Source: Pseudorhodoferax sp. Leaf274 (GTDB lineage Bacteria; Pseudomonadota; Gammaproteobacteria; Burkholderiales; Burkholderiaceae_C). Taken from it: a stretch of DNA of 64,000 nt. The position numbers and the translations under genes are program-made. The notes beneath the pieces were generated by a model. That model was not told where the DNA came from. It worked only from the letters and a program-made list of their open reading frames with translations, and ran no database searches. Location of the stretch: positions 127,227 through 191,226 of the forward strand of contig NZ_LMNA01000004.1 in the NCBI RefSeq assembly GCF_001422445.1, in the 5' to 3' direction. Shown piece by piece: positions 1 to 64,000 of the stretch (its first letter is position 1; the number at the start of each line of letters is the position of its first letter).

Positions 1-1022
1 TGCTGGCGCCGCTGCTGCTGGTATTCGCGGGGCACGCCACGCTCGCGCGCGAGCGCGAGGCCGGCACCTTGCGCGTGCTGCTGGCCCAGGGCGTGCGGCC
101 ACGGCAGATCGTGGCCGGCAAGCTGCTCGCACTGGCCGGCCTGGCCGCCGTGGTGCTGCTGCCGGCGCTGCTGGCCCTGGCCTGGATCGCGGGCACGACG
201 CCGGCCCCGGCCGCACTGGCCGCCACGCTGGCCGGCGGCTACGCACTGTGGCTGGCCCTGTGGGTGCTGGGCACCGTCTGCGTCTCCGCCTGGCTGAAGC
301 AGGCGCGCAGCGCGCTCGTGGTGCTGCTGGCCGCGTGGGCCGTCGGCGTGGTGCTGCTGCCGCGCCTGGCCGCCGAGCTGGCCAGCGCCGCGCTGCCCTT
401 GCCCACGCGCGTGGAGACCGACATCGCGATCGCGCGCGAACTCGCGGCGCTGGGCGACAGCCACAACCCGGACGATCCGCACTTTGCCGCCTTCCGCGCC
501 CGGCTGCTGGCGCAGCACGGCGTGGCGCGCGTGCAGGACCTGCCGCTGAACTACAAGGGCCTGGTGGCGATGGAGGGCGAACGGTTGACCTCCGGGCTGT
601 TCGTGCGCCATGCCGATGCCGGCTTCGCACGGCAGCAGGCCCAGCTGGACTGGGTCGACCGCGCGGCGCTGCTGAGCCCGCTGCTCGCGCTGCGCCGGCT
701 CTCGATGGCCACCGCCGGCACCGACCTCGCGGCCTACCGCAGCTTCCTGGAACAAGGCGAGCGCCACCGCTACGCGCTGGTGCAATCGCTCAACCGCCTG
801 CAGGCCGAGAAGCTCACGCTGGCGGGCGACCGCTCCAGCCGCGACGACCGCATCGGCGCCGCGCATTGGCACGACCTGGCGGTGTTCCGCTTCGAGGCCA
901 CGCCGCCCGCGCAGGCGCTGCGCACGGCGGCACCGGCCGCAGCGGTGCTGCTGCTGTGGCTGGCAGGCCTGGGCAGCGCGCTGGCGCTGGCCACGCGCCG
1001 CATCGGCAAGGTGATGCCATGA
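1..1022 (+). CDS. ABC-2 type transporter permease, partial at 5' end
   Basis: The reading frame is open from base 3 and runs to the TGA at 1020-1022, so the N-terminus lies before the window; about 339 residues are visible. An E-R-E-A-G-T-L-R motif near the visible start is typical of ABC-2 permeases of the DUF3526/NosY-like kind, where it follows the second membrane segment. Hydrophobic segments follow at roughly 120-205, 230-285, 310-365 and 930-1005 (bases), separated by a large charged loop assumed to face the periplasm. It overlaps the next permease gene by four bases (ATGA), so the two are probably translated together and form a heterodimeric membrane part of an exporter. The ATPase gene is not in the window and presumably lies just upstream. 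The substrate cannot be told. Confidence 0.8.
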   Translation, partial: LAPLLLVFAGHATLAREREAGTLRVLLAQGVRPRQIVAGKLLALAGLAAVVLLPALLALAWIAGTTPAPAALAATLAGGYALWLALWVLGTVCVSAWLKQARSALVVLLAAWAVGVVLLPRLAAELASAALPLPTRVETDIAIARELAALGDSHNPDDPHFAAFRARLLAQHGVARVQDLPLNYKGLVAMEGERLTSGLFVRHADAGFARQQAQLDWVDRAALLSPLLALRRLSMATAGTDLAAYRSFLEQGERHRYALVQSLNRLQAEKLTLAGDRSSRDDRIGAAHWHDLAVFRFEATPPAQALRTAAPAAAVLLLWLAGLGSALALATRRIGKVMP

Positions 1023-2374
1023 GGGCCTGGACGCACGAATGGCGATTGCTGGCGCGCACGCCCTTCGCCCTGGCGGCGCTCGCGTTGCTGTTGCTGCTGT
1101 CCAGCCTGGCCGTGCTGTCCGGCGCGCGCGAGACCGCGCGCCAGCAGCACACGCTGCAACGCCTGGCCCCGCTGCAGCAGCAGGACCTGGCCGCGCAGAC
1201 CCGCAAGCCACTGGCGCGCGGCGACGCCGGTTCGGCCGCCTACTACGGCCAGCACGCCGCCTGGAGCCCGCCCTCGCCCACGGCCTTCCTGGCGCTGGGC
1301 CTGCGCGACGCCACGCCGCTGGTGTTGCGCGTGCGTGCGCTCGCACTGCAGTCGCAGCTGCACGAGGGCGAGCACTTCAACCCCGAACTGGCCTTGGCGG
1401 GGCGCTTCGACCACGCCTTCGTGCTGGTCTACCTGGCACCGTTGTTCCTCGTCGCACTGCTGTACGACCTGGTCAGCGGCGAGCGCCGCGCCGGCCGCCT
1501 GGCCACGCTGCTCGCACTGCCGTGTGCGGGGCCGCGGCTGTGGCTGCGGCGGGCCGCGCTGCGCGCCGCGCTGGTGGCGCTGTGCTTGCTGCTGCCCGTG
1601 CTGGCCGCGGCCCTGTGGTTGCGCGTGCCGCCGTCCATGCTGGTCGCACCGGTGCTGGCCACACTCGCCTACGTGGCGTTCTGGAGCGGCCTGTCCCTGG
1701 CCATCGGCGCCCGGGGCCGCAGCCCGGCCGCGCATGCCATGGCGCTCATGGGCTGCTGGGTGCTGCTCACGCTGGTGCTGCCCACGCTGGCGCACACCGC
1801 GATGGCCCGCGCACTGCCCGCCCACCAGGGGGTGGAGGCGGCGCTGGCGCAGCGCGAACGCGTGCACGGCGCCTGGGATCTACCGCGCGAGGAAACCATG
1901 GCGCGCTTCTTCCAGGGCCACCCCGCATGGCAGGGCACGGCCCCGCTGCCCTCGGGCTTCCACTGGAAGTGGTACTTCGCCTTCCAGCAGCTGGGCGACG
2001 AGGACGTGGCCGCGGACGTGCAGGCCTGGCGCGCGGCGCTGCAGGCGCGCCAGCGCTGGACCGAGCGGCTGGGCTGGCTGCTGCCCGGCGTGGGCGTGCA
2101 GACCGTGCTGCACCGGGCGGCCGCCACCGACCTGTCGGCCCAGTTGGCCCAGCAGGACGCGGTGGTCGACTTCCACACCCGGCTGCGCGGCTTCTTCTAT
2201 CCCTACCTGTTCGGCGAGCGGCCGCTCGGCGCGGACGACTTCGCCAGCGTGCCGCGTTTCACGCCACCGCCGCTGCACACGCACGGCACCGCCACGCCGC
2301 TGCTCGCGCTGGCCGTGGTCGCGGCGCTGGCGCTGCTGGCCGGCGGCCTCGCCACGCGGCGGCTGCGGGCATGA
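1019..2374 (+). CDS. DUF3526-type ABC transporter permease
   Basis: This 451-residue membrane protein starts at the ATG that overlaps the preceding stop codon. There is a first transmembrane segment at about residues 13-33, a long periplasmic loop, then several membrane segments from about residue 130 to 260, another loop of roughly 150 residues, and a final segment close to the C-terminus. The motif S-G-E-R-R-A-G-R-L-A-T-L-L after the second segment matches the E-R-x-x-G-T-L element of the upstream permease, so the two are paralogues. The arrangement fits the paired permeases of DUF3526 exporters, known next to ATPase genes and often near TonB receptor genes. The open frame continues upstream of 1019 but only as a shadow of the preceding gene. 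Function beyond membrane export is not visible. Confidence 0.85.
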   Translation: MRAWTHEWRLLARTPFALAALALLLLLSSLAVLSGARETARQQHTLQRLAPLQQQDLAAQTRKPLARGDAGSAAYYGQHAAWSPPSPTAFLALGLRDATPLVLRVRALALQSQLHEGEHFNPELALAGRFDHAFVLVYLAPLFLVALLYDLVSGERRAGRLATLLALPCAGPRLWLRRAALRAALVALCLLLPVLAAALWLRVPPSMLVAPVLATLAYVAFWSGLSLAIGARGRSPAAHAMALMGCWVLLTLVLPTLAHTAMARALPAHQGVEAALAQRERVHGAWDLPREETMARFFQGHPAWQGTAPLPSGFHWKWYFAFQQLGDEDVAADVQAWRAALQARQRWTERLGWLLPGVGVQTVLHRAAATDLSAQLAQQDAVVDFHTRLRGFFYPYLFGERPLGADDFASVPRFTPPPLHTHGTATPLLALAVVAALALLAGGLATRRLRA

Positions 2375-2378
2375 AAGC

Positions 2379-2434
2379 GGCCCCCACGCTCCCCCGCTGC
2401 GAGAACGGCGCTTTCATGTCGGGGCGGCCCGGCC
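2379..2434. repeat. Degenerate solo copy of the 84-bp GC-rich repeat
   Basis: The head of the 84-bp repeat seen four times at 16089-16424 recurs at 2379-2401 with one extra C, and its tail (GGGGCGGCCCGGC) recurs at 2421-2433, with the centre missing. It lies just after the permease stop codon. A 10-bp perfect inverted repeat (CATGAAAGCG at 2370-2379 and CGCTTTCATG at 2409-2418) brackets the head, so the transcript could fold there. Seen directly; any function is unknown. Confidence 0.5.
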
Positions 2435-2435
2435 A

Positions 2436-2467
2436 TGAAAAAACCGCCGGGCTTGCGCGCGGCGGTT
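2436..2467 (-). terminator. Rho-independent terminator of the TctC-like receptor gene
   Basis: On the minus strand an 8-bp perfect stem (AACCGCCG, 2467-2460, pairing with 2449-2442) around a 10-base loop is followed by a run of six T residues (2443-2438). It lies 34 bases after the stop codon of the receptor gene and fits an intrinsic terminator. It also faces the plus-strand permease genes and could work as a divider between the convergent units. Confidence 0.8.
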
Positions 2468-2500
2468 CTCGTCGGAGCCGGGCCGGCTCCAGTGGTCGGC

Positions 2501-3478
2501 TCAGTCCGCGTACTGCCCGGCGGCCTTGATGACCGGGCCGAAGCGGGCCACCTCGGCCTGCACGAACTTCTTGTGCTCGGCCGGCTCCACGCGCTTGTCG
2601 TTGGCCACCACGGCGCCCAGGCCTTCCTGCTTCTTGATGAACTCGGGGTCCTTCAGGGCGGCCTTCAGCGCGGTGTTGAGCTTGGTCAGCACTGCAGGCG
2701 GCGTGCCCTTGGGCGCATACAGGCCGTGCCAGATCGTGACCTGGAAGCCCTTCAGGCCGGCCTCGTCCAGCGTGGGCAGGTCCTTCAACGCCGGGGTGCT
2801 CAGGCGCTTGCCCGTGGTCACGGCGTAGGCCTTGACCTTCTTGGCCTCGATCTGTGAGGTGGTGTTGGTGGTCTGGTCGCACAGCAGGTCGATCTGCCCG
2901 CCCAGCAGGTCGGCGATTGCCGGCGCCGTGCCCTTGTACGGCACGGTGGTCATCTCGGCCTTCAGCTCGCTCTGGAAGATCAGGCCGCACAGGTGCGAGG
3001 CCGAGCCGATGCCGGCATTGCCCAAGTTGACCTTGCCGCCGTTCTGGCCGATCCAGGTGCGCAGCTCGGCGAAGTTGTTGGCCGCCAGGCCCGGCTTGCC
3101 GATCAGCGTCATGGGAACGTCGTTGACGATGCCCAGGTACTCGAAATCGGTCTCGTAGTTGTACGAGAGCTTGCGGTACAGCACGGGCGTGGTGGCCATG
3201 CCCACGTGCGTGACGAGCAGCGTGTAGCCGTCGTTCTTGGCGCGTGCCACCTTGGTCGTGCCGATGGTGCTGCCGGCGCCGCCCAGGTTCTCGATGATCA
3301 CCGGGTTGTTGCCCAACTGGCGCTGCATGGCCTCTGCCAGGTCGCGCGCGACGCGGTCGGTCGGCCCGCCGGCCGCGAACGGCACGACCATGGTGATGGG
3401 CTTGCCGCCCGGGAAATCCTGGGCCTGCACACCCATCGCGGCAACCGCCAGAGCGGCGGCCGTCAGCAGCTTGTTCAT
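2501..3478 (-). CDS. Bug/TctC-family tripartite tricarboxylate transporter receptor
   Basis: This 325-residue periplasmic solute receptor has a Sec signal peptide ending near residue 20 (A-M-G-V-Q-A-Q). The family signature follows: a V-P-F-A-A-G-G-P-T-D strand-loop near residue 35, then G-G-A-G-S-T-I-G at about 70. Length and layout are normal for Bug receptors, which bind carboxylates and similar small organic acids and hand them to TctAB permeases. No tctA or tctB lies beside it, so it is one of the orphan receptors that are abundant in Burkholderiales. A purine-rich GAGGAGTC-like site on the minus strand precedes the ATG at 3478, and an intrinsic terminator follows the gene, so it is probably transcribed alone. 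The ligand is unknown. Confidence 0.92.
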   Translation of the reverse strand: MNKLLTAAALAVAAMGVQAQDFPGGKPITMVVPFAAGGPTDRVARDLAEAMQRQLGNNPVIIENLGGAGSTIGTTKVARAKNDGYTLLVTHVGMATTPVLYRKLSYNYETDFEYLGIVNDVPMTLIGKPGLAANNFAELRTWIGQNGGKVNLGNAGIGSASHLCGLIFQSELKAEMTTVPYKGTAPAIADLLGGQIDLLCDQTTNTTSQIEAKKVKAYAVTTGKRLSTPALKDLPTLDEAGLKGFQVTIWHGLYAPKGTPPAVLTKLNTALKAALKDPEFIKKQEGLGAVVANDKRVEPAEHKKFVQAEVARFGPVIKAAGQYAD

Positions 3479-3571
3479 CTTGACTCCTCTGCAACCGAAG
3501 TGAAATAACGGCGCGGATGGTAGCCCCGTACTCCCTGTAGGGAAATTCTGAGAACTACCAGTGCAGCCCGC

Positions 3572-4831
3572 CTACCGGTAGCTGCGCTGGTCGTCGATGA
3601 CCTTGCCGTCGTCGGGAAGGCTGCCCGCGGCGCACCATTGCACGTCGCCGCGCAGCTTGGTCAGCTCGCGGATGGCCTCGGCCACGCGGGCGCGCAAGGC
3701 CTCGTCGGGCGCGGCGCATTCGGCGTGCAACGCCATCGCATCGCTGGCCATCTCGCCGCTGACCACCAGGCGCACGCGGCCCAGCGCGGGAAAGCGCCGC
3801 ACGATCTCCTGCACCTGGCTGGGGTGCACGAACATGCCGCGCACCTTGGTGGTCTGGTCGGCGCGCCCCATCCAGCCCTTGATGCGCGTGTTGGTGCGGC
3901 CCGTGGGGCAGTGGCCCGGCAGCACGGCCGAGAGGTCGCCGGTGCCGAAGCGGATCAGCGGGTAGTCGGGATCGAAGCTCGTGACCACGACCTCGCCGAC
4001 CTCGCCCTCGGCCAGCGGCACGCCGTCGGGCCCGACGATCTCCACGATGACCTGCTCGTCCAGCACCAGGCCCTCGCGGGCGGGCGTCTCGTAGGCGATC
4101 AGCCCGATGTCGGCCGTGGCGTAGCACTGGTAGGCCGCGATGCCCTGGGCCTGGAACCAGTCGCGCAGCGAGGGCGGGCAGGCCTCGCCACTGACCAGCG
4201 CCTTGGAGATCGACAGCGGCCGGCCCGCGGCCTTCTCGAGCGCGATCTTGAGGAAGCTGGGCGTGCCGCAGTAGCCGTGCGGGCGCAGGTCGGCCATCGC
4301 CTGCAGCTGCATCTCGGTGTTGCCCACGCCGCCCGGGAACACCGTGCAGCCCAGCGCCAGCGCGCCTTCTTCCATCATCGCGCCGGCCGGGGTCAGGTGG
4401 TAGCTGAAGCTGTTGTGCACGAGCTCGCCACCCCGAAACCCGGCCGCGTACATCGCGCGCGACATGCGCCAGCTGTCTTCGTCCACCCCCTGCGGCTCGT
4501 ACAGCGGGCCAGGCGACTGGAATACGCGCTTGGCGCGACGCGCCAGGTGCAGGCCGCTCCAGCCGCTGGCCGCGAAACCGCCGAACGGGTCGCCGCCGGC
4601 CGCACGCGCGGCCTGCTGGCGCGCCAGCAGGTCGTGCTTGCGCAGCACGGGCAGGCCGGCCAGCGCGGCGCGGCTGTCGATGGCCGCCGGGTCCACCTGC
4701 GCCAGCCGCTCGGCCTGGGCCGCGCTGCGCGCCTTGGCGTGCGCGATCAGGCCCGGCAGGGCGGACAGCAGCGCGGCTTCGCGCTCGGCGGGGTCACGCG
4801 TCTCGCGCGCATCGAGGGTGGCTGCATTCAT
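3572..4831 (-). CDS. PaaK-like AMP-binding CoA ligase of the liv operon
   Basis: The 419-residue protein belongs to the phenylacetate-CoA ligase family of adenylate-forming enzymes and is close to their usual 430-440 residues. Visible elements are Y-Q-C-Y-A-T-A-D-I-G-L (adenine-binding A5-like region), R-F-G-T-G-D-L (A7-like) and G-R-A-D-Q-T-T-K-V-R-G-M (A8/hinge). The S/T/G-rich phosphate loop normally found early in PaaK proteins is replaced around residues 103-113 by F-Q-S-P-G-P-L-Y-E-P, so it belongs to an atypical subgroup. It is the last gene of the liv-type operon, 24 bases after livF, which suggests that it activates the imported carboxylate. Whether it forms a CoA thioester cannot be told from sequence. 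Confidence 0.85.
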   Translation of the reverse strand: MNAATLDARETRDPAEREAALLSALPGLIAHAKARSAAQAERLAQVDPAAIDSRAALAGLPVLRKHDLLARQQAARAAGGDPFGGFAASGWSGLHLARRAKRVFQSPGPLYEPQGVDEDSWRMSRAMYAAGFRGGELVHNSFSYHLTPAGAMMEEGALALGCTVFPGGVGNTEMQLQAMADLRPHGYCGTPSFLKIALEKAAGRPLSISKALVSGEACPPSLRDWFQAQGIAAYQCYATADIGLIAYETPAREGLVLDEQVIVEIVGPDGVPLAEGEVGEVVVTSFDPDYPLIRFGTGDLSAVLPGHCPTGRTNTRIKGWMGRADQTTKVRGMFVHPSQVQEIVRRFPALGRVRLVVSGEMASDAMALHAECAAPDEALRARVAEAIRELTKLRGDVQWCAAGSLPDDGKVIDDQRSYR

Positions 4832-4855
4832 GCTGCTGTCGATCTCAGAAGGGGT

Positions 4856-5695
4856 TCATGCCAGCCAGCGCTTGCGGCGCTTGTAGCTCTTGACGTCGCG
4901 AAAGCTCTTGCGGCCCTCGCCACCGGTGCCGAGGTAGAACTCCTTGACGTCCTCGTTCTCGCGCAGCGCGCTGGCCGCGCCATCCATGACCACGCGCCCG
5001 CTCTCCAGGATGTAGCCGAAGTCGGCGTAGCGCAGCGCCATGTTGGTGTTCTGCTCGGCCAGCAGGAAGGTCACGCCCTCCTTGGTGTTGAGATCCTTCA
5101 CGATCTCGAACACCTCCTCGACGATCTGCGGCGCCAGGCCCATGGAGGGCTCGTCGAGCAGCACCATCTTCGGGTTGGCCATCAGCGCACGGCCGATGGC
5201 GCACATCTGCTGCTCGCCGCCCGAGGTGTAGGCGGCCTGGCTGGTGCGCCGGGTCTTGAGCCGCGGGAAGTAGTTGTAGACCTTCTCCAGCGTCTGCTCC
5301 ACCGCGGCCCTGCCGTCCTTGCGCGTGTAGGCGCCGGTCATGAGGTTGTCCTCGATGGTCAGGTGGGCGAAGCAATGCCGGCCCTCCATGACCTGGATCA
5401 CGCCGCGGTCCACCAGCTCGGCCGGCGTCAGGTTCTCGATGCGCTCGCCGCGCAGCGCGATCGAGCCCTTGGTCACGGCGCCGCGCTCGGCGTGCAGCAG
5501 GTTGGACACCGCCCGCAGGGTGGTGGTCTTGCCGGCGCCGTTGGCGCCCAGCAGGGCCACGATGCTGCCCTCGTCCACGCGCAGCGAGACGCCCTTGAGC
5601 ACCAGGATCACGTGGTTGTAGATGACCTCGATGCCGTTCACATCGAGGAACGCGTCGGGCGCATCGCGGCGCGCGGCCGAAGGCAGGTCGGACAT
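4856..5695 (-). CDS. livF: Branched-chain-type ABC transporter ATPase LivF
   Basis: This 279-residue cytoplasmic ATPase drives a LivFGHM-type importer. Walker A (G-A-N-G-A-G-K-T-T) lies near residue 50, the signature S-G-G-E-Q-Q-M near 130, and Walker B followed by D-E-P-S-M-G-L-A-P is typical of LivF. It is longer than E. coli LivF (237 residues) because of a C-terminal tail rich in Arg and Lys and about 18 extra N-terminal residues. The ATG at 5695 is four bases after the stop of the binding-protein gene, so the two are co-translated. The operon also carries two acyl-CoA ligases, so the cargo is more likely an aromatic or aliphatic carboxylate than leucine. Confidence 0.93.
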   Translation of the reverse strand: MSDLPSAARRDAPDAFLDVNGIEVIYNHVILVLKGVSLRVDEGSIVALLGANGAGKTTTLRAVSNLLHAERGAVTKGSIALRGERIENLTPAELVDRGVIQVMEGRHCFAHLTIEDNLMTGAYTRKDGRAAVEQTLEKVYNYFPRLKTRRTSQAAYTSGGEQQMCAIGRALMANPKMVLLDEPSMGLAPQIVEEVFEIVKDLNTKEGVTFLLAEQNTNMALRYADFGYILESGRVVMDGAASALRENEDVKEFYLGTGGEGRKSFRDVKSYKRRKRWLA

Positions 5696-5699
5696 GGCG

Positions 5700-7007
5700 T
5701 TACGAGCAGCTGCGCGGCGTGATCTTCTTGTCGCTGGCGTACTTGGCCGACAGCTCCTTGACCAGCGGGTCGATCAGGCTCTTGTCGGCCTGGTACCAGT
5801 CGGACGTGATGTTCCACTTGCCGCCGTCCCACTGCACGATGCGCGCCCAGTCGGTGCCCATGTGGTTGCTGCACGAGGTCTTGACCGGCCGCATGACCTC
5901 GCCGAAGCCCAGCGCCTTGAGCTTGTCGGCCGTGAGGTCCAGGTTCTCCATGCCCCACTTGACCTGCTCGGGCGTCATGACCTTGCCCTTGCCGAACTTC
6001 TCCTGCGCGGCGCGGATCGCCTCCACCTGCAGCATGGAGATCATCATGCCGCGCGTGTGCGCCATCACGCCGACCTCGCCCGCGTCGCTGGCCGTGCCCT
6101 GGCCCTTGTCGTAGACGAACTTGCGCAGGTCGTCGTGCACCTTGTCCTTGGCCGCGCTGTTGTGGATGGTGATGGCGTTGTAGCCCTTGGCGCCGGCGCC
6201 GATGTCCTTCACGTCGTGGTCCGAGCCGGCCCACCAGATGGCGTAGATCTTGTCGCGCGCATAGCCGGTGGCCTGGGCTTCGCGCACGGCGGCTGGCGTC
6301 ATCACGCCGGCCGACCACAGCAGCACGTAGTCGGGCTTTTGCTGGCGGATCTGCAGCCAGGTGGACTTCTGCTCCACGCCGGGCGGCGTGACCGGGAACA
6401 GCGACAGCTCGAAGCCGTCCTTGGCGGCGCGCTTTTGCAGCAGCGCGATCGGCTCCTTGCCGTAGGGCGAGTCGTGGTAGACCAGCGCGATCTTCTTGCC
6501 CTTCAGGCTGCCCTTCTCCTTCTTGAGGATGTCCTGCACCATCACGTCGGCGGCGGTCCAGTAGGTGCCCAGCAGCGGGAAGTTCCACTCGAACACCGTG
6601 CCATCGACCGACTGCGACAGGCCGTAGCCCATGGTCACCACCGTCATCTTGTCGGCGAAGGCCTTGTCGGTCACCGCGAAGGTGATGCCGGTGGACTGCG
6701 TGTCGAAGCCGGCGGCACCGCCGCCCTTGCCCTTCAGGCGCTCATAGCACTCCACGCCCTTGGCCGCGTCGTAGGCGGTCTCGCATTCCTCGTACGTGAG
6801 CTTGACGCCGTTGACACCGCCATCGCGCGCGTTGACGAGCTTGAGGTAGTCCTGCTTGCCGTCGGCCCATGGGATGCCCAGCGGCGCGAACTGGCCCGTG
6901 CGGTAGACCAGCAGCGGCACGAACTGCTCGGACTGGGCGTGGGCGCCAGGCGCAGCCAGCATGGACAGGCAGGCCGCGGCAACGGCAGCGAGGGATTTCA
7001 GTTTCAT
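5700..7007 (-). CDS. Periplasmic substrate-binding protein of the liv-type transporter
   Basis: The protein has 435 residues with a Sec signal peptide (M-K-L-K-S-L-A-A-V ... A-H-A-Q, about 25 residues). It is a type-1 periplasmic binding fold protein of the LivJ/LivK-like family (peripla_BP_6), near the family's upper size. I chose the ATG at 7007 because AGGAGAC stands 4-10 bases upstream and the signal peptide begins there; the open frame continues upstream without support. It is encoded between livM and livF, the usual place for the receptor. It has several cysteines (for example in the C-E-T-A-Y-D-A-A and V-E-C-Y-E-R regions and at the very C-terminus) that may form disulfides. Ligand unknown. 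Confidence 0.92.
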   Translation of the reverse strand: MKLKSLAAVAAACLSMLAAPGAHAQSEQFVPLLVYRTGQFAPLGIPWADGKQDYLKLVNARDGGVNGVKLTYEECETAYDAAKGVECYERLKGKGGGAAGFDTQSTGITFAVTDKAFADKMTVVTMGYGLSQSVDGTVFEWNFPLLGTYWTAADVMVQDILKKEKGSLKGKKIALVYHDSPYGKEPIALLQKRAAKDGFELSLFPVTPPGVEQKSTWLQIRQQKPDYVLLWSAGVMTPAAVREAQATGYARDKIYAIWWAGSDHDVKDIGAGAKGYNAITIHNSAAKDKVHDDLRKFVYDKGQGTASDAGEVGVMAHTRGMMISMLQVEAIRAAQEKFGKGKVMTPEQVKWGMENLDLTADKLKALGFGEVMRPVKTSCSNHMGTDWARIVQWDGGKWNITSDWYQADKSLIDPLVKELSAKYASDKKITPRSCS

Positions 7008-7047
7008 GGTTGTCTCCTGGGGGTGGGTGGGAAAGCTCGGACAGAGG

Positions 7048-8112
7048 TCAGTGCGGGAAGGGCCACAGGCGCAGCTTCTCGCGCGCCGTGAGCCACAGGC
7101 GCGCCAGGCCATGCGGCTCGACGATCAGGAAGAACACGATCAGCGCGCCGAAGATCATGTGCTCCAGGTGCGAGGCCGTGGCCGTGGACAGCGGCAGGCC
7201 CAGCCAGTGCGGCACATAGTTGAGCAGCAGCGGCAGCAGCACCATGAAGGCCGCGCCGAAGAAGGCGCCCGAGATGGAGCCCAGGCCGCCGATGATGACC
7301 ATGAACAGCAGCTGGAACGAGCGGTCGATGCTGAAGGCCGCCGGCTCCCACGAGCCCAGGTGCACGAAGGCCCACAGCGCGCCGGCCACGCCGACGATGA
7401 ACGAGCTGACCGCGAACGCCGACAGCTTGGCGTAGACCGGGCGGATGCCGATGACGGCGGCGGCCACGTCCATGTCGCGGATCGCCATCCATTGGCGGCC
7501 GATGGCGCCGCGCACCAGGTTCTTGGCCAGCAGCGCGAACACGCAGACGATGGCCAGGCACAGCAGGTACTTCTGCGCCGGCGTCTCGACAGGCGCCCCG
7601 AAGAACGACAGCGCGCCCACGCTGACCGAGCCCGAGGGCGAGTCGTTGGTGACCCACTTCACGCGGTTGGTGAACCAGTCGGTGAAGAACTGCGCCGCCA
7701 GCGTGGCCACCGCCAGGTACAGCCCGCGGATGCGCAGGCTGGGGATGCCGAACAGCACGCCGAACACCGTGGCCGCGAGCCCGCCGCCGATGAGCGACAG
7801 GATCAGCGGCATGCCGTCGAAGCGCACCTGAAGGTTGTAGGCCGCGTAGGCGCCGATGGCCATGAAGGCGCCCGTGCCCAGCGAGATCTGCCCGCAGTAG
7901 CCGACCAGGATGTTCAGCCCCAGCGCGGCCAGCGACAGGATCAGGAACGGGATCAGCACGGCGCGGAAGAAGTAGTCGCTGGCCAGCATGGGCACGGCGA
8001 CGAAGGCCACCAGCAGCAGCGCGCAGATGGCGATGCGGTCCTGCAGGACCGGGAAGATCTGCAGGTCGCTGCGGTAGGTCTGCTTGAACTGGCCGTTTTC
8101 TCTGTACAACAT
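7048..8112 (-). CDS. livM: Branched-chain-type ABC transporter permease LivM
   Basis: This 354-residue inner-membrane protein has many hydrophobic segments and the LivM hallmarks: L-N-I-L-V-G-Y-C-G-Q-I-S-L-G near residue 70, then G-A-F-M-A-I-G-A-Y, and a cytoplasmic loop ending G-R-Q-W-M-A-I-R-D that contacts the ATPases. The start is placed at 8112 because GGAG lies seven bases ahead, although the frame stays open for 13 more codons. It is separated from livH by 171 bases that contain a hairpin repeat, unlike the tight spacing elsewhere in the operon. With LivH it forms the translocation pore. Confidence 0.9.
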   Translation of the reverse strand: MLYRENGQFKQTYRSDLQIFPVLQDRIAICALLLVAFVAVPMLASDYFFRAVLIPFLILSLAALGLNILVGYCGQISLGTGAFMAIGAYAAYNLQVRFDGMPLILSLIGGGLAATVFGVLFGIPSLRIRGLYLAVATLAAQFFTDWFTNRVKWVTNDSPSGSVSVGALSFFGAPVETPAQKYLLCLAIVCVFALLAKNLVRGAIGRQWMAIRDMDVAAAVIGIRPVYAKLSAFAVSSFIVGVAGALWAFVHLGSWEPAAFSIDRSFQLLFMVIIGGLGSISGAFFGAAFMVLLPLLLNYVPHWLGLPLSTATASHLEHMIFGALIVFFLIVEPHGLARLWLTAREKLRLWPFPH

Positions 8113-8147
8113 CTCAGAACTCCACCGCGTGCCGCGAACGAGGCGTC

Positions 8148-8283
8148 GCAAAACAGGCCATTGAACCGATGGCCGCGGAGCAGGCCATGCGAGTGCACCC
8201 GCGGAACTGGCTCTGCCAGGCCGCTGGGTGCGCCCCCTTGAGGGGGGATGCGGCTACACGAAGTGAGCAAGCGACGGGGGTGG
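8148..8283. repeat. Intergenic GC-rich hairpin repeat between livH and livM
   Basis: The 171-base gap between livH and livM contains a sequence with a perfect C5-TTGA-G5 hairpin at 8233-8246 followed by a purine-rich stretch (GAAGTGAGCAAGCGACGGGGG). From memory, elements of this style are common between genes in Comamonadaceae. Its placement inside an otherwise tight operon suggests a late insertion or a role in adjusting expression of downstream livM. The hairpin is seen directly; its family membership is inference. Confidence 0.45.
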
Positions 8284-9213
8284 TCATACTCTGTCGATGA
8301 TCTTGTCGCCGAAGAGGCCCTGCGGGCGCACCAGCAGGAAGCCCAGCGCCAGTACGTAGGCGAACCAGTTCTCGATGCCGCCGCCCAGCATGGGGCCGAT
8401 GTAGATCTCCGACAGCTTCTCGCCCGCGCCGATGATGAGCCCGCCGACGATGGCGCCCGGCACCGAGGTGAGCCCGCCCAGGATCACCACCGGCAGCGCC
8501 TTGAGCGCCACCAGCGAGATCGAGAACTGCACGCCGAGCTTGGAACCCCAGATGATCCCGGCCACCAGCGCCACGATGCCGCCGATGGTCCAGACGATGA
8601 CCCAGATGCGCGACAGCGGGATGCCGATGGACTGGGCGGCCTGGTGGTCGTCGGCCACGGCGCGCAGCGCGCGGCCGGTCGGCGTCTTCTGGAAGAACAG
8701 CGTGAGGCCGATCACCAGCAGGGCCGAGATCAGCGCCGCGTAGAGGTCTTCCTTGCTCAGCAGCAGGCCGCCCTCGAAGGTGTTCTCCAGCACCATCATC
8801 GGGTCCTTGGGCATGCCCACGTCGATCTTGTAGGTGGCGCTGCCGAACAGCAGCTGGCCCGCGCCGTCGATGAAGTAGGCGATGCCCAGCGTGGCCATCA
8901 GCAGCGCGATGGGCTCCTGGCCGACCAGCTGGCGCAGCGCCAGGCGCTCGATCAGCCAGGCCAGCACGCCCATCACCGCGATCGCCACGATCAGCGCCAG
9001 CACGTTGGCCAGCAGCAGGCTTTCGAAGCCCAGCCACTTGGGGAACCACTCCGAGAACCGCGCCATGGCCAGCGCCGCGAACAGCACCATCGCGCCCTGC
9101 GCGAAGTTGAAGACGCCCGAGGCCTTGAAGATCAGCACGAAGCCCAGCGCGACCAGCGCGTAGAGCATGCCGGCCATGAGGCCGCCGAACAGTGTTTCGA
9201 GGAAGAATCCCAT
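8284..9213 (-). CDS. livH: Branched-chain-type ABC transporter permease LivH
   Basis: This 309-residue inner-membrane permease has about eight hydrophobic segments. The N-terminus (L-F-G-G-L-M-A-G-M-L-Y-A-L-V-A-L-G), the F-N-F-A-Q-G-A motif near residue 40 and the cytoplasmic G-R-A-L-R-A-V-A-D-D-H loop near residue 175 are typical of LivH. The ATG at 9213 lies eight bases after the livG stop codon. It pairs with LivM to form the transmembrane channel of the importer encoded by this operon. Nothing unusual is seen in the protein itself. Confidence 0.93.
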   Translation of the reverse strand: MGFFLETLFGGLMAGMLYALVALGFVLIFKASGVFNFAQGAMVLFAALAMARFSEWFPKWLGFESLLLANVLALIVAIAVMGVLAWLIERLALRQLVGQEPIALLMATLGIAYFIDGAGQLLFGSATYKIDVGMPKDPMMVLENTFEGGLLLSKEDLYAALISALLVIGLTLFFQKTPTGRALRAVADDHQAAQSIGIPLSRIWVIVWTIGGIVALVAGIIWGSKLGVQFSISLVALKALPVVILGGLTSVPGAIVGGLIIGAGEKLSEIYIGPMLGGGIENWFAYVLALGFLLVRPQGLFGDKIIDRV

Positions 9214-9221
9214 GGCTTTCT

Positions 9222-10052
9222 CTAGTGCGTGGTGCCGAGGTAGGCGCGGATCACGTCTTCGTTGGCACGCACCTCGTCGGGCGCGCCATCGCCGATCTTC
9301 TTGCCGTAGTCGAGCACGACCACGCGGTCCGAGATGTCCATCACCACGCCCATGTCGTGCTCGATCAGCACGACGGTGGTGCCGAACTCGTCGTTCACGT
9401 CGAGGATGAAGCGGCACATGTCCTGCTTCTCCTCCACGTTCATGCCGGCCATGGGCTCGTCCAGCAGCAGCACCTGCGGCTCCATCGCCAGCGCGCGGCC
9501 CAGGTCCACGCGCTTCTGCAGGCCGTAGGGCAGCCGGCCCACGGGCGTCTTGCGGAAGGGCTGGATCTCCAGGAAATCGATGATGCGTTCGACCTTCTCG
9601 CGGTGCGCGATCTCCTCGCGCTCGGCCGGGCCCCAGCGCAGTGCCTGCCAGAGCAGGTTGCTCTTCATGCGCAGGTTGCGGCCGGTCATGATGTTGTCCA
9701 GTACGCTCATGCCCTTGAACAGGGCCAGGTTCTGGAAGGTGCGCGCCACGCCCATCTCGGCCACCTGGCGCGAATTCATGTGCCTGAAGGTCTTGCCCCG
9801 GAAGGTGATGGCGCCTTCCTGCGGCGCATAGACGCCGTTGATGCAGTTGAGCATGGAACTCTTGCCCGCGCCATTGGGGCCGATGATGGCGCGCACCTCG
9901 TGCTCGCGCACGTCGAAGCTGATGTCGGTCAGCGCCTTCACGCCGCCGAAGCGCAGGCTGATGTTCTTGACCTCCAGGATCACGTCGCCGATGCGGCGGC
10001 CGGTGGAAGACGTCAGGGCGGTGGTCTCGTTCATGGTCGACGCGTTCATCAT
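9222..10052 (-). CDS. livG: Branched-chain-type ABC transporter ATPase LivG
   Basis: This 276-residue ATPase has Walker A G-P-N-G-A-G-K-S-S near residue 53, the LivG-type signature L-P-Y-G-L-Q-K-R-V-D-L-G-R-A-L, and D-E-P-M-A-G-M-N as Walker B. The ATG at 10052 overlaps the stop codon of the upstream ligase gene (ATGA), so translation is probably coupled; a second ATG follows immediately at 10049. The first 20 residues are a Ser/Thr-rich extension not needed for the ATPase fold, so a start further in (Met 7) is possible. It partners with LivF. Confidence 0.93.
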   Translation of the reverse strand: MMNASTMNETTALTSSTGRRIGDVILEVKNISLRFGGVKALTDISFDVREHEVRAIIGPNGAGKSSMLNCINGVYAPQEGAITFRGKTFRHMNSRQVAEMGVARTFQNLALFKGMSVLDNIMTGRNLRMKSNLLWQALRWGPAEREEIAHREKVERIIDFLEIQPFRKTPVGRLPYGLQKRVDLGRALAMEPQVLLLDEPMAGMNVEEKQDMCRFILDVNDEFGTTVVLIEHDMGVVMDISDRVVVLDYGKKIGDGAPDEVRANEDVIRAYLGTTH

Positions 10053-11995
10053 GCGGCCTTCCGCACGGGCGCGAAGGTCTTCGCATCGCCCATGCGCAGC
10101 GTGGCGCTCACGCTGCCGGTGCGGCCGTCCTCGAACTTGACCTGGGTCTCGATGAACTGCTCGGCCTTGGCACCGTACAGCGCGTCGATCAGCACCGCAT
10201 ACTTCTCGGCGATGAAGCCGCGCCGGACCTTGTTGGTGCGCGTGAGCTCGTTGTCGTCGGCGTCCAGCTCCTTGTGCAGCACGAGGAAGCGGCTGGCCTG
10301 GCTGCCGGCCAGCATGCCGTCCTGCGCAAGGTCGGCGTTGACCTTCTCCACGCACTCGCGCATGAGTTCGTAGACCTCGGGCTTCTGCGCCAGGTCGGTG
10401 TAGCCGGCGTAGGGCAGGTTGCGCCGCTCGGCCCAGTTGCCCACGGCCTCGAAGTCGATGTTGAGCATCACGGCGACGCTGGCGCGGCCGTCGCCATAGG
10501 CCACGACCTCCTTGATGTAGGGGAAGAACTTGAGCTTGTTCTCCACGTACTTGGGGGCGAACATGGCCCCGTCGTTGGCGCCGCCCTTGATCCGGCCGAC
10601 GTCCTTCACGCGGTCGATGATCTTGAGTTGGCCGCTGGCGTCGAGGAAGCCGGCATCGCTGGTGTGGTACCAGCCGTCGGCCGTCAGCACCTCGTCGGTG
10701 GCCTTCTGGTTCTTGTAGTAGCCCTTGAGCAGGCCGGCCGAGCGCACCAGGATCTCGCCGTTGTCGGCCACCTTGATCTCCACGCCCTCGATGGGCACGC
10801 CCACGGTGTCGGCACGCACGGCGTTGTCGGGCTGCAGGCACACGAACACCGCGGTCTCGGTGGAGCCGTAGAGCTGCTTGAGGTTGATGCCGATGGCGCG
10901 GTAGAAGGTGAACAGGTCCGGGCCGATGGCCTCGCCCGCGGTGTAGGCCACCCGCACGCGCGAGAAGCCCAGCGTGTTGCGCAGCGGGCCGTAGACGCAC
11001 AGGTCGCCGAGCGCATAGAGCACGCGGTCGCCCAGCGAGAGCGGCTTGCCGTCCATGCGCGCGGGGCCGACGCGGCGCGCCACGTCCATGAAGCGGTGGA
11101 ACATCGCGCGCTTGATGCGGCCGGCGTCCTCCATGCGGATCATGACGCTGGTCAGCAGGCCCTCGAACACACGCGGCGGCGCGAAGTAGTAGGTCGGGCC
11201 GATCTCCTTCAGGTCGATGCCGACCGTGGCCGCCGACTCGGGGCAGTTGACCACGTAGCCGCAGGCCAGCCACTGCGCATAGCTGAAGATGTTCTGGCCG
11301 ATCCAGGCGGGCGGCAGGTAGGCCAGCACGTCCTCGTCGGCGGTGAGCTTGTCGAAGTCGGCACCTGCGCGGGCGCGGTTGAGCAGGCTGCGGTGGGTGT
11401 GGACCACGCCCTTGGGGTTGCCCGTGGTGCCCGAGGTGAAGAACATGGCGCCCACGTCGTCGGGCCTGCCCTGCGCCACCTGGGCCTGGAGGAAGCCGCT
11501 GTCCTGCGCGGCGCGGGCCTTGCCGAGGTCCAGCAGTTCCGTGAGGCCCGCGAGGCCACTGTCGCCGTAGTTGCGCAGGCCGCGCGGATCGTCGTACCAG
11601 ATGTGCGTCAACGCCGGGTACTGGCTGCGCACCTCCAGCATCTTGTCGACCTGCTCCTGGTCTTCCACCACGCACATGCGCACTTCGGCGTTGGACATGG
11701 GGAACACGCATTCGGCGGCCACGGCGTCCTGGTACAGCGGCACGGGGATTGCGCCCAGTGCCTGCGCGGCCAGCATGCAGGCGTACAGCCGCGGCCGGTT
11801 GGCCCCCACCACCGCGAGGTGTTCGCCGCGCTGCAGGCCGGCCTGCTGCAGCCCGCAGGCGGCGTGCTCGACCATGGTGGCCAGCGCGCGCCAGCTCAGC
11901 GTCTGCCAGATGCCGAACTCCTTCTCGCGCATGGCCGGCGCATCCGGCCGTTCGGCGGCATGCCTGAGCAGCAGTTGGGGAAAGGTGGTGTCCAT
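10049..11995 (-). CDS. Long-chain-type acyl-CoA ligase (AMP-forming), first gene of liv operon
   Basis: The 648-residue adenylate-forming enzyme has the phosphate loop S-G-T-T-G-N-P-K-G at residues 188-196, the A5 motif Y-G-S-T-E-T near 400 and a C-terminal subdomain with R-T-N-K-V-R-R-G. It resembles the long-chain fatty-acid CoA ligase (FAA1-like) group found in liv-type operons of Burkholderiales. The start at 11995 is supported by TAGGAG eight bases upstream; the open frame continues 26 codons further with no ribosome site. It is the promoter-proximal gene, divergent from a Crp/Fnr regulator. Predicted role: ATP-dependent thioesterification of the imported acid. Substrate unknown. Confidence 0.9.
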   Translation of the reverse strand: MDTTFPQLLLRHAAERPDAPAMREKEFGIWQTLSWRALATMVEHAACGLQQAGLQRGEHLAVVGANRPRLYACMLAAQALGAIPVPLYQDAVAAECVFPMSNAEVRMCVVEDQEQVDKMLEVRSQYPALTHIWYDDPRGLRNYGDSGLAGLTELLDLGKARAAQDSGFLQAQVAQGRPDDVGAMFFTSGTTGNPKGVVHTHRSLLNRARAGADFDKLTADEDVLAYLPPAWIGQNIFSYAQWLACGYVVNCPESAATVGIDLKEIGPTYYFAPPRVFEGLLTSVMIRMEDAGRIKRAMFHRFMDVARRVGPARMDGKPLSLGDRVLYALGDLCVYGPLRNTLGFSRVRVAYTAGEAIGPDLFTFYRAIGINLKQLYGSTETAVFVCLQPDNAVRADTVGVPIEGVEIKVADNGEILVRSAGLLKGYYKNQKATDEVLTADGWYHTSDAGFLDASGQLKIIDRVKDVGRIKGGANDGAMFAPKYVENKLKFFPYIKEVVAYGDGRASVAVMLNIDFEAVGNWAERRNLPYAGYTDLAQKPEVYELMRECVEKVNADLAQDGMLAGSQASRFLVLHKELDADDNELTRTNKVRRGFIAEKYAVLIDALYGAKAEQFIETQVKFEDGRTGSVSATLRMGDAKTFAPVRKAA

Positions 11996-12096
11996 GACGC
12001 TCCTAAATTCGGCTCCAGCAAGCACAGCCATGCAGAAGTGGCCGCATCGTAGGCGGGACTTTGACGCCATCATGTCGGCTCAACGACAATTTAAGG
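11996..12096. promoter_or_regulatory. Divergent promoter region between liv operon and Crp/Fnr gene
   Basis: This 101-base region must carry the promoters for the ligase-liv operon (minus) and the Crp/Fnr regulator (plus). It holds an imperfect dyad TTGA-N15-TCAA (12061-12083) and a short GTCG-N6-CGAC dyad (12074-12087), both plausible Crp/Fnr-family half-sites. Only the sequence is seen; regulator binding is inferred from the divergent layout. Confidence 0.35.
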
Positions 12097-12837
12097 GTGA
12101 CCCCTCCCCCGGAATTACCCGAAGCCCCGCCGCTGCACCAGCGCCGCCGTCCCCCCACTGTGCGCGAACTCGACGCCATCCCCTGGCTGGCCGAGCTCAC
12201 GCCGCACGAGCGTGCCGGCGTGCTGCCCGAGATCACGGCCGTCAACGCACGGCCCGGCGACCATGTCTGCCGCATCGGCCGGCCCGTGACCTACTGGTTC
12301 GGCGTGATCGAAGGACTGCTCAAGATGAGTTCGGAGACCGCGCAGGGCCAGACCATGACCTTCGCCGGCCTGCCCTCTGGCGGCTGGTTCGGCGAGGGCA
12401 CGGCGCTCAAGCGCGAGCCCTACCGCTACAACGTGCAGGCGCTGCGCGCCAGCGTGGTGGCCGGCATCCCGGTGGACAGCTTCCACTGGCTGCTGGACCA
12501 CTCGATCGGCTTCAACCGCTTCGTCATGAACCAGCTCAACGAGCGGCTCGGCCAGTTCATCGCCGCGCGCGAGATCGACCGCCTGGCCGACCCCGACGTG
12601 CGCGTGGCGCGCAACCTGGCCGCCCTGTTCAACCCGGTGCTGTACCCCGGCGTGGGCCAGGTGCTGCGCATCACCCAGCAGGAGCTGGCCTACCTGGTGG
12701 GTCTGTCGCGCCAGCGCGTGAACGAGGCGCTGGCCACGCTGCAGAAGGGCGGGCTGATCCGCACCGAGTACGGCGGCCTGCGCGTGCTGGACCTGGAGCG
12801 GCTGCGCACCGAGGTGCCGGGCCAGGCCGCCGCCTGA
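12097..12837 (+). CDS. Crp/Fnr-family transcriptional regulator
   Basis: The 246-residue protein has an N-terminal cyclic-nucleotide-binding fold at about residues 30-150 and a Crp-type winged helix at 188-225 (I-T-Q-Q-E-L-A-Y-L-V-G-L-S-R-Q-R-V-N recognition region). No cysteine cluster for an iron-sulfur site is visible, so it is unlikely to be a classical oxygen-sensing Fnr. I chose the GTG at 12097 (preceded by AAGG) as start; the frame stays open to a TTG at 12061, and another GTG lies at about 12159. Its divergent position implies control of the ligase-liv operon, perhaps in response to an acyl-CoA or related ligand. That last point is inference. Confidence 0.85.
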   Translation: MTPPPELPEAPPLHQRRRPPTVRELDAIPWLAELTPHERAGVLPEITAVNARPGDHVCRIGRPVTYWFGVIEGLLKMSSETAQGQTMTFAGLPSGGWFGEGTALKREPYRYNVQALRASVVAGIPVDSFHWLLDHSIGFNRFVMNQLNERLGQFIAAREIDRLADPDVRVARNLAALFNPVLYPGVGQVLRITQQELAYLVGLSRQRVNEALATLQKGGLIRTEYGGLRVLDLERLRTEVPGQAAA

Positions 12838-12905
12838 AACCGGCCGGCGCCACGGTGTATCGTCCTGGCGTTCGCGAACCACCGTGCGCTTGGCACGAGA
12901 CCCCC

Positions 12906-13343
12906 ATGAAGCAGCTTTCCCTCGTCCTCGGCGCATGCCTGGCGCTGACCACCGCTGGCGCCTCGGCGCAGGTGGCCGGCTATGTGAAGACCACCGGCGG
13001 CCAGGCCAGCATCGTCTCGGCGGGCAAGGCCGTGGCCGCCCAACCCGGCACGCCCGTCTCCGTCGGCGACGTGGTGCGCACGGGCGCGGACGGCAGCCTG
13101 GGCATCACGCTCAAGGACAACACCATGCTGTCGTTCGGCCCGTCGACCACCTTCACGCTGGAGGACTTCCTGTTCGCGCCGGCGCAGGGCCGCCTGCAGC
13201 TGGGCGGCAACATCGGCACCGGCAGCCTGCAGTACGTGTCGGGCGCCATCGCCAGGCTCAAGCCCGAGGCGGTGAAGATCAAGACGCCCACCGGCATCAT
13301 CGGCGTGCGCGGCACGCGCTTCGTCGCGGTGGTGCAGCCATGA
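12906..13343 (+). CDS. FecR-domain periplasmic protein
   Basis: This 145-residue protein has a signal peptide (M-K-Q-L-S-L-V-L ... A-S-A-Q, about 22 residues) and a single FecR domain. The domain shows the usual pattern G-D-V-V-R-T-G near residue 60, D-N-T-M-L-S-F-G, and the closing K-T-P-T-G-I-I-G-V-R-G-T-R-F near the end. It is a short stand-alone FecR fold, without the anti-sigma N-terminal part or membrane segment of true FecR regulators. The stop codon overlaps the start of the following OmpA lipoprotein gene (ATGATG), so the pair is an operon. Such FecR/OmpA pairs commonly accompany CHASE2 cyclases, as here, suggesting an envelope sensing module. Confidence 0.88.
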   Translation: MKQLSLVLGACLALTTAGASAQVAGYVKTTGGQASIVSAGKAVAAQPGTPVSVGDVVRTGADGSLGITLKDNTMLSFGPSTTFTLEDFLFAPAQGRLQLGGNIGTGSLQYVSGAIARLKPEAVKIKTPTGIIGVRGTRFVAVVQP

Positions 13344-13936
13344 TGCGGCGCTGCTCCGCACTGCTGGCGGCCGCCGTGCTCGCCGGCTGCGCCACGCCGC
13401 CGGCACCGCCGCGGGCCTACGTCGCGCTGCTGGAGAACGCCGACGGCAGCACCGGCCGCGTGGTCTACCGCGGCCCCTCAGGCACGGCCGAACTGCGCCA
13501 GCCGCGCGAGGCCGTGGCGCTCGACGGGCCGGCCACGCCGTTCACCTTGAGCCCTGCGCAGCTGCAGCGCGACGCCGGCGCGGCCATGGCGGCGCAGCCG
13601 CGCCCGCCGCGGGTGTTCGTGCTGTACTTCGACGCGGGCAATGCGCAGATGACGGCGTCCTCGCAGGCGCTGCTGGCCGACATCCTGGCCGACGTGAAGA
13701 GCCGTGCGACGGCCGACATGTCCATCATCGGCCACACCGACACCGTGGGCGGCGCCGAGCAGAACGCCGCGCTGGCGCTGCGCCGGGCCGAGCAGGTCGG
13801 CCAGATGCTCAAGGAAGCCATCGCCGCCGCCCAGCAGGTGGAGATCACCTCGCACGGGGAGACCAACCTGCTGGTGCCCACGCCCGACGAGACGCCCGAG
13901 CCGCGCAACCGGCGCGTCGAAGTCACGGTCCGCTGA
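13340..13936 (+). CDS. OmpA-family outer-membrane lipoprotein
   Basis: The 198-residue protein starts with a lipoprotein signal (L-A-G-C, acylated Cys at residue 17). Its C-terminal half (about 90-198) is an OmpA/MotB peptidoglycan-binding domain with F-D-A-G-N-A-Q-M, G-H-T-D-T-V-G and the conserved N-x-x-L-A-x-x-R-A helix. The middle region is less conserved. It is translationally coupled to the FecR-domain gene and ends one base before the convergent cyclase gene. The likely role is anchoring to peptidoglycan and working with the FecR protein as the periplasmic part of the CHASE2 cyclase signalling module; that partnership is inferred from context. Confidence 0.88.
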   Translation: MMRRCSALLAAAVLAGCATPPAPPRAYVALLENADGSTGRVVYRGPSGTAELRQPREAVALDGPATPFTLSPAQLQRDAGAAMAAQPRPPRVFVLYFDAGNAQMTASSQALLADILADVKSRATADMSIIGHTDTVGGAEQNAALALRRAEQVGQMLKEAIAAAQQVEITSHGETNLLVPTPDETPEPRNRRVEVTVR

Positions 13937-13937
13937 A

Positions 13938-16085
13938 CTACTTTCCCGCCAGCACGATGAGGTCGCCGCGCTCGCCGCGGCGCAGGCGCTCCAGGTGCAG
14001 CCGCACCAGCGGATCGCCGGGCTGCTGCTGCGCCAGCGCCTCGAAGGCCGCGAGCGCCTGCGGCGCCTCGCCGGCGAGCTGCCGGTAGGCCGCTGCGTAC
14101 GCCGCGATGGCGGCCTCGTCCACCGGCCCGGGCAGTCCGTCGTGCAACGGCTGGTACACCTGCAGCGGCTGCGTCTTGCCCTGGGGCAGCAGCCGCGCCA
14201 CCGGACGCGCGCGCGCACCGGCGCAGCCCGCCAGCAGCGCCTCGGACACGCAGACCCGCGTGCCCAGGTACTTGTTGGCCCCCTCGAGCCGCGCCGCGGT
14301 GTTGACCGCGTCGCCGAGCGCGCGGTAGTCGAACATGGTGTGGCCGCCGAAGTTGCCGACGATGACCTCGCCGCTGTGCACGCCGATGCGCGTGTGCCCG
14401 AGCGGGCGGCCGCGGCCGCGGGCGTAGCCGTCGGCGAAGCGCTGCATCTCCAGCGCGCAGTCGTAGGCGCGCTGGCGGTGGTCGCGCTGGGCGAGCGGGG
14501 CAGAGAACATGATGGCCAGCGCATCGCCGATGAAGCGGTCCAGCGTGCCCTGGTGGCGGAACACGATGGCGATCATGCCGTCCAGGTAGCCGTTCACCAG
14601 GCCCACGGCATCGGCCGGGTCGATGCGTTCCATGAGGCCCGTGAAGCCGGCCAGGTCGGTGAAGATGAAGCTGCAGTGGCGCCGTTCGCCCGACAGCGCG
14701 AGCTGCTCCGGATGCCGCACGATGTGCGAGACCAGGTTGGGCGACACATAGCGCGAGAACGCCCGCGCCAGCCAGCGCCGGCGCTGCTCGCTGGCATGGT
14801 GGCGCAGCACGCTGGGCACCCCGAAGGCGGCCAGCACGCCGAGCGCGGGCGCCAGCGGGTCGACCAGCAGGCGCTGGGCCGAGAAGGCCCACCAGCTGGC
14901 CCCGGCGAAGGCACCGACGACCGCCAGCAAGGCCGCCGCCGAGGGCAGCGGCCCGCGCGTGAAGGCCAGCGTGCCGACCAGCAGCCCGCCCAGCAGCAGC
15001 GCGAGCGCCTCCAGCGCATCGAGCCCCGCCGGGCGGCGCAGCAGCGCGCCGGACAGCATCTGCTCCAGCGCCTGCGCATGCACTTCCACGCCAGGCACCA
15101 CGCTGCCCAGCGGCGTGAAGCGCAGGTCCTGCAGGCCCTGGGCCGAACTGCCCACCAGCAGCAGCCGGCCGCGCAGCGACGCGGGATCGACCTGGCCCTG
15201 CAGCAGCTGCCATGCCGGGATGCGGCGCGCCGGCACGCTGGCGCCGTAGTGCAGCCAGAGCTCGCCCTCGGCCGTGACCGGCAGCGCGTAGCGGCCCACA
15301 CGCAGTTCGGTCAGGCCGCCGGCCGGCCCGTCGTCTGCACGCAGCAGGTAGTTGGTCTGGCCCTGGGCCACGCGCAGCATCTCCGCCGACAGCGAGGGCA
15401 GCAGCCGCTCGCCCGTGCGCAGCACCAGCGGCACGCGGCGCAGCACGCCGTCGCCATCGGGCAGGAAGGACAGCGCGCCATGGCCGGCCGCCGCCTGCGC
15501 CAGCAGCGGCAACGGCGCCACCACGCTGCCGCCCTCGGGCACGTGCGCCAGCGCCGAGGCGCCCAGCTGCACGAAGCGCGCGCGCTCGGGCAAGGAGGCA
15601 GGGGCGCCGTTCGCAACTTCCGCGCCGTCGGGCCGCAGCGAGAAGCCGAGCACGGCCGGCACATCGGCCAGGCTGGCGGCGAAGCGCGCATCGGGATCGG
15701 GCAGGGCCAGCACCGCGGCACGCGCGGCGGCCGGCAGCGCCGCCAGCTGCGGCAGGGCGCGGGGCGCGCTGCGGTCGGGTTCGGCGAATACGGCGTCGAA
15801 GCCGATCGCCGCGGCGCCGCCGGCGCGGGCGCGCTCGACCAGCTCGGCCAGGCGCGTACGCGGCCAGGGCCACTGGCCCAGCCGCGCCAGGCTGTCCTCG
15901 TCCACATCGACGATGCGCACGCCCATGTCCGGCCCGCTGCGCGGCTGCCAGCGCTGGTACTGGTCGAACACACCGTGGCGCAGGGCGCGCAGCCAGGCCG
16001 GATCGGCCAGCAGCACGGCCAAGGCCAGCGCCAGCGTCGCGCCCAGCACGCCCGCCTGGCCCGCCATGCGCCAGCGCCTGGTCAT
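13938..16085 (-). CDS. CHASE2-domain adenylate/guanylate cyclase
   Basis: This 715-residue membrane signalling enzyme has a first transmembrane helix at about 12-32, a periplasmic CHASE2 domain (about 35-330, including V-R-I-V-D-V-D-E-D-S-L-A and Q-W-P-W-P-R), two or three membrane helices before residue 410, and a class III cyclase domain at about 468-645. The metal-binding aspartates are visible as F-T-D-L-A-G-F-T (Asp 477) and F-I-G-D-A (Asp 521), so it should be active and make cAMP or cGMP. The C-terminal 65 residues look like a short helical (TPR-like) tail. The ATG at 16085 is chosen because the CHASE2 architecture begins there, but the frame is open back through the 84-bp repeats to 16526, so a longer protein is possible. 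Confidence 0.88.
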   Translation of the reverse strand: MTRRWRMAGQAGVLGATLALALAVLLADPAWLRALRHGVFDQYQRWQPRSGPDMGVRIVDVDEDSLARLGQWPWPRTRLAELVERARAGGAAAIGFDAVFAEPDRSAPRALPQLAALPAAARAAVLALPDPDARFAASLADVPAVLGFSLRPDGAEVANGAPASLPERARFVQLGASALAHVPEGGSVVAPLPLLAQAAAGHGALSFLPDGDGVLRRVPLVLRTGERLLPSLSAEMLRVAQGQTNYLLRADDGPAGGLTELRVGRYALPVTAEGELWLHYGASVPARRIPAWQLLQGQVDPASLRGRLLLVGSSAQGLQDLRFTPLGSVVPGVEVHAQALEQMLSGALLRRPAGLDALEALALLLGGLLVGTLAFTRGPLPSAAALLAVVGAFAGASWWAFSAQRLLVDPLAPALGVLAAFGVPSVLRHHASEQRRRWLARAFSRYVSPNLVSHIVRHPEQLALSGERRHCSFIFTDLAGFTGLMERIDPADAVGLVNGYLDGMIAIVFRHQGTLDRFIGDALAIMFSAPLAQRDHRQRAYDCALEMQRFADGYARGRGRPLGHTRIGVHSGEVIVGNFGGHTMFDYRALGDAVNTAARLEGANKYLGTRVCVSEALLAGCAGARARPVARLLPQGKTQPLQVYQPLHDGLPGPVDEAAIAAYAAAYRQLAGEAPQALAAFEALAQQQPGDPLVRLHLERLRRGERGDLIVLAGK

Positions 16086-16088
16086 GTC

Positions 16089-16424
16089 GCCCCCACGCTC
16101 CCCGCTGCGCGTGGTTCGCTGCCCCCCGAGGGGGTGCCCGCTTGCTTGGGGCGGCCTGGCGCGGCGGATGTGGCCCCCACGCTTCCCGCTGCGCGTGGTT
16201 CGCTGCCCCCCGAGGGGGTGCCCGCTTGCTTGGGGCGGCCCGGCGCGGCGCGTGTGGCCCCCACGCTCCCCGCTGCGCGTGGTTTGCTGCCCCCCGAGGG
16301 GGTGCCCGCTTGCTTGGGGCGGCCCGGCGCGGTGCGTGTGGCCCCCACGCTCCCCGCTGCGCGTGGTTCGCGGCCCCCCGAGGGGGTGCCCGCTTGCTTG
16401 GGGCGGCCCGGCACTGCGCTCATC
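16089..16424. repeat. Four tandem copies of an 84-bp GC-rich repeat
   Basis: Four near-identical 84-base units start at 16089, 16173, 16257 and 16341; the last loses similarity after about 16411. Each has a C6-GAG5-type dyad in its middle and differs from the others at only a few positions. The array fills the gap between the receiver gene and the cyclase gene. Since 84 is a multiple of three, the cyclase reading frame stays open through all copies and would encode a 28-residue Gly/Pro/Arg-rich repeat if translated. A degenerate single copy lies at 2379-2434. Confidence 0.95.
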
Positions 16425-16815
16425 CCACACCGCCGGCCAGGAGCCTGCGGATGCTGTCCAGCAGAACCGCCCGCTGGAAGGGTTTGGTGACGACGGCGCT
16501 GGCGCCGGCCTGCAGCGCGCGCGCATGGTCCTCGGTGTCGGCGCGGGCCGTCAGCAGCAGCACCGGCAGCTGCGCATGGCGCGGGTCGGCGCGCAGCAGG
16601 CGCAGCAGGGACTCGCCATCGAGCTCGGGCATCATCGCGTCGGTCAGCAGCAGGTCGGGCGCCTGCGCATGGAGTGCGGCCAGCGCGGCCCGGCCGTCGG
16701 CCACGGCGGTGACGCGGAAGCCCTCCAGTCGAAGCAGGCGCTGCAGGTTGGCGCGGATCTCGGGATCGTCCTCGGCCACCAGGATGTGGCGGCCACTCGG
16801 CGGCGCCAAGCTCAC
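16420..16815 (-). CDS. Single-domain response regulator (receiver only)
   Basis: The 131-residue protein is a CheY-like receiver domain: acidic pocket E-D-D near residue 17, phosphoacceptor Asp in L-L-L-T-D-A-M-M-P near 60, the conserved Thr in L-L-L-T-A-R and Lys in V-T-K-P-F near the end. It starts with GTG at 16815, which overlaps the stop of the histidine kinase gene by four bases (GTGA), so the two are co-translated and almost certainly partners. It has no output domain. It therefore acts as a phosphorelay intermediate or through protein contact, possibly on the CHASE2 cyclase encoded next; that link is inference. Confidence 0.9.
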   Translation of the reverse strand: MSLAPPSGRHILVAEDDPEIRANLQRLLRLEGFRVTAVADGRAALAALHAQAPDLLLTDAMMPELDGESLLRLLRADPRHAQLPVLLLTARADTEDHARALQAGASAVVTKPFQRAVLLDSIRRLLAGGVG

Positions 16816-19800
16816 AGCAGCACCCGGAAGCAACTGCCCCGCCCCGCCGTGCTCAGCACCTCGATGCTGCCGCCGTGGGCCTCCACCGCCTTCTTGGCGA
16901 TCGCCAGGCCCAGGCCGGTGCCCGGGATGGCGCCCACGTTGCTGGCGCGGTGGAAGGTCTCGAACAGGTGCGCCTGCTCGGCCTGCGGAATGCCGATGCC
17001 GTGGTCGCTGACCTCGAACACGCGGCGCGCGTCCTCGTCGCGCACCTGCAGGCACACCTGGCCCCCGTTCGGCGAGTACTTGACGGCGTTGGACAGCAGG
17101 TTGCCCAGCACATGGCGCAGCAGCCGCTCGTCGAACTGGCCCTCGGGGCTGGCGCTGCGGTACTCGACGACGATGTCGGCGGCGCGCTCCGGGTACTGGC
17201 TGCGCGCTTCCTCGGCGCAGTGGCGGCACAGCGCGGCCAGGTCCAGCGGCTGCGGCCGGCAGTCGAGCATCTGGGCATCGGCCCGGCCGATCAGCAGCAT
17301 GCGGTCCAGCATGCCGGTCATGCGCTGCACGCCGTTGACGATGCCCTCCAGCACCTCCTGGCGCTCCTCGCCCGCCATGCGCTCGCCGTAGTGCGCGATC
17401 AGCTCGGCCGACGACATGATGGTGGCCAGCGGCGTGCGGAACTCGTGGCTGGTCATGGCGACGAAGCGCGAGCGCAGCACGTTGAGCTCCTGCTGGCGCG
17501 CGAGCGCGGCGCGGATGTCGTCCTCGGCGCGCTTGCGGTCGGTGATGTCCAGGAAGGTCCAGATGGCGCCGGCCTCGGGGTTCTTGCCGAACACGCAGCG
17601 CCCGGCCAGTTGCACCCAGATGCGCTCGCCGTTCTTGCGCACCATCTGGCGCTCGCTGGTGTAGTGGCCGTCGCGGCGCAGGTGCTCGGCCGTGAGCAGG
17701 CCCTCGCGCAGGTAGCTCTCCTCGTCGGGGTACAGCATGCGCGAAGGCTGGCCGGTCAGCTCCTCGCGGCTGTAGCCCATGATCTCGACGAACTTGTCGT
17801 TGACCCAGCGGATCCGCCGGTTCACGTTGAAGGCGATGCCGACCAGCACGCTGGCGAAGATGGCCTCGCGCTCGGACGAGGTGCGCTTGAGCGCGACCTC
17901 CAGCTCCTTGCGCTCGGTCACGTCCATCACGGTCCAGACCGTGCCGCGCGTGATGTCGCTGGAACTCACGGCCGTGCCGGTGACGGACGCCCAGAACAAC
18001 GCGCCGTCACGCCGGCGCAGCTGCAGCTCGGCCTCGTAGGGCAGCTGCGCGGCCATGCGCGCGGCGATCTCGGCGCTGGCGCGGGCATGGTCCTCGGGCG
18101 TGGGGAACAGCGTGTCGAACGCCACCTCGGACCAGTTCGGCACGCTGCGCAGCGCGCGGTCGGTGCGGAAGATGCGGCCCATGGCCCGGTTGGCCCAGCG
18201 CAGGACCTGGTCCTGCGTGAGGAAGGCGATGCCGACCAGCGAGTTCTCCAGGATGGTCTCGCGCTCGGCCAGCGTGTCGCGCAGCCGCGCCTCCAGCGCC
18301 TTGCGCCGGCTCACGTCGGAGAAGAAGCCCAGCGAGGCGCTCTTGCCCTCCCAGGGCACCTGGGTCACGCCGATCTCGATCCAGGTGGTGCTGCCGTCCG
18401 CATGCAGCAGGCGCAGCTCGTAGCGGTCCGGCACGCGCTGGCCGGCCACGCGCTGGCGCTGGCGTTCGGCGACCAGGGGACGGTCGTCCGGGTGCACGGG
18501 GTCGACGAAGGTCTGGCCCAGCATGGCGCCGCGCGGGCGCCGCGCGATCTGCAGCGCGCGCTCGTTGACGAACACGAAGCGGCCGTCCTGCACCACGACC
18601 ATGCCCTCGCCCACGTGCTCGACCACGGCGCGGTAGCGCTCCTCGGAGCGGTGCAGCGCCTCCAGCATCAGCTTGCGTTCGGTGATGTCGGAGAAGAAGG
18701 TCAGCGTGGCGCGCTGGCCCGACCAGGGCACGATGGTGGTGCCCATCTCGATCCAGCGCTGCGCGCCGTCGCCGCCCAGCAGCCGCACCTCGTAGCGGCT
18801 TTCCACGGGCTCGCCGGCCAGCCGGCGCTGGCGCCGGTCCACCACCATGGCGCGGTCGTCCGGGTGCAGCAGCTGCAGGTAGCCGCGGCGGTCGAGCTCC
18901 TCGCGCGTCATGCGCATGATCTCCAGCGCGCGCTGGTTCACGAACGCCGGCTTGTCGGCCTCGATCACCACCATGGTGCCCTCGCCGGCGTGCTCGACCA
19001 CGGCGCGCATGCGCTGCTCGGACACGCGGATCTCCTCCGTCATGGCCTTGTGCGCGGTGACGTCGGAAAAGAAGATCAATGCCGCCGGCGCGCCGCCCCA
19101 GGGCACGACGGCCACGCCGATGGCGATCCAGCGCACCACGTCGCCCGGCAGCAGCAGGCGCAGCTCGTAGCGGTCGGGCGGGTGGCCGCCGGCCAGGCGG
19201 GTGCGCTGGCGCTCCAGCACCAGCGCCTGGTCGTCCGGGTGGACGCGCGTGAGAAAGCCGACCTGCAGCATCTGCGCCAGCGGCATGGCGGCGATCTCCG
19301 CGGCGCGCGGGTTGGCATAGACCACCTTCTCGTCCTGCACAACGACCATGCCTTCGGTCAGCCGCTCGATCACGGCGCGAAAGCGCTCCTCCGACGCATG
19401 CAGCGCCGCGCGCGTGGCCTTGGCCTCGGTGATGTCGGAGAAGAACACCATGGTCGCGGGCTCGCCGCCCCAGGGCACGACGGTGGCGTGCACGTCCAGC
19501 CAGCGCAAATCGCCGCCAGGCAGCAGGCGGCGCAGCTCGTAGCGGTGCGCGGCCTTGTCGCCGCGCTGGCGTGCCTGCTGGCGCACGGCGGCCAGGCCGC
19601 GGTCTTCCGGGTGCAGCCACTGCAGGTAGTCGGCGCCGTCCACATCGCCGGCCTGCAGCCGCATGATGGCCAGTGCGCGCGCGTTCCAGAACGCCACGCG
19701 GCCGTGCTGGATCACGGCCATGCCCTGCACCAGGTGCTCCACCAGCGCGCGGTAGCGCTCCTCGGACTGGCGCAGCGCGCGCTGGGTGGACTGGCGCTCG

Positions 19801-20213
19801 GACACGTCGCGCAGGAACAGGCCCGCCATGCCGCCACCGGGCAGCGAGAACACCGACAGCTCCAGCGTGACGGGCTGGCCGTCGCGGCGCAGCACGTCGA
19901 GTTCGAGCAGGCCGTCCAGGCCGCGCGTGGCGCCCGAGCGCAGGTAGGTCTGCAGGCCGCTGGCGTGCAGCTCGTCGGCATGCACGGGCACCAGCAGCGC
20001 GGAAAGAGGGCGGCCCAGCGCCTCGCTGCGCGGCCAGCCGAGCAGGCGCTCGGCGGCGGGATTGCACTCGACCACGCAGCCTGCCGCATCGGTGGCGAGA
20101 ACGCCATCCCGCGCATGCGCGATGAGCTGGGCGGCAAAGCCGGCTGCGGCGGATGGGTCGGCGGAATCGGCGCGCATGGGGGACACAGGAGCCGTGCTGG
20201 GGCGGCCCAGCAT
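16812..20213 (-). CDS. Cytoplasmic multi-PAS sensor histidine kinase
   Basis: This 1133-residue kinase has no evident transmembrane segment. There are seven PAS/PAC modules in a row (about 25-140, 145-267, 268-391, 392-515, 516-640, 645-770, 776-897), then a HisKA domain with T-S-H-E-F-R-T-P-L (His 923) and an HATPase domain with the N box L-L-S-N-A-V-K-Y and glycine boxes G-I-G-I-P and G-T-G-L-G-L. Modules 2-5 are very alike and look like internal duplications. The GTG-started receiver gene overlaps its stop. Start uncertain: Met at 20213 is used, while a second Met at 20177 (residue 13) is equally plausible and neither has a good ribosome site. Signal unknown; PAS domains often bind haem, flavin or small ligands. 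Confidence 0.88.
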   Translation of the reverse strand: MLGRPSTAPVSPMRADSADPSAAAGFAAQLIAHARDGVLATDAAGCVVECNPAAERLLGWPRSEALGRPLSALLVPVHADELHASGLQTYLRSGATRGLDGLLELDVLRRDGQPVTLELSVFSLPGGGMAGLFLRDVSERQSTQRALRQSEERYRALVEHLVQGMAVIQHGRVAFWNARALAIMRLQAGDVDGADYLQWLHPEDRGLAAVRQQARQRGDKAAHRYELRRLLPGGDLRWLDVHATVVPWGGEPATMVFFSDITEAKATRAALHASEERFRAVIERLTEGMVVVQDEKVVYANPRAAEIAAMPLAQMLQVGFLTRVHPDDQALVLERQRTRLAGGHPPDRYELRLLLPGDVVRWIAIGVAVVPWGGAPAALIFFSDVTAHKAMTEEIRVSEQRMRAVVEHAGEGTMVVIEADKPAFVNQRALEIMRMTREELDRRGYLQLLHPDDRAMVVDRRQRRLAGEPVESRYEVRLLGGDGAQRWIEMGTTIVPWSGQRATLTFFSDITERKLMLEALHRSEERYRAVVEHVGEGMVVVQDGRFVFVNERALQIARRPRGAMLGQTFVDPVHPDDRPLVAERQRQRVAGQRVPDRYELRLLHADGSTTWIEIGVTQVPWEGKSASLGFFSDVSRRKALEARLRDTLAERETILENSLVGIAFLTQDQVLRWANRAMGRIFRTDRALRSVPNWSEVAFDTLFPTPEDHARASAEIAARMAAQLPYEAELQLRRRDGALFWASVTGTAVSSSDITRGTVWTVMDVTERKELEVALKRTSSEREAIFASVLVGIAFNVNRRIRWVNDKFVEIMGYSREELTGQPSRMLYPDEESYLREGLLTAEHLRRDGHYTSERQMVRKNGERIWVQLAGRCVFGKNPEAGAIWTFLDITDRKRAEDDIRAALARQQELNVLRSRFVAMTSHEFRTPLATIMSSAELIAHYGERMAGEERQEVLEGIVNGVQRMTGMLDRMLLIGRADAQMLDCRPQPLDLAALCRHCAEEARSQYPERAADIVVEYRSASPEGQFDERLLRHVLGNLLSNAVKYSPNGGQVCLQVRDEDARRVFEVSDHGIGIPQAEQAHLFETFHRASNVGAIPGTGLGLAIAKKAVEAHGGSIEVLSTAGRGSCFRVLL

Positions 20214-20228
20214 AGCGCATGCCGCACC

Positions 20229-20266
20229 TACAATCCGCGCGTCCCATCCCCGTCAAGGAAAGTGCA
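20229..20266 (+). promoter_or_regulatory. Putative -10 element and ribosome site of the OmpR-type regulator gene
   Basis: TACAAT at 20229-20234 fits a sigma-70 -10 hexamer, and an AAGGAAAG ribosome site lies just ahead of the ATG at 20268. I do not see a good -35 hexamer 16-18 bases upstream, so the promoter may need an activator. It lies in the divergent gap between the histidine kinase and the regulator. Confidence 0.4.
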
Positions 20267-20267
20267 G

Positions 20268-21002
20268 ATGGAGCCGTTGGACAGTGCCAACCGGCCGCGG
20301 CTGCTGGTGGTCGATGACGAAGCCGCGCTGCGCGATGTGCTGGCGCGCTACTTCGTCCACAACAATTTCGACGTGCGCGCGGCGGCCGACGCGGGCCAGG
20401 CCCGTGCACTGATCGCCACGGCCGTGCCGGACCTGGTGCTGGTGGACGTCAACATGCCCGGCGAGAGCGGCCTGTCGCTGGCGCGCTGGCTGCGCGAGAC
20501 CCATCCCCGCGTGGGCCTGGTCATGCTGACCGGCGCGGCCGATGCGGTGGACCGCATCGTCGGCCTGGAGGTCGGCGCCGACGACTACGTGACCAAGCCT
20601 TTCGAGACCCGCGAGCTGCTGGCGCGGCTGCGCAATCTGCTGCGCCGGCTGTCGCCCGGCCCCGCCACGCCGCCACCGGCCAACCCCCGGCGCGCGCGCT
20701 TCGGGCTGTGCGAGCTCGACCTCGATGCGCGCCGGCTGCTGCGCTGCGACGACGGCAGCGAGGTGCCGGTGTCGGCCACCGAGTTCGACCTGCTGGCGCT
20801 GTTCGCACGCCACCCGAACCGGCCGCTGAACCGCGACCAGATCATGAGCCACGGCCACAACCGCAGCTGGGATGCACTGGACCGCTCGATCGACCTGCGC
20901 GTGATGCGGCTGCGCCGCAAGATCGAGCCGAACCCGGACAAGCCCCGGGTGCTGAAGACCGTGCGCAGCGTGGGCTACATGTACGTGCCGGACGGCGAGT
21001 GA
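20268..21002 (+). CDS. OmpR/PhoB-family response regulator
   Basis: The 244-residue protein has an N-terminal receiver domain (V-V-D-D-E near residue 14, phosphoacceptor in L-V-L-V-D-V-N-M-P near 60, Lys in V-T-K-P-F) and a C-terminal winged-helix Trans_reg_C domain at about 140-238 with V-S-A-T-E-F-D-L-L and R-S-I-D-L-R-V-M-R-L-R-R-K. It is divergent from the multi-PAS kinase, 54 bases away, so it may be a second target of that kinase, giving one kinase and two receivers (one with DNA-binding output, one without). Another possibility is that it answers to a kinase elsewhere. The long open frame upstream is only a shadow of the kinase gene. Confidence 0.9.
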   Translation: MEPLDSANRPRLLVVDDEAALRDVLARYFVHNNFDVRAAADAGQARALIATAVPDLVLVDVNMPGESGLSLARWLRETHPRVGLVMLTGAADAVDRIVGLEVGADDYVTKPFETRELLARLRNLLRRLSPGPATPPPANPRRARFGLCELDLDARRLLRCDDGSEVPVSATEFDLLALFARHPNRPLNRDQIMSHGHNRSWDALDRSIDLRVMRLRRKIEPNPDKPRVLKTVRSVGYMYVPDGE

Positions 21003-21039
21003 CCCGGGTCATGCGGCAGCGCCAGCAGCAAGGCCGGTG

Positions 21040-22425
21040 TCAGGGCCGCTCGCGCGGCACCACGCGCGTGTCGAGCGACGCCGGCTGGTAGTCCGGCTGG
21101 AAGGTGCAGCCCGCACCGAACTGCGCCTCGAAACCCGGGCACTGCTGCGCGATCTCCTGCGCCGTGGGCTTGCTGCCGGTCTCCACCCAGCGCAGCAGCG
21201 CGGCCAGCAGCGCCGGGTAGGTCGGGTCGCTGATGTAGCTGTGCGTGCCCTCGCGCGTGAAGGTCTGCACCAGCCGTGCACCGCTGCCGCCGTTCTCCAT
21301 GGTCTGTCTGAAATAGGCATCGAGCTCGACGAAGGCGGTCGGGTCGCTGATCCACTTGGTGCTCAGCACCGGCACCGGGATGCGGCCCGTCGGGTCGGTG
21401 TCGGCGCCGAAGCGCTGCACGGCCCCGGGGTCGGCCCGGTAGCGCAGCACGCCGGCATTGAGCGCGGCATCGTCCGCCGAACCGCTGTAGACCGCGCCGG
21501 TGTTGCCGAACGGGCTGGCGCCGCCGGTGCGTCTGGCCACCACGTCCTGGAAGTGGAAGGTGCCCCAGTTCAGGTGCGACTGGATCGAACTGGCCGGGAT
21601 GCGGATCACGCGCGCGATGGTCTCCACCTTGGCCTGCTGCTCGGGCGTGCGCTGCGCCGCCGTGCGGTTCAGGCCCAGGCATTCGGCGGTGCGCGCGTTG
21701 AGGTCGGCCGACGTCATCGTGGCCCCGGCCGGCAGGCCGATGTTGAGCGGGTACTGCGTCTCGCCCGGCCGCGGGTGGTTGTTGCACAGGTACTGGTAGA
21801 CCACGCGCAGGTCGGTGCGGAAGTCGTACGAGCGGGTGCCGCCGGCCAGCACGCCGCTGGTCAGCAGCACGGCGTCGTAGGGCTGCGTGCCCACGGTCTC
21901 GGCGGTGAACATCTCGGCCGCCTTGGCCGCCACGCCCGCGCCCCACGACTGGCCGTGCAGGATGGTGCGCTGCGGCTTTGCCACATGCTCGCGGAAGATG
22001 CGGCGCAGCCGCTCGGTGTCCTCGGCCGCGGCGCGCACCTCCACCCCGCCCTGGCGGAAGGTCGAGCCGGCCCAGGCGTAGCCGGCCTTGACCATGATGG
22101 CCCAGCGCGTGAGGTCTTCGGTGGCGCGCTCCATGGTGGGCGCGTCCAGGCTCGGGCCGCCGTGCGCGTGCAGCACGAGGTGGCCGTTCCAGTCCCGCGG
22201 CATGGCGATCAGGTAGTAGGCGCCGGCCGAGTCCTGGCCCTGCAGGCAACGCGCCGTGGCCGGCACGGCCTCCGGGCAGGTGGCGGCCTGCGGGGCCGCC
22301 TCCCGGGGACTGTCGTCGCCGCCGCCGCAGGCGCCGAGCAGCAGCGCACTGGCCAGCAGGGCGGCCAGGCGGCCGAGCGGAGCGAAGGGAACGAGGGCGA
22401 TGGAAGGGTGCGCAGGCAGCGGCAT
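21040..22425 (-). CDS. Lipoprotein alpha/beta-hydrolase (esterase-like)
   Basis: The 461-residue protein has a lipoprotein signal ending L-L-G-A-C followed by G-G-G-D-D, so it is probably anchored in the envelope. A hydrolase core shows H-A-H-G-G-P-S (oxyanion region) near residue 85 and the nucleophile elbow G-Q-S-W-G-A-G near 160, with candidate acid and His residues towards the C-terminus (T-R-E-G-T-H-S-Y). Four or more cysteines suggest disulfides. The start at 22425 has GGAGA upstream. It is divergent from the LysR gene, which may control it. It could hydrolyse an ester or amide; the family is broad and I cannot narrow the substrate. Confidence 0.8.
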   Translation of the reverse strand: MPLPAHPSIALVPFAPLGRLAALLASALLLGACGGGDDSPREAAPQAATCPEAVPATARCLQGQDSAGAYYLIAMPRDWNGHLVLHAHGGPSLDAPTMERATEDLTRWAIMVKAGYAWAGSTFRQGGVEVRAAAEDTERLRRIFREHVAKPQRTILHGQSWGAGVAAKAAEMFTAETVGTQPYDAVLLTSGVLAGGTRSYDFRTDLRVVYQYLCNNHPRPGETQYPLNIGLPAGATMTSADLNARTAECLGLNRTAAQRTPEQQAKVETIARVIRIPASSIQSHLNWGTFHFQDVVARRTGGASPFGNTGAVYSGSADDAALNAGVLRYRADPGAVQRFGADTDPTGRIPVPVLSTKWISDPTAFVELDAYFRQTMENGGSGARLVQTFTREGTHSYISDPTYPALLAALLRWVETGSKPTAQEIAQQCPGFEAQFGAGCTFQPDYQPASLDTRVVPRERP

Positions 22426-22457
22426 GGGTCGTCTCCGGTGTGTTGTCGAAAGCCGGC

Positions 22458-22474
22458 GCGATCGTAGGCATCGC
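22458..22474. promoter_or_regulatory. Possible LysR-type binding dyad
   Basis: The dyad GCGAT-N7-ATCGC lies in the 99-base gap between the divergent hydrolase and LysR genes, where a LysR regulator usually binds. The spacing fits a LysR box only loosely, so this is a weak call. Confidence 0.3.
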
Positions 22475-22524
22475 CTGCGCAGATGGCAAAGACCGGGTTC
22501 GTCTGCGCTCGATATGATGAAGAT

Positions 22525-23463
22525 ATGGACCTGCGCCAGCTCCGCTACTTCCTGGCCGTGGCCCGGGCCGGCCACATCACGCGCGCCGCGGAAGAACTGG
22601 GCATGCAGCAGCCGCCGCTGAGCCAGCAGATCAAGGCGCTGGAGACCGAGCTCGGCATGCCGCTGTTCCAGCGCCACCCGCGCGGCGTGCGCCTCACCGA
22701 CGCCGGCCAGCGCCTGCAGGACGAAGCCGGCCGCCTGCTGGCCGACTTCGACGCCATGCGCGCACGCATGCTCTCGCTCAGCGACGGGCGGCACGGCCCC
22801 TTGTCGGTCGGCTTCACGAGTTCGGCCGCCGCCCATGCCTTCACCCCGGAGACATTGCGGGCCTGCCGCAGCCGCTACCCCGGCATCGAGCTGACGGTGC
22901 GCGAGAACAACGCCGCCGAGATCACCGAGGCCGTGGCGGCCGCGCGGCTGCACTGCGGCTTCCTGCGCGTGCCGGTGTCCGCGCCGCCCGGCGTGGTGCT
23001 GCAGACGCTGCTGAGCGAACCCGCCGTGCTGGCCTTGCCGCGCGGCCACGCGCTGGCGCGCCAGGGCGCCTGCGTGCCGCTGGGCGCGCTGCAGGACCAG
23101 CCGCTGCTGCTGGTGCGGCGCCCCGGCGCGCCGGGGCTGTACGCCAACCTGCTCGCGCTGTGCGCGCAGCAGGGCGTGCGCGTGCGCGTGGCGGCCGAAG
23201 TCGACCGCATGATGACCAACCTGAACCTCGTCGCGGCCGGGGCCGGCATCTCGGTGGTGCCGGCGTCCATGCGCGGCGTGCACCCGCATGCCATCGTCTA
23301 CCGCCCGCTGGAGCCGGCGGCGGCGCTGGACGCGCCGCTCACGCTGGCCTGGCGCGAAGGCGACCGCAGCGGGCCCACGGCCACCTTCGTCGCGCTGGTG
23401 CAACGCCTGGCCACCGCGCACCGGCGCCGGGCCCAGCGCGCGCTCGACCGGGAGCCGGCATGA
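22525..23463 (+). CDS. LysR-family transcriptional regulator
   Basis: This 312-residue regulator has the classic N-terminal helix-turn-helix (M-D-L-R-Q-L-R-Y-F-L-A-V-A-R, residues 1-60) and a LysR substrate-binding domain (about 90-295) beginning G-P-L-S-V-G-F-T. The Met at 22525 aligns with the family's normal start; 14 extra upstream codons are open but not expected. Its stop overlaps the start of the TctC-like receptor gene (ATGA), an arrangement seen often in Burkholderiales where the regulator and receptor share one message. It may regulate that receptor and the divergent lipoprotein hydrolase. The effector is probably an aromatic or organic acid, by family precedent only. Confidence 0.92.
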   Translation: MDLRQLRYFLAVARAGHITRAAEELGMQQPPLSQQIKALETELGMPLFQRHPRGVRLTDAGQRLQDEAGRLLADFDAMRARMLSLSDGRHGPLSVGFTSSAAAHAFTPETLRACRSRYPGIELTVRENNAAEITEAVAAARLHCGFLRVPVSAPPGVVLQTLLSEPAVLALPRGHALARQGACVPLGALQDQPLLLVRRPGAPGLYANLLALCAQQGVRVRVAAEVDRMMTNLNLVAAGAGISVVPASMRGVHPHAIVYRPLEPAAALDAPLTLAWREGDRSGPTATFVALVQRLATAHRRRAQRALDREPA

Positions 23464-24407
23464 CCGCGCGGCGCACGCTGCTGCTGGGCACGGCCGCGGC
23501 CCTGTGCGCGCCGGCCATCGCCAGCACGCCCTGGCCCAGCCGCCCGCTGCGCCTGCTGGTGGCCTACGCGACCGGCGGCGTCAGCGACGACATCACGCGG
23601 CTGCTGGCCGAGCGCCTGGCCCAGCGCATCGGCGTGCCGGTGGTGGTGGAGAACCGCGCCGGCGCCGGCGGCACGCTGGCCATGGCCGCGCTGGCGCGCG
23701 CGCCGGCCGACGGCCACACGCTGTGCTTCTCGGCCATCACGCCGCTGACGGTGGCGCCGCTGCTGGGCCCGGTGCGCTACGACCCGCTGCGCGACATCGC
23801 GCCCGTGGCCGGCGTGATGTCCACCCCGGTGCTGGTGGTCGCCACGCCGGCACTGGCCGCGCGCAACCTGCCCGAAGCCCTTGCGCGCGCCGGCACCAGC
23901 GGCCTGCGCTGGGCCAGTTCGGGCCTGGGCACCACCGGCCACCTGGTCATGGAACAGGTGCGCCGCGCCAGCGGCGTGGCCATCACGCACGTGCCGTACA
24001 AGGGCGGCAGCCAGCAGATCAGCGACGCCCTGGGCGGCCAGTTCGAGCTGCTGTCCACCAACGTGGGCACGGTGCAGCTGGGCCACGTGCGCCGCGGCCG
24101 GCTGCAGGCGCTCGCGGTCGGCGCGCCGGCGCGCGTGCCCGTGCTGCCCGCCGTGCAGACATTGGCCGAGGCCGGCTTCGCCAGCGCCAACCTGTGGTCG
24201 CTGTTCGGCCTGTTCGCGCCGGGCGACACGCCGACCGACCTGCGCGAGCAGATCAACAGCGAGGTCAACGCCGTGCTGTCGGAGCCGGAGCTGCAGGAGC
24301 GGCTCATGGCCGTGAACAACCTGCCGCTGCTGGACAGCCCGCGCGGGTTCGCGCAGCGCATCGCGCAGGAGGGCGCGGTGCACCGCGACCTCCTGCAGCA
24401 GCGCTGA
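23460..24407 (+). CDS. Bug/TctC-family tripartite tricarboxylate transporter receptor
   Basis: The 315-residue solute receptor has an atypical signal peptide containing R-R (M-T-A-R-R-T-L-L-L-G), so export could be by Sec or Tat. The mature part shows the Bug fold: R-L-L-V-A-Y-A-T-G-G-V-S-D (an S-D replacing the more common T-D), G-A-G-G-T-L-A, and V-P-Y-K-G-G-S-Q-Q near residue 178. It overlaps the LysR gene by four bases. The stop codon abuts the terminal inverted repeat of the MITE-like element at 24407. No tctAB lies adjacent on this strand; tctBA are 3.2 kb downstream in another unit. Confidence 0.9.
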   Translation: MTARRTLLLGTAAALCAPAIASTPWPSRPLRLLVAYATGGVSDDITRLLAERLAQRIGVPVVVENRAGAGGTLAMAALARAPADGHTLCFSAITPLTVAPLLGPVRYDPLRDIAPVAGVMSTPVLVVATPALAARNLPEALARAGTSGLRWASSGLGTTGHLVMEQVRRASGVAITHVPYKGGSQQISDALGGQFELLSTNVGTVQLGHVRRGRLQALAVGAPARVPVLPAVQTLAEAGFASANLWSLFGLFAPGDTPTDLREQINSEVNAVLSEPELQERLMAVNNLPLLDSPRGFAQRIAQEGAVHRDLLQQR

Positions 24408-24644
24408 ACCTAGATTCGGCAGTTGGATGCGCCTGACGGTGCCGTGATCGGCGTGTCAGGCAAGGCGCGACGACGCGGCGCACTCCTGTGCGCAAGGAGG
24501 AGCAACGCCGCATGGCGCGGCGAGCGCGGTGCCGGCGGGTGCATAGCGGCCTCACCCAGCAGTTGAGCGCTATCGGAGACGTCAAGTCCAGTGTTCATGC
24601 GGCTTTTCAAAGGACTGCGAGCGGTCAACCGCCGAATCTAGGTT
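24407..24644. mobile_element. MITE-like element with 19-bp terminal inverted repeats
   Basis: AACCTAGATTCGGCAGTTG at 24407-24425 is matched in reverse complement by 24626-24644 with a single mismatch. The 238-base interior codes for no convincing protein and can form further hairpins (GCCTGAC at 24431 with GTCAGGC near 24454; GCGCAC-TCCT-GTGCGC at 24478-24493). A TGA at 24405-24407 is repeated at 24644-24646, which would be a 3-base target duplication if the element proper is ACCTAG...CTAGGT. It sits between two convergent genes and has no transposase, so it fits a non-autonomous miniature element. Confidence 0.75.
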
Positions 24645-24647
24645 GAA

Positions 24648-26255
24648 CTAGGGAATGGCGTCGATGCGCTCGGCGCGGTGTTCGCCGTTCTGGTGCAGCA
24701 CCAGCGCGTTCACGCGGCCATCGGCACCGCGCTCGAACTGCAGTTCGGCCGGCACCACCTCGTAGAAATAGCGGTCGCGCTGGCCCGGCCGCGCGAACAC
24801 CGGGAAGGCCGGCTGCTGCGCCAGCCGCGCGACCAGCTGGCCCATCTCCTCGCGGATGCTGAACTCCGCGCCGTTGCCCAGGCGGTAGCGGCCCACGGCG
24901 TCGGCCACGTCGGCGCGCGCGGGAATCGCCATGCCCACGGAGCGCGCGGTGCGCTGGGCGCGCTGCTCGGCGCCGCCCTGTTGCACGGTGAGATGCGCCG
25001 GCTCGGCCGTGGCGTCGAACTGGAACAGCAGGCCGCGCTCGGGCCGCGCGAAGCGGCCCGGCCCCACCGGCACCAGCGGCGCGAAGCCCAGCGCGCCGCC
25101 GCGCGCATAGAGCTGGCCCTCGTGCAGCAGCACGCGGAACAGCGTGCCGTCGCCGCTGCGGTATTCGCCGCTCAAGGGCGCGAGCTGGGCCGGCGCCACG
25201 GGGATGGGCTCGGAAGGCACCGGGAACAACGCCGCCAGCACGCGGCCGCGCAGCGTGGGCAGCGCGGCACGCGCATTGCTCGCGCTGGCCGCCAGCACCT
25301 GGCGGCCTTCGGGCATCAGCATCCACAGCGTGCGGTAGCCGCCGGTCAGGCCGTCGTGCAGGTACACGCGGCGCCCGGGTGGGCCGAGGATGAAGATGCC
25401 ATAGCCGATCTCGCCGCCCGCATAGGGGCCGAGCGGCGTCACCAGCCGCTCGGCCGCGGGGCCGAGCGGCCCGTCGCGCCCGGCCAGGATGGCCTGGCCG
25501 AAGCGCAGCAGGTCGGCCGTGCTCGAGCGCAGCGCGCCGGCACCGGCATAGGCGTCCATGTCCCACAGCGGCGCCACGGTCTCGCCCTCGAAGGCCGGCA
25601 GCATGCGCGCGCGGCGGTCGGCGTCCAGCGCCTGCACGGTGTCTTGCAGGGCCAGCGGCGCGGCGATGCGCTCGCGCACCAGGGTCTCCCAGGGCTGGCC
25701 ATAGCGCTGGGCGAGCACATTGCCGAGCAAGGCCATGCCCAGGTTGCTGTAGCGCGGCGCGCAGGGCGGCTGGCCGGCCAGCGCCAGCTGCGGCAGCGCG
25801 TCCCAGAGCTGCGCGGGCGTCAGCGTGCGGATCTCGGCCGCGGCGTCGGCCCCGCCGGCCGCCAGCGTGCGCGGCAGGCAGGCGCTGTGCGTGACCAGCT
25901 GGCGCAGCGTCAGCGCCGCGACGGGTGTGTCCCGGGTCTGGCGCGGCAGGCGCTGGCCCAGCGTGTCGTCCAGCGACAGCTCGCCCCGCTCCACGGCCTG
26001 GGCCAGCAGCAGGCCCGTGAACACCTTGCTGACCGAGCCGATCTCGAACAGCGCGGTGTCGGCGTCGATGACGCGCTCGGGCCGGCTGGCGCTGCCGCGC
26101 AGGGTCTGCGTGCCGCGCGCGATGGCGACGACGGCGGCACCGCGCTCGCCGCCCAGCAACTGCTCGGCCAGCCGGTCCGGGTCGGGCAGGGCCGGCAGCG
26201 GCTGGGCCAGCGCCGCACCCGTGCACAGCGCGACCCACCAGGCCCCGAACCTCAA
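24648..26255 (-). CDS. Secreted serine hydrolase of the class C beta-lactamase fold
   Basis: The 535-residue protein has a signal peptide (cleavage near A-L-A-Q, residue 18) and a penicillin-binding-protein-like serine hydrolase domain. The S-x-x-K motif is S-V-S-K at residues 74-77 and the Y-x-N element is Y-S-N-L-G near 170. The C-terminal third forms one or two lipocalin-like repeats typical of DUF3471-type esterase/peptidase relatives. The start is a TTG at 26255 that overlaps the stop of the ModA-like gene (TTGA), implying translational coupling. Such proteins may be D-aminopeptidases, esterases or true beta-lactamases, and sequence alone does not decide. Its 3' end lies next to the MITE-like element. 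Confidence 0.85.
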   Translation of the reverse strand: MRFGAWWVALCTGAALAQPLPALPDPDRLAEQLLGGERGAAVVAIARGTQTLRGSASRPERVIDADTALFEIGSVSKVFTGLLLAQAVERGELSLDDTLGQRLPRQTRDTPVAALTLRQLVTHSACLPRTLAAGGADAAAEIRTLTPAQLWDALPQLALAGQPPCAPRYSNLGMALLGNVLAQRYGQPWETLVRERIAAPLALQDTVQALDADRRARMLPAFEGETVAPLWDMDAYAGAGALRSSTADLLRFGQAILAGRDGPLGPAAERLVTPLGPYAGGEIGYGIFILGPPGRRVYLHDGLTGGYRTLWMLMPEGRQVLAASASNARAALPTLRGRVLAALFPVPSEPIPVAPAQLAPLSGEYRSGDGTLFRVLLHEGQLYARGGALGFAPLVPVGPGRFARPERGLLFQFDATAEPAHLTVQQGGAEQRAQRTARSVGMAIPARADVADAVGRYRLGNGAEFSIREEMGQLVARLAQQPAFPVFARPGQRDRYFYEVVPAELQFERGADGRVNALVLHQNGEHRAERIDAIP

Positions 26256-26941
26256 GCCGGCTCCATGCCCTGGCGCTGCTTGGCCTGTGCCGCGGCGGGC
26301 GCGGCGAGGAAGGCCAGCAGCGCGCGCGCGGCGTCCGGCTGGCTGGCCGTGCGCGCGATGCCGCCCGAGAACACGGTGGTGATCTGCACCGCCGGCGGCA
26401 GCGGGCCCAGCAGGTCGATGCCTTGCAGGTGGATCAGCTCGGCCAGCTGCTGGAAGCCCAGCGCCGCCTCGCCCTTGGCCACCAGCGAGCCCACGGGCAC
26501 GCCGGGCGGCGCCTGCACGATGCGGCTCTTGAGCGCCTCGGCGATGCCCCAGCGCTCGAACAGCTTGAGCAGCTGCACGCCGCTCGGGCCGGTGGAGTAG
26601 CTCAGCGTCGGCGCGGCCAGCACCGCGGCCTTGAGCGCCTCTTCGCTGCCGATGTCGGGGCGCGGCGCGCCCGCGCGCACGGCCACCGCCACGCCCGAGC
26701 GCACGATGTCCACACGGCTGCCGGTCTCGACGGCACCGCCGGCGATGAGCTTGTCGATGGCGTCCTGCGCCAGCATCACGAGGTCGAAGGCCTCGCCGGC
26801 CTGCACGCGCTTGGCGGCATCCACGCCGCCCACGGATTCGAGCGCGATGTCCACCGCGTGGTCCTTGCGGTACAGCGCGATGAGTTCGGCCAGCACCTGC
26901 TTGGTGGCCATCGAGGAAATGATCTTGAGCGTGGAGGCCAT
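26252..26941 (-). CDS. ModA-like substrate-binding-domain protein lacking a signal peptide
   Basis: The 229-residue protein has the type-2 periplasmic binding fold of molybdate-binding ModA proteins (L-K-I-I-S-S-M-A-T-K near the start, A-G-E-A-F-D-L-V-M-L-A, S-T-G-P-S-G-V-Q). The N-terminus (M-A-S-T-L-K-I) has no signal peptide, although molybdate receptors are normally exported. No modB or modC lies nearby. It overlaps the serine hydrolase gene and follows the MarR regulator on the same strand. It may be a cytoplasmic ligand sensor or a receptor exported another way. An upstream start that would add a signal peptide was looked for; the 48 bases to the marR stop leave no room. Confidence 0.8.
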   Translation of the reverse strand: MASTLKIISSMATKQVLAELIALYRKDHAVDIALESVGGVDAAKRVQAGEAFDLVMLAQDAIDKLIAGGAVETGSRVDIVRSGVAVAVRAGAPRPDIGSEEALKAAVLAAPTLSYSTGPSGVQLLKLFERWGIAEALKSRIVQAPPGVPVGSLVAKGEAALGFQQLAELIHLQGIDLLGPLPPAVQITTVFSGGIARTASQPDAARALLAFLAAPAAAQAKQRQGMEPA

Positions 26942-26989
26942 GGGCCGTCTCCTGCGGGATGGATTGCGACGGGCCGGATTATCGGAGCG

Positions 26990-27406
26990 TCAATCCCGGA
27001 TCTTGGCCGCGATGCGCACCGCCTCGTTGAGCGCGGCCAACTGCGCGGCATGCTGGGCCGCCAGCAGGGCCAGCTTGCGCCGGCCGGCCGGCAGCAGGTG
27101 CACCTCGACCTGGCGCCGGTCCGTCGCACTGGCCTGGCGCTGCACCAGTCCGGCCTCCTCGCAGCGCGTGACCAGCGCCACCACGCCGTGCGGCTGGGCC
27201 TGCAGGCAGTCGGCCAGCTCGCCGATGGTGGCCCACTCCCGGTCCGCAAAGCCCTGGGTGTGCAGCAGCAGCTGGTACTGCAGCGCGGTGATGCCCTCCG
27301 CGCGCGCCGCGTCTTCGCTGAAGCGCAGGAAGCAGCGCAGCTGATAGCGGAAATCGGAGAGCGCCTCGTAGCGCTGCTTGTCGGTTGCCCCCTTGCGGTC
27401 GGCCAT
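26990..27406 (-). CDS. MarR-family transcriptional regulator
   Basis: This 138-residue winged-helix repressor has the core helix-turn-helix at about 55-100 (I-G-E-L-A-D-C-L-Q-A-Q-P-H-G-V-V-A-L) and the wing D-R-R-Q-V-E-V-H-L near 105-113. MarR proteins usually bind palindromes in their own promoter and release them on binding a phenolic or similar ligand. It is divergent from tctBA across an unusually AT-rich 199-base gap with palindromes, and heads a minus-strand unit with the ModA-like protein and the serine hydrolase. It probably controls both directions. Confidence 0.9.
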   Translation of the reverse strand: MADRKGATDKQRYEALSDFRYQLRCFLRFSEDAARAEGITALQYQLLLHTQGFADREWATIGELADCLQAQPHGVVALVTRCEEAGLVQRQASATDRRQVEVHLLPAGRRKLALLAAQHAAQLAALNEAVRIAAKIRD

Positions 27407-27605
27407 GGCATTCCTTGTTCTGTCCGGAAATATTAGCAGTGCAAGCCGTGCGGAAATTGGTGAAATTACTCATGACATGATGCAATTAGACTCATATCAT
27501 GATGTATCTGACTGGAGCCTGACCCCACCCGGTCACCCGGCTCCACGCCGTGGTGCCGCAACCCGCGCCGGTTGCGCCCATCCCTTCACCTCACCCTTCC
27601 TCCGC
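27407..27605. promoter_or_regulatory. AT-rich divergent regulatory region with palindromes (marR / tctBA)
   Basis: This 199-base gap is clearly less GC-rich than its surroundings. It holds TCATGACATGA (27470-27480, a perfect 5+1+5 palindrome) and ATCATGAT (27496-27503, a perfect 8-base palindrome), about 16 bases apart. These are good MarR operator candidates for the divergent marR and tctBA genes. Binding is inferred, not seen. Confidence 0.5.
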
Positions 27606-28094
27606 ATGCAGATCAAGAGTCGCAAGGACTTCGTGTCCGGTTTGATGTTCATGGGCGTGGGCGCCGCCTTCTCGCTCGGCGCCTTCAACTACACCGTGGG
27701 CAATGCCGCGCGCATGGGCCCGGGCTACTTCCCGATGCTGCTGGGCGCGATGCTGGCCATCATGGGCGCCTTCGTGCTGCTGGGGTCGTTGCGCTCGCAG
27801 CGCACCGACGGCGGGGCCATCGGCAAGATCGCCTGGAAGCCCTTGCTCTACATCGTCGGCGCCAACCTGGTGTTCGGCGTGCTGTTGGGCGGCGTGCCCT
27901 CGCTGGGCGTGCCGGCCATGGGCCTGATCGCGGCCATCTTCGCGGTGGTGATCCTGTCCAGCATGGCCGGCAGCCGCTTCGTGTTCCGCGGCTCGCTGGT
28001 GCTGGCCGTGATCCTGGCCATCGGCAGCTACCTGACCTTCGTGGTGGGCCTGAGCCTGCAGTTCCAGGTCTGGCCTTCGTTCATCACCGGCTGA
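27606..28094 (+). CDS. tctB: Tripartite tricarboxylate transporter small permease TctB
   Basis: The 162-residue membrane protein has four hydrophobic segments (about 12-32, 42-60, 76-120 as two, 125-150), the layout of TctB. The motif G-P-G-Y-F-P-M-L-L-G near residue 38 is typical of the family. The Met at 27606 begins M-Q-I-K-S-R-K-D-F, the usual short basic N-terminus; the open frame upstream has no ribosome site. It is followed after 11 bases by tctA. No receptor gene (tctC) accompanies the pair, so the permease must borrow a receptor encoded elsewhere. Confidence 0.92.
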   Translation: MQIKSRKDFVSGLMFMGVGAAFSLGAFNYTVGNAARMGPGYFPMLLGAMLAIMGAFVLLGSLRSQRTDGGAIGKIAWKPLLYIVGANLVFGVLLGGVPSLGVPAMGLIAAIFAVVILSSMAGSRFVFRGSLVLAVILAIGSYLTFVVGLSLQFQVWPSFITG

Positions 28095-28105
28095 GGAGGC
28101 TGCCC

Positions 28106-29620
28106 ATGGAACTGCTCGAACACCTCTCGCTCGGCTTCGGCGCGGCCTTCACGCTGCAGAACCTGATGTACGCCTTCATCGGCTGCCTGCTGGGCACGCT
28201 GATCGGCGTGCTGCCGGGCGTCGGCCCCGTGGCCACCATCGCCATGCTGCTGCCGGCCACCTACGCGCTGCCGCCCGTGGCCGCGCTGATCATGCTGGCC
28301 GGCATCTACTATGGCTCGCAGTACGGCGGCTCGACCACGGCCATTCTGGTCAACCTGCCGGGAGAATCGTCGTCGGTGGTGACCGTGATCGACGGCCACC
28401 AGATGGCCAAGAAGGGCCGCGCCGGCGCCGCGCTGGCGGCCGCCGGCCTGGGCTCGTTCTTCGCCGGCAGCGTGGCCACGCTGGTGCTCGCCGCGTTCGC
28501 GCCGCCGCTGACCGAGATCGCCTTCAAGTTCGGCCCGGCCGAGTACTTCTCGCTGATGGTGCTGGGCCTGATCGGCGCGGTGGTGCTGGCCTCGGGCTCG
28601 CTGCTCAAGGCCATCTGCATGATCGTGCTGGGCCTCTTGTTCGGCCTGGTCGGCACCGACGTGAACTCGGGCGTGGCGCGCTACAGCTTCGACATCCCCG
28701 AGCTGACCGACGGCATCAGCTTCATCGCGATCGCCATGGGCATCTTCGGCTACGGCGAGATCATCGCCAACCTGGCCAAGCCCGAGGAGGAGCGCCAGGT
28801 GTTCACCACCAAGCTCAGCGGCATCTGGCCGACGGCGCAGGACTTCAAGAACATGACGCCCGCGATCCTGCGCGGCACCGTGCTGGGCAGCTCCATGGGC
28901 ATCCTGCCGGGCGGCGGCTCGCTGCTGTCGGCGTTCGCCTCGTACACGCTGGAGAAGAAGCTCAAGCTGCGCGAGGGCGAGGTGCCGTTCGGCCAGGGCA
29001 ACATCCGCGGCGTGGCCGGCCCCGAATCGGCCAACAACGCCGGTGCGCAGACCTCGTTCATCCCGCTGCTGACGCTGGGCATCCCGGGCAACGCGGTGAT
29101 GGCGCTGATGGTGGGCGCGATGACCATCCACAACATCCAGCCCGGCCCGCAGGTGATGACCAGCAACCCCGAACTGTTCTGGGGCCTGATCGCCTCGATG
29201 TGGATCGGCAACGCCATGCTGATCATCCTGAACCTGCCGCTGATCGGCATCTGGATCAAGCTGCTGTCGGTGCCCTACCACTGGCTGTTCCCTGCCATCG
29301 TGCTGTTCTGCGCCATCGGCGTGTACTCGACCAACAACAACACCTTCGACGTGTGGATGCTGGGCTGGTTCGGCATCATCGGCTACATCTTCCACAAGCT
29401 CGAGTGCGAGCCCGCGCCGCTGCTGCTGGGGCTGATCCTGGGGCCGATGATGGAAGAGAACCTGCGCCGCGCGCTGCTGCTCTCGCGCGGCGACTGGAGC
29501 GTGTTCGTCACCCGCCCGATCTCGGCTTGCCTGCTGATCGGCGCCGTGGTGCTGCTGGCCATCGTGCTGCTGCCCTCCGTGCGCAACAAGCGCGAGGAGG
29601 CCTTCGTCGAGGAAGGCTGA
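28106..29620 (+). CDS. tctA: Tripartite tricarboxylate transporter large permease TctA
   Basis: The 504-residue membrane protein has about 12 hydrophobic segments. The conserved G-x-L-P-G-V-G-P motif lies near residue 38 and a second, related G-I-L-P-G-G-G-S motif near 270, the inverted-repeat hallmark of TctA. Other family markers are Y-Y-G-S-Q-Y-G-G-S-T-T-A near 70 and a block starting A-G-P-E-S-A-N-N-A-G near 305. GAGGAGG precedes the ATG at 28106. It couples carboxylate uptake to an ion gradient. It ends 15 bases from the convergent spermidine-synthase-like gene, with no visible terminator between them. Confidence 0.95.
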   Translation: MELLEHLSLGFGAAFTLQNLMYAFIGCLLGTLIGVLPGVGPVATIAMLLPATYALPPVAALIMLAGIYYGSQYGGSTTAILVNLPGESSSVVTVIDGHQMAKKGRAGAALAAAGLGSFFAGSVATLVLAAFAPPLTEIAFKFGPAEYFSLMVLGLIGAVVLASGSLLKAICMIVLGLLFGLVGTDVNSGVARYSFDIPELTDGISFIAIAMGIFGYGEIIANLAKPEEERQVFTTKLSGIWPTAQDFKNMTPAILRGTVLGSSMGILPGGGSLLSAFASYTLEKKLKLREGEVPFGQGNIRGVAGPESANNAGAQTSFIPLLTLGIPGNAVMALMVGAMTIHNIQPGPQVMTSNPELFWGLIASMWIGNAMLIILNLPLIGIWIKLLSVPYHWLFPAIVLFCAIGVYSTNNNTFDVWMLGWFGIIGYIFHKLECEPAPLLLGLILGPMMEENLRRALLLSRGDWSVFVTRPISACLLIGAVVLLAIVLLPSVRNKREEAFVEEG

Positions 29621-29635
29621 CGGGCCAGGAGACGG

Positions 29636-31717
29636 TCAGAACTTGAGCGTCTTGAACAGGTTGTTGTACTGGTCTGTCCACAGCGGCGCGTCGGGCGTGG
29701 CAGGCAGCAGCCAGCCGGCCTCCTGCAGCCGGTCGGGGATGCTGCGGCCGACCAGCACCCAGCTCGTGAAGCTCAGGTGGTCCTCCACCGGGCTGTCGTC
29801 CACCTGCCAGGCCTGCAGGCCGTGGGCCTGGGCCAGCTGCGCCACCACGGGCGAGAGGTCCAGGTAGCGGTTGGAGATGTGGAAGGCCACCAGCCCGCCC
29901 TCCTTGAGGTGGGCCGTGTACACGCCCAGTGCCTCGCGCGTGAGCAGGTGCACCGGGATCGAGTCGCTGGAGAACGCGTCGACCGCGATCACGTCGTAAT
30001 TGCCCGGCCTGCCCTCGGCCAGTTCGCGCTCCATCGACAGGCGTGCATCACCCAGGCGCATCTGCGGCGTGGCGGGCGCGTCGGCGATGTAGCGGAACCA
30101 GCGCCTGGCCGTCTCCACCACCTGGGCGTCGAGTTCGTAGACCACGTAGTCGTCGCCGCTGCGCGCATAGCTCAGCAGCGTGCCGGTGCCCAGGCCCACC
30201 GAACCCACGCGCAGCGGGCCGGACTCGCCCTTGTAGGCCAGCAGGCGGCCGATGCCGCTGGTCTCGCCGTAGTAGCTGGTGGGCAGGCGGCGGCGGTCTT
30301 CGGCCGTGTACTGCTCGCCGTGCATGATGGTGCCGTGCAGGAGGCGCCGCACCTCCTCCTCGCCGCTGCCGGCCTGGGTCACGCGCAGCAGGCCGTAGGT
30401 GTTGCGTGCGCTGGCGATGCTGCCGGCGTGCTGGGCCCGCACGTACTCCAGCCCGTACCAGCCGACGCCGCCCACGGCGGCCAGCGCGGCGGCCAGCGGC
30501 AGCGCACGCAGCGTCCAGCGGCCCAGCCCGGCGCGCCAGCCCGCCATCAGGCCGACCAGCGTCACGGCCAGCAGCAGGCCCGGCAGTTCCCAGTAGGCCG
30601 TCAGCACGCGCGGCGCCAGCAGCCCCACGCCCAGCCCGCCGATGGCGCCGCCCAGCGCCATGCACAGGTAAAAGCGCGTGAGGTGCTGCGGCGCCGGCCG
30701 CAGCGCGGCCATCTCGCCGTGGCAGACCATGCAGACCAGGAACAGTCCGCAGGCGAACAGGGGGATCGCGATGCGGATGTGCAGCACGCCGCCGCTGGCC
30801 GACAGCGCCCAGGCCATGGCCACGGTCACGGCCAGCGTGGGCAGCAGCCACAGCCGGCGCGCCACCGGCCCGAGATACCAGCCGCGCCCGCCGCGGCCCT
30901 CGAACACCAGCATGAACGACAGCAGGTACAGCGCCAGCGGCACGATCCACAGGAACGGGATGGACGCGACGTTCTGCGTCATGTGGGTGGTCACGGCCAG
31001 CAGCAGCGCCGAGGGCAGCATGGCCAGCCCCGTCCACACCGCATGCAGGCCCAGGCCGGGCACGGGCTCGGCCGCCTGCACCGCGCGGCCCAGCGTGGCC
31101 GGTGCCGCGCCGGCCGGGGCCGCCACCGCGGTGGCGCGCCAGGCCACGCCGGCGCAGCCCAGCGCGAACACCACGTAGGCCACGCTCCAGGCGCGCGACT
31201 GGACACCACTGTCGAACCACGGCTCCACGAGGAAGGGATAGGCCAGCAGGGCCGCCAGCGAGCCCGCGTTGGACCATGCGAACAGCCGGTAGACCTGGCG
31301 CTGCTGCGCCGGCGCCACGGCCTGGCTGAGCCAGCGCTGCAGCAGGGGCGAGGTGGCCGCCAGCGACATGTAGGGCAGGCCCACGGTGACCACCAGCAGC
31401 GCGAGGATGCCGCGCGCGGCATCGGCCTCGCCGGCCGGTTTGAACACCGCGTCGGGCACGATGGGCAGGGTCAGCAGCGCGGCCGCCAGCAGCCCCAGGT
31501 GCACGACGCGCTGCACGCGCGGTGGCCGCGCCTGCAGCCAGTGCGCATACAGGTAGCCGGCCAGAAGTGCGCACTGGAAGAACACCATGCTGACCGTCCA
31601 CACCGCGGAACTGCCGCCGAACCAGGGCAGGATCTGCTTGGCCAGGATGGGCTGCACGAGGAACAGCAGGAAGCTGGAAAGGACGATGGTGGCGCCGCTG
31701 GCGAGAGTGATGAGCAT
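29636..31717 (-). CDS. Membrane-fused spermidine-synthase-like methyltransferase-fold protein
   Basis: This 693-residue fusion has an N-terminal membrane domain of ten or more hydrophobic segments (about 1-440) resembling MFS-like halves, and a C-terminal Rossmann domain (about 480-690) like polyamine aminopropyltransferases, with G-L-G-T-G-T-L (motif I) and D-A-F-S-S-D-S-I-P. Proteins of this kind are annotated as fused MFS/spermidine synthase; few have proven activity. I start it at the ATG at 31717, with AGGAC ahead, rather than the GTG 12 codons further upstream. The D-A-F-x-x-D signature suggests that aminopropyl- or methyl-transfer chemistry is retained. It is divergent from the small protein gene at 31874. 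Confidence 0.85.
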   Translation of the reverse strand: MLITLASGATIVLSSFLLFLVQPILAKQILPWFGGSSAVWTVSMVFFQCALLAGYLYAHWLQARPPRVQRVVHLGLLAAALLTLPIVPDAVFKPAGEADAARGILALLVVTVGLPYMSLAATSPLLQRWLSQAVAPAQQRQVYRLFAWSNAGSLAALLAYPFLVEPWFDSGVQSRAWSVAYVVFALGCAGVAWRATAVAAPAGAAPATLGRAVQAAEPVPGLGLHAVWTGLAMLPSALLLAVTTHMTQNVASIPFLWIVPLALYLLSFMLVFEGRGGRGWYLGPVARRLWLLPTLAVTVAMAWALSASGGVLHIRIAIPLFACGLFLVCMVCHGEMAALRPAPQHLTRFYLCMALGGAIGGLGVGLLAPRVLTAYWELPGLLLAVTLVGLMAGWRAGLGRWTLRALPLAAALAAVGGVGWYGLEYVRAQHAGSIASARNTYGLLRVTQAGSGEEEVRRLLHGTIMHGEQYTAEDRRRLPTSYYGETSGIGRLLAYKGESGPLRVGSVGLGTGTLLSYARSGDDYVVYELDAQVVETARRWFRYIADAPATPQMRLGDARLSMERELAEGRPGNYDVIAVDAFSSDSIPVHLLTREALGVYTAHLKEGGLVAFHISNRYLDLSPVVAQLAQAHGLQAWQVDDSPVEDHLSFTSWVLVGRSIPDRLQEAGWLLPATPDAPLWTDQYNNLFKTLKF

Positions 31718-31873
31718 CGGGGGTCCTGGCTGCAAGGTCGGCGCATTCTGCACAGGCTGCCGCCGAACGACCGTAGGAGAACACCCACGGCCGAAACGCT
31801 TGTCGACCGCTGGTGGGCGGTGGCGGCGCCGGGGAAACTGCCCGCACGGACACGGTGTCCCGGGAGAAGGTCA

Positions 31874-32092
31874 ATGGCACAAAGCGCACAGATCGTCGGC
31901 AATGTCGAATACCGCGATGGCGATGGCCCGTCGCTCGTCATCCGCCAGGGGCCGGTGGAGGTGAGCACCACCCCCCAGGATGCCACGCTGAGCTGGGAGG
32001 AAGAAGGCGGCGAGGTGCACAGCAGCACCTCGATGCCGATCGCGGATTTCCAGCGCTACGTCGCCGAAGGGGCGATCCGGCTCGCCGCCTGA
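31874..32092 (+). CDS. Small conserved-looking protein of unknown function
   Basis: The 72-residue protein begins M-A-Q-S-A-Q-I-V-G-N-V-E-Y and is acidic and beta-rich (V-E-V-S-T-T-P-Q-D-A-T-L-S-W-E-E-E), with no signal peptide, membrane segment or cysteine. GGAGAAGG stands just ahead of the ATG, and the stop is 34 bases before the helicase gene, so the two may be co-transcribed. I do not recognise a named domain. It is likely to be real because of its ribosome site, codon use like its neighbours and placement in an otherwise empty gap. Confidence 0.7.
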   Translation: MAQSAQIVGNVEYRDGDGPSLVIRQGPVEVSTTPQDATLSWEEEGGEVHSSTSMPIADFQRYVAEGAIRLAA

Positions 32093-32126
32093 CACCACGG
32101 CGCGCCCCGGCCACAATGGCCGGCCC

Positions 32127-36482
<4,356 letters not shown>

Positions 36483-36497
36483 AGGGCCGGTCCGCCA

Positions 36498-36515
36498 CGC
36501 GCGGCTTTCCGCGCG
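36498..36515 (+). terminator. Possible hairpin after the lhr gene
   Basis: A perfect 7-bp stem (CGCGCGG / CCGCGCG) with the loop CTTT lies 16 bases after the lhr stop codon. No T tract follows, so it may only slow transcription or stabilise the mRNA end. Confidence 0.3.
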
Positions 36516-36576
36516 CCGGCCGAGGCACGAGAATCCGCGCGCGCGGTCGCCGACGGCGCATCCAACGGGTTCACGC

Positions 36577-38274
36577 ATGGACACCTCCGATGGCAGCCTC
36601 TGGCTCTACCGCAAGCTCGCCGCCTTCCGGCGCCTGAACTACCGCGCCAAGATCCTGCTGCTGGCCTTCATCGGCATCCACGTGCCGCTGATCGTGCTGG
36701 CGCTGTGGTACGTGTTCCGCAGCTCGGGCGACTGGCGCCTGCTGGCCGAGACGCTGGTCGTCACGCTCGTGGCCACGCTGCTGGGCACCGCGGCGACGCT
36801 GCTGGCGCTGGGCCACCTGCTGCGCCCGCTGGCGCTGACCTCGGGCGCGCTGCGCGCCTTCCGCGAAGGGCGCCGGCACGCGGCGCTGCCGGACGGCTTC
36901 ACCGACGAGGTCGGCACCCTGATGGCCGACACCCAGCAGACCCTGCAGGAACTGGGCGCGGCCCTGCACCGCCTGTCGTACATCGACGAGGCGTCCGACC
37001 TGCCCAACCGCAGGCACTTCGAGCAACAGGTGGCGCAGCGCATCGCCGGCGGGCAGCCGGTGGTGGTGGCGGCACTGCAGTTCGACAACCTGCCGCGCAT
37101 CGCCCACACCCTGGACGTGCGGCATGCCGAAGAGGCCATGCGGCAGATCGGCGCGCGGCTGCGCGAGCACGCCGAGTTTGGCGACCAGCTCTCGCGCATC
37201 GGCGCGCGCGCCTTCGGCTGCCTGGTCGGCGCCGGCGAAGGCGTGGCCGTGCGCGTGCGCGCGGGCCTGGCCAGCTGCGCGCAGGAATGCCCGGTCGGCG
37301 CCATCGTGGTGCACCCGGTGCTGCACGCCGGCCTGGCCGCGCATCCCGTGGACGCCACCGGGGCGGCGGCCCTCGTCGATGCGGCCATCTCCGCCGCCAG
37401 CCAAGCCAGTGCGCTGGCGCCCGTGGCGCTGCATTCGCCGCACGCCCGCGAGAACGCGCAGCAGCGCCTGCGGCTGGAGCACGAACTGCGCCGCGCGCTC
37501 CAGCACGACGAGTTCGAGCTGCACTTCCAACCCGTGGTGGACGTGCAGGCCGGGCGCACCGTCGGCGCCGAGGCCCTGCTGCGCTGGAACCATCCGGAGC
37601 GCGGCATGGTGCTGCCGCACGCCTTCATCGGCGCCGCCGAAGCCGCGGGCCTCATGGAGCCCTTGGGCCTGTGGGTGCTGCGCCAGGCCTGCGCGCAGCT
37701 GCAGGCGTGGAACACCGGCGGCCTGCCGGGCTTTCGACTGGCCATCAACGTGTCGGCCCGCCAGTTCCAGAATCCGGCGCTGAACCAGCTCGTGATCGAC
37801 ACCCTCGCCGGCTACCGCATCGCGCCGGACCAGCTGGAGATCGAGCTGACCGAGACGGCCGCCACCGCCGACCATGCGCACACCCGGCGCGTCTTCACGA
37901 AGCTGCGCGAGGCCGGCATCCGCATCGCCATCGACGACTTCGGCACCGGCTACGCCAGCATGAGCGCACTGCGCACGCTGCCCTTCGACAAGCTCAAGAT
38001 CGACCGCGAATTCGTCAGCGGCGTGCAGGGCCTGCGCCAGAACCAGGCCATCTGCAGCGCCCTGATCGAGCTGGCCAAGGGCCTGGACCTGCAGGTGGTG
38101 GCCGAAGGCGCGGAGACCGAACTGGAAGTGCGCGAGCTCGCCGGCCGCGGCTGCCAGCTGTTCCAGGGCTACTACTTCGCGCGGCCGGTGCCGGCCGGCG
38201 CGCTGTTGCACGCCATGGCCATGCCGACCGGCCCGGCACCGGGGAAGTCGCCCCTGCCGCGGCCGCTGCACTGA
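36577..38274 (+). CDS. Membrane EAL-domain c-di-GMP phosphodiesterase with degenerate GGDEF
   Basis: The 565-residue protein has transmembrane helices at about 26-47 and 57-82, a HAMP-like linker, a degenerate GGDEF domain (about 130-285) in which the active-site loop reads R-I-G-A-R-A-F-G, and a C-terminal EAL domain (about 295-550). The EAL motif is intact (A-E-A-L-L-R-W, Glu 332), and I-D-D-F-G-T-G-Y, K-I-D-R-E-F and V-A-E-G-A-E-T are present, so it should hydrolyse c-di-GMP to pGpG. The GGDEF part cannot make c-di-GMP and may instead bind GTP as a regulatory site. The start at 36577 follows the lhr gene by 94 bases. The short periplasmic loop suggests signal input through the membrane or a partner. 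Confidence 0.9.
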   Translation: MDTSDGSLWLYRKLAAFRRLNYRAKILLLAFIGIHVPLIVLALWYVFRSSGDWRLLAETLVVTLVATLLGTAATLLALGHLLRPLALTSGALRAFREGRRHAALPDGFTDEVGTLMADTQQTLQELGAALHRLSYIDEASDLPNRRHFEQQVAQRIAGGQPVVVAALQFDNLPRIAHTLDVRHAEEAMRQIGARLREHAEFGDQLSRIGARAFGCLVGAGEGVAVRVRAGLASCAQECPVGAIVVHPVLHAGLAAHPVDATGAAALVDAAISAASQASALAPVALHSPHARENAQQRLRLEHELRRALQHDEFELHFQPVVDVQAGRTVGAEALLRWNHPERGMVLPHAFIGAAEAAGLMEPLGLWVLRQACAQLQAWNTGGLPGFRLAINVSARQFQNPALNQLVIDTLAGYRIAPDQLEIELTETAATADHAHTRRVFTKLREAGIRIAIDDFGTGYASMSALRTLPFDKLKIDREFVSGVQGLRQNQAICSALIELAKGLDLQVVAEGAETELEVRELAGRGCQLFQGYYFARPVPAGALLHAMAMPTGPAPGKSPLPRPLH

Positions 38275-38328
38275 GCGGCCGCGGGCCACCGGGCGCGTCG
38301 CATCACGGTCGCAGCCACGGTCGCAGCG

Positions 38329-39276
38329 TTACGCGCGCCGCAGGTAGTCGACCACGGCGTCGCTCCAGGCCTCGGGCTGCTGGTCGACGATGTCGTGCGT
38401 GCCGCCTTGCAGCGCGTGGAACGCGAAGTCCGGCCGCGCGGCCGCGGCCCGCAGCGCCATCGGGTAGATGTCGTCGCCCGTGTTGGTCAGCACCATGGTC
38501 GGGTGCTGGATGCGGGGCAGCGCCGCGGCCTGGTCGTAGACGAACGCGCTGTCGTGGCCCCAGGTGTAGGGCCCCAGGCCCTGGTACTTCTCCACCACGA
38601 TGCGGGTGATGGTCTGCGGATCGGGGTCCGGCCCGTACATGCGCACGCGCATCTGGAAACTGGTCAGCAGGTGCGAGCCGTCCAGCTTGGGCTTGCCGCG
38701 CTCGTGGCTGCGGCCGATGTTGGCCAGGAACTTCTGCCGCTCCTCCTCGTTGACCGGGAACGGCCCGTTGAGGATGAGCCGCCGCACGCGCTTGGGAAAC
38801 TGCAGCGCGATCTCGGTCGCGCTGAGCGAGCCGGTGTGGTGGCCCAGCACGTCGACGCGCTCGATGCCCAGGTGGTCCAGCACCGCCACGAACGAGCTGG
38901 CCCACTCTTCGACGCGCGGCATCTTCGGCGTGGGATCGGAGAAGCCGAAACCCGGCGTGTCCACCGCGATGAAGCGCACGTTGCGCTGCACCAGCGGCTG
39001 GAAGGCGCGCTCGAACTGGCGAGCCGACGCGGGCGACTGGTGCAGCAGCAGCAGCGGCAGCTCGCCCGCCGGCGGCTTGACCAGGCCGACGGAGTCGTGG
39101 AAATGCACTAGGCCATGCGGCCCGCGGGCATAGCCGCGGCCCATGATGCCGGCGAACGGCACGGGGCGCGGGGCGGCGGCCGGGCCAGAGCCTGCGAGAT
39201 CTGCCGCACTGGCCGCGCCGGCCGCGACGGAAGCGACACAGGCGCTGGCGCCCAGAAAGCTCCTGCGGTTGTTCAT
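38329..39276 (-). CDS. Tat-exported alpha/beta-hydrolase-fold protein with altered nucleophile elbow
   Basis: The 315-residue protein has a twin-arginine signal (M-N-N-R-R-S-F-L-G-A ending around A-S-A-A-D, residue 26) and an alpha/beta-hydrolase core with H-Q-S-P-A-S-A (oxyanion region) at 79-85, V-D-T-P-G-F-G near 105-111 and a C-terminal G-G-T-H-D. The nucleophile elbow reads G-H-H-T-G (145-149), so the usual Ser, Cys or Asp is His. This either abolishes classical hydrolysis or marks a cofactor-free lyase/oxygenase-type relative. It lies downstream of the TonB receptor and monooxygenase genes on the same strand. The ATG at 39276 begins the Tat signal; another ATG nine codons upstream is possible. 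Confidence 0.85.
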   Translation of the reverse strand: MNNRRSFLGASACVASVAAGAASAADLAGSGPAAAPRPVPFAGIMGRGYARGPHGLVHFHDSVGLVKPPAGELPLLLLHQSPASARQFERAFQPLVQRNVRFIAVDTPGFGFSDPTPKMPRVEEWASSFVAVLDHLGIERVDVLGHHTGSLSATEIALQFPKRVRRLILNGPFPVNEEERQKFLANIGRSHERGKPKLDGSHLLTSFQMRVRMYGPDPDPQTITRIVVEKYQGLGPYTWGHDSAFVYDQAAALPRIQHPTMVLTNTGDDIYPMALRAAAARPDFAFHALQGGTHDIVDQQPEAWSDAVVDYLRRA

Positions 39277-39314
39277 GCCTTGGTCCTCGGGTCCGTTGGA
39301 CATCGCTCGGCGGA

Positions 39315-41801
39315 TCAGAACGTGTAGCGCATGCGGGCGCCGAAGCTGCGCTCGTCCTGCACGTTGACCAGCACGCCCTGCTGCGAGAAATTCGTCACCG
39401 GCGTCATGCTCAGGTCGACGATGCGCGATGCCGACGTCCAGCCGCGGTGGTTGAACACATTCTTGACGAACAGCTCGATGGAGAAGTTGTCCTTCTCGAA
39501 ACCCTGGCGCAGGTCGAAGCTGTTGTACGAGCCGACCTGGAAGAAGTTGTAGTCGGTGTCCCAGCGCTTGCCCACGAAGGTCACGTCGCCGCGCGTGAAG
39601 GCCTTCCATTCGTCGCTGAGCGTGTAGCGGTAGGTGATGTTGGCGGCTGCGGTCACGCTGGGCGTGCGCGCCAGGCTGTTGCCGTCGAAGTTCACGGCCG
39701 GGCGCGTCAGCACGGCATTGGTGGCGTCCACGCGGCTCCACTTGGCGCGCTTCACGTCGAGGTAGGCACCCATGGCCCACTGGCGCGAGAGCTGCGCATC
39801 CACCGCCAGTTCCAGGCCGGTCACGCGCGCCTCGTTGCCGATGGTCACGCCCGAGCCGGAGGCGGTGAAGGGGCAGGCCGCCGTGCCGACGGTCACGCCG
39901 CAGCTGGTCGGGTTGAAGACCGAGGTGCTGGACATGCGGTCCTTCCACGTCTGCGTGTAGATGGCCGCGGAATACTGCCAGCTGGGGTTCACGCGCTGCT
40001 TGATGCCCAGCTCCAGCGAGTCGAGCTTGGGCTGCTCCGTGAACTCCGAGATGTTCGGGTACAACGAGCGCAGGTAGGCCTTGCCGGCCGCGCTGGCGTT
40101 GATGTAGCCGCTGTTGGCCGACAGCGGCTGAACGCCGCGCGCCGCGCTGATGTAGGTCGACATGCTCTCGATGGGCTTGAAGCGCAACGTCAGGCGCGGC
40201 AGCAGGTTCTTGGCGGTGTTGTCCGTCTTCAGGCCTGCAGGAGAGGTGAACTCCACCGTGTCCTTCTGGTAGCGTGCCTCGCCCGTCAGCGTCCAGCGCT
40301 CGTTGAAGTCGTATTCGGCCGAACCGTACACCGCCGGCACCGACGAGCTCACGTTCTGGTAGTTGCCCGTGCCGATGGCCGGCGTGGTCTGGCCCAGCGC
40401 CATGCTCATGTCGATCTGCTGGAGCTGGAAGGTGGAGCGGAAGTAGCTGGCGCCCAGCGTGCCGCGCAGCGGCGAGCGCGGGTTGGTCGACAGGCGTGCG
40501 TCCACCGTCAGGTCCTTGCTCAGCATCGACTGCTGCGCGAGGAAGTTGGAGGCCTTGCTGCGGTCCACGTCGTAGATGCTGCTGGAGTAGGACTCGTTGA
40601 AGCCGGCGTTCAGCGCCAGGTCCATCTGGTGGGGCAGCTCGACGCCGCCCTGCGCCGACACGCGCTTGATCTCGCGCAGCAGGCCGGTGTGGTCCAGCTT
40701 CGGCGCCTTGGCCAGGAACGGTTCGTTCAGCGCGTTGTCGACCATCGCGGCCACCGCGTTGGCGGGGATGGCGGTGTTGGCATCGAACACACGCGAGCCC
40801 ACGGTGCCGTAAGAAGGCAGTCCGCCGCAGAAGTACGCCACGCTCGGCGTGAAGTTCACCGGGTTTCCGGCGGCGTCGTTGCCGGTGTAGGTGCGGCCCT
40901 GGCAGCTGGTGTTGCCTGCGGCAGGGATCAGGCCGGTGGCGGGGGTGGAATCCTCGTCGCGCTGGTAGTGCGCGCGCAGGCGCACCCACGACTTGTCGGT
41001 CGGCGTCAGGTACAGCGTGCCGCTGACGAAGCGGGTCTCTTCCTCGCCCAGCGCACCGCCGTCGGTGGCGCGGAACTGCGCGGCCTTGTTGCGGCTACCG
41101 AAGGACAGGCGGCCGTTCAGCACGTCGGTCTTGATCGGCCCTTCGATGGTGGCATCCAGGTCCTTGGAGCCCCGGTTGTCGACGGTGGTGTTGACCGCTC
41201 CGCCCAGTTCGGACGAGGGATTGCGGGTGATGAAGTTCACCGCGCCGCCGAAGGTGCTGCGGCCGAAGAAGGCGTTCTGCGGGCCCTTGAGCACCTCCAC
41301 GCGCGCCACGTCGGTCATGCCGATGCTGGCCACGCCGCCGGAGATGAAGATGCCATCGATGAAGACACCGCCCGAGTTCTCCCAAGGGAAGTTCAGCTCG
41401 CCCTGCAGGCCGCGGAAGGTGGTCACGCCGGTGGAGCGGCCCTGCGCGCCGGAGCCCTGCGACGAGCTGAAGTTGAAGCCGGTCTGCGCGGCCAGGTCCT
41501 TCACCTCGGTGATGCCGCCGGCGCGCAGCTCCTTGTCCGACAGCGACTGCATGGAGATCGGCACCTCCAGCATCTTCTCGTTGCGCTTGCGCGCCGTCAC
41601 GCTGACGGTAGGCAGCGCGTTGGACGTGGCCGTCTCGGGTGGCGTTTCGGCAGCGGCCGGGGAGGTGCTGGCTTCCACGGGGACAGGCGCTTGCACCTGT
41701 GCGATGGCCGAGCTCGCGAACATCGCGCAGGCCATGGCGACGGCGGTGGGCACCAGACGGTGCGGGCGACGCACAGCGTCTGGAAGTTGAGAGGTCTTCA
41801 T
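39315..41801 (-). CDS. TonB-dependent outer-membrane receptor
   Basis: The 828-residue protein has a signal peptide (cleavage near A-I-A-Q, residue 35), a short TonB-box region (L-P-T-V-S-V-T-A), a plug domain (about 75-190) with V-E-V-L-K-G-P-Q-N-A-F-F-G-R, and a beta-barrel ending in Y-T-F, the normal C-terminal aromatic. It resembles catabolic rather than siderophore receptors (F-G-G-A-V-N-F-I-T-R-N-P), a class often used for plant-derived or aromatic compounds. GGAG lies eight bases upstream of the ATG at 41801. Co-directional genes are the FAD monooxygenase before it and the His-elbow hydrolase after it. Predicted role: energised uptake of the substrate of the catabolic island. Confidence 0.92.
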   Translation of the reverse strand: MKTSQLPDAVRRPHRLVPTAVAMACAMFASSAIAQVQAPVPVEASTSPAAAETPPETATSNALPTVSVTARKRNEKMLEVPISMQSLSDKELRAGGITEVKDLAAQTGFNFSSSQGSGAQGRSTGVTTFRGLQGELNFPWENSGGVFIDGIFISGGVASIGMTDVARVEVLKGPQNAFFGRSTFGGAVNFITRNPSSELGGAVNTTVDNRGSKDLDATIEGPIKTDVLNGRLSFGSRNKAAQFRATDGGALGEEETRFVSGTLYLTPTDKSWVRLRAHYQRDEDSTPATGLIPAAGNTSCQGRTYTGNDAAGNPVNFTPSVAYFCGGLPSYGTVGSRVFDANTAIPANAVAAMVDNALNEPFLAKAPKLDHTGLLREIKRVSAQGGVELPHQMDLALNAGFNESYSSSIYDVDRSKASNFLAQQSMLSKDLTVDARLSTNPRSPLRGTLGASYFRSTFQLQQIDMSMALGQTTPAIGTGNYQNVSSSVPAVYGSAEYDFNERWTLTGEARYQKDTVEFTSPAGLKTDNTAKNLLPRLTLRFKPIESMSTYISAARGVQPLSANSGYINASAAGKAYLRSLYPNISEFTEQPKLDSLELGIKQRVNPSWQYSAAIYTQTWKDRMSSTSVFNPTSCGVTVGTAACPFTASGSGVTIGNEARVTGLELAVDAQLSRQWAMGAYLDVKRAKWSRVDATNAVLTRPAVNFDGNSLARTPSVTAAANITYRYTLSDEWKAFTRGDVTFVGKRWDTDYNFFQVGSYNSFDLRQGFEKDNFSIELFVKNVFNHRGWTSASRIVDLSMTPVTNFSQQGVLVNVQDERSFGARMRYTF

Positions 41802-41971
41802 GCTGAAAACTCCGGGCAGTGGTGGGTGTGGGGCCGAGGTGATCGCCGGCATCCGGGGGTGCCGTGGCGGGGTCTGGTGCGAATATCTGCGAGACATGCG
41901 CCGGCACGCGGGTCGCAGTTGGGCCGAAGTCGGCAGGTGAACACGCGGGCGGTGCGGGCGGCGTTTGTCAC

Positions 41972-41987
41972 AGCCGCGCGCGCGGCT
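41972..41987 (-). terminator. GC palindrome at the end of the monooxygenase gene
   Basis: A perfect 16-base palindrome (AGCCGCGCGCGCGGCT) overlaps the monooxygenase stop codon region and precedes the 184-base gap to the TonB receptor gene. It has no T tract on the minus strand, so it may attenuate rather than end transcription. Confidence 0.3.
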
Positions 41988-43191
41988 ACTGGATGGCGGC
42001 GGCCTGCTCCAGGCTCGTGAACATGGCCTGCTTGAGCAGGTAGGCGCGGCGCGCGGCGCGGTCCTTCATGAGCCTGCCCAGCGCGTCGGCACGCTCGGCG
42101 CGGGCGCTGGCCCAGCCATCGCGCATCAGGCGTGTGCTCTCGATGGTCTGGGCCTGCACGAAGTCGCGTGTGATGGTCTGGCGCTGGCGCTCGTACAACG
42201 CGGTCTGCTGCGCGGCGTCCGCGCCGTGGCGCAGCACCTGCACCAGCTTGTCGCAGGCGTTGATGGCGTCGTGCACGCCGCTGTTCATCCCGAAGCCGCC
42301 CATCGGGCTGTTCAGGTGCACGGCATCGCCGGCCAGCAGGATGCGGCCCACCGCGAAGCGCTCGCACACGCGCTGGTGCACGCGGTAGATCGTGCGGTGC
42401 CGGGTGGCCACGTCGCAGTCGCGGCCCAGCATGCGGCCGAAGACGCCGTTCTTGTAGTCCTCCGAGACCAGCTGCGCGTCGCTGAACCCGGCCGGCGCAG
42501 GCACCAGGACGCGCCACATCCCGGGCACCCGCAGCACCACCATCCACTCCTTCGGATCGGAGATGTAATTGACGTGGCTCAGGTTGTCGAAGGCCTCCTC
42601 GATCGGGTGCTCGGTCGAGAAGCAGACGAAGCGGTCGTCGTAGGTGAAGCCGGGGAACTGCAGCCCCAGCACCTTGCGCACCACGCTGCTGGCGCCGTCG
42701 GTGGCCAGCAGATGGCGCGCGCGCCAGCGCTCGACCGCGTTGGCGCTCTCGACATAGGCCGTCACGCCCTCCTCGTCCTGCTCGACGAACAGAACGCGCT
42801 GGCCCTGCAGCACCGTGGCACTGGGCTCGCCCTGCACCTGCTCGACGATGCTGGCCGTCACCCGGTGCTGCTCGCACTGGATGCGGTAGGGAAAGCGGGT
42901 GCGGTCGGCGATCTCGGTCAGGTCGAACTCGAACACGTCGCCGCTCTGGCGGTCGCGGTACTGGTAGACCGGCGCCTTCAGCCCCTGGCCGAACAGCGTG
43001 CCGGCGGCACCCAGGTCGTCCAGGATTTCCAGCGTCGGCGCGTGGTAGGTGGATGCACGCAGGTCGGTCGCGGAGCTGGCCAGGGGTTCGATGGCCGTGA
43101 CCGCAATGCCGCGGCGGGCCAATGACAGCGCGGCCGTGGCGCCAACCGGCCCCAGGCCGGCGACCAACACCTCGGTGTGGTGGGTGATCAT
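41986..43191 (-). CDS. FAD-dependent aromatic-ring monooxygenase (PHBH fold)
   Basis: The 401-residue flavoprotein has the Rossmann fingerprint G-L-G-P-V-G-A-T-A-A near residues 11-20, a G-D-A-V-H-L-N-S-P-M-G-G-F-G-M-N motif near 275-290 that binds the FAD ribityl and pyrophosphate, and A-T-D-G-A-S-S-V-V-R near 155. It belongs to the UbiH/MhpA-like single-component hydroxylases, which use NAD(P)H and oxygen to hydroxylate aromatic or heteroaromatic substrates. The start at 43191 (M-I-T-H-H-T-E-V) is the normal family N-terminus; upstream codons are open but unlike the family. It is the first gene of a minus-strand unit and divergent from the cytochrome-amidohydrolase operon. Confidence 0.9.
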   Translation of the reverse strand: MITHHTEVLVAGLGPVGATAALSLARRGIAVTAIEPLASSATDLRASTYHAPTLEILDDLGAAGTLFGQGLKAPVYQYRDRQSGDVFEFDLTEIADRTRFPYRIQCEQHRVTASIVEQVQGEPSATVLQGQRVLFVEQDEEGVTAYVESANAVERWRARHLLATDGASSVVRKVLGLQFPGFTYDDRFVCFSTEHPIEEAFDNLSHVNYISDPKEWMVVLRVPGMWRVLVPAPAGFSDAQLVSEDYKNGVFGRMLGRDCDVATRHRTIYRVHQRVCERFAVGRILLAGDAVHLNSPMGGFGMNSGVHDAINACDKLVQVLRHGADAAQQTALYERQRQTITRDFVQAQTIESTRLMRDGWASARAERADALGRLMKDRAARRAYLLKQAMFTSLEQAAAIQ

Positions 43192-43411
43192 GATGAATGG
43201 ATGCCTGAGGCAGAACGAGGGAGCGCGCATCCTCACCGTGGGCCGGCGCCGCCATCGCATCAGCCCGCGCCGGCGTCCATCTGGTGGATACGCCGGCCCG
43301 CCCACTGCCGCAGGGCGAACACGGCCGCATTCCGCCGTGCACCGCGCACACCCCCCACCTAGCATCTCCCGCAGACCGTGGCGCCCGCCACATCAACGAA
43401 AGGGACCGGAC
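43192..43411. promoter_or_regulatory. Divergent promoter region of the catabolic island
   Basis: These 220 bases separate the minus-strand monooxygenase unit from the plus-strand cytochrome/amidohydrolase unit and must hold both promoters. AGGGACC precedes the cytochrome start. I see no strong palindrome or convincing -35/-10 pair in it. Confidence 0.4.
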
Positions 43412-43807
43412 ATGCAGATCAATTGGGGGCGGATGCTCTGGACAGCGCCGGCGGCGTGGCTGCTCGCAGGCGCGGCCTGGTCGCAGGGCGCACCAGCGGC
43501 CGCGAGCGTGGACATGGGCAAGCGCCTGTTCATGCGCTGCGCGGCCTGCCACGAGGCCAAGGCCGGCGGCCCCGCCAAGATGGGGCCGCACCTGCAGGAC
43601 CTGATCGGCCGCCCGGCAGGCGGGCTGCCCAACTACGGCTACTCCGCCGCCATGAAGTCCAAGAAGTTCGTCTGGGACGAGGCGCAGCTGCACGCCTGGC
43701 TCGCCCGGCCGACGGCCGTGGTGCCCGGCACGACGATGGCGTTCATGGGCATGCCCGACGCGGCCGAACGCCAGGCGCTCATCGACTACATGCGCACGCT
43801 CAAGTAG
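43412..43807 (+). CDS. Periplasmic class I cytochrome c
   Basis: This 131-residue exported protein has a signal peptide (cleavage near A-W-S-Q, residue 25) and one haem-binding motif C-A-A-C-H around residue 47, with the distal Met in G-T-T-M-A-F-M-G-M near 112. The size and the R-C-A-A-C-H-E-A-K start resemble small cytochromes c2 or c550. It begins a plus-strand group. Because the island also encodes an IorAB-type molybdenum hydroxylase without a flavin subunit, this cytochrome is a candidate electron acceptor. That partnership is inference, since the hydroxylase genes are 11 kb away. Confidence 0.9.
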   Translation: MQINWGRMLWTAPAAWLLAGAAWSQGAPAAASVDMGKRLFMRCAACHEAKAGGPAKMGPHLQDLIGRPAGGLPNYGYSAAMKSKKFVWDEAQLHAWLARPTAVVPGTTMAFMGMPDAAERQALIDYMRTLK

Positions 43808-43938
43808 GGCCGCGCAGGCCCTCTGTCCGCAGGCCGATCAGCCGGCCGATCGCCGTGGCCGGCGCCGCGCCGCCGACCTATGGTGGGCAAAGGGCGCAGG
43901 CCTGCCGACCGGCAAGGCACTTTCCCCTGGAGCCACGC

Positions 43939-44625
43939 ATGGAAACATCCGACAAGACAGCCCGCCAGATCTGGGCCGACATCAAGGCCAACCCGCAGCG
44001 CGCCCGCTTCGGCTACGGCCGCAAGGCGGTGCTGGTGAACATCGACTTTCAGTGCGCCTACACGCGCGTCGACGAGTTCAAGACAGCGTATGAGACCGAC
44101 CCGCGCCAGATCGAGCATGTGAACGCACTGGCCAGGCGCTTCCGAGCGCTCGGGTGGCCGGTGGTCTGGACGCATGTGGCCTACGCCGAGTCAGGCGAGG
44201 ATGCCGGCGTCTGGGGCACGCGCACCGACACGCCCGACTCGCTGCAGAACATCAAGCACGGCTCGCGCCGGGCAGCCTTCGACGCGCGTTGCGAGATCCA
44301 GACCGGCGCCCACGGGCGCGACCTGGTCTACAGCAAGCGCATGCCCTCGCCGTTCTTCGAGACGCCGCTCCAGTCGCTGCTGGTCTGGCACCAGGTCGAC
44401 ACGGTGGTCATCACCGGCGGATCGACCTCGGGCTGCGTGCGCGCCGCGGCGGTGGATTCGCTCTCGCGCGGATACCGCACCATCGTGCCCGAGCAGTGCG
44501 TGGCCGACAAGCACGAGTCCTACCACTTCGCCAACCTGACCGACCTGATGCTCAAGTACGCCGACGTCGTCGACGTCGCCGAGACGCTGGGCTGGCTCGA
44601 CGAACGGGCGCAGGAGTCCGCATGA
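43939..44625 (+). CDS. Isochorismatase-family amidohydrolase (cysteine hydrolase)
   Basis: The 228-residue protein has the catalytic triad of the isochorismatase-like hydrolases: Asp 36 in V-N-I-D-F-Q, Lys 133 in Y-S-K-R-M-P-S and Cys 166 in G-G-S-T-S-G-C-V-R, with the cis-peptide context before Cys. This form matches N-carbamoylsarcosine amidase, maleamate amidohydrolase (NicF) and RutB-like enzymes rather than true isochorismatases. It probably releases ammonia or carbamate from a linear amide formed after ring opening. Its stop overlaps the start of the first deacetylase-like gene (ATGA), so their actions are probably consecutive. Confidence 0.9.
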   Translation: METSDKTARQIWADIKANPQRARFGYGRKAVLVNIDFQCAYTRVDEFKTAYETDPRQIEHVNALARRFRALGWPVVWTHVAYAESGEDAGVWGTRTDTPDSLQNIKHGSRRAAFDARCEIQTGAHGRDLVYSKRMPSPFFETPLQSLLVWHQVDTVVITGGSTSGCVRAAAVDSLSRGYRTIVPEQCVADKHESYHFANLTDLMLKYADVVDVAETLGWLDERAQESA

Positions 44626-45539
44626 AAGCCGACACCGGCCACTACGACCACTGGCCCTACCACGGCCGGCCGAAGATCGGCTGGCCCGGTGGCGCGCGCG
44701 TGGCCTTCTGGGTGGCGCCCAACATCGAGTTCTACGAACTGGCGCCGCCCGCCAACCCGGCGCGCGCGGCCTGGCCGCATCCCTCGCCCGCGGTGCCCGG
44801 CTACTCGATCCGCGACTACGGCAACCGCGTGGGCCACATGCGCCAGATGCAGCTGCTCGACAAGTACGGCGTGCGCGGCTCGATCTCGCTTTCCACCGCG
44901 CTGTGCACGCACCACCCGGAGATCGTCCGCATGTGCCGCGAGCGCGACTGGGAGTTCTTCAGCCACGGCATCTACAACACGCGCTACACCTACGGCATGT
45001 CCGAGGCGCAGGAGCGCGCGATGATCCGCGAATCCATCGAGACCATCGCCGAGCACACCGGCCGCACGCCCGCGGGCTACCTCGCGCCGGCCCTGTCGCA
45101 CAGCGAGCACACGCTGGACCTGTTCGCCGAGCTCGGCGGCACCTACACCTGCGACCTGTTCCACGACGACCAGCCCACGCCGCTGCGCGTGCGCGGGGGC
45201 CAGCGCTTCGTCTCGGTGCCCTACTCGCTGGAATTGAACGACACCATCGCCTACGTGGTGAACAAGGTCGAGCCGCGCCGCTACGGGCAGATGATCAAGG
45301 ACAGCTTCGACCGCCTGTACGCCGAGGGCGCCGAGTCCGGCACGGTGATGTGCATCCCCACGCACAACTACCAGGTGAGCTGCCCGCACCGGCTCAAGGC
45401 CTTCGAGGATGCGCTGGCTTACATCACCGGCCACCCCGACGTGTGGGTGACCACCGGCCGCGAGATCGCCGAGCACTTCCTCGCGCACCACCACGACGCC
45501 GCGCTGGCCGACATCGCGCGCCAGAACGGAGGCGCCTGA
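44622..45539 (+). CDS. Polysaccharide-deacetylase-fold protein, PuuE-like (copy 1)
   Basis: The 305-residue cytoplasmic protein has the NodB/PuuE-type barrel. The N-terminal metal motif is altered to V-A-P-N-I-E-F-Y-E (residues about 33-41), F-S-H-G-I-Y-N-T-R near 105 keeps a metal His, and P-T-H-N-Y near 250 and S-I-R-D-Y-G-N-R-V-G near 62 are conserved. Such PuuE-like proteins include cofactor-free or metal-dependent cyclic-amide hydrolases (for example allantoinase-type) rather than chitin deacetylases. No signal peptide is present. It overlaps the amidohydrolase gene and is followed after two bases by a second, diverged copy. Likely role: opening or processing an amide ring. Confidence 0.82.
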   Translation: MKADTGHYDHWPYHGRPKIGWPGGARVAFWVAPNIEFYELAPPANPARAAWPHPSPAVPGYSIRDYGNRVGHMRQMQLLDKYGVRGSISLSTALCTHHPEIVRMCRERDWEFFSHGIYNTRYTYGMSEAQERAMIRESIETIAEHTGRTPAGYLAPALSHSEHTLDLFAELGGTYTCDLFHDDQPTPLRVRGGQRFVSVPYSLELNDTIAYVVNKVEPRRYGQMIKDSFDRLYAEGAESGTVMCIPTHNYQVSCPHRLKAFEDALAYITGHPDVWVTTGREIAEHFLAHHHDAALADIARQNGGA

Positions 45540-45541
45540 CC

Positions 45542-46471
45542 ATGGCCCTGGACCCCATCCATCTCGACTACCCCATGCGCCGCTACGGCATGGACCACGA
45601 CCGCTACGCCTGGTCCATGCTGACCGACCGGCCACCCGTGCGATGGCCCGGCGGCAAGCCGTTGGCGGTGTGGATCAACGTGAGCCTGCAGCACTTTCCG
45701 ATGAACCCGCAGGCCAGGATCAGGCTGCCGGGCTCGATGACCATGCCGCACCCCGACCTGCGGCATTTCACGCTGCGCGACTACGGCAACCGCGTGGGCA
45801 TCCACCGCTTCCTGCGCGCCTTCGACGCCCACGGCATGCGCCCCAGCTTTGCCATCAACGCCGAGCTGGCGCTGCGCTACCCGGCGCTGATGCGCGCGAT
45901 CCGCGAACGTGGCGACGAGGTGCTGGGCCACTCCTGGTCGATGGACACGCCGCACGCCGGCGGCATCGCCATCGCGGACGAGCGCGCGCTCGTGCAGCGG
46001 TCGCTGGCCACGCTGCGCGAACTCAGCGGCCAGGCCGTGCGCGGCTGGCTCAGCCCCGGCAAGCTGCAGGGCCCGAACACGCCCGAGCTGCTGAAGGCCG
46101 AGGGCATCGACTACTGCGCGGACTGGGTCAACGACGAGTTGCCCTACCGCTTCCACACCGCGCAGGGCGACCTGTGGAACCTGCCGCTGGCCACCGAGAT
46201 CGAGGACCGCTTCGTGGTCATGGACAACCTGCACGCCGAGGCCTCGTGGGCCGAGCAGGTGATCGACGCGTTCGAGCTGCTGCTGGCCGAGGCGCGGGCG
46301 CAGGGCGGGCGGCTGCTCACGCTGTCGCTGCACCCCTGGGTGATGGGCCAACCGCACCGCATCCAGCACCTGGAGACCGTGCTGCGCCACATCGCTGCGT
46401 GCGGCGAAGCCTGGCAGGCGCCGCCCGGGGCGATCGTCGACGCCTTCGCGGCGCAGCAGGTGGCGGCATGA
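45542..46471 (+). CDS. Polysaccharide-deacetylase-fold protein, PuuE-like (copy 2)
   Basis: The 309-residue protein is related to copy 1 across its whole length (both have R-D-Y-G-N-R-V-G and W-P-G-G before the first strand) but only moderately similar. Its first motif reads V-W-I-N-V-S-L-Q-H, the second G-H-S-W-S-M-D-T, and there is a C-terminal S-L-H-P-W-V-M-G-Q-P-H-R, the last being typical of PuuE/allantoinase-like proteins. The two may form a heteromer or act on successive intermediates. It begins two bases after copy 1 and overlaps the lyase gene (ATGA), so the four genes from 43939 to 47427 form one tightly coupled unit. Confidence 0.82.
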   Translation: MALDPIHLDYPMRRYGMDHDRYAWSMLTDRPPVRWPGGKPLAVWINVSLQHFPMNPQARIRLPGSMTMPHPDLRHFTLRDYGNRVGIHRFLRAFDAHGMRPSFAINAELALRYPALMRAIRERGDEVLGHSWSMDTPHAGGIAIADERALVQRSLATLRELSGQAVRGWLSPGKLQGPNTPELLKAEGIDYCADWVNDELPYRFHTAQGDLWNLPLATEIEDRFVVMDNLHAEASWAEQVIDAFELLLAEARAQGGRLLTLSLHPWVMGQPHRIQHLETVLRHIAACGEAWQAPPGAIVDAFAAQQVAA

Positions 46472-47427
46472 CCCACGGTGTGCGGCGCGACGTGCTCGTG
46501 AGCGAAGTCGGCCCGCGCGGCGGGCTGCAGAACGTCAAGGCCACCATGCCCACCGCGGCCAAGAAGGCCTGGATCACGGCCGCCGCGGCGGCCGGCGTGG
46601 CCGAGATCGAGGTCGGATCCTTCGTGCCGGCACACGTGCTGCCGCAGCTGGCCGACACGGCCGAGCTGGTGGCGCATGCCCGGGCCATTGCCGGCCTGAA
46701 CGTCGCGGTGCTGGTGCCCAACCTCAAGGGCGCGCAGGCGGCGGTCGCGGCTGGCGCGCACAAGATCACCATCCCGCTGTCGGTCAGCGAGACGCACAGC
46801 CTGCGCAACCTGCGCCGCACCCACGTGCAGATGCTGGACGAGGTGCGCCAGATCGCCGCCTTGATCCGCAGCCTGCCGCCAACGCAGCGCCCGCACTTCG
46901 AGGGCAGCCTGGCGACGGCCTTCGGCTGCACGCTGGAAGGCGCGGTGCCGCAGGAGCGGGTGCTGCACCTGGCCGTGGCGTTGATGGAGGCGGGCTGCGA
47001 CGAGGTCGGCCTTGCCGACACCAGCGGCTACGCCAATCCGGCCCAGGTGCGCCGGCTGATCCGCTCGGTCTGGGCCGCCGTCGGGCGCGACCAGCTGACC
47101 GGCATCCACCTGCACAACACGCGGGGCCAGGGCCTGGCCAACGTGGTGGCGGCGCTGGACGTGGGCCTCACCACGCTGGATGCTTCGCTGGCCGGCCTGG
47201 GCGGCTGCCCGCTCACGCCTGGCGCCAGCGGCAGCATCGTCACCGAGGACCTGGTCTTCATGCTGGAGGCCATGGGCCTGCGCACCGGCATCGACATCGA
47301 GGCCCTGTTCGCCGTGCGCGCGCTGCTGCAGCGGGCCCTGCCCGAGGAGCCGCTGTACGGCATGACGCCGCTGGCCGGCCTGCCCAAGGGTTTCCTGTCC
47401 GCGGCGCTGGCGGCTGCCTCGCCATGA
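46468..47427 (+). CDS. Hydroxymethylglutaryl-CoA-lyase-like aldolase
   Basis: This 319-residue TIM-barrel enzyme of the HMG-CoA lyase group has S-E-V-G-P-R-G-G-L-Q-N (metal Asp position occupied by the E-V-G-P-R start), G-L-A-D-T-S-G-Y-A-N-P, H-L-H-N-T-R-G-Q-G (metal His) and the catalytic-Cys loop G-L-G-G-C-P-L-T-P-G-A-S-G-S. It cleaves beta-hydroxy-acyl-CoA esters to an acyl-CoA and a keto acid. In E-V-G-P-R the first metal ligand usually found as D (R-D-G) is replaced, as in bacterial HMG-CoA lyases. Its presence in the coupled unit suggests that a late intermediate is a CoA ester of a branched C5-C6 acid. No hairpin separates it from the preceding gene. Confidence 0.88.
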   Translation: MTHGVRRDVLVSEVGPRGGLQNVKATMPTAAKKAWITAAAAAGVAEIEVGSFVPAHVLPQLADTAELVAHARAIAGLNVAVLVPNLKGAQAAVAAGAHKITIPLSVSETHSLRNLRRTHVQMLDEVRQIAALIRSLPPTQRPHFEGSLATAFGCTLEGAVPQERVLHLAVALMEAGCDEVGLADTSGYANPAQVRRLIRSVWAAVGRDQLTGIHLHNTRGQGLANVVAALDVGLTTLDASLAGLGGCPLTPGASGSIVTEDLVFMLEAMGLRTGIDIEALFAVRALLQRALPEEPLYGMTPLAGLPKGFLSAALAAASP

Positions 47428-47442
47428 ACCGGCCTGCAAGTT

Positions 47443-47464
47443 CCGGCCGGTGCTGACCGGCCGG
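47443..47464 (+). terminator. Perfect hairpin between the lyase and GH3 genes
   Basis: A 9-bp perfect stem (CCGGCCGGT / ACCGGCCGG) around GCTG lies 16 bases after the lyase stop. It has no T tract, but its strength suggests at least partial termination and so a boundary between the amidohydrolase unit and the GH3 gene. Confidence 0.4.
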
Positions 47465-47539
47465 CACGTTGCGCGCCCGGGTCAGGCAATTCCTCGACAC
47501 GCACCGAGCCCTCCCTCCTTTCTGCAGGAACGATCACCG

Positions 47540-49717
47540 ATGCCCCGTCCTTTCCGCATGTCCGGCCTCACGCTGCTGCTGGCCGCGCTCGCCGGCGCCA
47601 GCGTGGCCCATGCCGCCGAAGACGCCGACACCAAGGCAGCGCGCACCGAGGCGCAGATGACGCATGCCGAACGCATGCGCCTGCTGCTGGGCGTGATGCC
47701 GGTGGCGGCGCTGCCCACGCAGGTCGAGATCCCGCCGGACACGCCGGCCATGGCGGGCTATGTGGCCGGCGTTCCCCGGCTCGGCGTGCCGGCGCAGTGG
47801 GCCACCGATGCGGGCCTGGGCGTGACCAACCCGAACCAGGGCCGCCCCGGCGACGTGGCCACGGCCATGCCCTCGGGCCTGGCGCTGGCCTCCGCGTTCG
47901 ACCCCGACCTGGCGCAGCGGCTGGGCGCCACCGTGGCGCAGGAGGCACGGGCCAAGGGCTTCAACATCCTGCTGGGCGGCGGCGTGAACCTGACGCTGGA
48001 CCCGCGCAACGGCCGCAATTTCGAGTACCTGGGCGAGGACCCCTGGCTGGCCGGCGTGCTGGCCGGCCACGCCATCCGCGGCACGCAAGGCGAGGGCGTG
48101 GCCTCGACCATCAAGCACTTCGCGCTCAACGCGCAGGAGACGCTGCGCCTGTACGCCGATGCGGTGATGGACGAGGCCGCGCTGCGCGAGGGCGAGCTGC
48201 TTGCCTTCCAGCTCGGCATCGAGATCGGCCAGCCCGCTTCGGTGATGTGCGCCTACAACCTGGTCAACGGCCACAAGGCCTGCGGCAACGACCACCTGCT
48301 CAACACCGTGCTCAAGCGCGACTGGGGCTACAAGGGATGGGTCATGTCCGACTGGGGCGCCGTGACCGACGCCGGCTTCATCAACGCCGGCCTGGACCAG
48401 CAGGCCGGCAGCCAGCTCGACCGGCAGGCCTGGTTCGGCGCGCCGCTGCAGCAGCTCATCGACGCGGGCAAGGTGGCGCCGGACCGCGTGTCCGACGCGG
48501 TGCGGCGCATCCTGCGCAGCCTGTATGCGGTGGGCATCGACACGGCGTACGCGCCGCAACCCATCGACTACGCCGCCAACGCCAGGGTGGCGCTGGAGGC
48601 GGCGCGGGCCGGCATCGTGCTGCTCAAGAACGACGGCGCGCTGCCGCTCGCCGCCTCGGCGCTGGAGGGCAAGCGCGTGCTGGTGGTGGGCGGCAGCGCC
48701 GACTTCGGCGTGCTGGCGGGCGGCGGCTCCAGCCAGGTGACGCCGAGCAACGGCGCGCCGCGCGTGGTCGGCGGCCGTGCCGACGACATCATGGGCATGT
48801 TCACGCGCCAGGTGTTCCTGCCCTCCTCGCCGCTGGCCGCGCTGCGCGCCGCCCTGCCCAAGGCCCAGATCAGCTTCCAGAGCGGCTACTCGCCCGAGGT
48901 GGGGGCAGCCCACGCGGCCAAGGCCGACCTGGTGCTGGTGTTCGCCAACAAATGGGAGGGCGAGGGCCAGGATTCCGGCTCGCTGGCGCTGCCGCAGGGG
49001 CAGGACGCGCTGATCGCCCAGCTGGCCGCGGCCAACCCGAACACCGTGGTCGTGCTGCAGACCGGCAACCCCATCACCATGCCCTGGCTCGCGGACGTGC
49101 GCGCCGTGGTGCAGGCCTGGTACCCGGGCCAGGAAGGCGGCCAGGCCGTGGCCGACGTGCTGGTCGGCCAGGTGAACCCATCGGGCCGGCTGCCGATGAG
49201 CTTTCCGCACGACCTGGCGCAGACCCCGCGCGGCGCGCTGCCGGGCCTGGGCCTGCCGCCACGCACGCCGGTCCAGGTGCCGTATCCGGAGGGCTCGGAC
49301 GCCGGCTACCGCTGGTTCGCCAGGACCGGGCAGGCGCCGCTGTTCGCGTTTGGCCACGGCCTGGGCTACACCGCCTTCAGCCACAGCCAGCCGTGGGCCC
49401 GCCAGGGCGACGCCGTGGAACTGGGCGTGTCCGTGCGCAACGATGGCGCGCGGGCCGGCGCCGATGTGCCGCAGGCCTACCTGGTGGCGCGCAACGGCCA
49501 GCAACTGCAGCGGCTGGTGGGCTTTCGCAAGCTCACGCTCGAACCGGGCCAGCAGCAGCAAGTGAGCCTGCGCGTCGATCCGCGCCTGCTGGCGGACTAC
49601 AGCGCAGGGGGCTGGACCGTGCCGGCCGGCCGCTACACCTTCGCCTTCGGCAAGAGCGCCTCGGCGCTCGGCCCGACGGTCGAGCTGACGCTGCCCGCCA
49701 TGCGGCTCAAGCCCTGA
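47540..49717 (+). CDS. Secreted glycoside hydrolase family 3 (beta-glucosidase-like)
   Basis: The 725-residue enzyme has a signal peptide (cleavage near A-H-A-A, residue 26), a GH3 N-terminal barrel with K-H-F at 192-194 and the nucleophile in V-M-S-D-W-G-A (Asp 271), a GH3 C-terminal domain (about 390-620) and a fibronectin-III-like domain at the end (about 640-715). That is the architecture of bacterial beta-glucosidases and beta-xylosidases. AGGAA lies upstream of the ATG at 47540. It has no membrane anchor and should act in the periplasm or outside. In an island for small-molecule catabolism it may remove a sugar from a glycosylated natural substrate. Confidence 0.92.
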   Translation: MPRPFRMSGLTLLLAALAGASVAHAAEDADTKAARTEAQMTHAERMRLLLGVMPVAALPTQVEIPPDTPAMAGYVAGVPRLGVPAQWATDAGLGVTNPNQGRPGDVATAMPSGLALASAFDPDLAQRLGATVAQEARAKGFNILLGGGVNLTLDPRNGRNFEYLGEDPWLAGVLAGHAIRGTQGEGVASTIKHFALNAQETLRLYADAVMDEAALREGELLAFQLGIEIGQPASVMCAYNLVNGHKACGNDHLLNTVLKRDWGYKGWVMSDWGAVTDAGFINAGLDQQAGSQLDRQAWFGAPLQQLIDAGKVAPDRVSDAVRRILRSLYAVGIDTAYAPQPIDYAANARVALEAARAGIVLLKNDGALPLAASALEGKRVLVVGGSADFGVLAGGGSSQVTPSNGAPRVVGGRADDIMGMFTRQVFLPSSPLAALRAALPKAQISFQSGYSPEVGAAHAAKADLVLVFANKWEGEGQDSGSLALPQGQDALIAQLAAANPNTVVVLQTGNPITMPWLADVRAVVQAWYPGQEGGQAVADVLVGQVNPSGRLPMSFPHDLAQTPRGALPGLGLPPRTPVQVPYPEGSDAGYRWFARTGQAPLFAFGHGLGYTAFSHSQPWARQGDAVELGVSVRNDGARAGADVPQAYLVARNGQQLQRLVGFRKLTLEPGQQQQVSLRVDPRLLADYSAGGWTVPAGRYTFAFGKSASALGPTVELTLPAMRLKP

Positions 49718-49825
49718 ACAACGCCGCTTCATTCAACAGGCGGACACACGCCGACCGGCGGGTGGCGAATGCCGGGCCGGTCGGCATCATGGCCTATCCC
49801 CAACCCTTGTTCCAGGACGAACGCA

Positions 49826-50725
49826 ATGCGACCGCATGTAGAGTTGATCGACGAGAAAGACCTGATCTGGCACATCGCCGAGCTGCCGCACGGCAGCGGC
49901 GAGGCGCGCCAGCGCAACCTCAACTACTGCGAGGAAAAAGGCGAGGCCTCGCTGCTCGTGGAGTTCACGAGCGACTGGAGCCGCCCCGCCGGCCTGCACG
50001 CGGCGCAGACCGAGTGGTATGTGCTGGCGGGCGAGATCGGCGTGGGCGACGAGGTGCTGCGCAAGGACGACTACCTGATGGCCCCGCAGGGCGTGCTGAT
50101 GCCCGCCGTGCGCGCCAAGGCCGGCACGCGCATCCTGCTGTTCCGCGAGTACGCCGACTGGGCCTTCACGCCCGGCGATGCGCACGGCGCGCACCGCCAT
50201 GCCGCGCACGAACTCGTCATCAAGCGGGCCAGCCAGATGGACTGGTACGACGTGACCCACCCCACGCACGGCAGCCCCATGGACTTCTCGCGTGGCGGCA
50301 CGCCCGTGCCCGGGCTGTTCATCAAGCTGCTGCACCACGACAAGGTGACGGGCTTCTACACGCGGCTGATCCACGCCAAGGCCAACTGGAAGGAGCACCC
50401 GCTCGCCCACCACCCCTGCTACGAGGAAGCCTTCACGCTGGAGGGCAGCTTCGAATACAACTTCGGCACCATGTACCCGGGCACCTACTTCTTCCGCCCG
50501 GCCGGCGTGCGCCATGGCGATTTCGTGGCGGGCGAGGAAGGCACGACCTGGCTGCTGCGCTGCGACGGCCGGCTGGTCGACTGGTACACCGACAACGCCA
50601 GCGTGCAGATGCACGGCACGCCCGTGAACTGGGGCCCGGACTTCCCGGGCAGCGAGCCGCCCGTGCTGCTGCAGGCCACGCGGTCGCGCTCCGTCGGTCC
50701 CATGAAAGATCCGGCCTACGTATGA
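49826..50725 (+). CDS. Bicupin protein of unknown activity
   Basis: The 299-residue protein has two cupin-like halves. The second half carries a possible metal set H-H-P-C-Y-E-E near 195 and P-A-G-V-R-H-G-D near 225. The first half (about 45-115) has a degenerate site without the usual His pair. There is no signal peptide. Its start at 49826 gives M-R-P-H-V-E-L-I-D; 19 further codons upstream are open but unlikely. It overlaps the arylmalonate-decarboxylase-like gene (ATGA). It may be a ring-cleaving dioxygenase or an isomerase; no extradiol dioxygenase is otherwise present in the island, which makes the former attractive but unproven. Confidence 0.75.
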   Translation: MRPHVELIDEKDLIWHIAELPHGSGEARQRNLNYCEEKGEASLLVEFTSDWSRPAGLHAAQTEWYVLAGEIGVGDEVLRKDDYLMAPQGVLMPAVRAKAGTRILLFREYADWAFTPGDAHGAHRHAAHELVIKRASQMDWYDVTHPTHGSPMDFSRGGTPVPGLFIKLLHHDKVTGFYTRLIHAKANWKEHPLAHHPCYEEAFTLEGSFEYNFGTMYPGTYFFRPAGVRHGDFVAGEEGTTWLLRCDGRLVDWYTDNASVQMHGTPVNWGPDFPGSEPPVLLQATRSRSVGPMKDPAYV

Positions 50726-51507
50726 GCACGGTACCCAGACCCCAAGGCCGCGACACCTGCGGCTGGCGCAAGGTGTTCGCCGTGTTCGGCCCTTCGACCA
50801 ATACCGTGGTCGAGCCCGAGTTCGCGGCCATGCGCCCGGCCGGCGTGACCAACCAGTACCGCGACATCTACATCGAGAACGCCAAGGCGCTGTCCGACGA
50901 GTCCTTCATGGCCGGCATCGACATCCTGCAGGGCGCGGTCGATGCGGCCGTGCGCACCGCGATGACGGCCGAGCCCGACTACATGGTCATGGGCGTCTCG
51001 GCCGTGTCCTTCGTGGGCGGCGCCGAGGCCTGCCACCGCCAGCTCAAGCACCTGCGCGAGATCAGCGGCAAGGAGTTCAGCGTCGGCCCGATCAGCTGCG
51101 TGGAAGCGATCAAGGCCTATGGCGGCATCCGCCGCGTGGCCGTGATCTCGCCCTACTACCCGGTGGCCAACGCGCACGTGAAGCACTTCTTCAGCGACTA
51201 CGGCATCGAGCAGGTGCGCGACATCCCGCTGCGCTGCAGGAGCTGGACCGACATCTCGCGCGTGGGCGAGACGCAGCTGGCCCAGGCGCTGAAGGAGCTC
51301 GACGGCGACGACATCGACGCCATCGTGCAGGTCGGCACCAACCTGTCGATGGCGCGGCTGGCGCCGTACGCCGAGGCCTTCCTGGGCAAGCCGGTGATCG
51401 CGATCAACACCGCGACCTACTGGCATGCGCTGCGCACCAACGGCATCCGGGATGCGGTGGATGGCTTCGGGCCGCTGCTGCAGCACCTGGACTTGCAGCG
51501 CGACTGA
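50722..51507 (+). CDS. Arylmalonate decarboxylase / maleate isomerase-like protein without catalytic Cys
   Basis: The 261-residue cytoplasmic protein has the two-domain Asp/Glu-racemase fold, with F-G-P-S-T-N-T at 22-28, M-G-V-S-A-V-S-F at 90-97 (the arylmalonate decarboxylase dioxyanion-loop position) and I-V-Q-V-G-T-N-L-S at 201-209. The Cys that in this family acts as the proton donor (next to this second motif) is Gly 205 here, and no Cys is found at the first position. Normal racemase or decarboxylase chemistry by Cys is therefore unlikely. It is coupled to the bicupin gene. The assignment of missing residues rests on my memory of the family alignment. Confidence 0.78.
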   Translation: MSTVPRPQGRDTCGWRKVFAVFGPSTNTVVEPEFAAMRPAGVTNQYRDIYIENAKALSDESFMAGIDILQGAVDAAVRTAMTAEPDYMVMGVSAVSFVGGAEACHRQLKHLREISGKEFSVGPISCVEAIKAYGGIRRVAVISPYYPVANAHVKHFFSDYGIEQVRDIPLRCRSWTDISRVGETQLAQALKELDGDDIDAIVQVGTNLSMARLAPYAEAFLGKPVIAINTATYWHALRTNGIRDAVDGFGPLLQHLDLQRD

Positions 51508-51572
51508 ACCAGGCGCGCAGCAGCGCCGAGGCCGTGGCCGCCGGCACCCTGGGGTGCCGGCACCGGCCGCAA

Positions 51573-53183
51573 TCAACCGGCGCTGCCCAGGCCCAGCACC
51601 CCGGGGTTCACCACCCCCTGCGGATCCACCGCCGCCTTCACCGCCTCCAGCACCGCCCACGACGCGGCATCGCGGCTCTGCCGGTACGGATAGCTGCGCC
51701 CGATCTGGAAGTGCCCGCAGCCGAAGCGCTCGAACACCGCCACCACGCGCCGGCGCGCCTCCACCACCACGGCCGTGGCGGCCGGGTCGTCGGGCAGGGC
51801 CGGCAGGCGCGCCAGGTGCTCGGGCTGCATCGCGGCCGCATGCACGGCCAGCCGTTCGCCGGGCCAGTAGAACACCGGCTCGACCAGCAGCGCATTCGTC
51901 GACACCGAGGTGAACAGGTAGCCGGTCTTCACGCCCGCCCGCGCGAAGGCGTCCGCCATGTCGGCGAACACCTGCTGCAGGGCCTCGAACACATCGCCGG
52001 CGGCCGACAGCGCGGCCACGCCGTGCACGGGCGCCCAGCGCTCGCCGCCCGGGCCCATCACGCTGTTGAGCGGCGGGAAGGGCTGCGCGCGGATCACCTT
52101 GGCGATGGTGTTGGCGATCTCCTCGCCGCGGTGCTCGGCGGCGATGCGCCGGGCCAGGGCGATGTCGGCCTGCACGCCGGCCGCGCTGCGGCCTTCCGCG
52201 ACCATGTGCAGCGAGTAGTTCTCCTCGCCCACGAAGTCGCGCCCGGCCAGCGCGATCCTGCCGGCGGCCAGCAGCCCCTTGACCAGCGACTTCTGCTGGC
52301 CCACCACCGCGCCCAGCGTCTTCACGTCGCCCGACAGCGACGAACGCTGCATGCGCACGCGCGTGAGGCCGGGGTCGAACGCGCACATCTCGCAGGCGAT
52401 GCCGGCGCGCGCCATCGCCGCCATGGCGGCCAGCAGGTCGCGCCCGGCCTGGAACGCGAAGGAGGCGTGGTCCTCGTGGGCCGGCAGCGGCATCAGCCGC
52501 AGCGTGATGGCAGCCTTGATGCCCAGCGCGCCGCCGTCGCCGCAGAACAGCCCGGTCAGGTCGGGGCCGTAGTGGCGGAAAAACGGCGCGTCGCCGCCCT
52601 GCCCGCGCGCGCCGGTGCGCAGCACCTGCCCGTCGCCCAGCACCACGGTGAGCGCGACCACGCTGTCGGCCGAGATGCCATGCTGCCCCGCGCCGAGCAT
52701 GGCCGCATGCTGCGAGACGGCGCCGCCCACGGTGGAGCGCAGGCCGGACATCGGCCCCCAGAACGGCGTGCGCAGGCCCAGCGGCGCGAGCACGGCGCGC
52801 AAGGCGGCCCAGGTGCAGCCGGGTTCCACCGTCACGCACATGTCCTCGCTGCGCACCTCCAGGATGCGGTCCATGCGCGACAGGTCCAGCGACACGGCGC
52901 GCGCCGAATCCACCAGGTAGGCACCGGTGTAGCCCATGCCGGCGCCGCGTGGCGCCAGCACGTGGCCGGCCTGCCGCACGGCGCGCACCGTGGCGGCGAT
53001 GTCGGCCACCGATCCGGGCGCCACGACCAGCGCCACGCGCGCAGGCCCCGCACCCCAGATGTCCTGGCTGTGCAGCGTGCGCGTGGCGTCGTCGTCGCGC
53101 ACATGCGCCTCGCCCACGATGGCCGACAGCGTGGCCTTCAACTGGCGCAGCGCGCCCCCCACTTCTTCTGCGATCACCGACAT
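51573..53183 (-). CDS. FAD-linked oxidase (vanillyl-alcohol-oxidase / GlcD type)
   Basis: The 536-residue flavoprotein has an FAD-binding type 4 domain (about 20-230) with P-R-G-A-G-M-G-Y-T-G-A near 85 and S-G-L-R-S-T-V-G-G-A near 145, and a C-terminal cap/FAD-oxidase domain ending P-Q-G-V-V-N-P-G. The N-P-G ending and the glycine-rich loop are typical of 4-cresol dehydrogenase, vanillyl-alcohol oxidase and glycolate-oxidase relatives. It may oxidise an alcohol or amine in the pathway. I chose the ATG at 53183, with TGGAG upstream, instead of the TTG six codons earlier. It is transcribed toward the AMDase-like gene and divergent from the MFS gene. Confidence 0.85.
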   Translation of the reverse strand: MSVIAEEVGGALRQLKATLSAIVGEAHVRDDDATRTLHSQDIWGAGPARVALVVAPGSVADIAATVRAVRQAGHVLAPRGAGMGYTGAYLVDSARAVSLDLSRMDRILEVRSEDMCVTVEPGCTWAALRAVLAPLGLRTPFWGPMSGLRSTVGGAVSQHAAMLGAGQHGISADSVVALTVVLGDGQVLRTGARGQGGDAPFFRHYGPDLTGLFCGDGGALGIKAAITLRLMPLPAHEDHASFAFQAGRDLLAAMAAMARAGIACEMCAFDPGLTRVRMQRSSLSGDVKTLGAVVGQQKSLVKGLLAAGRIALAGRDFVGEENYSLHMVAEGRSAAGVQADIALARRIAAEHRGEEIANTIAKVIRAQPFPPLNSVMGPGGERWAPVHGVAALSAAGDVFEALQQVFADMADAFARAGVKTGYLFTSVSTNALLVEPVFYWPGERLAVHAAAMQPEHLARLPALPDDPAATAVVVEARRRVVAVFERFGCGHFQIGRSYPYRQSRDAASWAVLEAVKAAVDPQGVVNPGVLGLGSAG

Positions 53184-53236
53184 CACGACTCCAGACAACA
53201 ACGGGTTCGCAGCCTAGGCGACGCAGCCCGTGCAAT

Positions 53237-53252
53237 GCGCTGCGCGCAGCGC
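53237..53252. promoter_or_regulatory. 16-base perfect palindrome in divergent region
   Basis: GCGCTGCGCGCAGCGC is a perfect palindrome in the 180-base gap between the FAD-linked oxidase (minus) and MFS (plus) genes. It is a possible operator for a regulator encoded outside the window. In GC-rich DNA short palindromes arise easily, so the call is tentative. Confidence 0.3.
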
Positions 53253-53363
53253 CGCTGTTCGCAAGCCGGATAGCCGCCGCACCCGCCTTCGCGATCCGCG
53301 CGGCGCCGCACGAACATGCGCCATCGGCCCGGCATTCGGGCGCCGAGCTGCATGGGAAGCAAC

Positions 53364-54590
53364 ATGAACAAGACTGTGGGATATGGCGAATTCCGGCGCG
53401 GATGGCCGATCGTGCTGGCCGCCTTTCTGGGCGTCGGGCTGGGCTTGTCGCCGCTGCCGTTCTACACCATCGGCGTGCTGGCGCCCGAGCTGGCGCGCGA
53501 ATTCGGCTGGGGCATCGGCCAGGTGTTCTTCGGCATCACGGTGATGACACTGAGCACGCTGGTGGCCGCGCCGCTGGCTGGCTTCCTGGCCGGGCGGCTG
53601 GGCACGCGCACGGTGGCGCTGGGTTCCACGCTGCTGTTCGCGCTGTCGTTCATGGCGTTCGCGCTGGGCAACGGTTCGCTCACGCTGTACTACCTGACCT
53701 GGGTCGGCATCGCGGTGCTGGGCGCGGGCACGCTGCCCATCACCTGGACGCGCGGCGTCAACGCCTGGTTCGAGCAGCGCAAGGGCCTGGCGCTGGGACT
53801 CACGCTCACGGGCACCGGGCTGTTCGGCGTGGTCGCCAAGCCCTACACGGCCTGGCTGATCGCCAGCTTCGGCTGGCGCGGCGCCTATGTGGGCCTGGGC
53901 CTGCTGCCGCTGCTGGTCGCCCTGCCGGTGGCCTGGTGGCTGTTCCGCAACGTCGACGGCGATCCGCAGCAGTGCGGCACGTCGGGCGTGCTGCCGGCCG
54001 GCCTGACGCTCGCGCAGACGCTGCGCGACTGGCGCTTCTGGCTGCTGGCCCTGGCCTTCGTGCCGATCTCCTTCGCCCTGGGCGGCCCGATCCCCAACAT
54101 GGAGAACATCCTCAAGACCAGCGGCTTCGTGCGCTCGGACATCCTGGCGCTGACCGCCATGATCGGCCTGTCGGCGCTGACCGGGCGGCTCGTGGGTGGC
54201 TGGCTGATCGACCGCTTCTGGGCACCGGGCGTGGCGATGGTGATCATGAGCATCCCCGGCATCGCCTGCTGGATCCTCGCCTCGGGGCAGCTCAGCTACG
54301 CCGGCGCGCTGCTGTCCATCGGCCTCATCGGCTTCGCGGTGGGCGTGGAATACGACCTGCTGGCCTTCCTGGTGGCGCGCTACTTCGGCATGCGGGCCTA
54401 CACCCAGGTCTATTCGCTGCTGTACTGCTGCTTCGCGCTGGGCGCCGGCCTCGGGCCGGCCGTGTTCGGCTGGAGCTTCGACCGCACCGGCTCGTACGCC
54501 CAGATGCTCACGGCCTCGGGCATCGCCCTGGTCGTGAGCGCCTGCTCCATGCTGGCGCTGGGCCGCTACCGCAGCTTCGCACCGCGCTGA
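53364..54590 (+). CDS. MFS transporter, 12-helix, organic-acid type
   Basis: The 408-residue protein has twelve hydrophobic segments and an MFS loop motif G-F-L-A-G-R-L-G-T-R near residue 70, as well as the equivalent loop after helix 8 (G-G-W-L-I-D-R). It resembles the oxalate/formate-antiporter and monocarboxylate-type carriers (OFA-like). ATG at 53364 begins M-N-K-T-V-G-Y. The 2Fe-2S subunit gene starts 16 bases after its stop. It probably carries the substrate or an acidic intermediate across the inner membrane. Confidence 0.9.
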   Translation: MNKTVGYGEFRRGWPIVLAAFLGVGLGLSPLPFYTIGVLAPELAREFGWGIGQVFFGITVMTLSTLVAAPLAGFLAGRLGTRTVALGSTLLFALSFMAFALGNGSLTLYYLTWVGIAVLGAGTLPITWTRGVNAWFEQRKGLALGLTLTGTGLFGVVAKPYTAWLIASFGWRGAYVGLGLLPLLVALPVAWWLFRNVDGDPQQCGTSGVLPAGLTLAQTLRDWRFWLLALAFVPISFALGGPIPNMENILKTSGFVRSDILALTAMIGLSALTGRLVGGWLIDRFWAPGVAMVIMSIPGIACWILASGQLSYAGALLSIGLIGFAVGVEYDLLAFLVARYFGMRAYTQVYSLLYCCFALGAGLGPAVFGWSFDRTGSYAQMLTASGIALVVSACSMLALGRYRSFAPR

Positions 54591-54606
54591 CGCCGAGGAA
54601 CACGCC

Positions 54607-55080
54607 ATGGTGCGCTTGCATGTCAACGGGCAGGAGAAGCAGGTCGACGCCGACCCGGCCACGCCCATCCTCTGGGTCCTGCGCGACAAGCTGGGCCTGA
54701 CCGGAACCAAGTTCGGCTGTGGTGCCGGCCTGTGCGGTGCCTGCACCGTGCACCTGGACGGCCAGCCGACGCGCGGCTGCGTGACCTCGCTGGCCACCGT
54801 GGCGGGCCACGAGCTCACGACCGTGGAGGCCGTCACCGGCGGCCAGGACCCGGTGGGCTCGGCCATCCATGCCGCCTGGGTGCGGCACGACGTGGCCCAG
54901 TGCGGCTACTGCCAGGCCGGCCAGATCATGACCGCCACGGCCTTCCTCAAGGGCTTGCCGCAAGGGCACCTGCCGAGCGGCGTCGAGATCGACGCGGCGA
55001 TGGCCGGCAACCTGTGCCGTTGCGGCAGCTATGGGCGCATCCGCGCTGCCGTGGCCGACGCGGCCGCCACGCTGGCCTGA
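54607..55080 (+). CDS. 2Fe-2S small subunit of a molybdenum hydroxylase
   Basis: The 157-residue protein has a plant-ferredoxin-type first [2Fe-2S] site (C-G-A-G-L-C-G-A-C-T, plus a further Cys near residue 60) and a second site (C-G-Y-C-Q-A-G-Q and C-R-C-G-S-Y-G-R), the standard pattern of the small subunit of xanthine-oxidase-family enzymes (IorA/CoxS type). No signal peptide is present; it would be exported together with the Tat-carried large subunit. No medium FAD subunit gene lies near. The large subunit gene is at 58360-60543 on the other strand, so the two are split by two MDR genes and a membrane protein gene. Confidence 0.93.
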   Translation: MVRLHVNGQEKQVDADPATPILWVLRDKLGLTGTKFGCGAGLCGACTVHLDGQPTRGCVTSLATVAGHELTTVEAVTGGQDPVGSAIHAAWVRHDVAQCGYCQAGQIMTATAFLKGLPQGHLPSGVEIDAAMAGNLCRCGSYGRIRAAVADAAATLA

Positions 55081-55194
55081 CCCCCCGCCCGCACCGCGGC
55101 GCCATGCCGCAGGCCCTGCGTCGCTGCGCCGTGCGCGCGGCGCGGTGCGCCCGCGCGTGCCACTCCTTTTCCAGCCCTCCATGAAAGACACGCG

Positions 55195-56319
55195 ATGAAG
55201 ACCAAAGCCGCCGTGCTGCGCGCCATGGGCGCGCAGCCCCCCTACGCCGACAGCCGCCCGCTGCGCATCGAGACGGTCGAACTCGCCGGCCCGCAGCGCG
55301 GCGAGGTGCTGGTCCGCATCGCGGCCGCCGGCCTGTGCCATTCCGACCTGTCGGTCGTCAACGGCGACCGGCCGCGGCCCCTGCCGATGGCGCTGGGCCA
55401 CGAGGCCGCCGGCGTGGTGCAGCAGGTGGGCGAAGGCGTGCACGATCTGGCACCGGGCGACCACGTGGTCGTGGTGTTCGTGCCGAGCTGCGGGCACTGC
55501 GCGCCCTGCGCCGAAGGCCGGCCCGCGCTGTGCGAGCCCGGCGCGGCGGCCAACGGCGCCGGCACACTGCTCGGCGGTGGCCGCCGGCTGGCGCTGGACG
55601 GCCAGCCGCTGCACCACCACCTGGGCTGCTCGGTGTTCGCCGAGTACGCCACCGTCGACCGCAACTCCCTCGTCAAGATCGACCCGCGCGTGCCGCTGGA
55701 ACATGCCGCGCTGTTCGGCTGCGCGGTGCTGACCGGCGTGGGCGCCGTCGTCAACACGGCGCAGGTGCGCGCCGGCGAGAGTGTGGCCGTGGTCGGCCTG
55801 GGCGGCGTGGGCCTGGCCGCCATCCTGGGCGCGCACGCGGCCGGCGCGCGGCAGATCATCGCGGTCGACCTGTCGGACGCCAAGCTGGAGCAGGCGCGCG
55901 CGCTGGGCGCCACGCACACCGTCAACGCGGCGCAGCCGGACGCCGAGGCCCTGGTGCGCGCGATGAGCGGCGGCGGCGTGGAGCATGCCTTCGAGTTCGC
56001 CGGCGCCATCCGTGCGCTGGAACTGGCCTACCAGGTCACGCGCCGCGGCGGCAACACCGTCACGGCCGGCCTGCCCGGCCCCGCCGCCCGGTTCGCGCTG
56101 CCGGTGGTCAACCTGGTGGCCGAGGAGCGCACGCTCAAGGGCAGCTACATCGGCACCTGCGTGCCCTCGCGCGACGTGCCGCGCTACATCGCGCTGTACC
56201 TGCAGGGCCGCCTGCCGGTGGACCGGTTGCTGAGCGGCACGCTGCCGCTGGAGCAGATCAACGAAGGCTTCGACCGGTTGCACCGTGGCGAGGCGGTGCG
56301 CCAGGTCGTCGTGTTCTGA
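55195..56319 (+). CDS. Zinc-dependent medium-chain alcohol dehydrogenase
   Basis: The 374-residue MDR protein has a catalytic zinc site (C-H-S-D near residue 45, G-H-E near 67), a structural-zinc lobe C-G-H-C-A-P-C-A-E-G-R-P-A-L-C near 100-115 and an NAD-binding G-L-G-G-V-G-L-A near 200 with acidic D-L-S-D at the strand end, so NAD is preferred. It resembles class III-like/aryl-alcohol dehydrogenases. It lies 114 bases after the 2Fe-2S gene. A strong terminator structure at 56335-56360 follows but is oriented for the opposite strand. Predicted role: oxidation of an alcohol intermediate, possibly with the FAD-linked oxidase. Confidence 0.92.
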   Translation: MKTKAAVLRAMGAQPPYADSRPLRIETVELAGPQRGEVLVRIAAAGLCHSDLSVVNGDRPRPLPMALGHEAAGVVQQVGEGVHDLAPGDHVVVVFVPSCGHCAPCAEGRPALCEPGAAANGAGTLLGGGRRLALDGQPLHHHLGCSVFAEYATVDRNSLVKIDPRVPLEHAALFGCAVLTGVGAVVNTAQVRAGESVAVVGLGGVGLAAILGAHAAGARQIIAVDLSDAKLEQARALGATHTVNAAQPDAEALVRAMSGGGVEHAFEFAGAIRALELAYQVTRRGGNTVTAGLPGPAARFALPVVNLVAEERTLKGSYIGTCVPSRDVPRYIALYLQGRLPVDRLLSGTLPLEQINEGFDRLHRGEAVRQVVVF

Positions 56320-56334
56320 ACAGGCCGCACAACG

Positions 56335-56360
56335 AAAAAGGCGCAGCGAGCGCTGCGCCT
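56335..56360 (-). terminator. Rho-independent terminator after the minus-strand membrane protein gene
   Basis: On the minus strand a perfect 9-bp stem (AGGCGCAGC / GCTGCGCCT) with a four-base loop is followed by five T residues (56339-56335). It closes the minus-strand unit that starts at the right edge of the window, and separates it from the convergent alcohol dehydrogenase gene. Confidence 0.8.
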
Positions 56361-56382
56361 GGTCGGCCGGGCCGTCGCCCCC

Positions 56383-57063
56383 TCAGAACGGCTTGACCGC
56401 CCCCAGGAACGCGATGCTCAGGATGATCGCCCAGTAGCAGTAGGCCGTGAAGCGGCTCAGGCGCAGCGAGCGCTCGAGCGTGGCCTCCACCTTGGGGTTC
56501 GGGCCCTTGGCCAGCTCGCGGAACATCATGGTCCACTCGCGCATCACGAAGCGCAGGTACAGGCCGATCACCAGCGTGCCCGAGTACATCAGGATCTTGG
56601 CGGAGAACCAGCGCTGGCCCGGCTCGGCCATGAACGGGCCATGGCCCAGCAGCGAGCCGACGGCGCAGACCACCAGCAGCGGGATCAGCACGAACCGCAC
56701 GCGCTCGTCGATCTTGGTCAGGCGGATGCCCAGGTCGCTCTCGCGGCAAAAGAAGGCCGACAGGCACAGGCCCAGCCACAGCGCGGCCAGCACCCACATG
56801 GCCACGAGCCAGCCGCCGCCGAAGGGCTGCGTGCCCCAGAAGTGCCCCATGTGCATGCCCAGCGGCAGCAGCAGGATGATGCCCGAGCGCGCCAGGATGT
56901 CGATGCGGTAGGCCGTCTCCATGTGGCGGCGCCGCTCTTCCATCGGCAGCCTGCGGTTCACGATGTTGACGGAGGTGTTGAAGATGCCCCACTCGCCGCC
57001 GAGCCAGTACACCATGCAGACGATGTGCACCCATCGCAGCACGGCCAGTTCGCTGATTTCCAT
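56383..57063 (-). CDS. Six-helix inner-membrane protein of unknown function
   Basis: This 226-residue protein has six likely transmembrane helices (about 8-27, 52-72, 84-106, 122-142, 155-174, 204-222). Histidines in L-R-W-V-H-I-V and G-M-H-M-G-H-F-W lie in or near the membrane and could bind haem or a metal; the R-W-V-H-I-x-x-M-V-Y-W-L-G-G opening is like CopD/DUF2269-type membrane proteins. It is the last gene of the minus-strand group and is followed by a terminator. A link to the molybdenum hydroxylase, for example as a membrane electron acceptor, is possible but unproven. Confidence 0.75.
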   Translation of the reverse strand: MEISELAVLRWVHIVCMVYWLGGEWGIFNTSVNIVNRRLPMEERRRHMETAYRIDILARSGIILLLPLGMHMGHFWGTQPFGGGWLVAMWVLAALWLGLCLSAFFCRESDLGIRLTKIDERVRFVLIPLLVVCAVGSLLGHGPFMAEPGQRWFSAKILMYSGTLVIGLYLRFVMREWTMMFRELAKGPNPKVEATLERSLRLSRFTAYCYWAIILSIAFLGAVKPF

Positions 57064-57259
57064 TCGATTGCTCTCAGTTCAAGGATGAGGACGCAGGGCG
57101 CCTCGACATGCGTGGCCGGCCAGTTCACCGTGAGCGGGCCGCCGCCATCGGCCCGGATGATCCGCGCTGCGCCAGCGCCGCGCCGGCCGGGGATGGCGGC
57201 TGTTCGGCCTGTGAATCGCCGCGCCGCCGCACCCCGGGAGCCGCCCCGGATCCAGCGGC

Positions 57260-58285
57260 TCAGATGCCGCGGACCAACACCTTGCCCAGGTGCGCTGCGG
57301 ACTGCAGGTGGGCATAGGCCGCGGGCGCCTCGTCGAACGCGAAGCTGCGGTCGATCACGGGCACGAGCCCGCCCGTGGCCGCCGCGCGCACGAGCCGCTG
57401 CAGCATCGCGCGGCTGCCCGACGCGATGCCCTTGAGCACGATGTTCTTGAGCACCAGCGTGGTGACGTTCGGCAGCTGCGTGGCGCCGTAGCCGCCCAGC
57501 GCGCCGATGAGGGCGATGCGCGCGTTCGGCGCCGCCGCGTCGAGCGAGGCGCCCAGCGTGGCCAGGCCGCCCGTCTCCAGCACGATGTCGGCGCCCTGGC
57601 CGCCGCTGGCGCGCAGCAGCGCGGCGGCCCAGTCGGGGTGGGTGGTGTAGTTCACCGTGATCTCGGCACCCAGCGCGCGGGCCTGCGCCAGCTTGGCATC
57701 GCTGGAGGAGGTGATGGCCACGCGCGCGCCGTGCAGCCTGGCCAGCTGCAGCGCGAACATGGACACGCCGCCCGTGCCCAGCGTGAGCACCAGGTCGCCG
57801 GCCCGCACGCGGCCGAACTCCACCAGCGCATGCCAGGCCGTGAGGCCGGCCGCGCACAGGGGCGCGGCCTGCGCGTCGGACAGCGCATCGGGCACGGGCA
57901 CCAGCGCAGCGGCCGGCACTTCCACCTGGCCGGCCAGCCAGCCGTCCAGCGAGGTGCCCAGGTCGGCGCCGAACACGGCGGGATCGAAGTCGCCGTCCAG
58001 CCAACCCACGAAGTGCGGGCAGACGACGCGCGTGCCGACGGCCGGGCCGGTGCAGCCTTCGCCGAGCGCGAGCACCTCGCCCACGCCGTCGGACAGCGGC
58101 ACCCGCCCGGCCGCGCGCAGCGGGCCGTAGCGGCCGTGCAGCACCAGCAGGTCGCGGTGGTTCAGGCAGGCGGCGCGCATGCGCACCAGGGCCTGGCCGC
58201 GGCCAGGCCGGGATTGCGGCCGCATCACGGGGCGCAGGCTGGCCAGGCCTTGCTGGCTGCCGATCTCGAAGGCGGGAATGGTCAT
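57260..58285 (-). CDS. NAD(P)-dependent MDR dehydrogenase / quinone-reductase-like
   Basis: The 341-residue MDR protein lacks the Cys-rich structural-zinc lobe. It has N-H-R-D-L-L-V near residue 42, a G-T-G-G-V-S-M-F-A-L-Q cofactor loop near 165-175, and T-S-S-S-D-A-K at the strand end, which favours NADPH. It resembles zinc-independent quinone-oxidoreductase/alcohol dehydrogenase proteins. The upstream gene on this strand is the molybdenum hydroxylase large subunit (74 bases away), so it is likely to be in the same message. Predicted role: reduction of a double bond or carbonyl in the pathway. Confidence 0.88.
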   Translation of the reverse strand: MTIPAFEIGSQQGLASLRPVMRPQSRPGRGQALVRMRAACLNHRDLLVLHGRYGPLRAAGRVPLSDGVGEVLALGEGCTGPAVGTRVVCPHFVGWLDGDFDPAVFGADLGTSLDGWLAGQVEVPAAALVPVPDALSDAQAAPLCAAGLTAWHALVEFGRVRAGDLVLTLGTGGVSMFALQLARLHGARVAITSSSDAKLAQARALGAEITVNYTTHPDWAAALLRASGGQGADIVLETGGLATLGASLDAAAPNARIALIGALGGYGATQLPNVTTLVLKNIVLKGIASGSRAMLQRLVRAAATGGLVPVIDRSFAFDEAPAAYAHLQSAAHLGKVLVRGI

Positions 58286-58359
58286 CGTCGATAGTTCCGA
58301 AGGAAATGGGCGCGCGCCACCCCCTCCCGGAGCAGGAGGCGGTATGGCGCGGCGGGAGA

Positions 58360-60543
58360 TCAGGCAGCCAGCCGGATCGGCAGGCTGCGCACCGGCTTGC
58401 CGGTCAGCCGCGCCACGGCGTTGGCCACGGCCGCGAGGATGGGCACGCTTCCCGGCTCGCCGATGCCGGTGGGCGCGGCGTCGCTGGCGATGCTGAGCAC
58501 CTCCACCTGCGGCATCTCGGGCAGGCGCAGCACCGGCGCATCGTGGAAGTTGCCCTGCTGCACGCGGCCGGCGTCCAGCGTCACCTCGCTGTGCAGCACG
58601 GCACTGAGGCCGAACGCGATGCCGCCCTCCATCTGGGCGCGCAGCGTGCCGGGGTTGATGACCAGCCCGCAATCCACCGCGCAGACCACGCGCTCCACCA
58701 CGATCCGGGTGCCCTCGATGCGCACCTGCGCGACCTGGGCCACCACCGTGCGGTAGGCCTCCTGCACCGCCAGGCCCAGGGCGCGGCCGGCGGGCAAGGG
58801 CCGGCCCCAGCCTGCATGCGCGGCGGCCAGACGCAGCGCAGCGGCCAGGCGCGGCTGCCCGTCCAGGTGCGCCAGCCGGAAGGCCAGCGCGTCCTGGCCG
58901 GCCGCGGCGGCCAGCTCGTCCATCAGCACTTCCTTGCTGAAGGTGGTGTGGTTGTAGCCCAGCGCGCGGTAGGTGTGCACGGACACGCCCACGTCGGGCC
59001 GCACCCAGCGCAGGCGCACGTGCGGCACCGTGTAGCGCTCGGCCAGGTGGCCTTCGGTGACGAAGGGATCGGGCCGCATCGGCGAGCCCGGCCGCGCCAT
59101 GCTGGGCGAGAAGGACTGCGCCACGATGGTCTGCTCCACCGCCACCAGCCGGCCCTGGGCGTCGAGGCCGGCGCGCAGGCGGTGCAGGTTCATCGGGCGG
59201 TAGTAGCCGCTCTGGATTTCGTCGGTGCGCGTCCACATCAGCTTGACGGGGCGCGTGTCGCCCCGGGCCTGTTGCGCGCGCAGCAGCGCTGCCAGCTCGC
59301 CGATCCAGTCGGCCGAGAAGGTTGCGCGCCGGCCGAAGCTGCCGCCCGAGGGCAGCAGGTGCAGCACCACGCTGGCGGGCGGCAGGCCCAGGATGCGCAC
59401 CAGGGCGGCGTGGTCGGCGCTGGGGTTCTGGCAGCCGGCCCAGATGTCGCAGCGGCCGTCCTGCCACTGGCCCACGGCGGCCATGGGCTCCATCGGCTGG
59501 TGCGCCAGGTAGGGCAGCTCGAAATCGGCCGACAGCACGGTGGCGGCAGCCGCCAGGGCCTGGGCGGCGTCGCCGCGCACCAGGGCGTCCACGCCGGGCG
59601 CACCGGCCGTGGCCAGGCGCCGGAACTCGGCCTGCAGTTCGGCGGTGGAGCGCTGCTCGGCCTGCGCATCGTCCCACGCCACCTGCAGCCGATCGCGCGC
59701 CTGCAGCGCCTGCCAGGTGCCGTCGGCCACCACCGCCACGCCCTGCGGCAGCCTGTGCACGGCGCGCACGCCGGGCGCGGCCAGGGCGGCGCTGGCGTCC
59801 ACGCTGCGCACGCTGGCGCCGAAGCGCGGCGGGCGCAGCAGCACGGCCACCAGCTGCCCGGGGCGCTGCACGTCGATGCCGTAGGGCACGGCGCCGCGCG
59901 CCAGTTCCGCGGCACCGGTGCGCGGCCGTTCGCGGCCGACCAGCGCGTAGGCCGCGCGCGGCTTGAGCGGCACGCCGGCCGGCACCGGCAGGCGCGCAGC
60001 CGCGTCGGCCAGTTCGCCATAGCCGGCCGCCCGCCCGCTGGCGCCGTGCAGCACGCGCCCACGGTGCGCGGTCAGCGCCTGCACCGGCACGCCCCAGCGC
60101 TCGGCGGCCGCCTGCAGCAGCATGGCGCGCGCCACGGCGCCGGCCTCGCGCAGCTGCTGCCAGCTGTTGGACACCGAGGTCGAGCCGCCCGTGGTCTGCC
60201 AGCCGAACAGCGTGTGCTTGTAGCGCGGCGGGTCGAACGGCGCGGGCTCGGTGCGCACGCGGCTCCAGTCGGCGTCCAGCTCCTCGGCGAGGATCGTGGC
60301 CAGGCCGTTGGCGATGCCCTGGCCCATCTCCAGGTGCTTGACGAGGACGGTGACCTCGCCGCTGGGTGCGATGCGCACGAAGGGCTGGGCCAGGCCCTCG
60401 CCCGCATCCGCACCCACGGCGGCGGCCTCCGCCGGCGGCAGCCCCAGCACCAGCCCGGCGCCGGCCAGTGCGATGAACCCGCGGCGCGTGGTCCGCAGCA
60501 CCGCGTCCGGGACGCCGGTGCCGGCGCTGCGGTCGGCCGTCAT
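58360..60543 (-). CDS. Molybdopterin large subunit of an IorB-type hydroxylase
   Basis: The 727-residue protein has a twin-arginine signal (T-T-R-R-G-F-I-A-L-A-G, residues about 18-28) and the xanthine-oxidase-family molybdopterin domains. Q-T-T-G-G-S-T-S near 112, G-G-S-F-G-R-R near 400 and the active-site Glu loop G-I-G-E-P-G-S near 695 are visible. This layout is the isoquinoline-oxidoreductase type (IorB), exported, two-subunit and FAD-free, and usually passing electrons to a cytochrome. Its start overlaps the hydantoinase B stop (ATGA). The partner 2Fe-2S subunit is encoded at 54607-55080 on the opposite strand. Predicted role: hydroxylation of a heteroaromatic ring or aldehyde. Confidence 0.92.
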   Translation of the reverse strand: MTADRSAGTGVPDAVLRTTRRGFIALAGAGLVLGLPPAEAAAVGADAGEGLAQPFVRIAPSGEVTVLVKHLEMGQGIANGLATILAEELDADWSRVRTEPAPFDPPRYKHTLFGWQTTGGSTSVSNSWQQLREAGAVARAMLLQAAAERWGVPVQALTAHRGRVLHGASGRAAGYGELADAAARLPVPAGVPLKPRAAYALVGRERPRTGAAELARGAVPYGIDVQRPGQLVAVLLRPPRFGASVRSVDASAALAAPGVRAVHRLPQGVAVVADGTWQALQARDRLQVAWDDAQAEQRSTAELQAEFRRLATAGAPGVDALVRGDAAQALAAAATVLSADFELPYLAHQPMEPMAAVGQWQDGRCDIWAGCQNPSADHAALVRILGLPPASVVLHLLPSGGSFGRRATFSADWIGELAALLRAQQARGDTRPVKLMWTRTDEIQSGYYRPMNLHRLRAGLDAQGRLVAVEQTIVAQSFSPSMARPGSPMRPDPFVTEGHLAERYTVPHVRLRWVRPDVGVSVHTYRALGYNHTTFSKEVLMDELAAAAGQDALAFRLAHLDGQPRLAAALRLAAAHAGWGRPLPAGRALGLAVQEAYRTVVAQVAQVRIEGTRIVVERVVCAVDCGLVINPGTLRAQMEGGIAFGLSAVLHSEVTLDAGRVQQGNFHDAPVLRLPEMPQVEVLSIASDAAPTGIGEPGSVPILAAVANAVARLTGKPVRSLPIRLAA

Positions 60544-62435
60544 GCCGCTGCGCTCGCGCGTCCCGGCCACACGGGCTGGCGCGGTGCCGGCAGGCCGGTC
60601 TCCTCCAGGCAGCGCTCGCGCAGCACGGCGATCTCGCGGCCGCGGTCGAACACGGCCAGCGGTGCGCGGCTGGCGCGCAGGTCAGCACGCAGCGCGGCGG
60701 TGGCGGCGGCGTCCACCGTGCCTTCGGCGCCGATGCACACGCCGTAGCTGCGCGCGCCCTGGGCCGTGACCAGGCCGCGCCGCACCTCCAGCGCCACGAG
60801 TTCGGCATCGCGCTCCAGCGGGTCGCCCCAGCCGCCCGCGCCCCAGGTCACGAAGTGCAGCTGGTCGCCGGCCTGCACCGCGATGGCGTCGCACTTGGCC
60901 GGCAGCGACTGCTGGCTGCCGTCCACGCGCTCCAGCGTCTTCCACGAGCGCTGGGCCGGCTGGCCGCCGTTCACGCCCCACGGCGGGATGAACCAGCGGT
61001 CGTCGTGGATCGAGATGTGGCCGGCTTCGGTGAAGCGGTAGGTCATGAGGATGCCGTTGCCGCCGCGGAACTTGCCGGCGCCGCCCGAATCGGGCACGGT
61101 CTCGTAGCGCTCGATCACCATCGGGAAGTAGCGCTCCAGGAACTCGTTGGGCACGTTGGTGAAGCCGGGCCACAGCGAGTGGCCGTCGGCGCCGTCGCCG
61201 AACGGGCGGCCCGGGATGCCGCCGAAGCCGATCTGGAACAGCTGGAACCAGTCGCCCTGGCCCTGGCCGTCCTCGCGCGCGCGGTGGCCCGAGAACATCA
61301 AGTGCGGGCTGGACGAGAAGCCGGCCGCGCACAGGAACTCCGGCGTCTTCTGGCCCAGCAGCGCGCCCAGCACGTCGAAGATGCGGCCCAGCGCATGGGT
61401 GCGGCAGCTCAGCGCGGCCGGGAACTTGGGCTTGAGCAGCGAGCCCTCGGGGATGCGCACGTCCACGAGGTCGTAGAAGCCGTCGTTGAACAGGATCTGC
61501 GGGTCGAACACCATGATCATGTAGATGCCGAAGAACATCTTGAACATGTTCTCGTTGAGCAGGTAGTTGATCGACGAGCTGGACTGCGGGTCGGTGCCGG
61601 CGAAGTCCAGGACCACGCGCTCGCCCTCGCGCCACATCGTGCACTTGATCTTGAACGGGCCGAAGCCGCGGCCGTCGTCGCACAGGTAGTCCTCGAACGA
61701 CACCGGCGTCTCGCCGATCTGCGTGCCGATCAGGTGCTTCATGGCACGGTGGTTGCGCGCCAGCAGTTCGGCCGTGGCCGCATCGAACACCTCGTCGCCG
61801 AAGCGCTCGCACATCTCGTCCACGCGACGCGCCGCCACGCGGCACGAGGCCACCAGCGCGTGCAGGTCGGCCTTGCACCATTCGGGCATGCGCGACTGGT
61901 TGACGTTGATGCGCACGATGTCTTCCTGCAGCACGCCCTTGCGGTAGAGCTTGACCGGCGGCAGGCGGAAGCCTTCCTCGAAGATGCTGGTGGCATCGGT
62001 GGGCAGCGAGCCGGGCACCTTGCCGCCCACGTCGGTCATGTGGCCGAACATCGCGGCCCAGGCCATCAACCGGCCCTTGCGAAACACCGGCAGGATCACC
62101 AGCTGGTCGTTCAGGTGGCTGATCGCGCCTTCGCACGAGTAGGGGTCGTTCAGGAAGATGACATCGCCGTCCTCGATGTCGCCGTCGTAGTTGCGCAGGA
62201 AGCCGTCGATGAACGAGCCGAACTGGCCCACGACCATGCGGCCATGGCGGTCGGCGATCAGCGGAAAGGCGTCGCCCTGCTCGCGGATGCCGGGCGACAG
62301 CGCGGTGCGGAACAGGGTGGCGTCCATCTCCACGCGCGCATTGCGCAGCGCGTTCTCCAGGATGTCGAGCGTGATGGGATCGACCGTTGCGCTGCCCAGG
62401 GGCGTGGTGGCGGTCTCGATGATGCGTGCGGGCAT
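60540..62435 (-). CDS. Hydantoinase B / oxoprolinase beta-like subunit
   Basis: The 631-residue protein belongs to the HyuB/oxoprolinase family (family length 500-650). Visible markers are D-P-I-T-L-D-I-L near residue 20, F-L-N-D-P-Y near 94-99 and G-G-A-G-K-F-R-G-G-N-G near 460. Family members form complexes with HyuA for ATP-dependent opening of cyclic amides (hydantoins, 5-oxoproline, N-methylhydantoin) or carboxylation of ketones. Its stop overlaps the hydroxylase gene and its start is 22 bases from the HyuA stop, so the three are one unit. Both subunits together suggest cyclic-amide hydrolysis in the island. Confidence 0.92.
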   Translation of the reverse strand: MPARIIETATTPLGSATVDPITLDILENALRNARVEMDATLFRTALSPGIREQGDAFPLIADRHGRMVVGQFGSFIDGFLRNYDGDIEDGDVIFLNDPYSCEGAISHLNDQLVILPVFRKGRLMAWAAMFGHMTDVGGKVPGSLPTDATSIFEEGFRLPPVKLYRKGVLQEDIVRINVNQSRMPEWCKADLHALVASCRVAARRVDEMCERFGDEVFDAATAELLARNHRAMKHLIGTQIGETPVSFEDYLCDDGRGFGPFKIKCTMWREGERVVLDFAGTDPQSSSSINYLLNENMFKMFFGIYMIMVFDPQILFNDGFYDLVDVRIPEGSLLKPKFPAALSCRTHALGRIFDVLGALLGQKTPEFLCAAGFSSSPHLMFSGHRAREDGQGQGDWFQLFQIGFGGIPGRPFGDGADGHSLWPGFTNVPNEFLERYFPMVIERYETVPDSGGAGKFRGGNGILMTYRFTEAGHISIHDDRWFIPPWGVNGGQPAQRSWKTLERVDGSQQSLPAKCDAIAVQAGDQLHFVTWGAGGWGDPLERDAELVALEVRRGLVTAQGARSYGVCIGAEGTVDAAATAALRADLRASRAPLAVFDRGREIAVLRERCLEETGLPAPRQPVWPGRASAAA

Positions 62436-62457
62436 GGTGTGTTCTCTCCCCCGGTGT

Positions 62458-64000
62458 TCAGGCGGGCTGGGCCGGGTTGATCAGGATGTTGCCGAAGGTG
62501 TCCACGGTGCCGACGTGCGCGGCCAGGATGACGGTGGTCGAGTCCATCTCGCAGACCACGGCCGGGCCGGGGATCACGTCGCCGGCGCGCAGCTTGGCGC
62601 GCTCGTAGATCACGCCCGGCACGAAGCCGCCCGTGGCCCACATCTGGTGGTCGCGCAGCTTGGCCGCGATGGGGTTGCCGTCGCCGCGCGGCAGTTCCAG
62701 CGCGGGCAGGTCCAGCGACTTGCCCAGCGCCACGGCGCGCAGGTTCACGAGTTCGGTCTCGGTGTCCATGCTGAACGTGAACAGGCGCTGGTGTGCGTCG
62801 TGGAAGGTAGCGTTCAGACCGGCCAGGCCGGTGCCCGCGACGAAGTCGTCCAGCGCCACCGGCAGCGGCACCTCGAAGGCCTGGCCGGCATAGCGCATGT
62901 CGGCCTCGAAGCGCAGTTCGATGTCCGCCAGCGGAACGCCCTCGTCCAGCAGGGATTGCTGCACCTGGTCGCGCATGGTCTGCAGCACCTCGAGCACCTG
63001 CGCATCGCTGCTGCGCGAGACCAGCTGCGAGAACGAGCGCGCCGTCTCGGTGCGCATGCGCGTGGTGGCGTCGCCCAGCGCGCACAGCACGCCCGGCGAC
63101 ACCGGCGAGACCGCCGGCCACGCGTTCATGAGCCTGGCCACGGCGTTCACATGCAGCGGGCCGGCACCGCCGAAGCCCATCAGCGCGAAGTCGCGCGGGT
63201 CGTAGCCCTGCTGCACCGAAATCATGCGCAGCGCGCCGAACATGTTCTCGTTGACGATGTCGATGATGCCGCGCGCCGCGTCGTAGAGGTCCACGCCCAG
63301 GTCGTCGGCGATCTTCTGCACGGCCGCACGCGCGCCTTCGCGGTCGAGCTTGAACGCGCCGCCCAAAAGGTTCTCGGGCAGGTAGCCCAGCACCACGTTG
63401 GCATCGGTCACGGTGGCCACCGTGCCGCCGCGGCTGTAGGCCACGGGGCCGGGCACGGCGCCGGCCGATTCGGGGCCCACGCGCAATGCCTTGGTGAGCT
63501 CAGGGATCTTGGCGATGGAGCCGCCGCCTGCGCCCACCGTCTTCACGTCCAGTGCCGACACGCGCACCGTGAGGTGGCCCACGTCGGTGGTGCGCACCAG
63601 GCGCGGCTCGCCGTTCTCGATCAGCGCCACGTCGGTCGAGGTGCCGCCCACGTCCAGCGTGAGGATGTTCTTGAGGCCTGCGTTCTTCGCCACCCACAGC
63701 GCGCCGGTCACGCCGCCGGCAGGGCCCGACATCAGCAGCGACACGGGCTTTTCCTCCGAGGCCTCGGACGACATCAGCCCGCCGTCCGAACGCAGCAGCG
63801 AGAGGCGGCCCTGCATGCCCAGTTCGCGCAACCGCGTGCGCAGGTTGCGCACGTAGCGGCTCACGATGGGGCGCACCGAGGCATTGGCCACGGTGGTCAG
63901 CGTGCGCTCGTACTCCTGCATCTCGGGCAGCACGACGTGCGAGAGCGAGACCGGCACGTCCGGCATGAGCTCGGCCGCCAGCTCGGCCACGCGGCGCTCG
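62458..64000 (-). CDS. Hydantoinase A / oxoprolinase alpha-like subunit, partial
   Basis: The frame is open to the right edge of the window, so the N-terminal part (about 180 residues of the usual 690) is missing; about 514 residues are visible. It has the actin-like ATPase fold of HyuA proteins: L-D-V-G-G-T-S-T-D (phosphate loop) near visible residue 120, G-A-G-G-G-S-I-A-K near 160, V-T-D-A-N-V-V-L-G and G-F-G-G-A-G-P-L near 280. It works with the HyuB protein encoded next. The unit most likely starts beyond the window, and a regulator or first enzyme may lie there. Confidence 0.92.
   Translation of the reverse strand, partial: ERRVAELAAELMPDVPVSLSHVVLPEMQEYERTLTTVANASVRPIVSRYVRNLRTRLRELGMQGRLSLLRSDGGLMSSEASEEKPVSLLMSGPAGGVTGALWVAKNAGLKNILTLDVGGTSTDVALIENGEPRLVRTTDVGHLTVRVSALDVKTVGAGGGSIAKIPELTKALRVGPESAGAVPGPVAYSRGGTVATVTDANVVLGYLPENLLGGAFKLDREGARAAVQKIADDLGVDLYDAARGIIDIVNENMFGALRMISVQQGYDPRDFALMGFGGAGPLHVNAVARLMNAWPAVSPVSPGVLCALGDATTRMRTETARSFSQLVSRSSDAQVLEVLQTMRDQVQQSLLDEGVPLADIELRFEADMRYAGQAFEVPLPVALDDFVAGTGLAGLNATFHDAHQRLFTFSMDTETELVNLRAVALGKSLDLPALELPRGDGNPIAAKLRDHQMWATGGFVPGVIYERAKLRAGDVIPGPAVVCEMDSTTVILAAHVGTVDTFGNILINPAQPA

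Follow-up and report, generated by a model that had tools for sequence, protein, structure and literature searches.

A conserved isochorismatase–PuuE cassette that probably opens cyclic imides in an accessory catabolic island of Pseudorhodoferax sp. Leaf274

The window analysed here, a stretch of 64,000 nucleotides from Pseudorhodoferax sp. Leaf274, contained 20 genes at 38329–63990 according to codon-model gene calls, and Pfam and NCBIfam scans of their proteins recovered all the gene classes named in an earlier note on this DNA. The left border is formed by genes for an Lhr-type helicase and a GGDEF-EAL protein (32127–38274). Three minus-strand genes follow: an alpha/beta-hydrolase fold protein carrying GHHTG and lacking a GxSxG nucleophile (38329–39162), whose best match in G296, a genome from another genus of the same family, is only 28% identical; a TonB-dependent receptor with barrel and plug domains (39315–41753), below the NCBIfam cut-offs and with siderophore and haem receptors as best models; and an FAD_binding_3 monooxygenase (FMO1, 41986–43191; 81% identity in G296). 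On the plus strand, an exported cytochrome c was recognized by domain scan at 43412–43807, its start having been moved from 43508 to a probable 43412 that adds a signal-peptide-like leader. Next come the three genes of a cassette (43939–46471), namely an isochorismatase-type amidase (ICH1, 43939–44625), PuuE-like protein 1 (PuuE1, 44622–45539), which overlaps ICH1 by 4 bp, and PuuE-like protein 2 (PuuE2, 45542–46471), and then an HMG-CoA-lyase-like protein (HMGL, 46480–47427; domain scans and alignment).

The plus strand continues with a GH3 glycoside hydrolase (47558–49717; 73% in G296), a DUF4437 bicupin (49844–50725) that was not found in G296 and is 64–65% identical in L069 and L092, and an AMDase/EutA-like protein without the usual cysteines (50773–51507; 62% in G296), which scored 48.8 and 60.5 bits against AMDase and EutA cut-offs of 225 and 318. 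A FAD_binding_4 (GlcD/VAO-type) oxidase lies on the minus strand (51573–53186; 63% in G296 and 41% in the plasmid pJE1), followed on the plus strand by an MFS carrier (53376–54590; 71% in G296), the 2Fe-2S subunit of a Mo hydroxylase (54607–55080; 49% in G296) and a Zn-dependent MDR alcohol dehydrogenase (55195–56319), 53% identical to the pJE1 gene directly after a PrpB-like gene. The remaining genes are on the minus strand: a membrane protein (56383–57063) absent from the earlier note, with a weak DUF2269 match below the Pfam cut-off; an MDR quinone-oxidoreductase-like protein (57260–58285; 70% in G296); the molybdopterin subunit of the Mo hydroxylase with a Tat-like leader (58360–60570; 65% in G296); HyuB (hydantoinase B/oxoprolinase, 60540–62435); and HyuA (hydantoinase A/oxoprolinase, 62458–64000), which is truncated by the window edge and runs to 64518. 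HyuA, scanned without its N-terminus, and HyuB scored 394 and 233 bits against caprolactamase CapAB cut-offs of 1000 bits each. The Mo hydroxylase resembles IorAB-type enzymes in its 2Fe-2S subunit, its leader-bearing Mo subunit, the nearby cytochrome c, which is likely its electron acceptor, and the lack of a visible FAD subunit; it differs in that its subunit genes are separated by about 3.3 kb and do not share a strand, and its NCBIfam scores do not reach equivalog cut-offs.

The 25-kb island placed by the earlier note at 38329–64000 does contain these genes, but it has no end at 64000 and extends at least 24 kb further, at least to a PrpB-like gene at 88437 and perhaps to 91962. The extension encodes ExbB/ExbD, two IclR regulators, a third PuuE-like protein (PuuE3), a second isochorismatase (ICH2) and, at 85463–88437, LeuC/LeuD and the PrpB-like lyase, that is, an aconitase-type hydratase adjoining a lyase of the PEP-mutase/ICL family. 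In G296, 16 of the 20 window proteins recur at no less than 49% identity within one 120-kb stretch, which also carries many extension proteins in an order rearranged relative to the window; this indicates clustering beyond chance, and the outcome that the earlier note had named as refuting, genes that never co-occur, did not arise. None of five congeners carried the core cassette. The extension genes, the G296 stretch and the absence from congeners together point to one accessory catabolic island rather than a nicotinate pathway, and uphold the view that the region serves an N-containing ring through amide chemistry, hydroxylation, ring opening and deamination.

The cassette is the most conserved part of this arrangement. 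Among its best 80 relatives, which share 72–90% PuuE1 identity, and with intergenic gaps below 400 bp required, the gene order was kept in 78, and the two failures consisted of one contig-end truncation and one 405-bp gap; the order was also found in all six plasmid records inspected out of 71 matching. The PuuE-like proteins, which had been regarded as deacetylase-fold additions to a nicotinate-like set, are therefore better described as a conserved core together with the isochorismatase. Neighbours within about 10 kb at an identity of 35% or higher were compared between these 80 loci (mean 18 kb, about 17 of them from Halomonadaceae and so not independent) and 40 random 20-kb regions from nine hand-chosen genomes; leaving G296 aside, five of these genomes belong to the same family as the window. 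LeuC was present in 32/80 loci versus 0/40 controls, LeuD in 31/80 versus 0/40, the PrpB-like gene in 21/80 versus 0/40, HMGL in 18/80 versus 1/40, CoA-transferase in 16/80 versus 1/40 and ICH2 in 15/80 versus 0/40 (one-sided Fisher p from 2e-7 to 6e-3), and the membrane protein accompanied the cassette in 15/80 relatives at ≥55% identity and in 0/40 controls. At thresholds looser than those used for the controls, 56 of the 80 loci carried at least one gene of the hydratase, lyase and CoA-transferase types, 29 had both hydratase and lyase, and in 24 an acid-cleaving gene was not seen within the locus stretch examined. The LeuC-type hydratases beside the cassette fell into three separate subfamilies in a tree from which 9 of 60 rows had been removed beforehand because they duplicated a gene already listed with a different locus id, in which five 'biosynthetic' rows were so labelled by the absence of cassette neighbours, and in which several branches are long and of unsure placement. 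On the sphingomonad plasmids pJE1 and pTomTYG65b, both acid branches lie in one block, LeuD-LeuC-CoA-transferase / HMGL-ICH1-PuuE1-PuuE2-LeuC-LeuD-PrpB; a literature search returned no paper on pJE1.

At the protein level, PuuE1 was modelled in the polysaccharide-deacetylase fold of the PuuE type (mean pLDDT 75.8), with the PuuE allantoinase 3cl6 as best structural match (TM 0.77, 30% identity) and 3cl6 and 3qbu as phmmer matches. ICH1 has an Asp-Lys-Cys triad (D36, K133, C166) that is conserved in six aligned cassette proteins. The isochorismatase equivalog cut-offs of NCBIfam were not reached, scores being far below them. The island LeuC/LeuD scored above leucine-biosynthesis cut-offs, and among solved structures the PrpB-like protein was closest to 4iqd (202 bits) and the petal death protein 1zlp (179 bits), ahead of dimethylmalate lyase 3fa3 (145 bits). 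The window HMGL passes its NCBIfam subfamily cut-off (267 versus 246 bits). Of the residues that we take to be essential in HMG-CoA lyase (metal ligands D42, H233, H235 and N275; catalytic R41 and C266), it has G at D42 and S at N275, whereas each of the 21 other homologues in the comparison retains the full set of six; the loss of two metal ligands probably leaves the window protein inactive. A pathway ending in a CoA ester, as suggested earlier, is thus plausible for relatives with CoA-transferase and HMGL, and the altered window HMGL speaks against it here.

Taken together, these features make us favour, with some reservation, an explanation in which the translationally coupled ICH1-PuuE1-PuuE2 cassette forms the core of a roughly 50-kb accessory catabolic island, most of it in the window segment, and would open a cyclic imide. 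PuuE1 and/or PuuE2, most likely cyclic imide hydrolases and perhaps partners, would hydrolyse a five-membered cyclic imide, giving a half-amide from which ICH1, as putative half-amidase, would release ammonia and an alkyl-substituted maleate. An aconitase-family LeuC/LeuD hydratase could then form a tertiary alcohol, to be cleaved into a 2-oxo acid and a carboxylic acid directly by the PrpB-like lyase, whose branch seems to be intact in Pseudorhodoferax sp. Leaf274. In relatives, a family III CoA-transferase and an HMGL-type lyase would instead split the alcohol as a CoA ester. Upstream, the TonB receptor with its own ExbB/ExbD could import a larger N-heterocycle, which the periplasmic-type Mo hydroxylase with cytochrome c, flavin monooxygenases and FAD oxidases would oxidize, and HyuA/HyuB may open lactams en route to the imide. 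The genes, their families and their conserved linkage are observed directly; from these we infer what each enzyme does, how the steps follow one another and what class of substrate is used.

HxnM, from the nicotinate pathway of Aspergillus nidulans, and the imidase of Pseudomonas putida YZ-26 are described as cyclic imide hydrolases related to the PuuE/HpPgdA group (PMC9304392, PMC8478523), with the same polysaccharide-deacetylase fold and with imide opening followed by an amidase. In a comparison by description, HxnM differs in its six-membered imide, its PF01425 amidase and a pathway without hydratase or lyase, whereas the present cassette links a pair of PuuE-like genes to one for an isochorismatase. 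The PuuE allantoinase 3cl6 is similar in predicted fold, but the cassette differs from it in its paired genes and other neighbours and in its scores. Anaerobic nicotinate fermentation uses dimethylmaleate hydratase and dimethylmalate lyase, likewise an aconitase-type hydratase with a PEP-mutase/ICL-family lyase, for which LeuC/LeuD and the PrpB-like protein would stand here; dimethylmalate lyase, however, ranks behind 4iqd and 1zlp among the solved relatives of the latter, and the setting here is aerobic with entry through an imide. A second module was present in six relatives and absent from the window: it joins another PuuE-like gene to CoA-transferase, acyl-CoA dehydrogenase, a mesaconyl-CoA-hydratase-like protein (PF19315 match) and a CitE-like lyase (HpcH/HpaI), similar to the mesaconyl-CoA hydratase/CitE-type lyase route and with the logic expected for a saturated imide. 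A search of the literature returned no description of a cluster like the present one.

Alternatively, the PuuE-like proteins could open a cyclic ureide, such as a hydantoin-, allantoin- or dihydropyrimidine-like ring, with ICH1 serving as an N-carbamoyl amidase in the way seen when creatinine or pyrimidines are degraded and HyuA/HyuB as ATP-dependent hydantoinase of the same route. The closest named relatives of PuuE1 and PuuE2 are indeed allantoinases, and N-carbamoylsarcosine amidohydrolase is among the best named relatives of ICH1, which scored 91 bits to this amidase and 74 bits to the NicF-type structure and would thus fit an N-carbamoyl substrate too. HyuA/HyuB homologues are also found near the cassette in five (HyuA, at ≥45%) to six (HyuB, at ≥55%) of the 80 relatives, a HyuB enrichment that is not significant (6/80 versus 0/40, p 0.08), and also lie near it in Salipiger. 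However, PuuE1 (126.5 bits) and PuuE2 (89 bits), like PuuE3 (130 bits), are far below the allantoinase equivalog cut-off of 424.6 bits, and the LeuC/LeuD hydratases and malate-type lyases, the commonest cassette neighbours, would have no role, which renders a ureide substrate unlikely. Another explanation, to which we give still less credence, is that the region is a catabolic hot spot in which several unrelated short pathways happen to be neighbours, one made up of the cassette and its acids branch, one of GH3/sugar acid genes and one of HyuAB/Mo genes. Apart from the cassette, hydratase, lyase, CoA-transferase, ICH2 and membrane protein, most window genes are rare neighbours in the 80 relatives; the Mo hydroxylase (1/80 versus 1/40, no enrichment), GH3 (0/80), AMDase-like, MDR, TonB receptor and alpha/beta-hydrolase genes occurred in only 0–3 of them. 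On the other hand, the single G296 stretch, though rearranged, and the joint presence of HyuA/HyuB, HMGL and the cassette in Kordiimonadaceae, Emcibacteraceae, Arenicella and Porticoccaceae loci argue against independent pathways. A nicotinate-like pyridine breakdown, with Mo and flavin hydroxylases, opening to an N-formylmaleamate-like product and then the isochorismatase-type amidase, has the matching enzymes and NicD/NicE-like folds yet is very improbable, since Pfam and NCBIfam scans of the 20 window proteins found no NicX-type ring-cleaving dioxygenase, the NicD- and NicE-like proteins lack the GxSxG serine and cysteine pair that we presume to be their catalytic motifs, as the earlier note had recognized, and neither their genes nor the Mo hydroxylase is a conserved cassette neighbour. 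We accordingly rejected Nic pathway membership, and did not retain the proposed glycosylated plant substrate, whose sole basis was the single GH3 gene.

Under the imide explanation, the cassette would be a general imide-opening device in the many marine, freshwater and soil bacteria whose copies now carry the annotations 'isochorismatase' and 'polysaccharide deacetylase', and its neighbours would outline two or three pathways that handle substituted maleates and succinates; this assigns it a predicted substrate class and cautions against sugar or nicotinate readings of such clusters. The three-gene cassette, found in widely different bacteria, probably opens cyclic imides, possibly such as remain from chlorophyll or bile pigments. 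A bolder and tentative extension is that aerobic bacteria use the cassette and its branches to break down the pyrrole rings of tetrapyrroles (chlorophyll catabolites, bilins, haem), a bacterial route that has long been missing. With larger islands such as the present one, a linear tetrapyrrole would be taken up through the TonB receptor and oxidized to ring imides; methyl/ethyl and methyl/propionate maleimides would enter the two branches of hydratase and lyase, and the succinimide-type module, with its mesaconyl-CoA-hydratase-like enzyme, would deal with the reduced ring. A search run without a positive control gave no Staygreen homologue in nine genomes, and the PaO domain gave weak Rieske-type matches in four of the nine, exceeding the cut-off only in the window's genome (29 bits) and away from the island. 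Methylethylmaleimide is named in plant, seaweed and Spirulina papers. A conserved orphan neighbour of 242 aa, present in 16 of the 80 loci at ≥55% identity, was considered as a pigment-binding fold and set aside, because its model (mean pLDDT 89.8) best matched the DUF1849 beta-barrel 6ntr, a match uninformative on substrate.

The genes for an isochorismatase-type amidase (ICH1) and two proposed cyclic imide hydrolases (PuuE1 and PuuE2) form a cassette (43939-46471) whose order was retained in all five inspected genomes, the five best besides the window's own, with identities of 56-92% for ICH1, 57-87% for PuuE1 and 43-75% for PuuE2; genome G037 carries an additional partial copy at a contig end. 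PuuE2 homologues (E<=1e-40) were found in 49 out of 299 genomes of the family. Scanning 84,980 species genomes with PuuE1, we kept the best 80 of at least 556 confirmed loci, which encode PuuE1 proteins of 72-90% identity and belong to Beta- and Gammaproteobacteria, Kordiimonadaceae, Emcibacteraceae and Flavobacteriaceae. The cassette was ordered with gaps <400 bp in 78 of these 80, the exceptions being L103, cut short by the end of its contig, and L134, with a gap of 405 bp. Among plasmids, 71 records matched, and the cassette was present in all six inspected.

The predicted fold of PuuE1 resembles PuuE allantoinase (TM 0.77), in a model of only moderate confidence (mean pLDDT 75.8; loops near 39-61 and 119-123 are weak). 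According to two papers, the Aspergillus nidulans cyclic imide hydrolase HxnM shares >60% identity with the imidase of Pseudomonas putida, has HpPgdA as its nearest structure and acts before an amidase (PMC9304392, PMC8478523); HpPgdA is itself close to PuuE, according to a third (PMC3084791). The Asp-Lys-Cys triad is present in ICH1.

Neighbours of the cassette were counted by tblastn (35% identity, half coverage) in the best 80 loci and in 40 random 20-kb regions. LeuC (32/80 versus 0/40), LeuD (31/80 versus 0/40), PrpB (21/80 versus 0/40), HMG-CoA-lyase-like (HMGL) proteins (18/80 versus 1/40), CoA-transferase (16/80 versus 1/40), and a second isochorismatase (ICH2) and a 226-aa membrane protein (each 15/80 versus 0/40) were found near it. 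The FAD_binding_4 oxidase FAD4a and HyuB (each 6/80 versus 0/40, not significant for HyuB), HyuA (5/80 versus 0/40), the FeS (3/80 versus 2/40) and MoCo (1/80 versus 1/40) subunits of the Mo hydroxylase, and the monooxygenase FMO1, cytochrome c, bicupin and MFS1 (each 2/80 versus 0/40) were rarer, and GH3, the AMDase-like protein, the MDR proteins ADH and QOR, the TonB receptor and the alpha/beta-hydrolase occurred in 0/80 loci and 0/40 random regions. A compact form in Halomonadaceae, Marinobacter and others comprises a TRAP-type transporter, LeuD, LeuC, a GntR regulator, PrpB, ICH1, PuuE1, PuuE2 and a FAD_binding_2 protein. A 242-aa orphan without Pfam match lies beside the cassette at L116:8139-8867 and 15 other loci; it is a predicted beta-barrel resembling DUF1849, and is labelled DUF3108 on the sphingomonad plasmid pJE1.

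Alkylmaleates such as isopropylmaleate are natural substrates of LeuC/LeuD-type enzymes. The cassette-adjacent LeuC proteins represent three subfamilies that are separate from one another. One is a short type of about 420-470 residues, which shares only 29-37% identity with the others; a 14-row clade (support 100/97) is for the most part associated with HMGL and CoA-transferase, and a further clade, of 20 rows plus one (support 100/99), is linked to PrpB. That unrelated hydratases have been recruited to one position argues for a step after the cassette in which a maleate-type acid is hydrated. A 2,3-dialkylmalate, as a tertiary alcohol, would suit a PrpB-type lyase; alternatively, as a CoA ester, it would suit an HMGL-type lyase. 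Both branches lie side by side on pJE1 and a second sphingomonad plasmid, pTomTYG65b (families of four proteins checked), where the Zn-alcohol dehydrogenase of the window has a homologue (53%) adjoining the PrpB-like gene. In the window's HMGL-like protein (46480-47427), Gly and Ser replace the metal ligands Asp and Asn kept in 21/21 homologues compared, yet the gene retains good codon usage; the enzyme is probably decaying or re-purposed. Because these ligands are lost, no CoA-transferase adjoins the gene in the window, and the HMGL-linked LeuC type present in G296, a genome of the same family but another genus, is missing here, the PrpB branch is, judged from sequence, the likelier route in this strain. 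The LeuC of the window's genome clusters with that of G296. Another contig of the window's genome carries a family III CoA-transferase, TctC, LeuC, LeuD and a PrpB-like protein 76% identical to the island's (L163:5681-12854, G000:C30), unlinked to the island.

The window corresponds to G000:C4:127227-191226 in a genome of 6.7 Mb. Codon-usage gene calls and family scans bore out the gene list of the earlier note for 38329-63990, and the island continues along the contig in extended window coordinates. The remainder of HyuA (up to 64518) is followed by a TPR-like protein; the extension also encodes two ExbD and one ExbB (by Pfam), a proline-rich protein without Pfam match named TonB-like by eye, two IclR regulators, a second MFS carrier, a second FAD_binding_4 oxidase, an amine-oxidase-type flavoprotein, a methyltransferase, a second FAD_binding_3 hydroxylase, an alpha/beta-hydrolase, a third PuuE-like protein (PuuE3), an aldehyde dehydrogenase, a DUF1838 protein, ICH2, and LeuC, LeuD and a PrpB-like lyase in succession, then a TctC binding protein. 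A sulfatase and a LysR regulator, possibly still part of the island, come next; on the left, the border is formed by genes for an EAL-GGDEF protein and an Lhr helicase. Upstream are a TctA-family permease (28106-29620), TctC-like binding proteins being near many island relatives, and a 693-aa protein without any Pfam match (29636-31717, minus strand).

The island is accessory. PuuE1 (E<=1e-90) was found in one of six genomes of the genus, the window's own, and in 9/398 of the phylum; across five congeners HyuB had no close match, only a single one of 34%. The earlier note had proposed looking for conserved co-occurrence of the families, and the wide set does recur in G296, where 16/20 window proteins matched at 49-92% identity inside one 120-kb stretch, together with PuuE3 (93%), PrpB (89%), LeuC (87%), DUF1838 and the aldehyde dehydrogenase (82%) of the extension. 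The alpha/beta-hydrolase (28%) and one MDR protein (32%) had weak matches only, and the bicupin and membrane protein none in that stretch. From the neighbour counts, this wide set is common to G296, whereas the widely shared part is the cassette, hydratase, lyase and CoA-transferase. In G296, a transposase-like gene, recognized by eye, adjoins the end of the island that carries the Mo hydroxylase (L042, G296:C2:1118123-1119199).

Substituted maleimides in nature derive chiefly from tetrapyrroles. A tetrapyrrole origin of the substrate is a bold and rather unlikely reading, which would fit the pairing of two unsaturated branches with a saturated module, as well as TonB uptake and the oxidative enzymes. 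The analysis gave no direct link between the island and tetrapyrroles: searches for the chlorophyll-breakdown enzymes Staygreen and PaO, and the predicted fold of the 242-aa orphan, spoke neither for nor against one. The TonB receptor scored best against models of siderophore receptors, followed by those of haem receptors, in no case reaching the cut-off. One study reports mono- and dipyrrolic products of chlorophyll in leaves and in samples from herbivores (PMC7318184). No description of such a gene cluster was found among titles and opening lines of abstracts of open-access papers on imide hydrolysis, maleimides, dimethylmaleate enzymes or chlorophyll/bilin breakdown. The saturated module is seen in six relatives (L061, L067, L073, L074, L080 and L126; L126:1513-5686), in which a PuuE-like gene is joined to genes for a CoA-transferase, an acyl-CoA dehydrogenase, a mesaconyl-CoA-hydratase-like protein (PF19315, 88 bits versus a cut-off of 26.5) and a CitE-like lyase, a set that would suit saturated imides, possibly of succinimide type.
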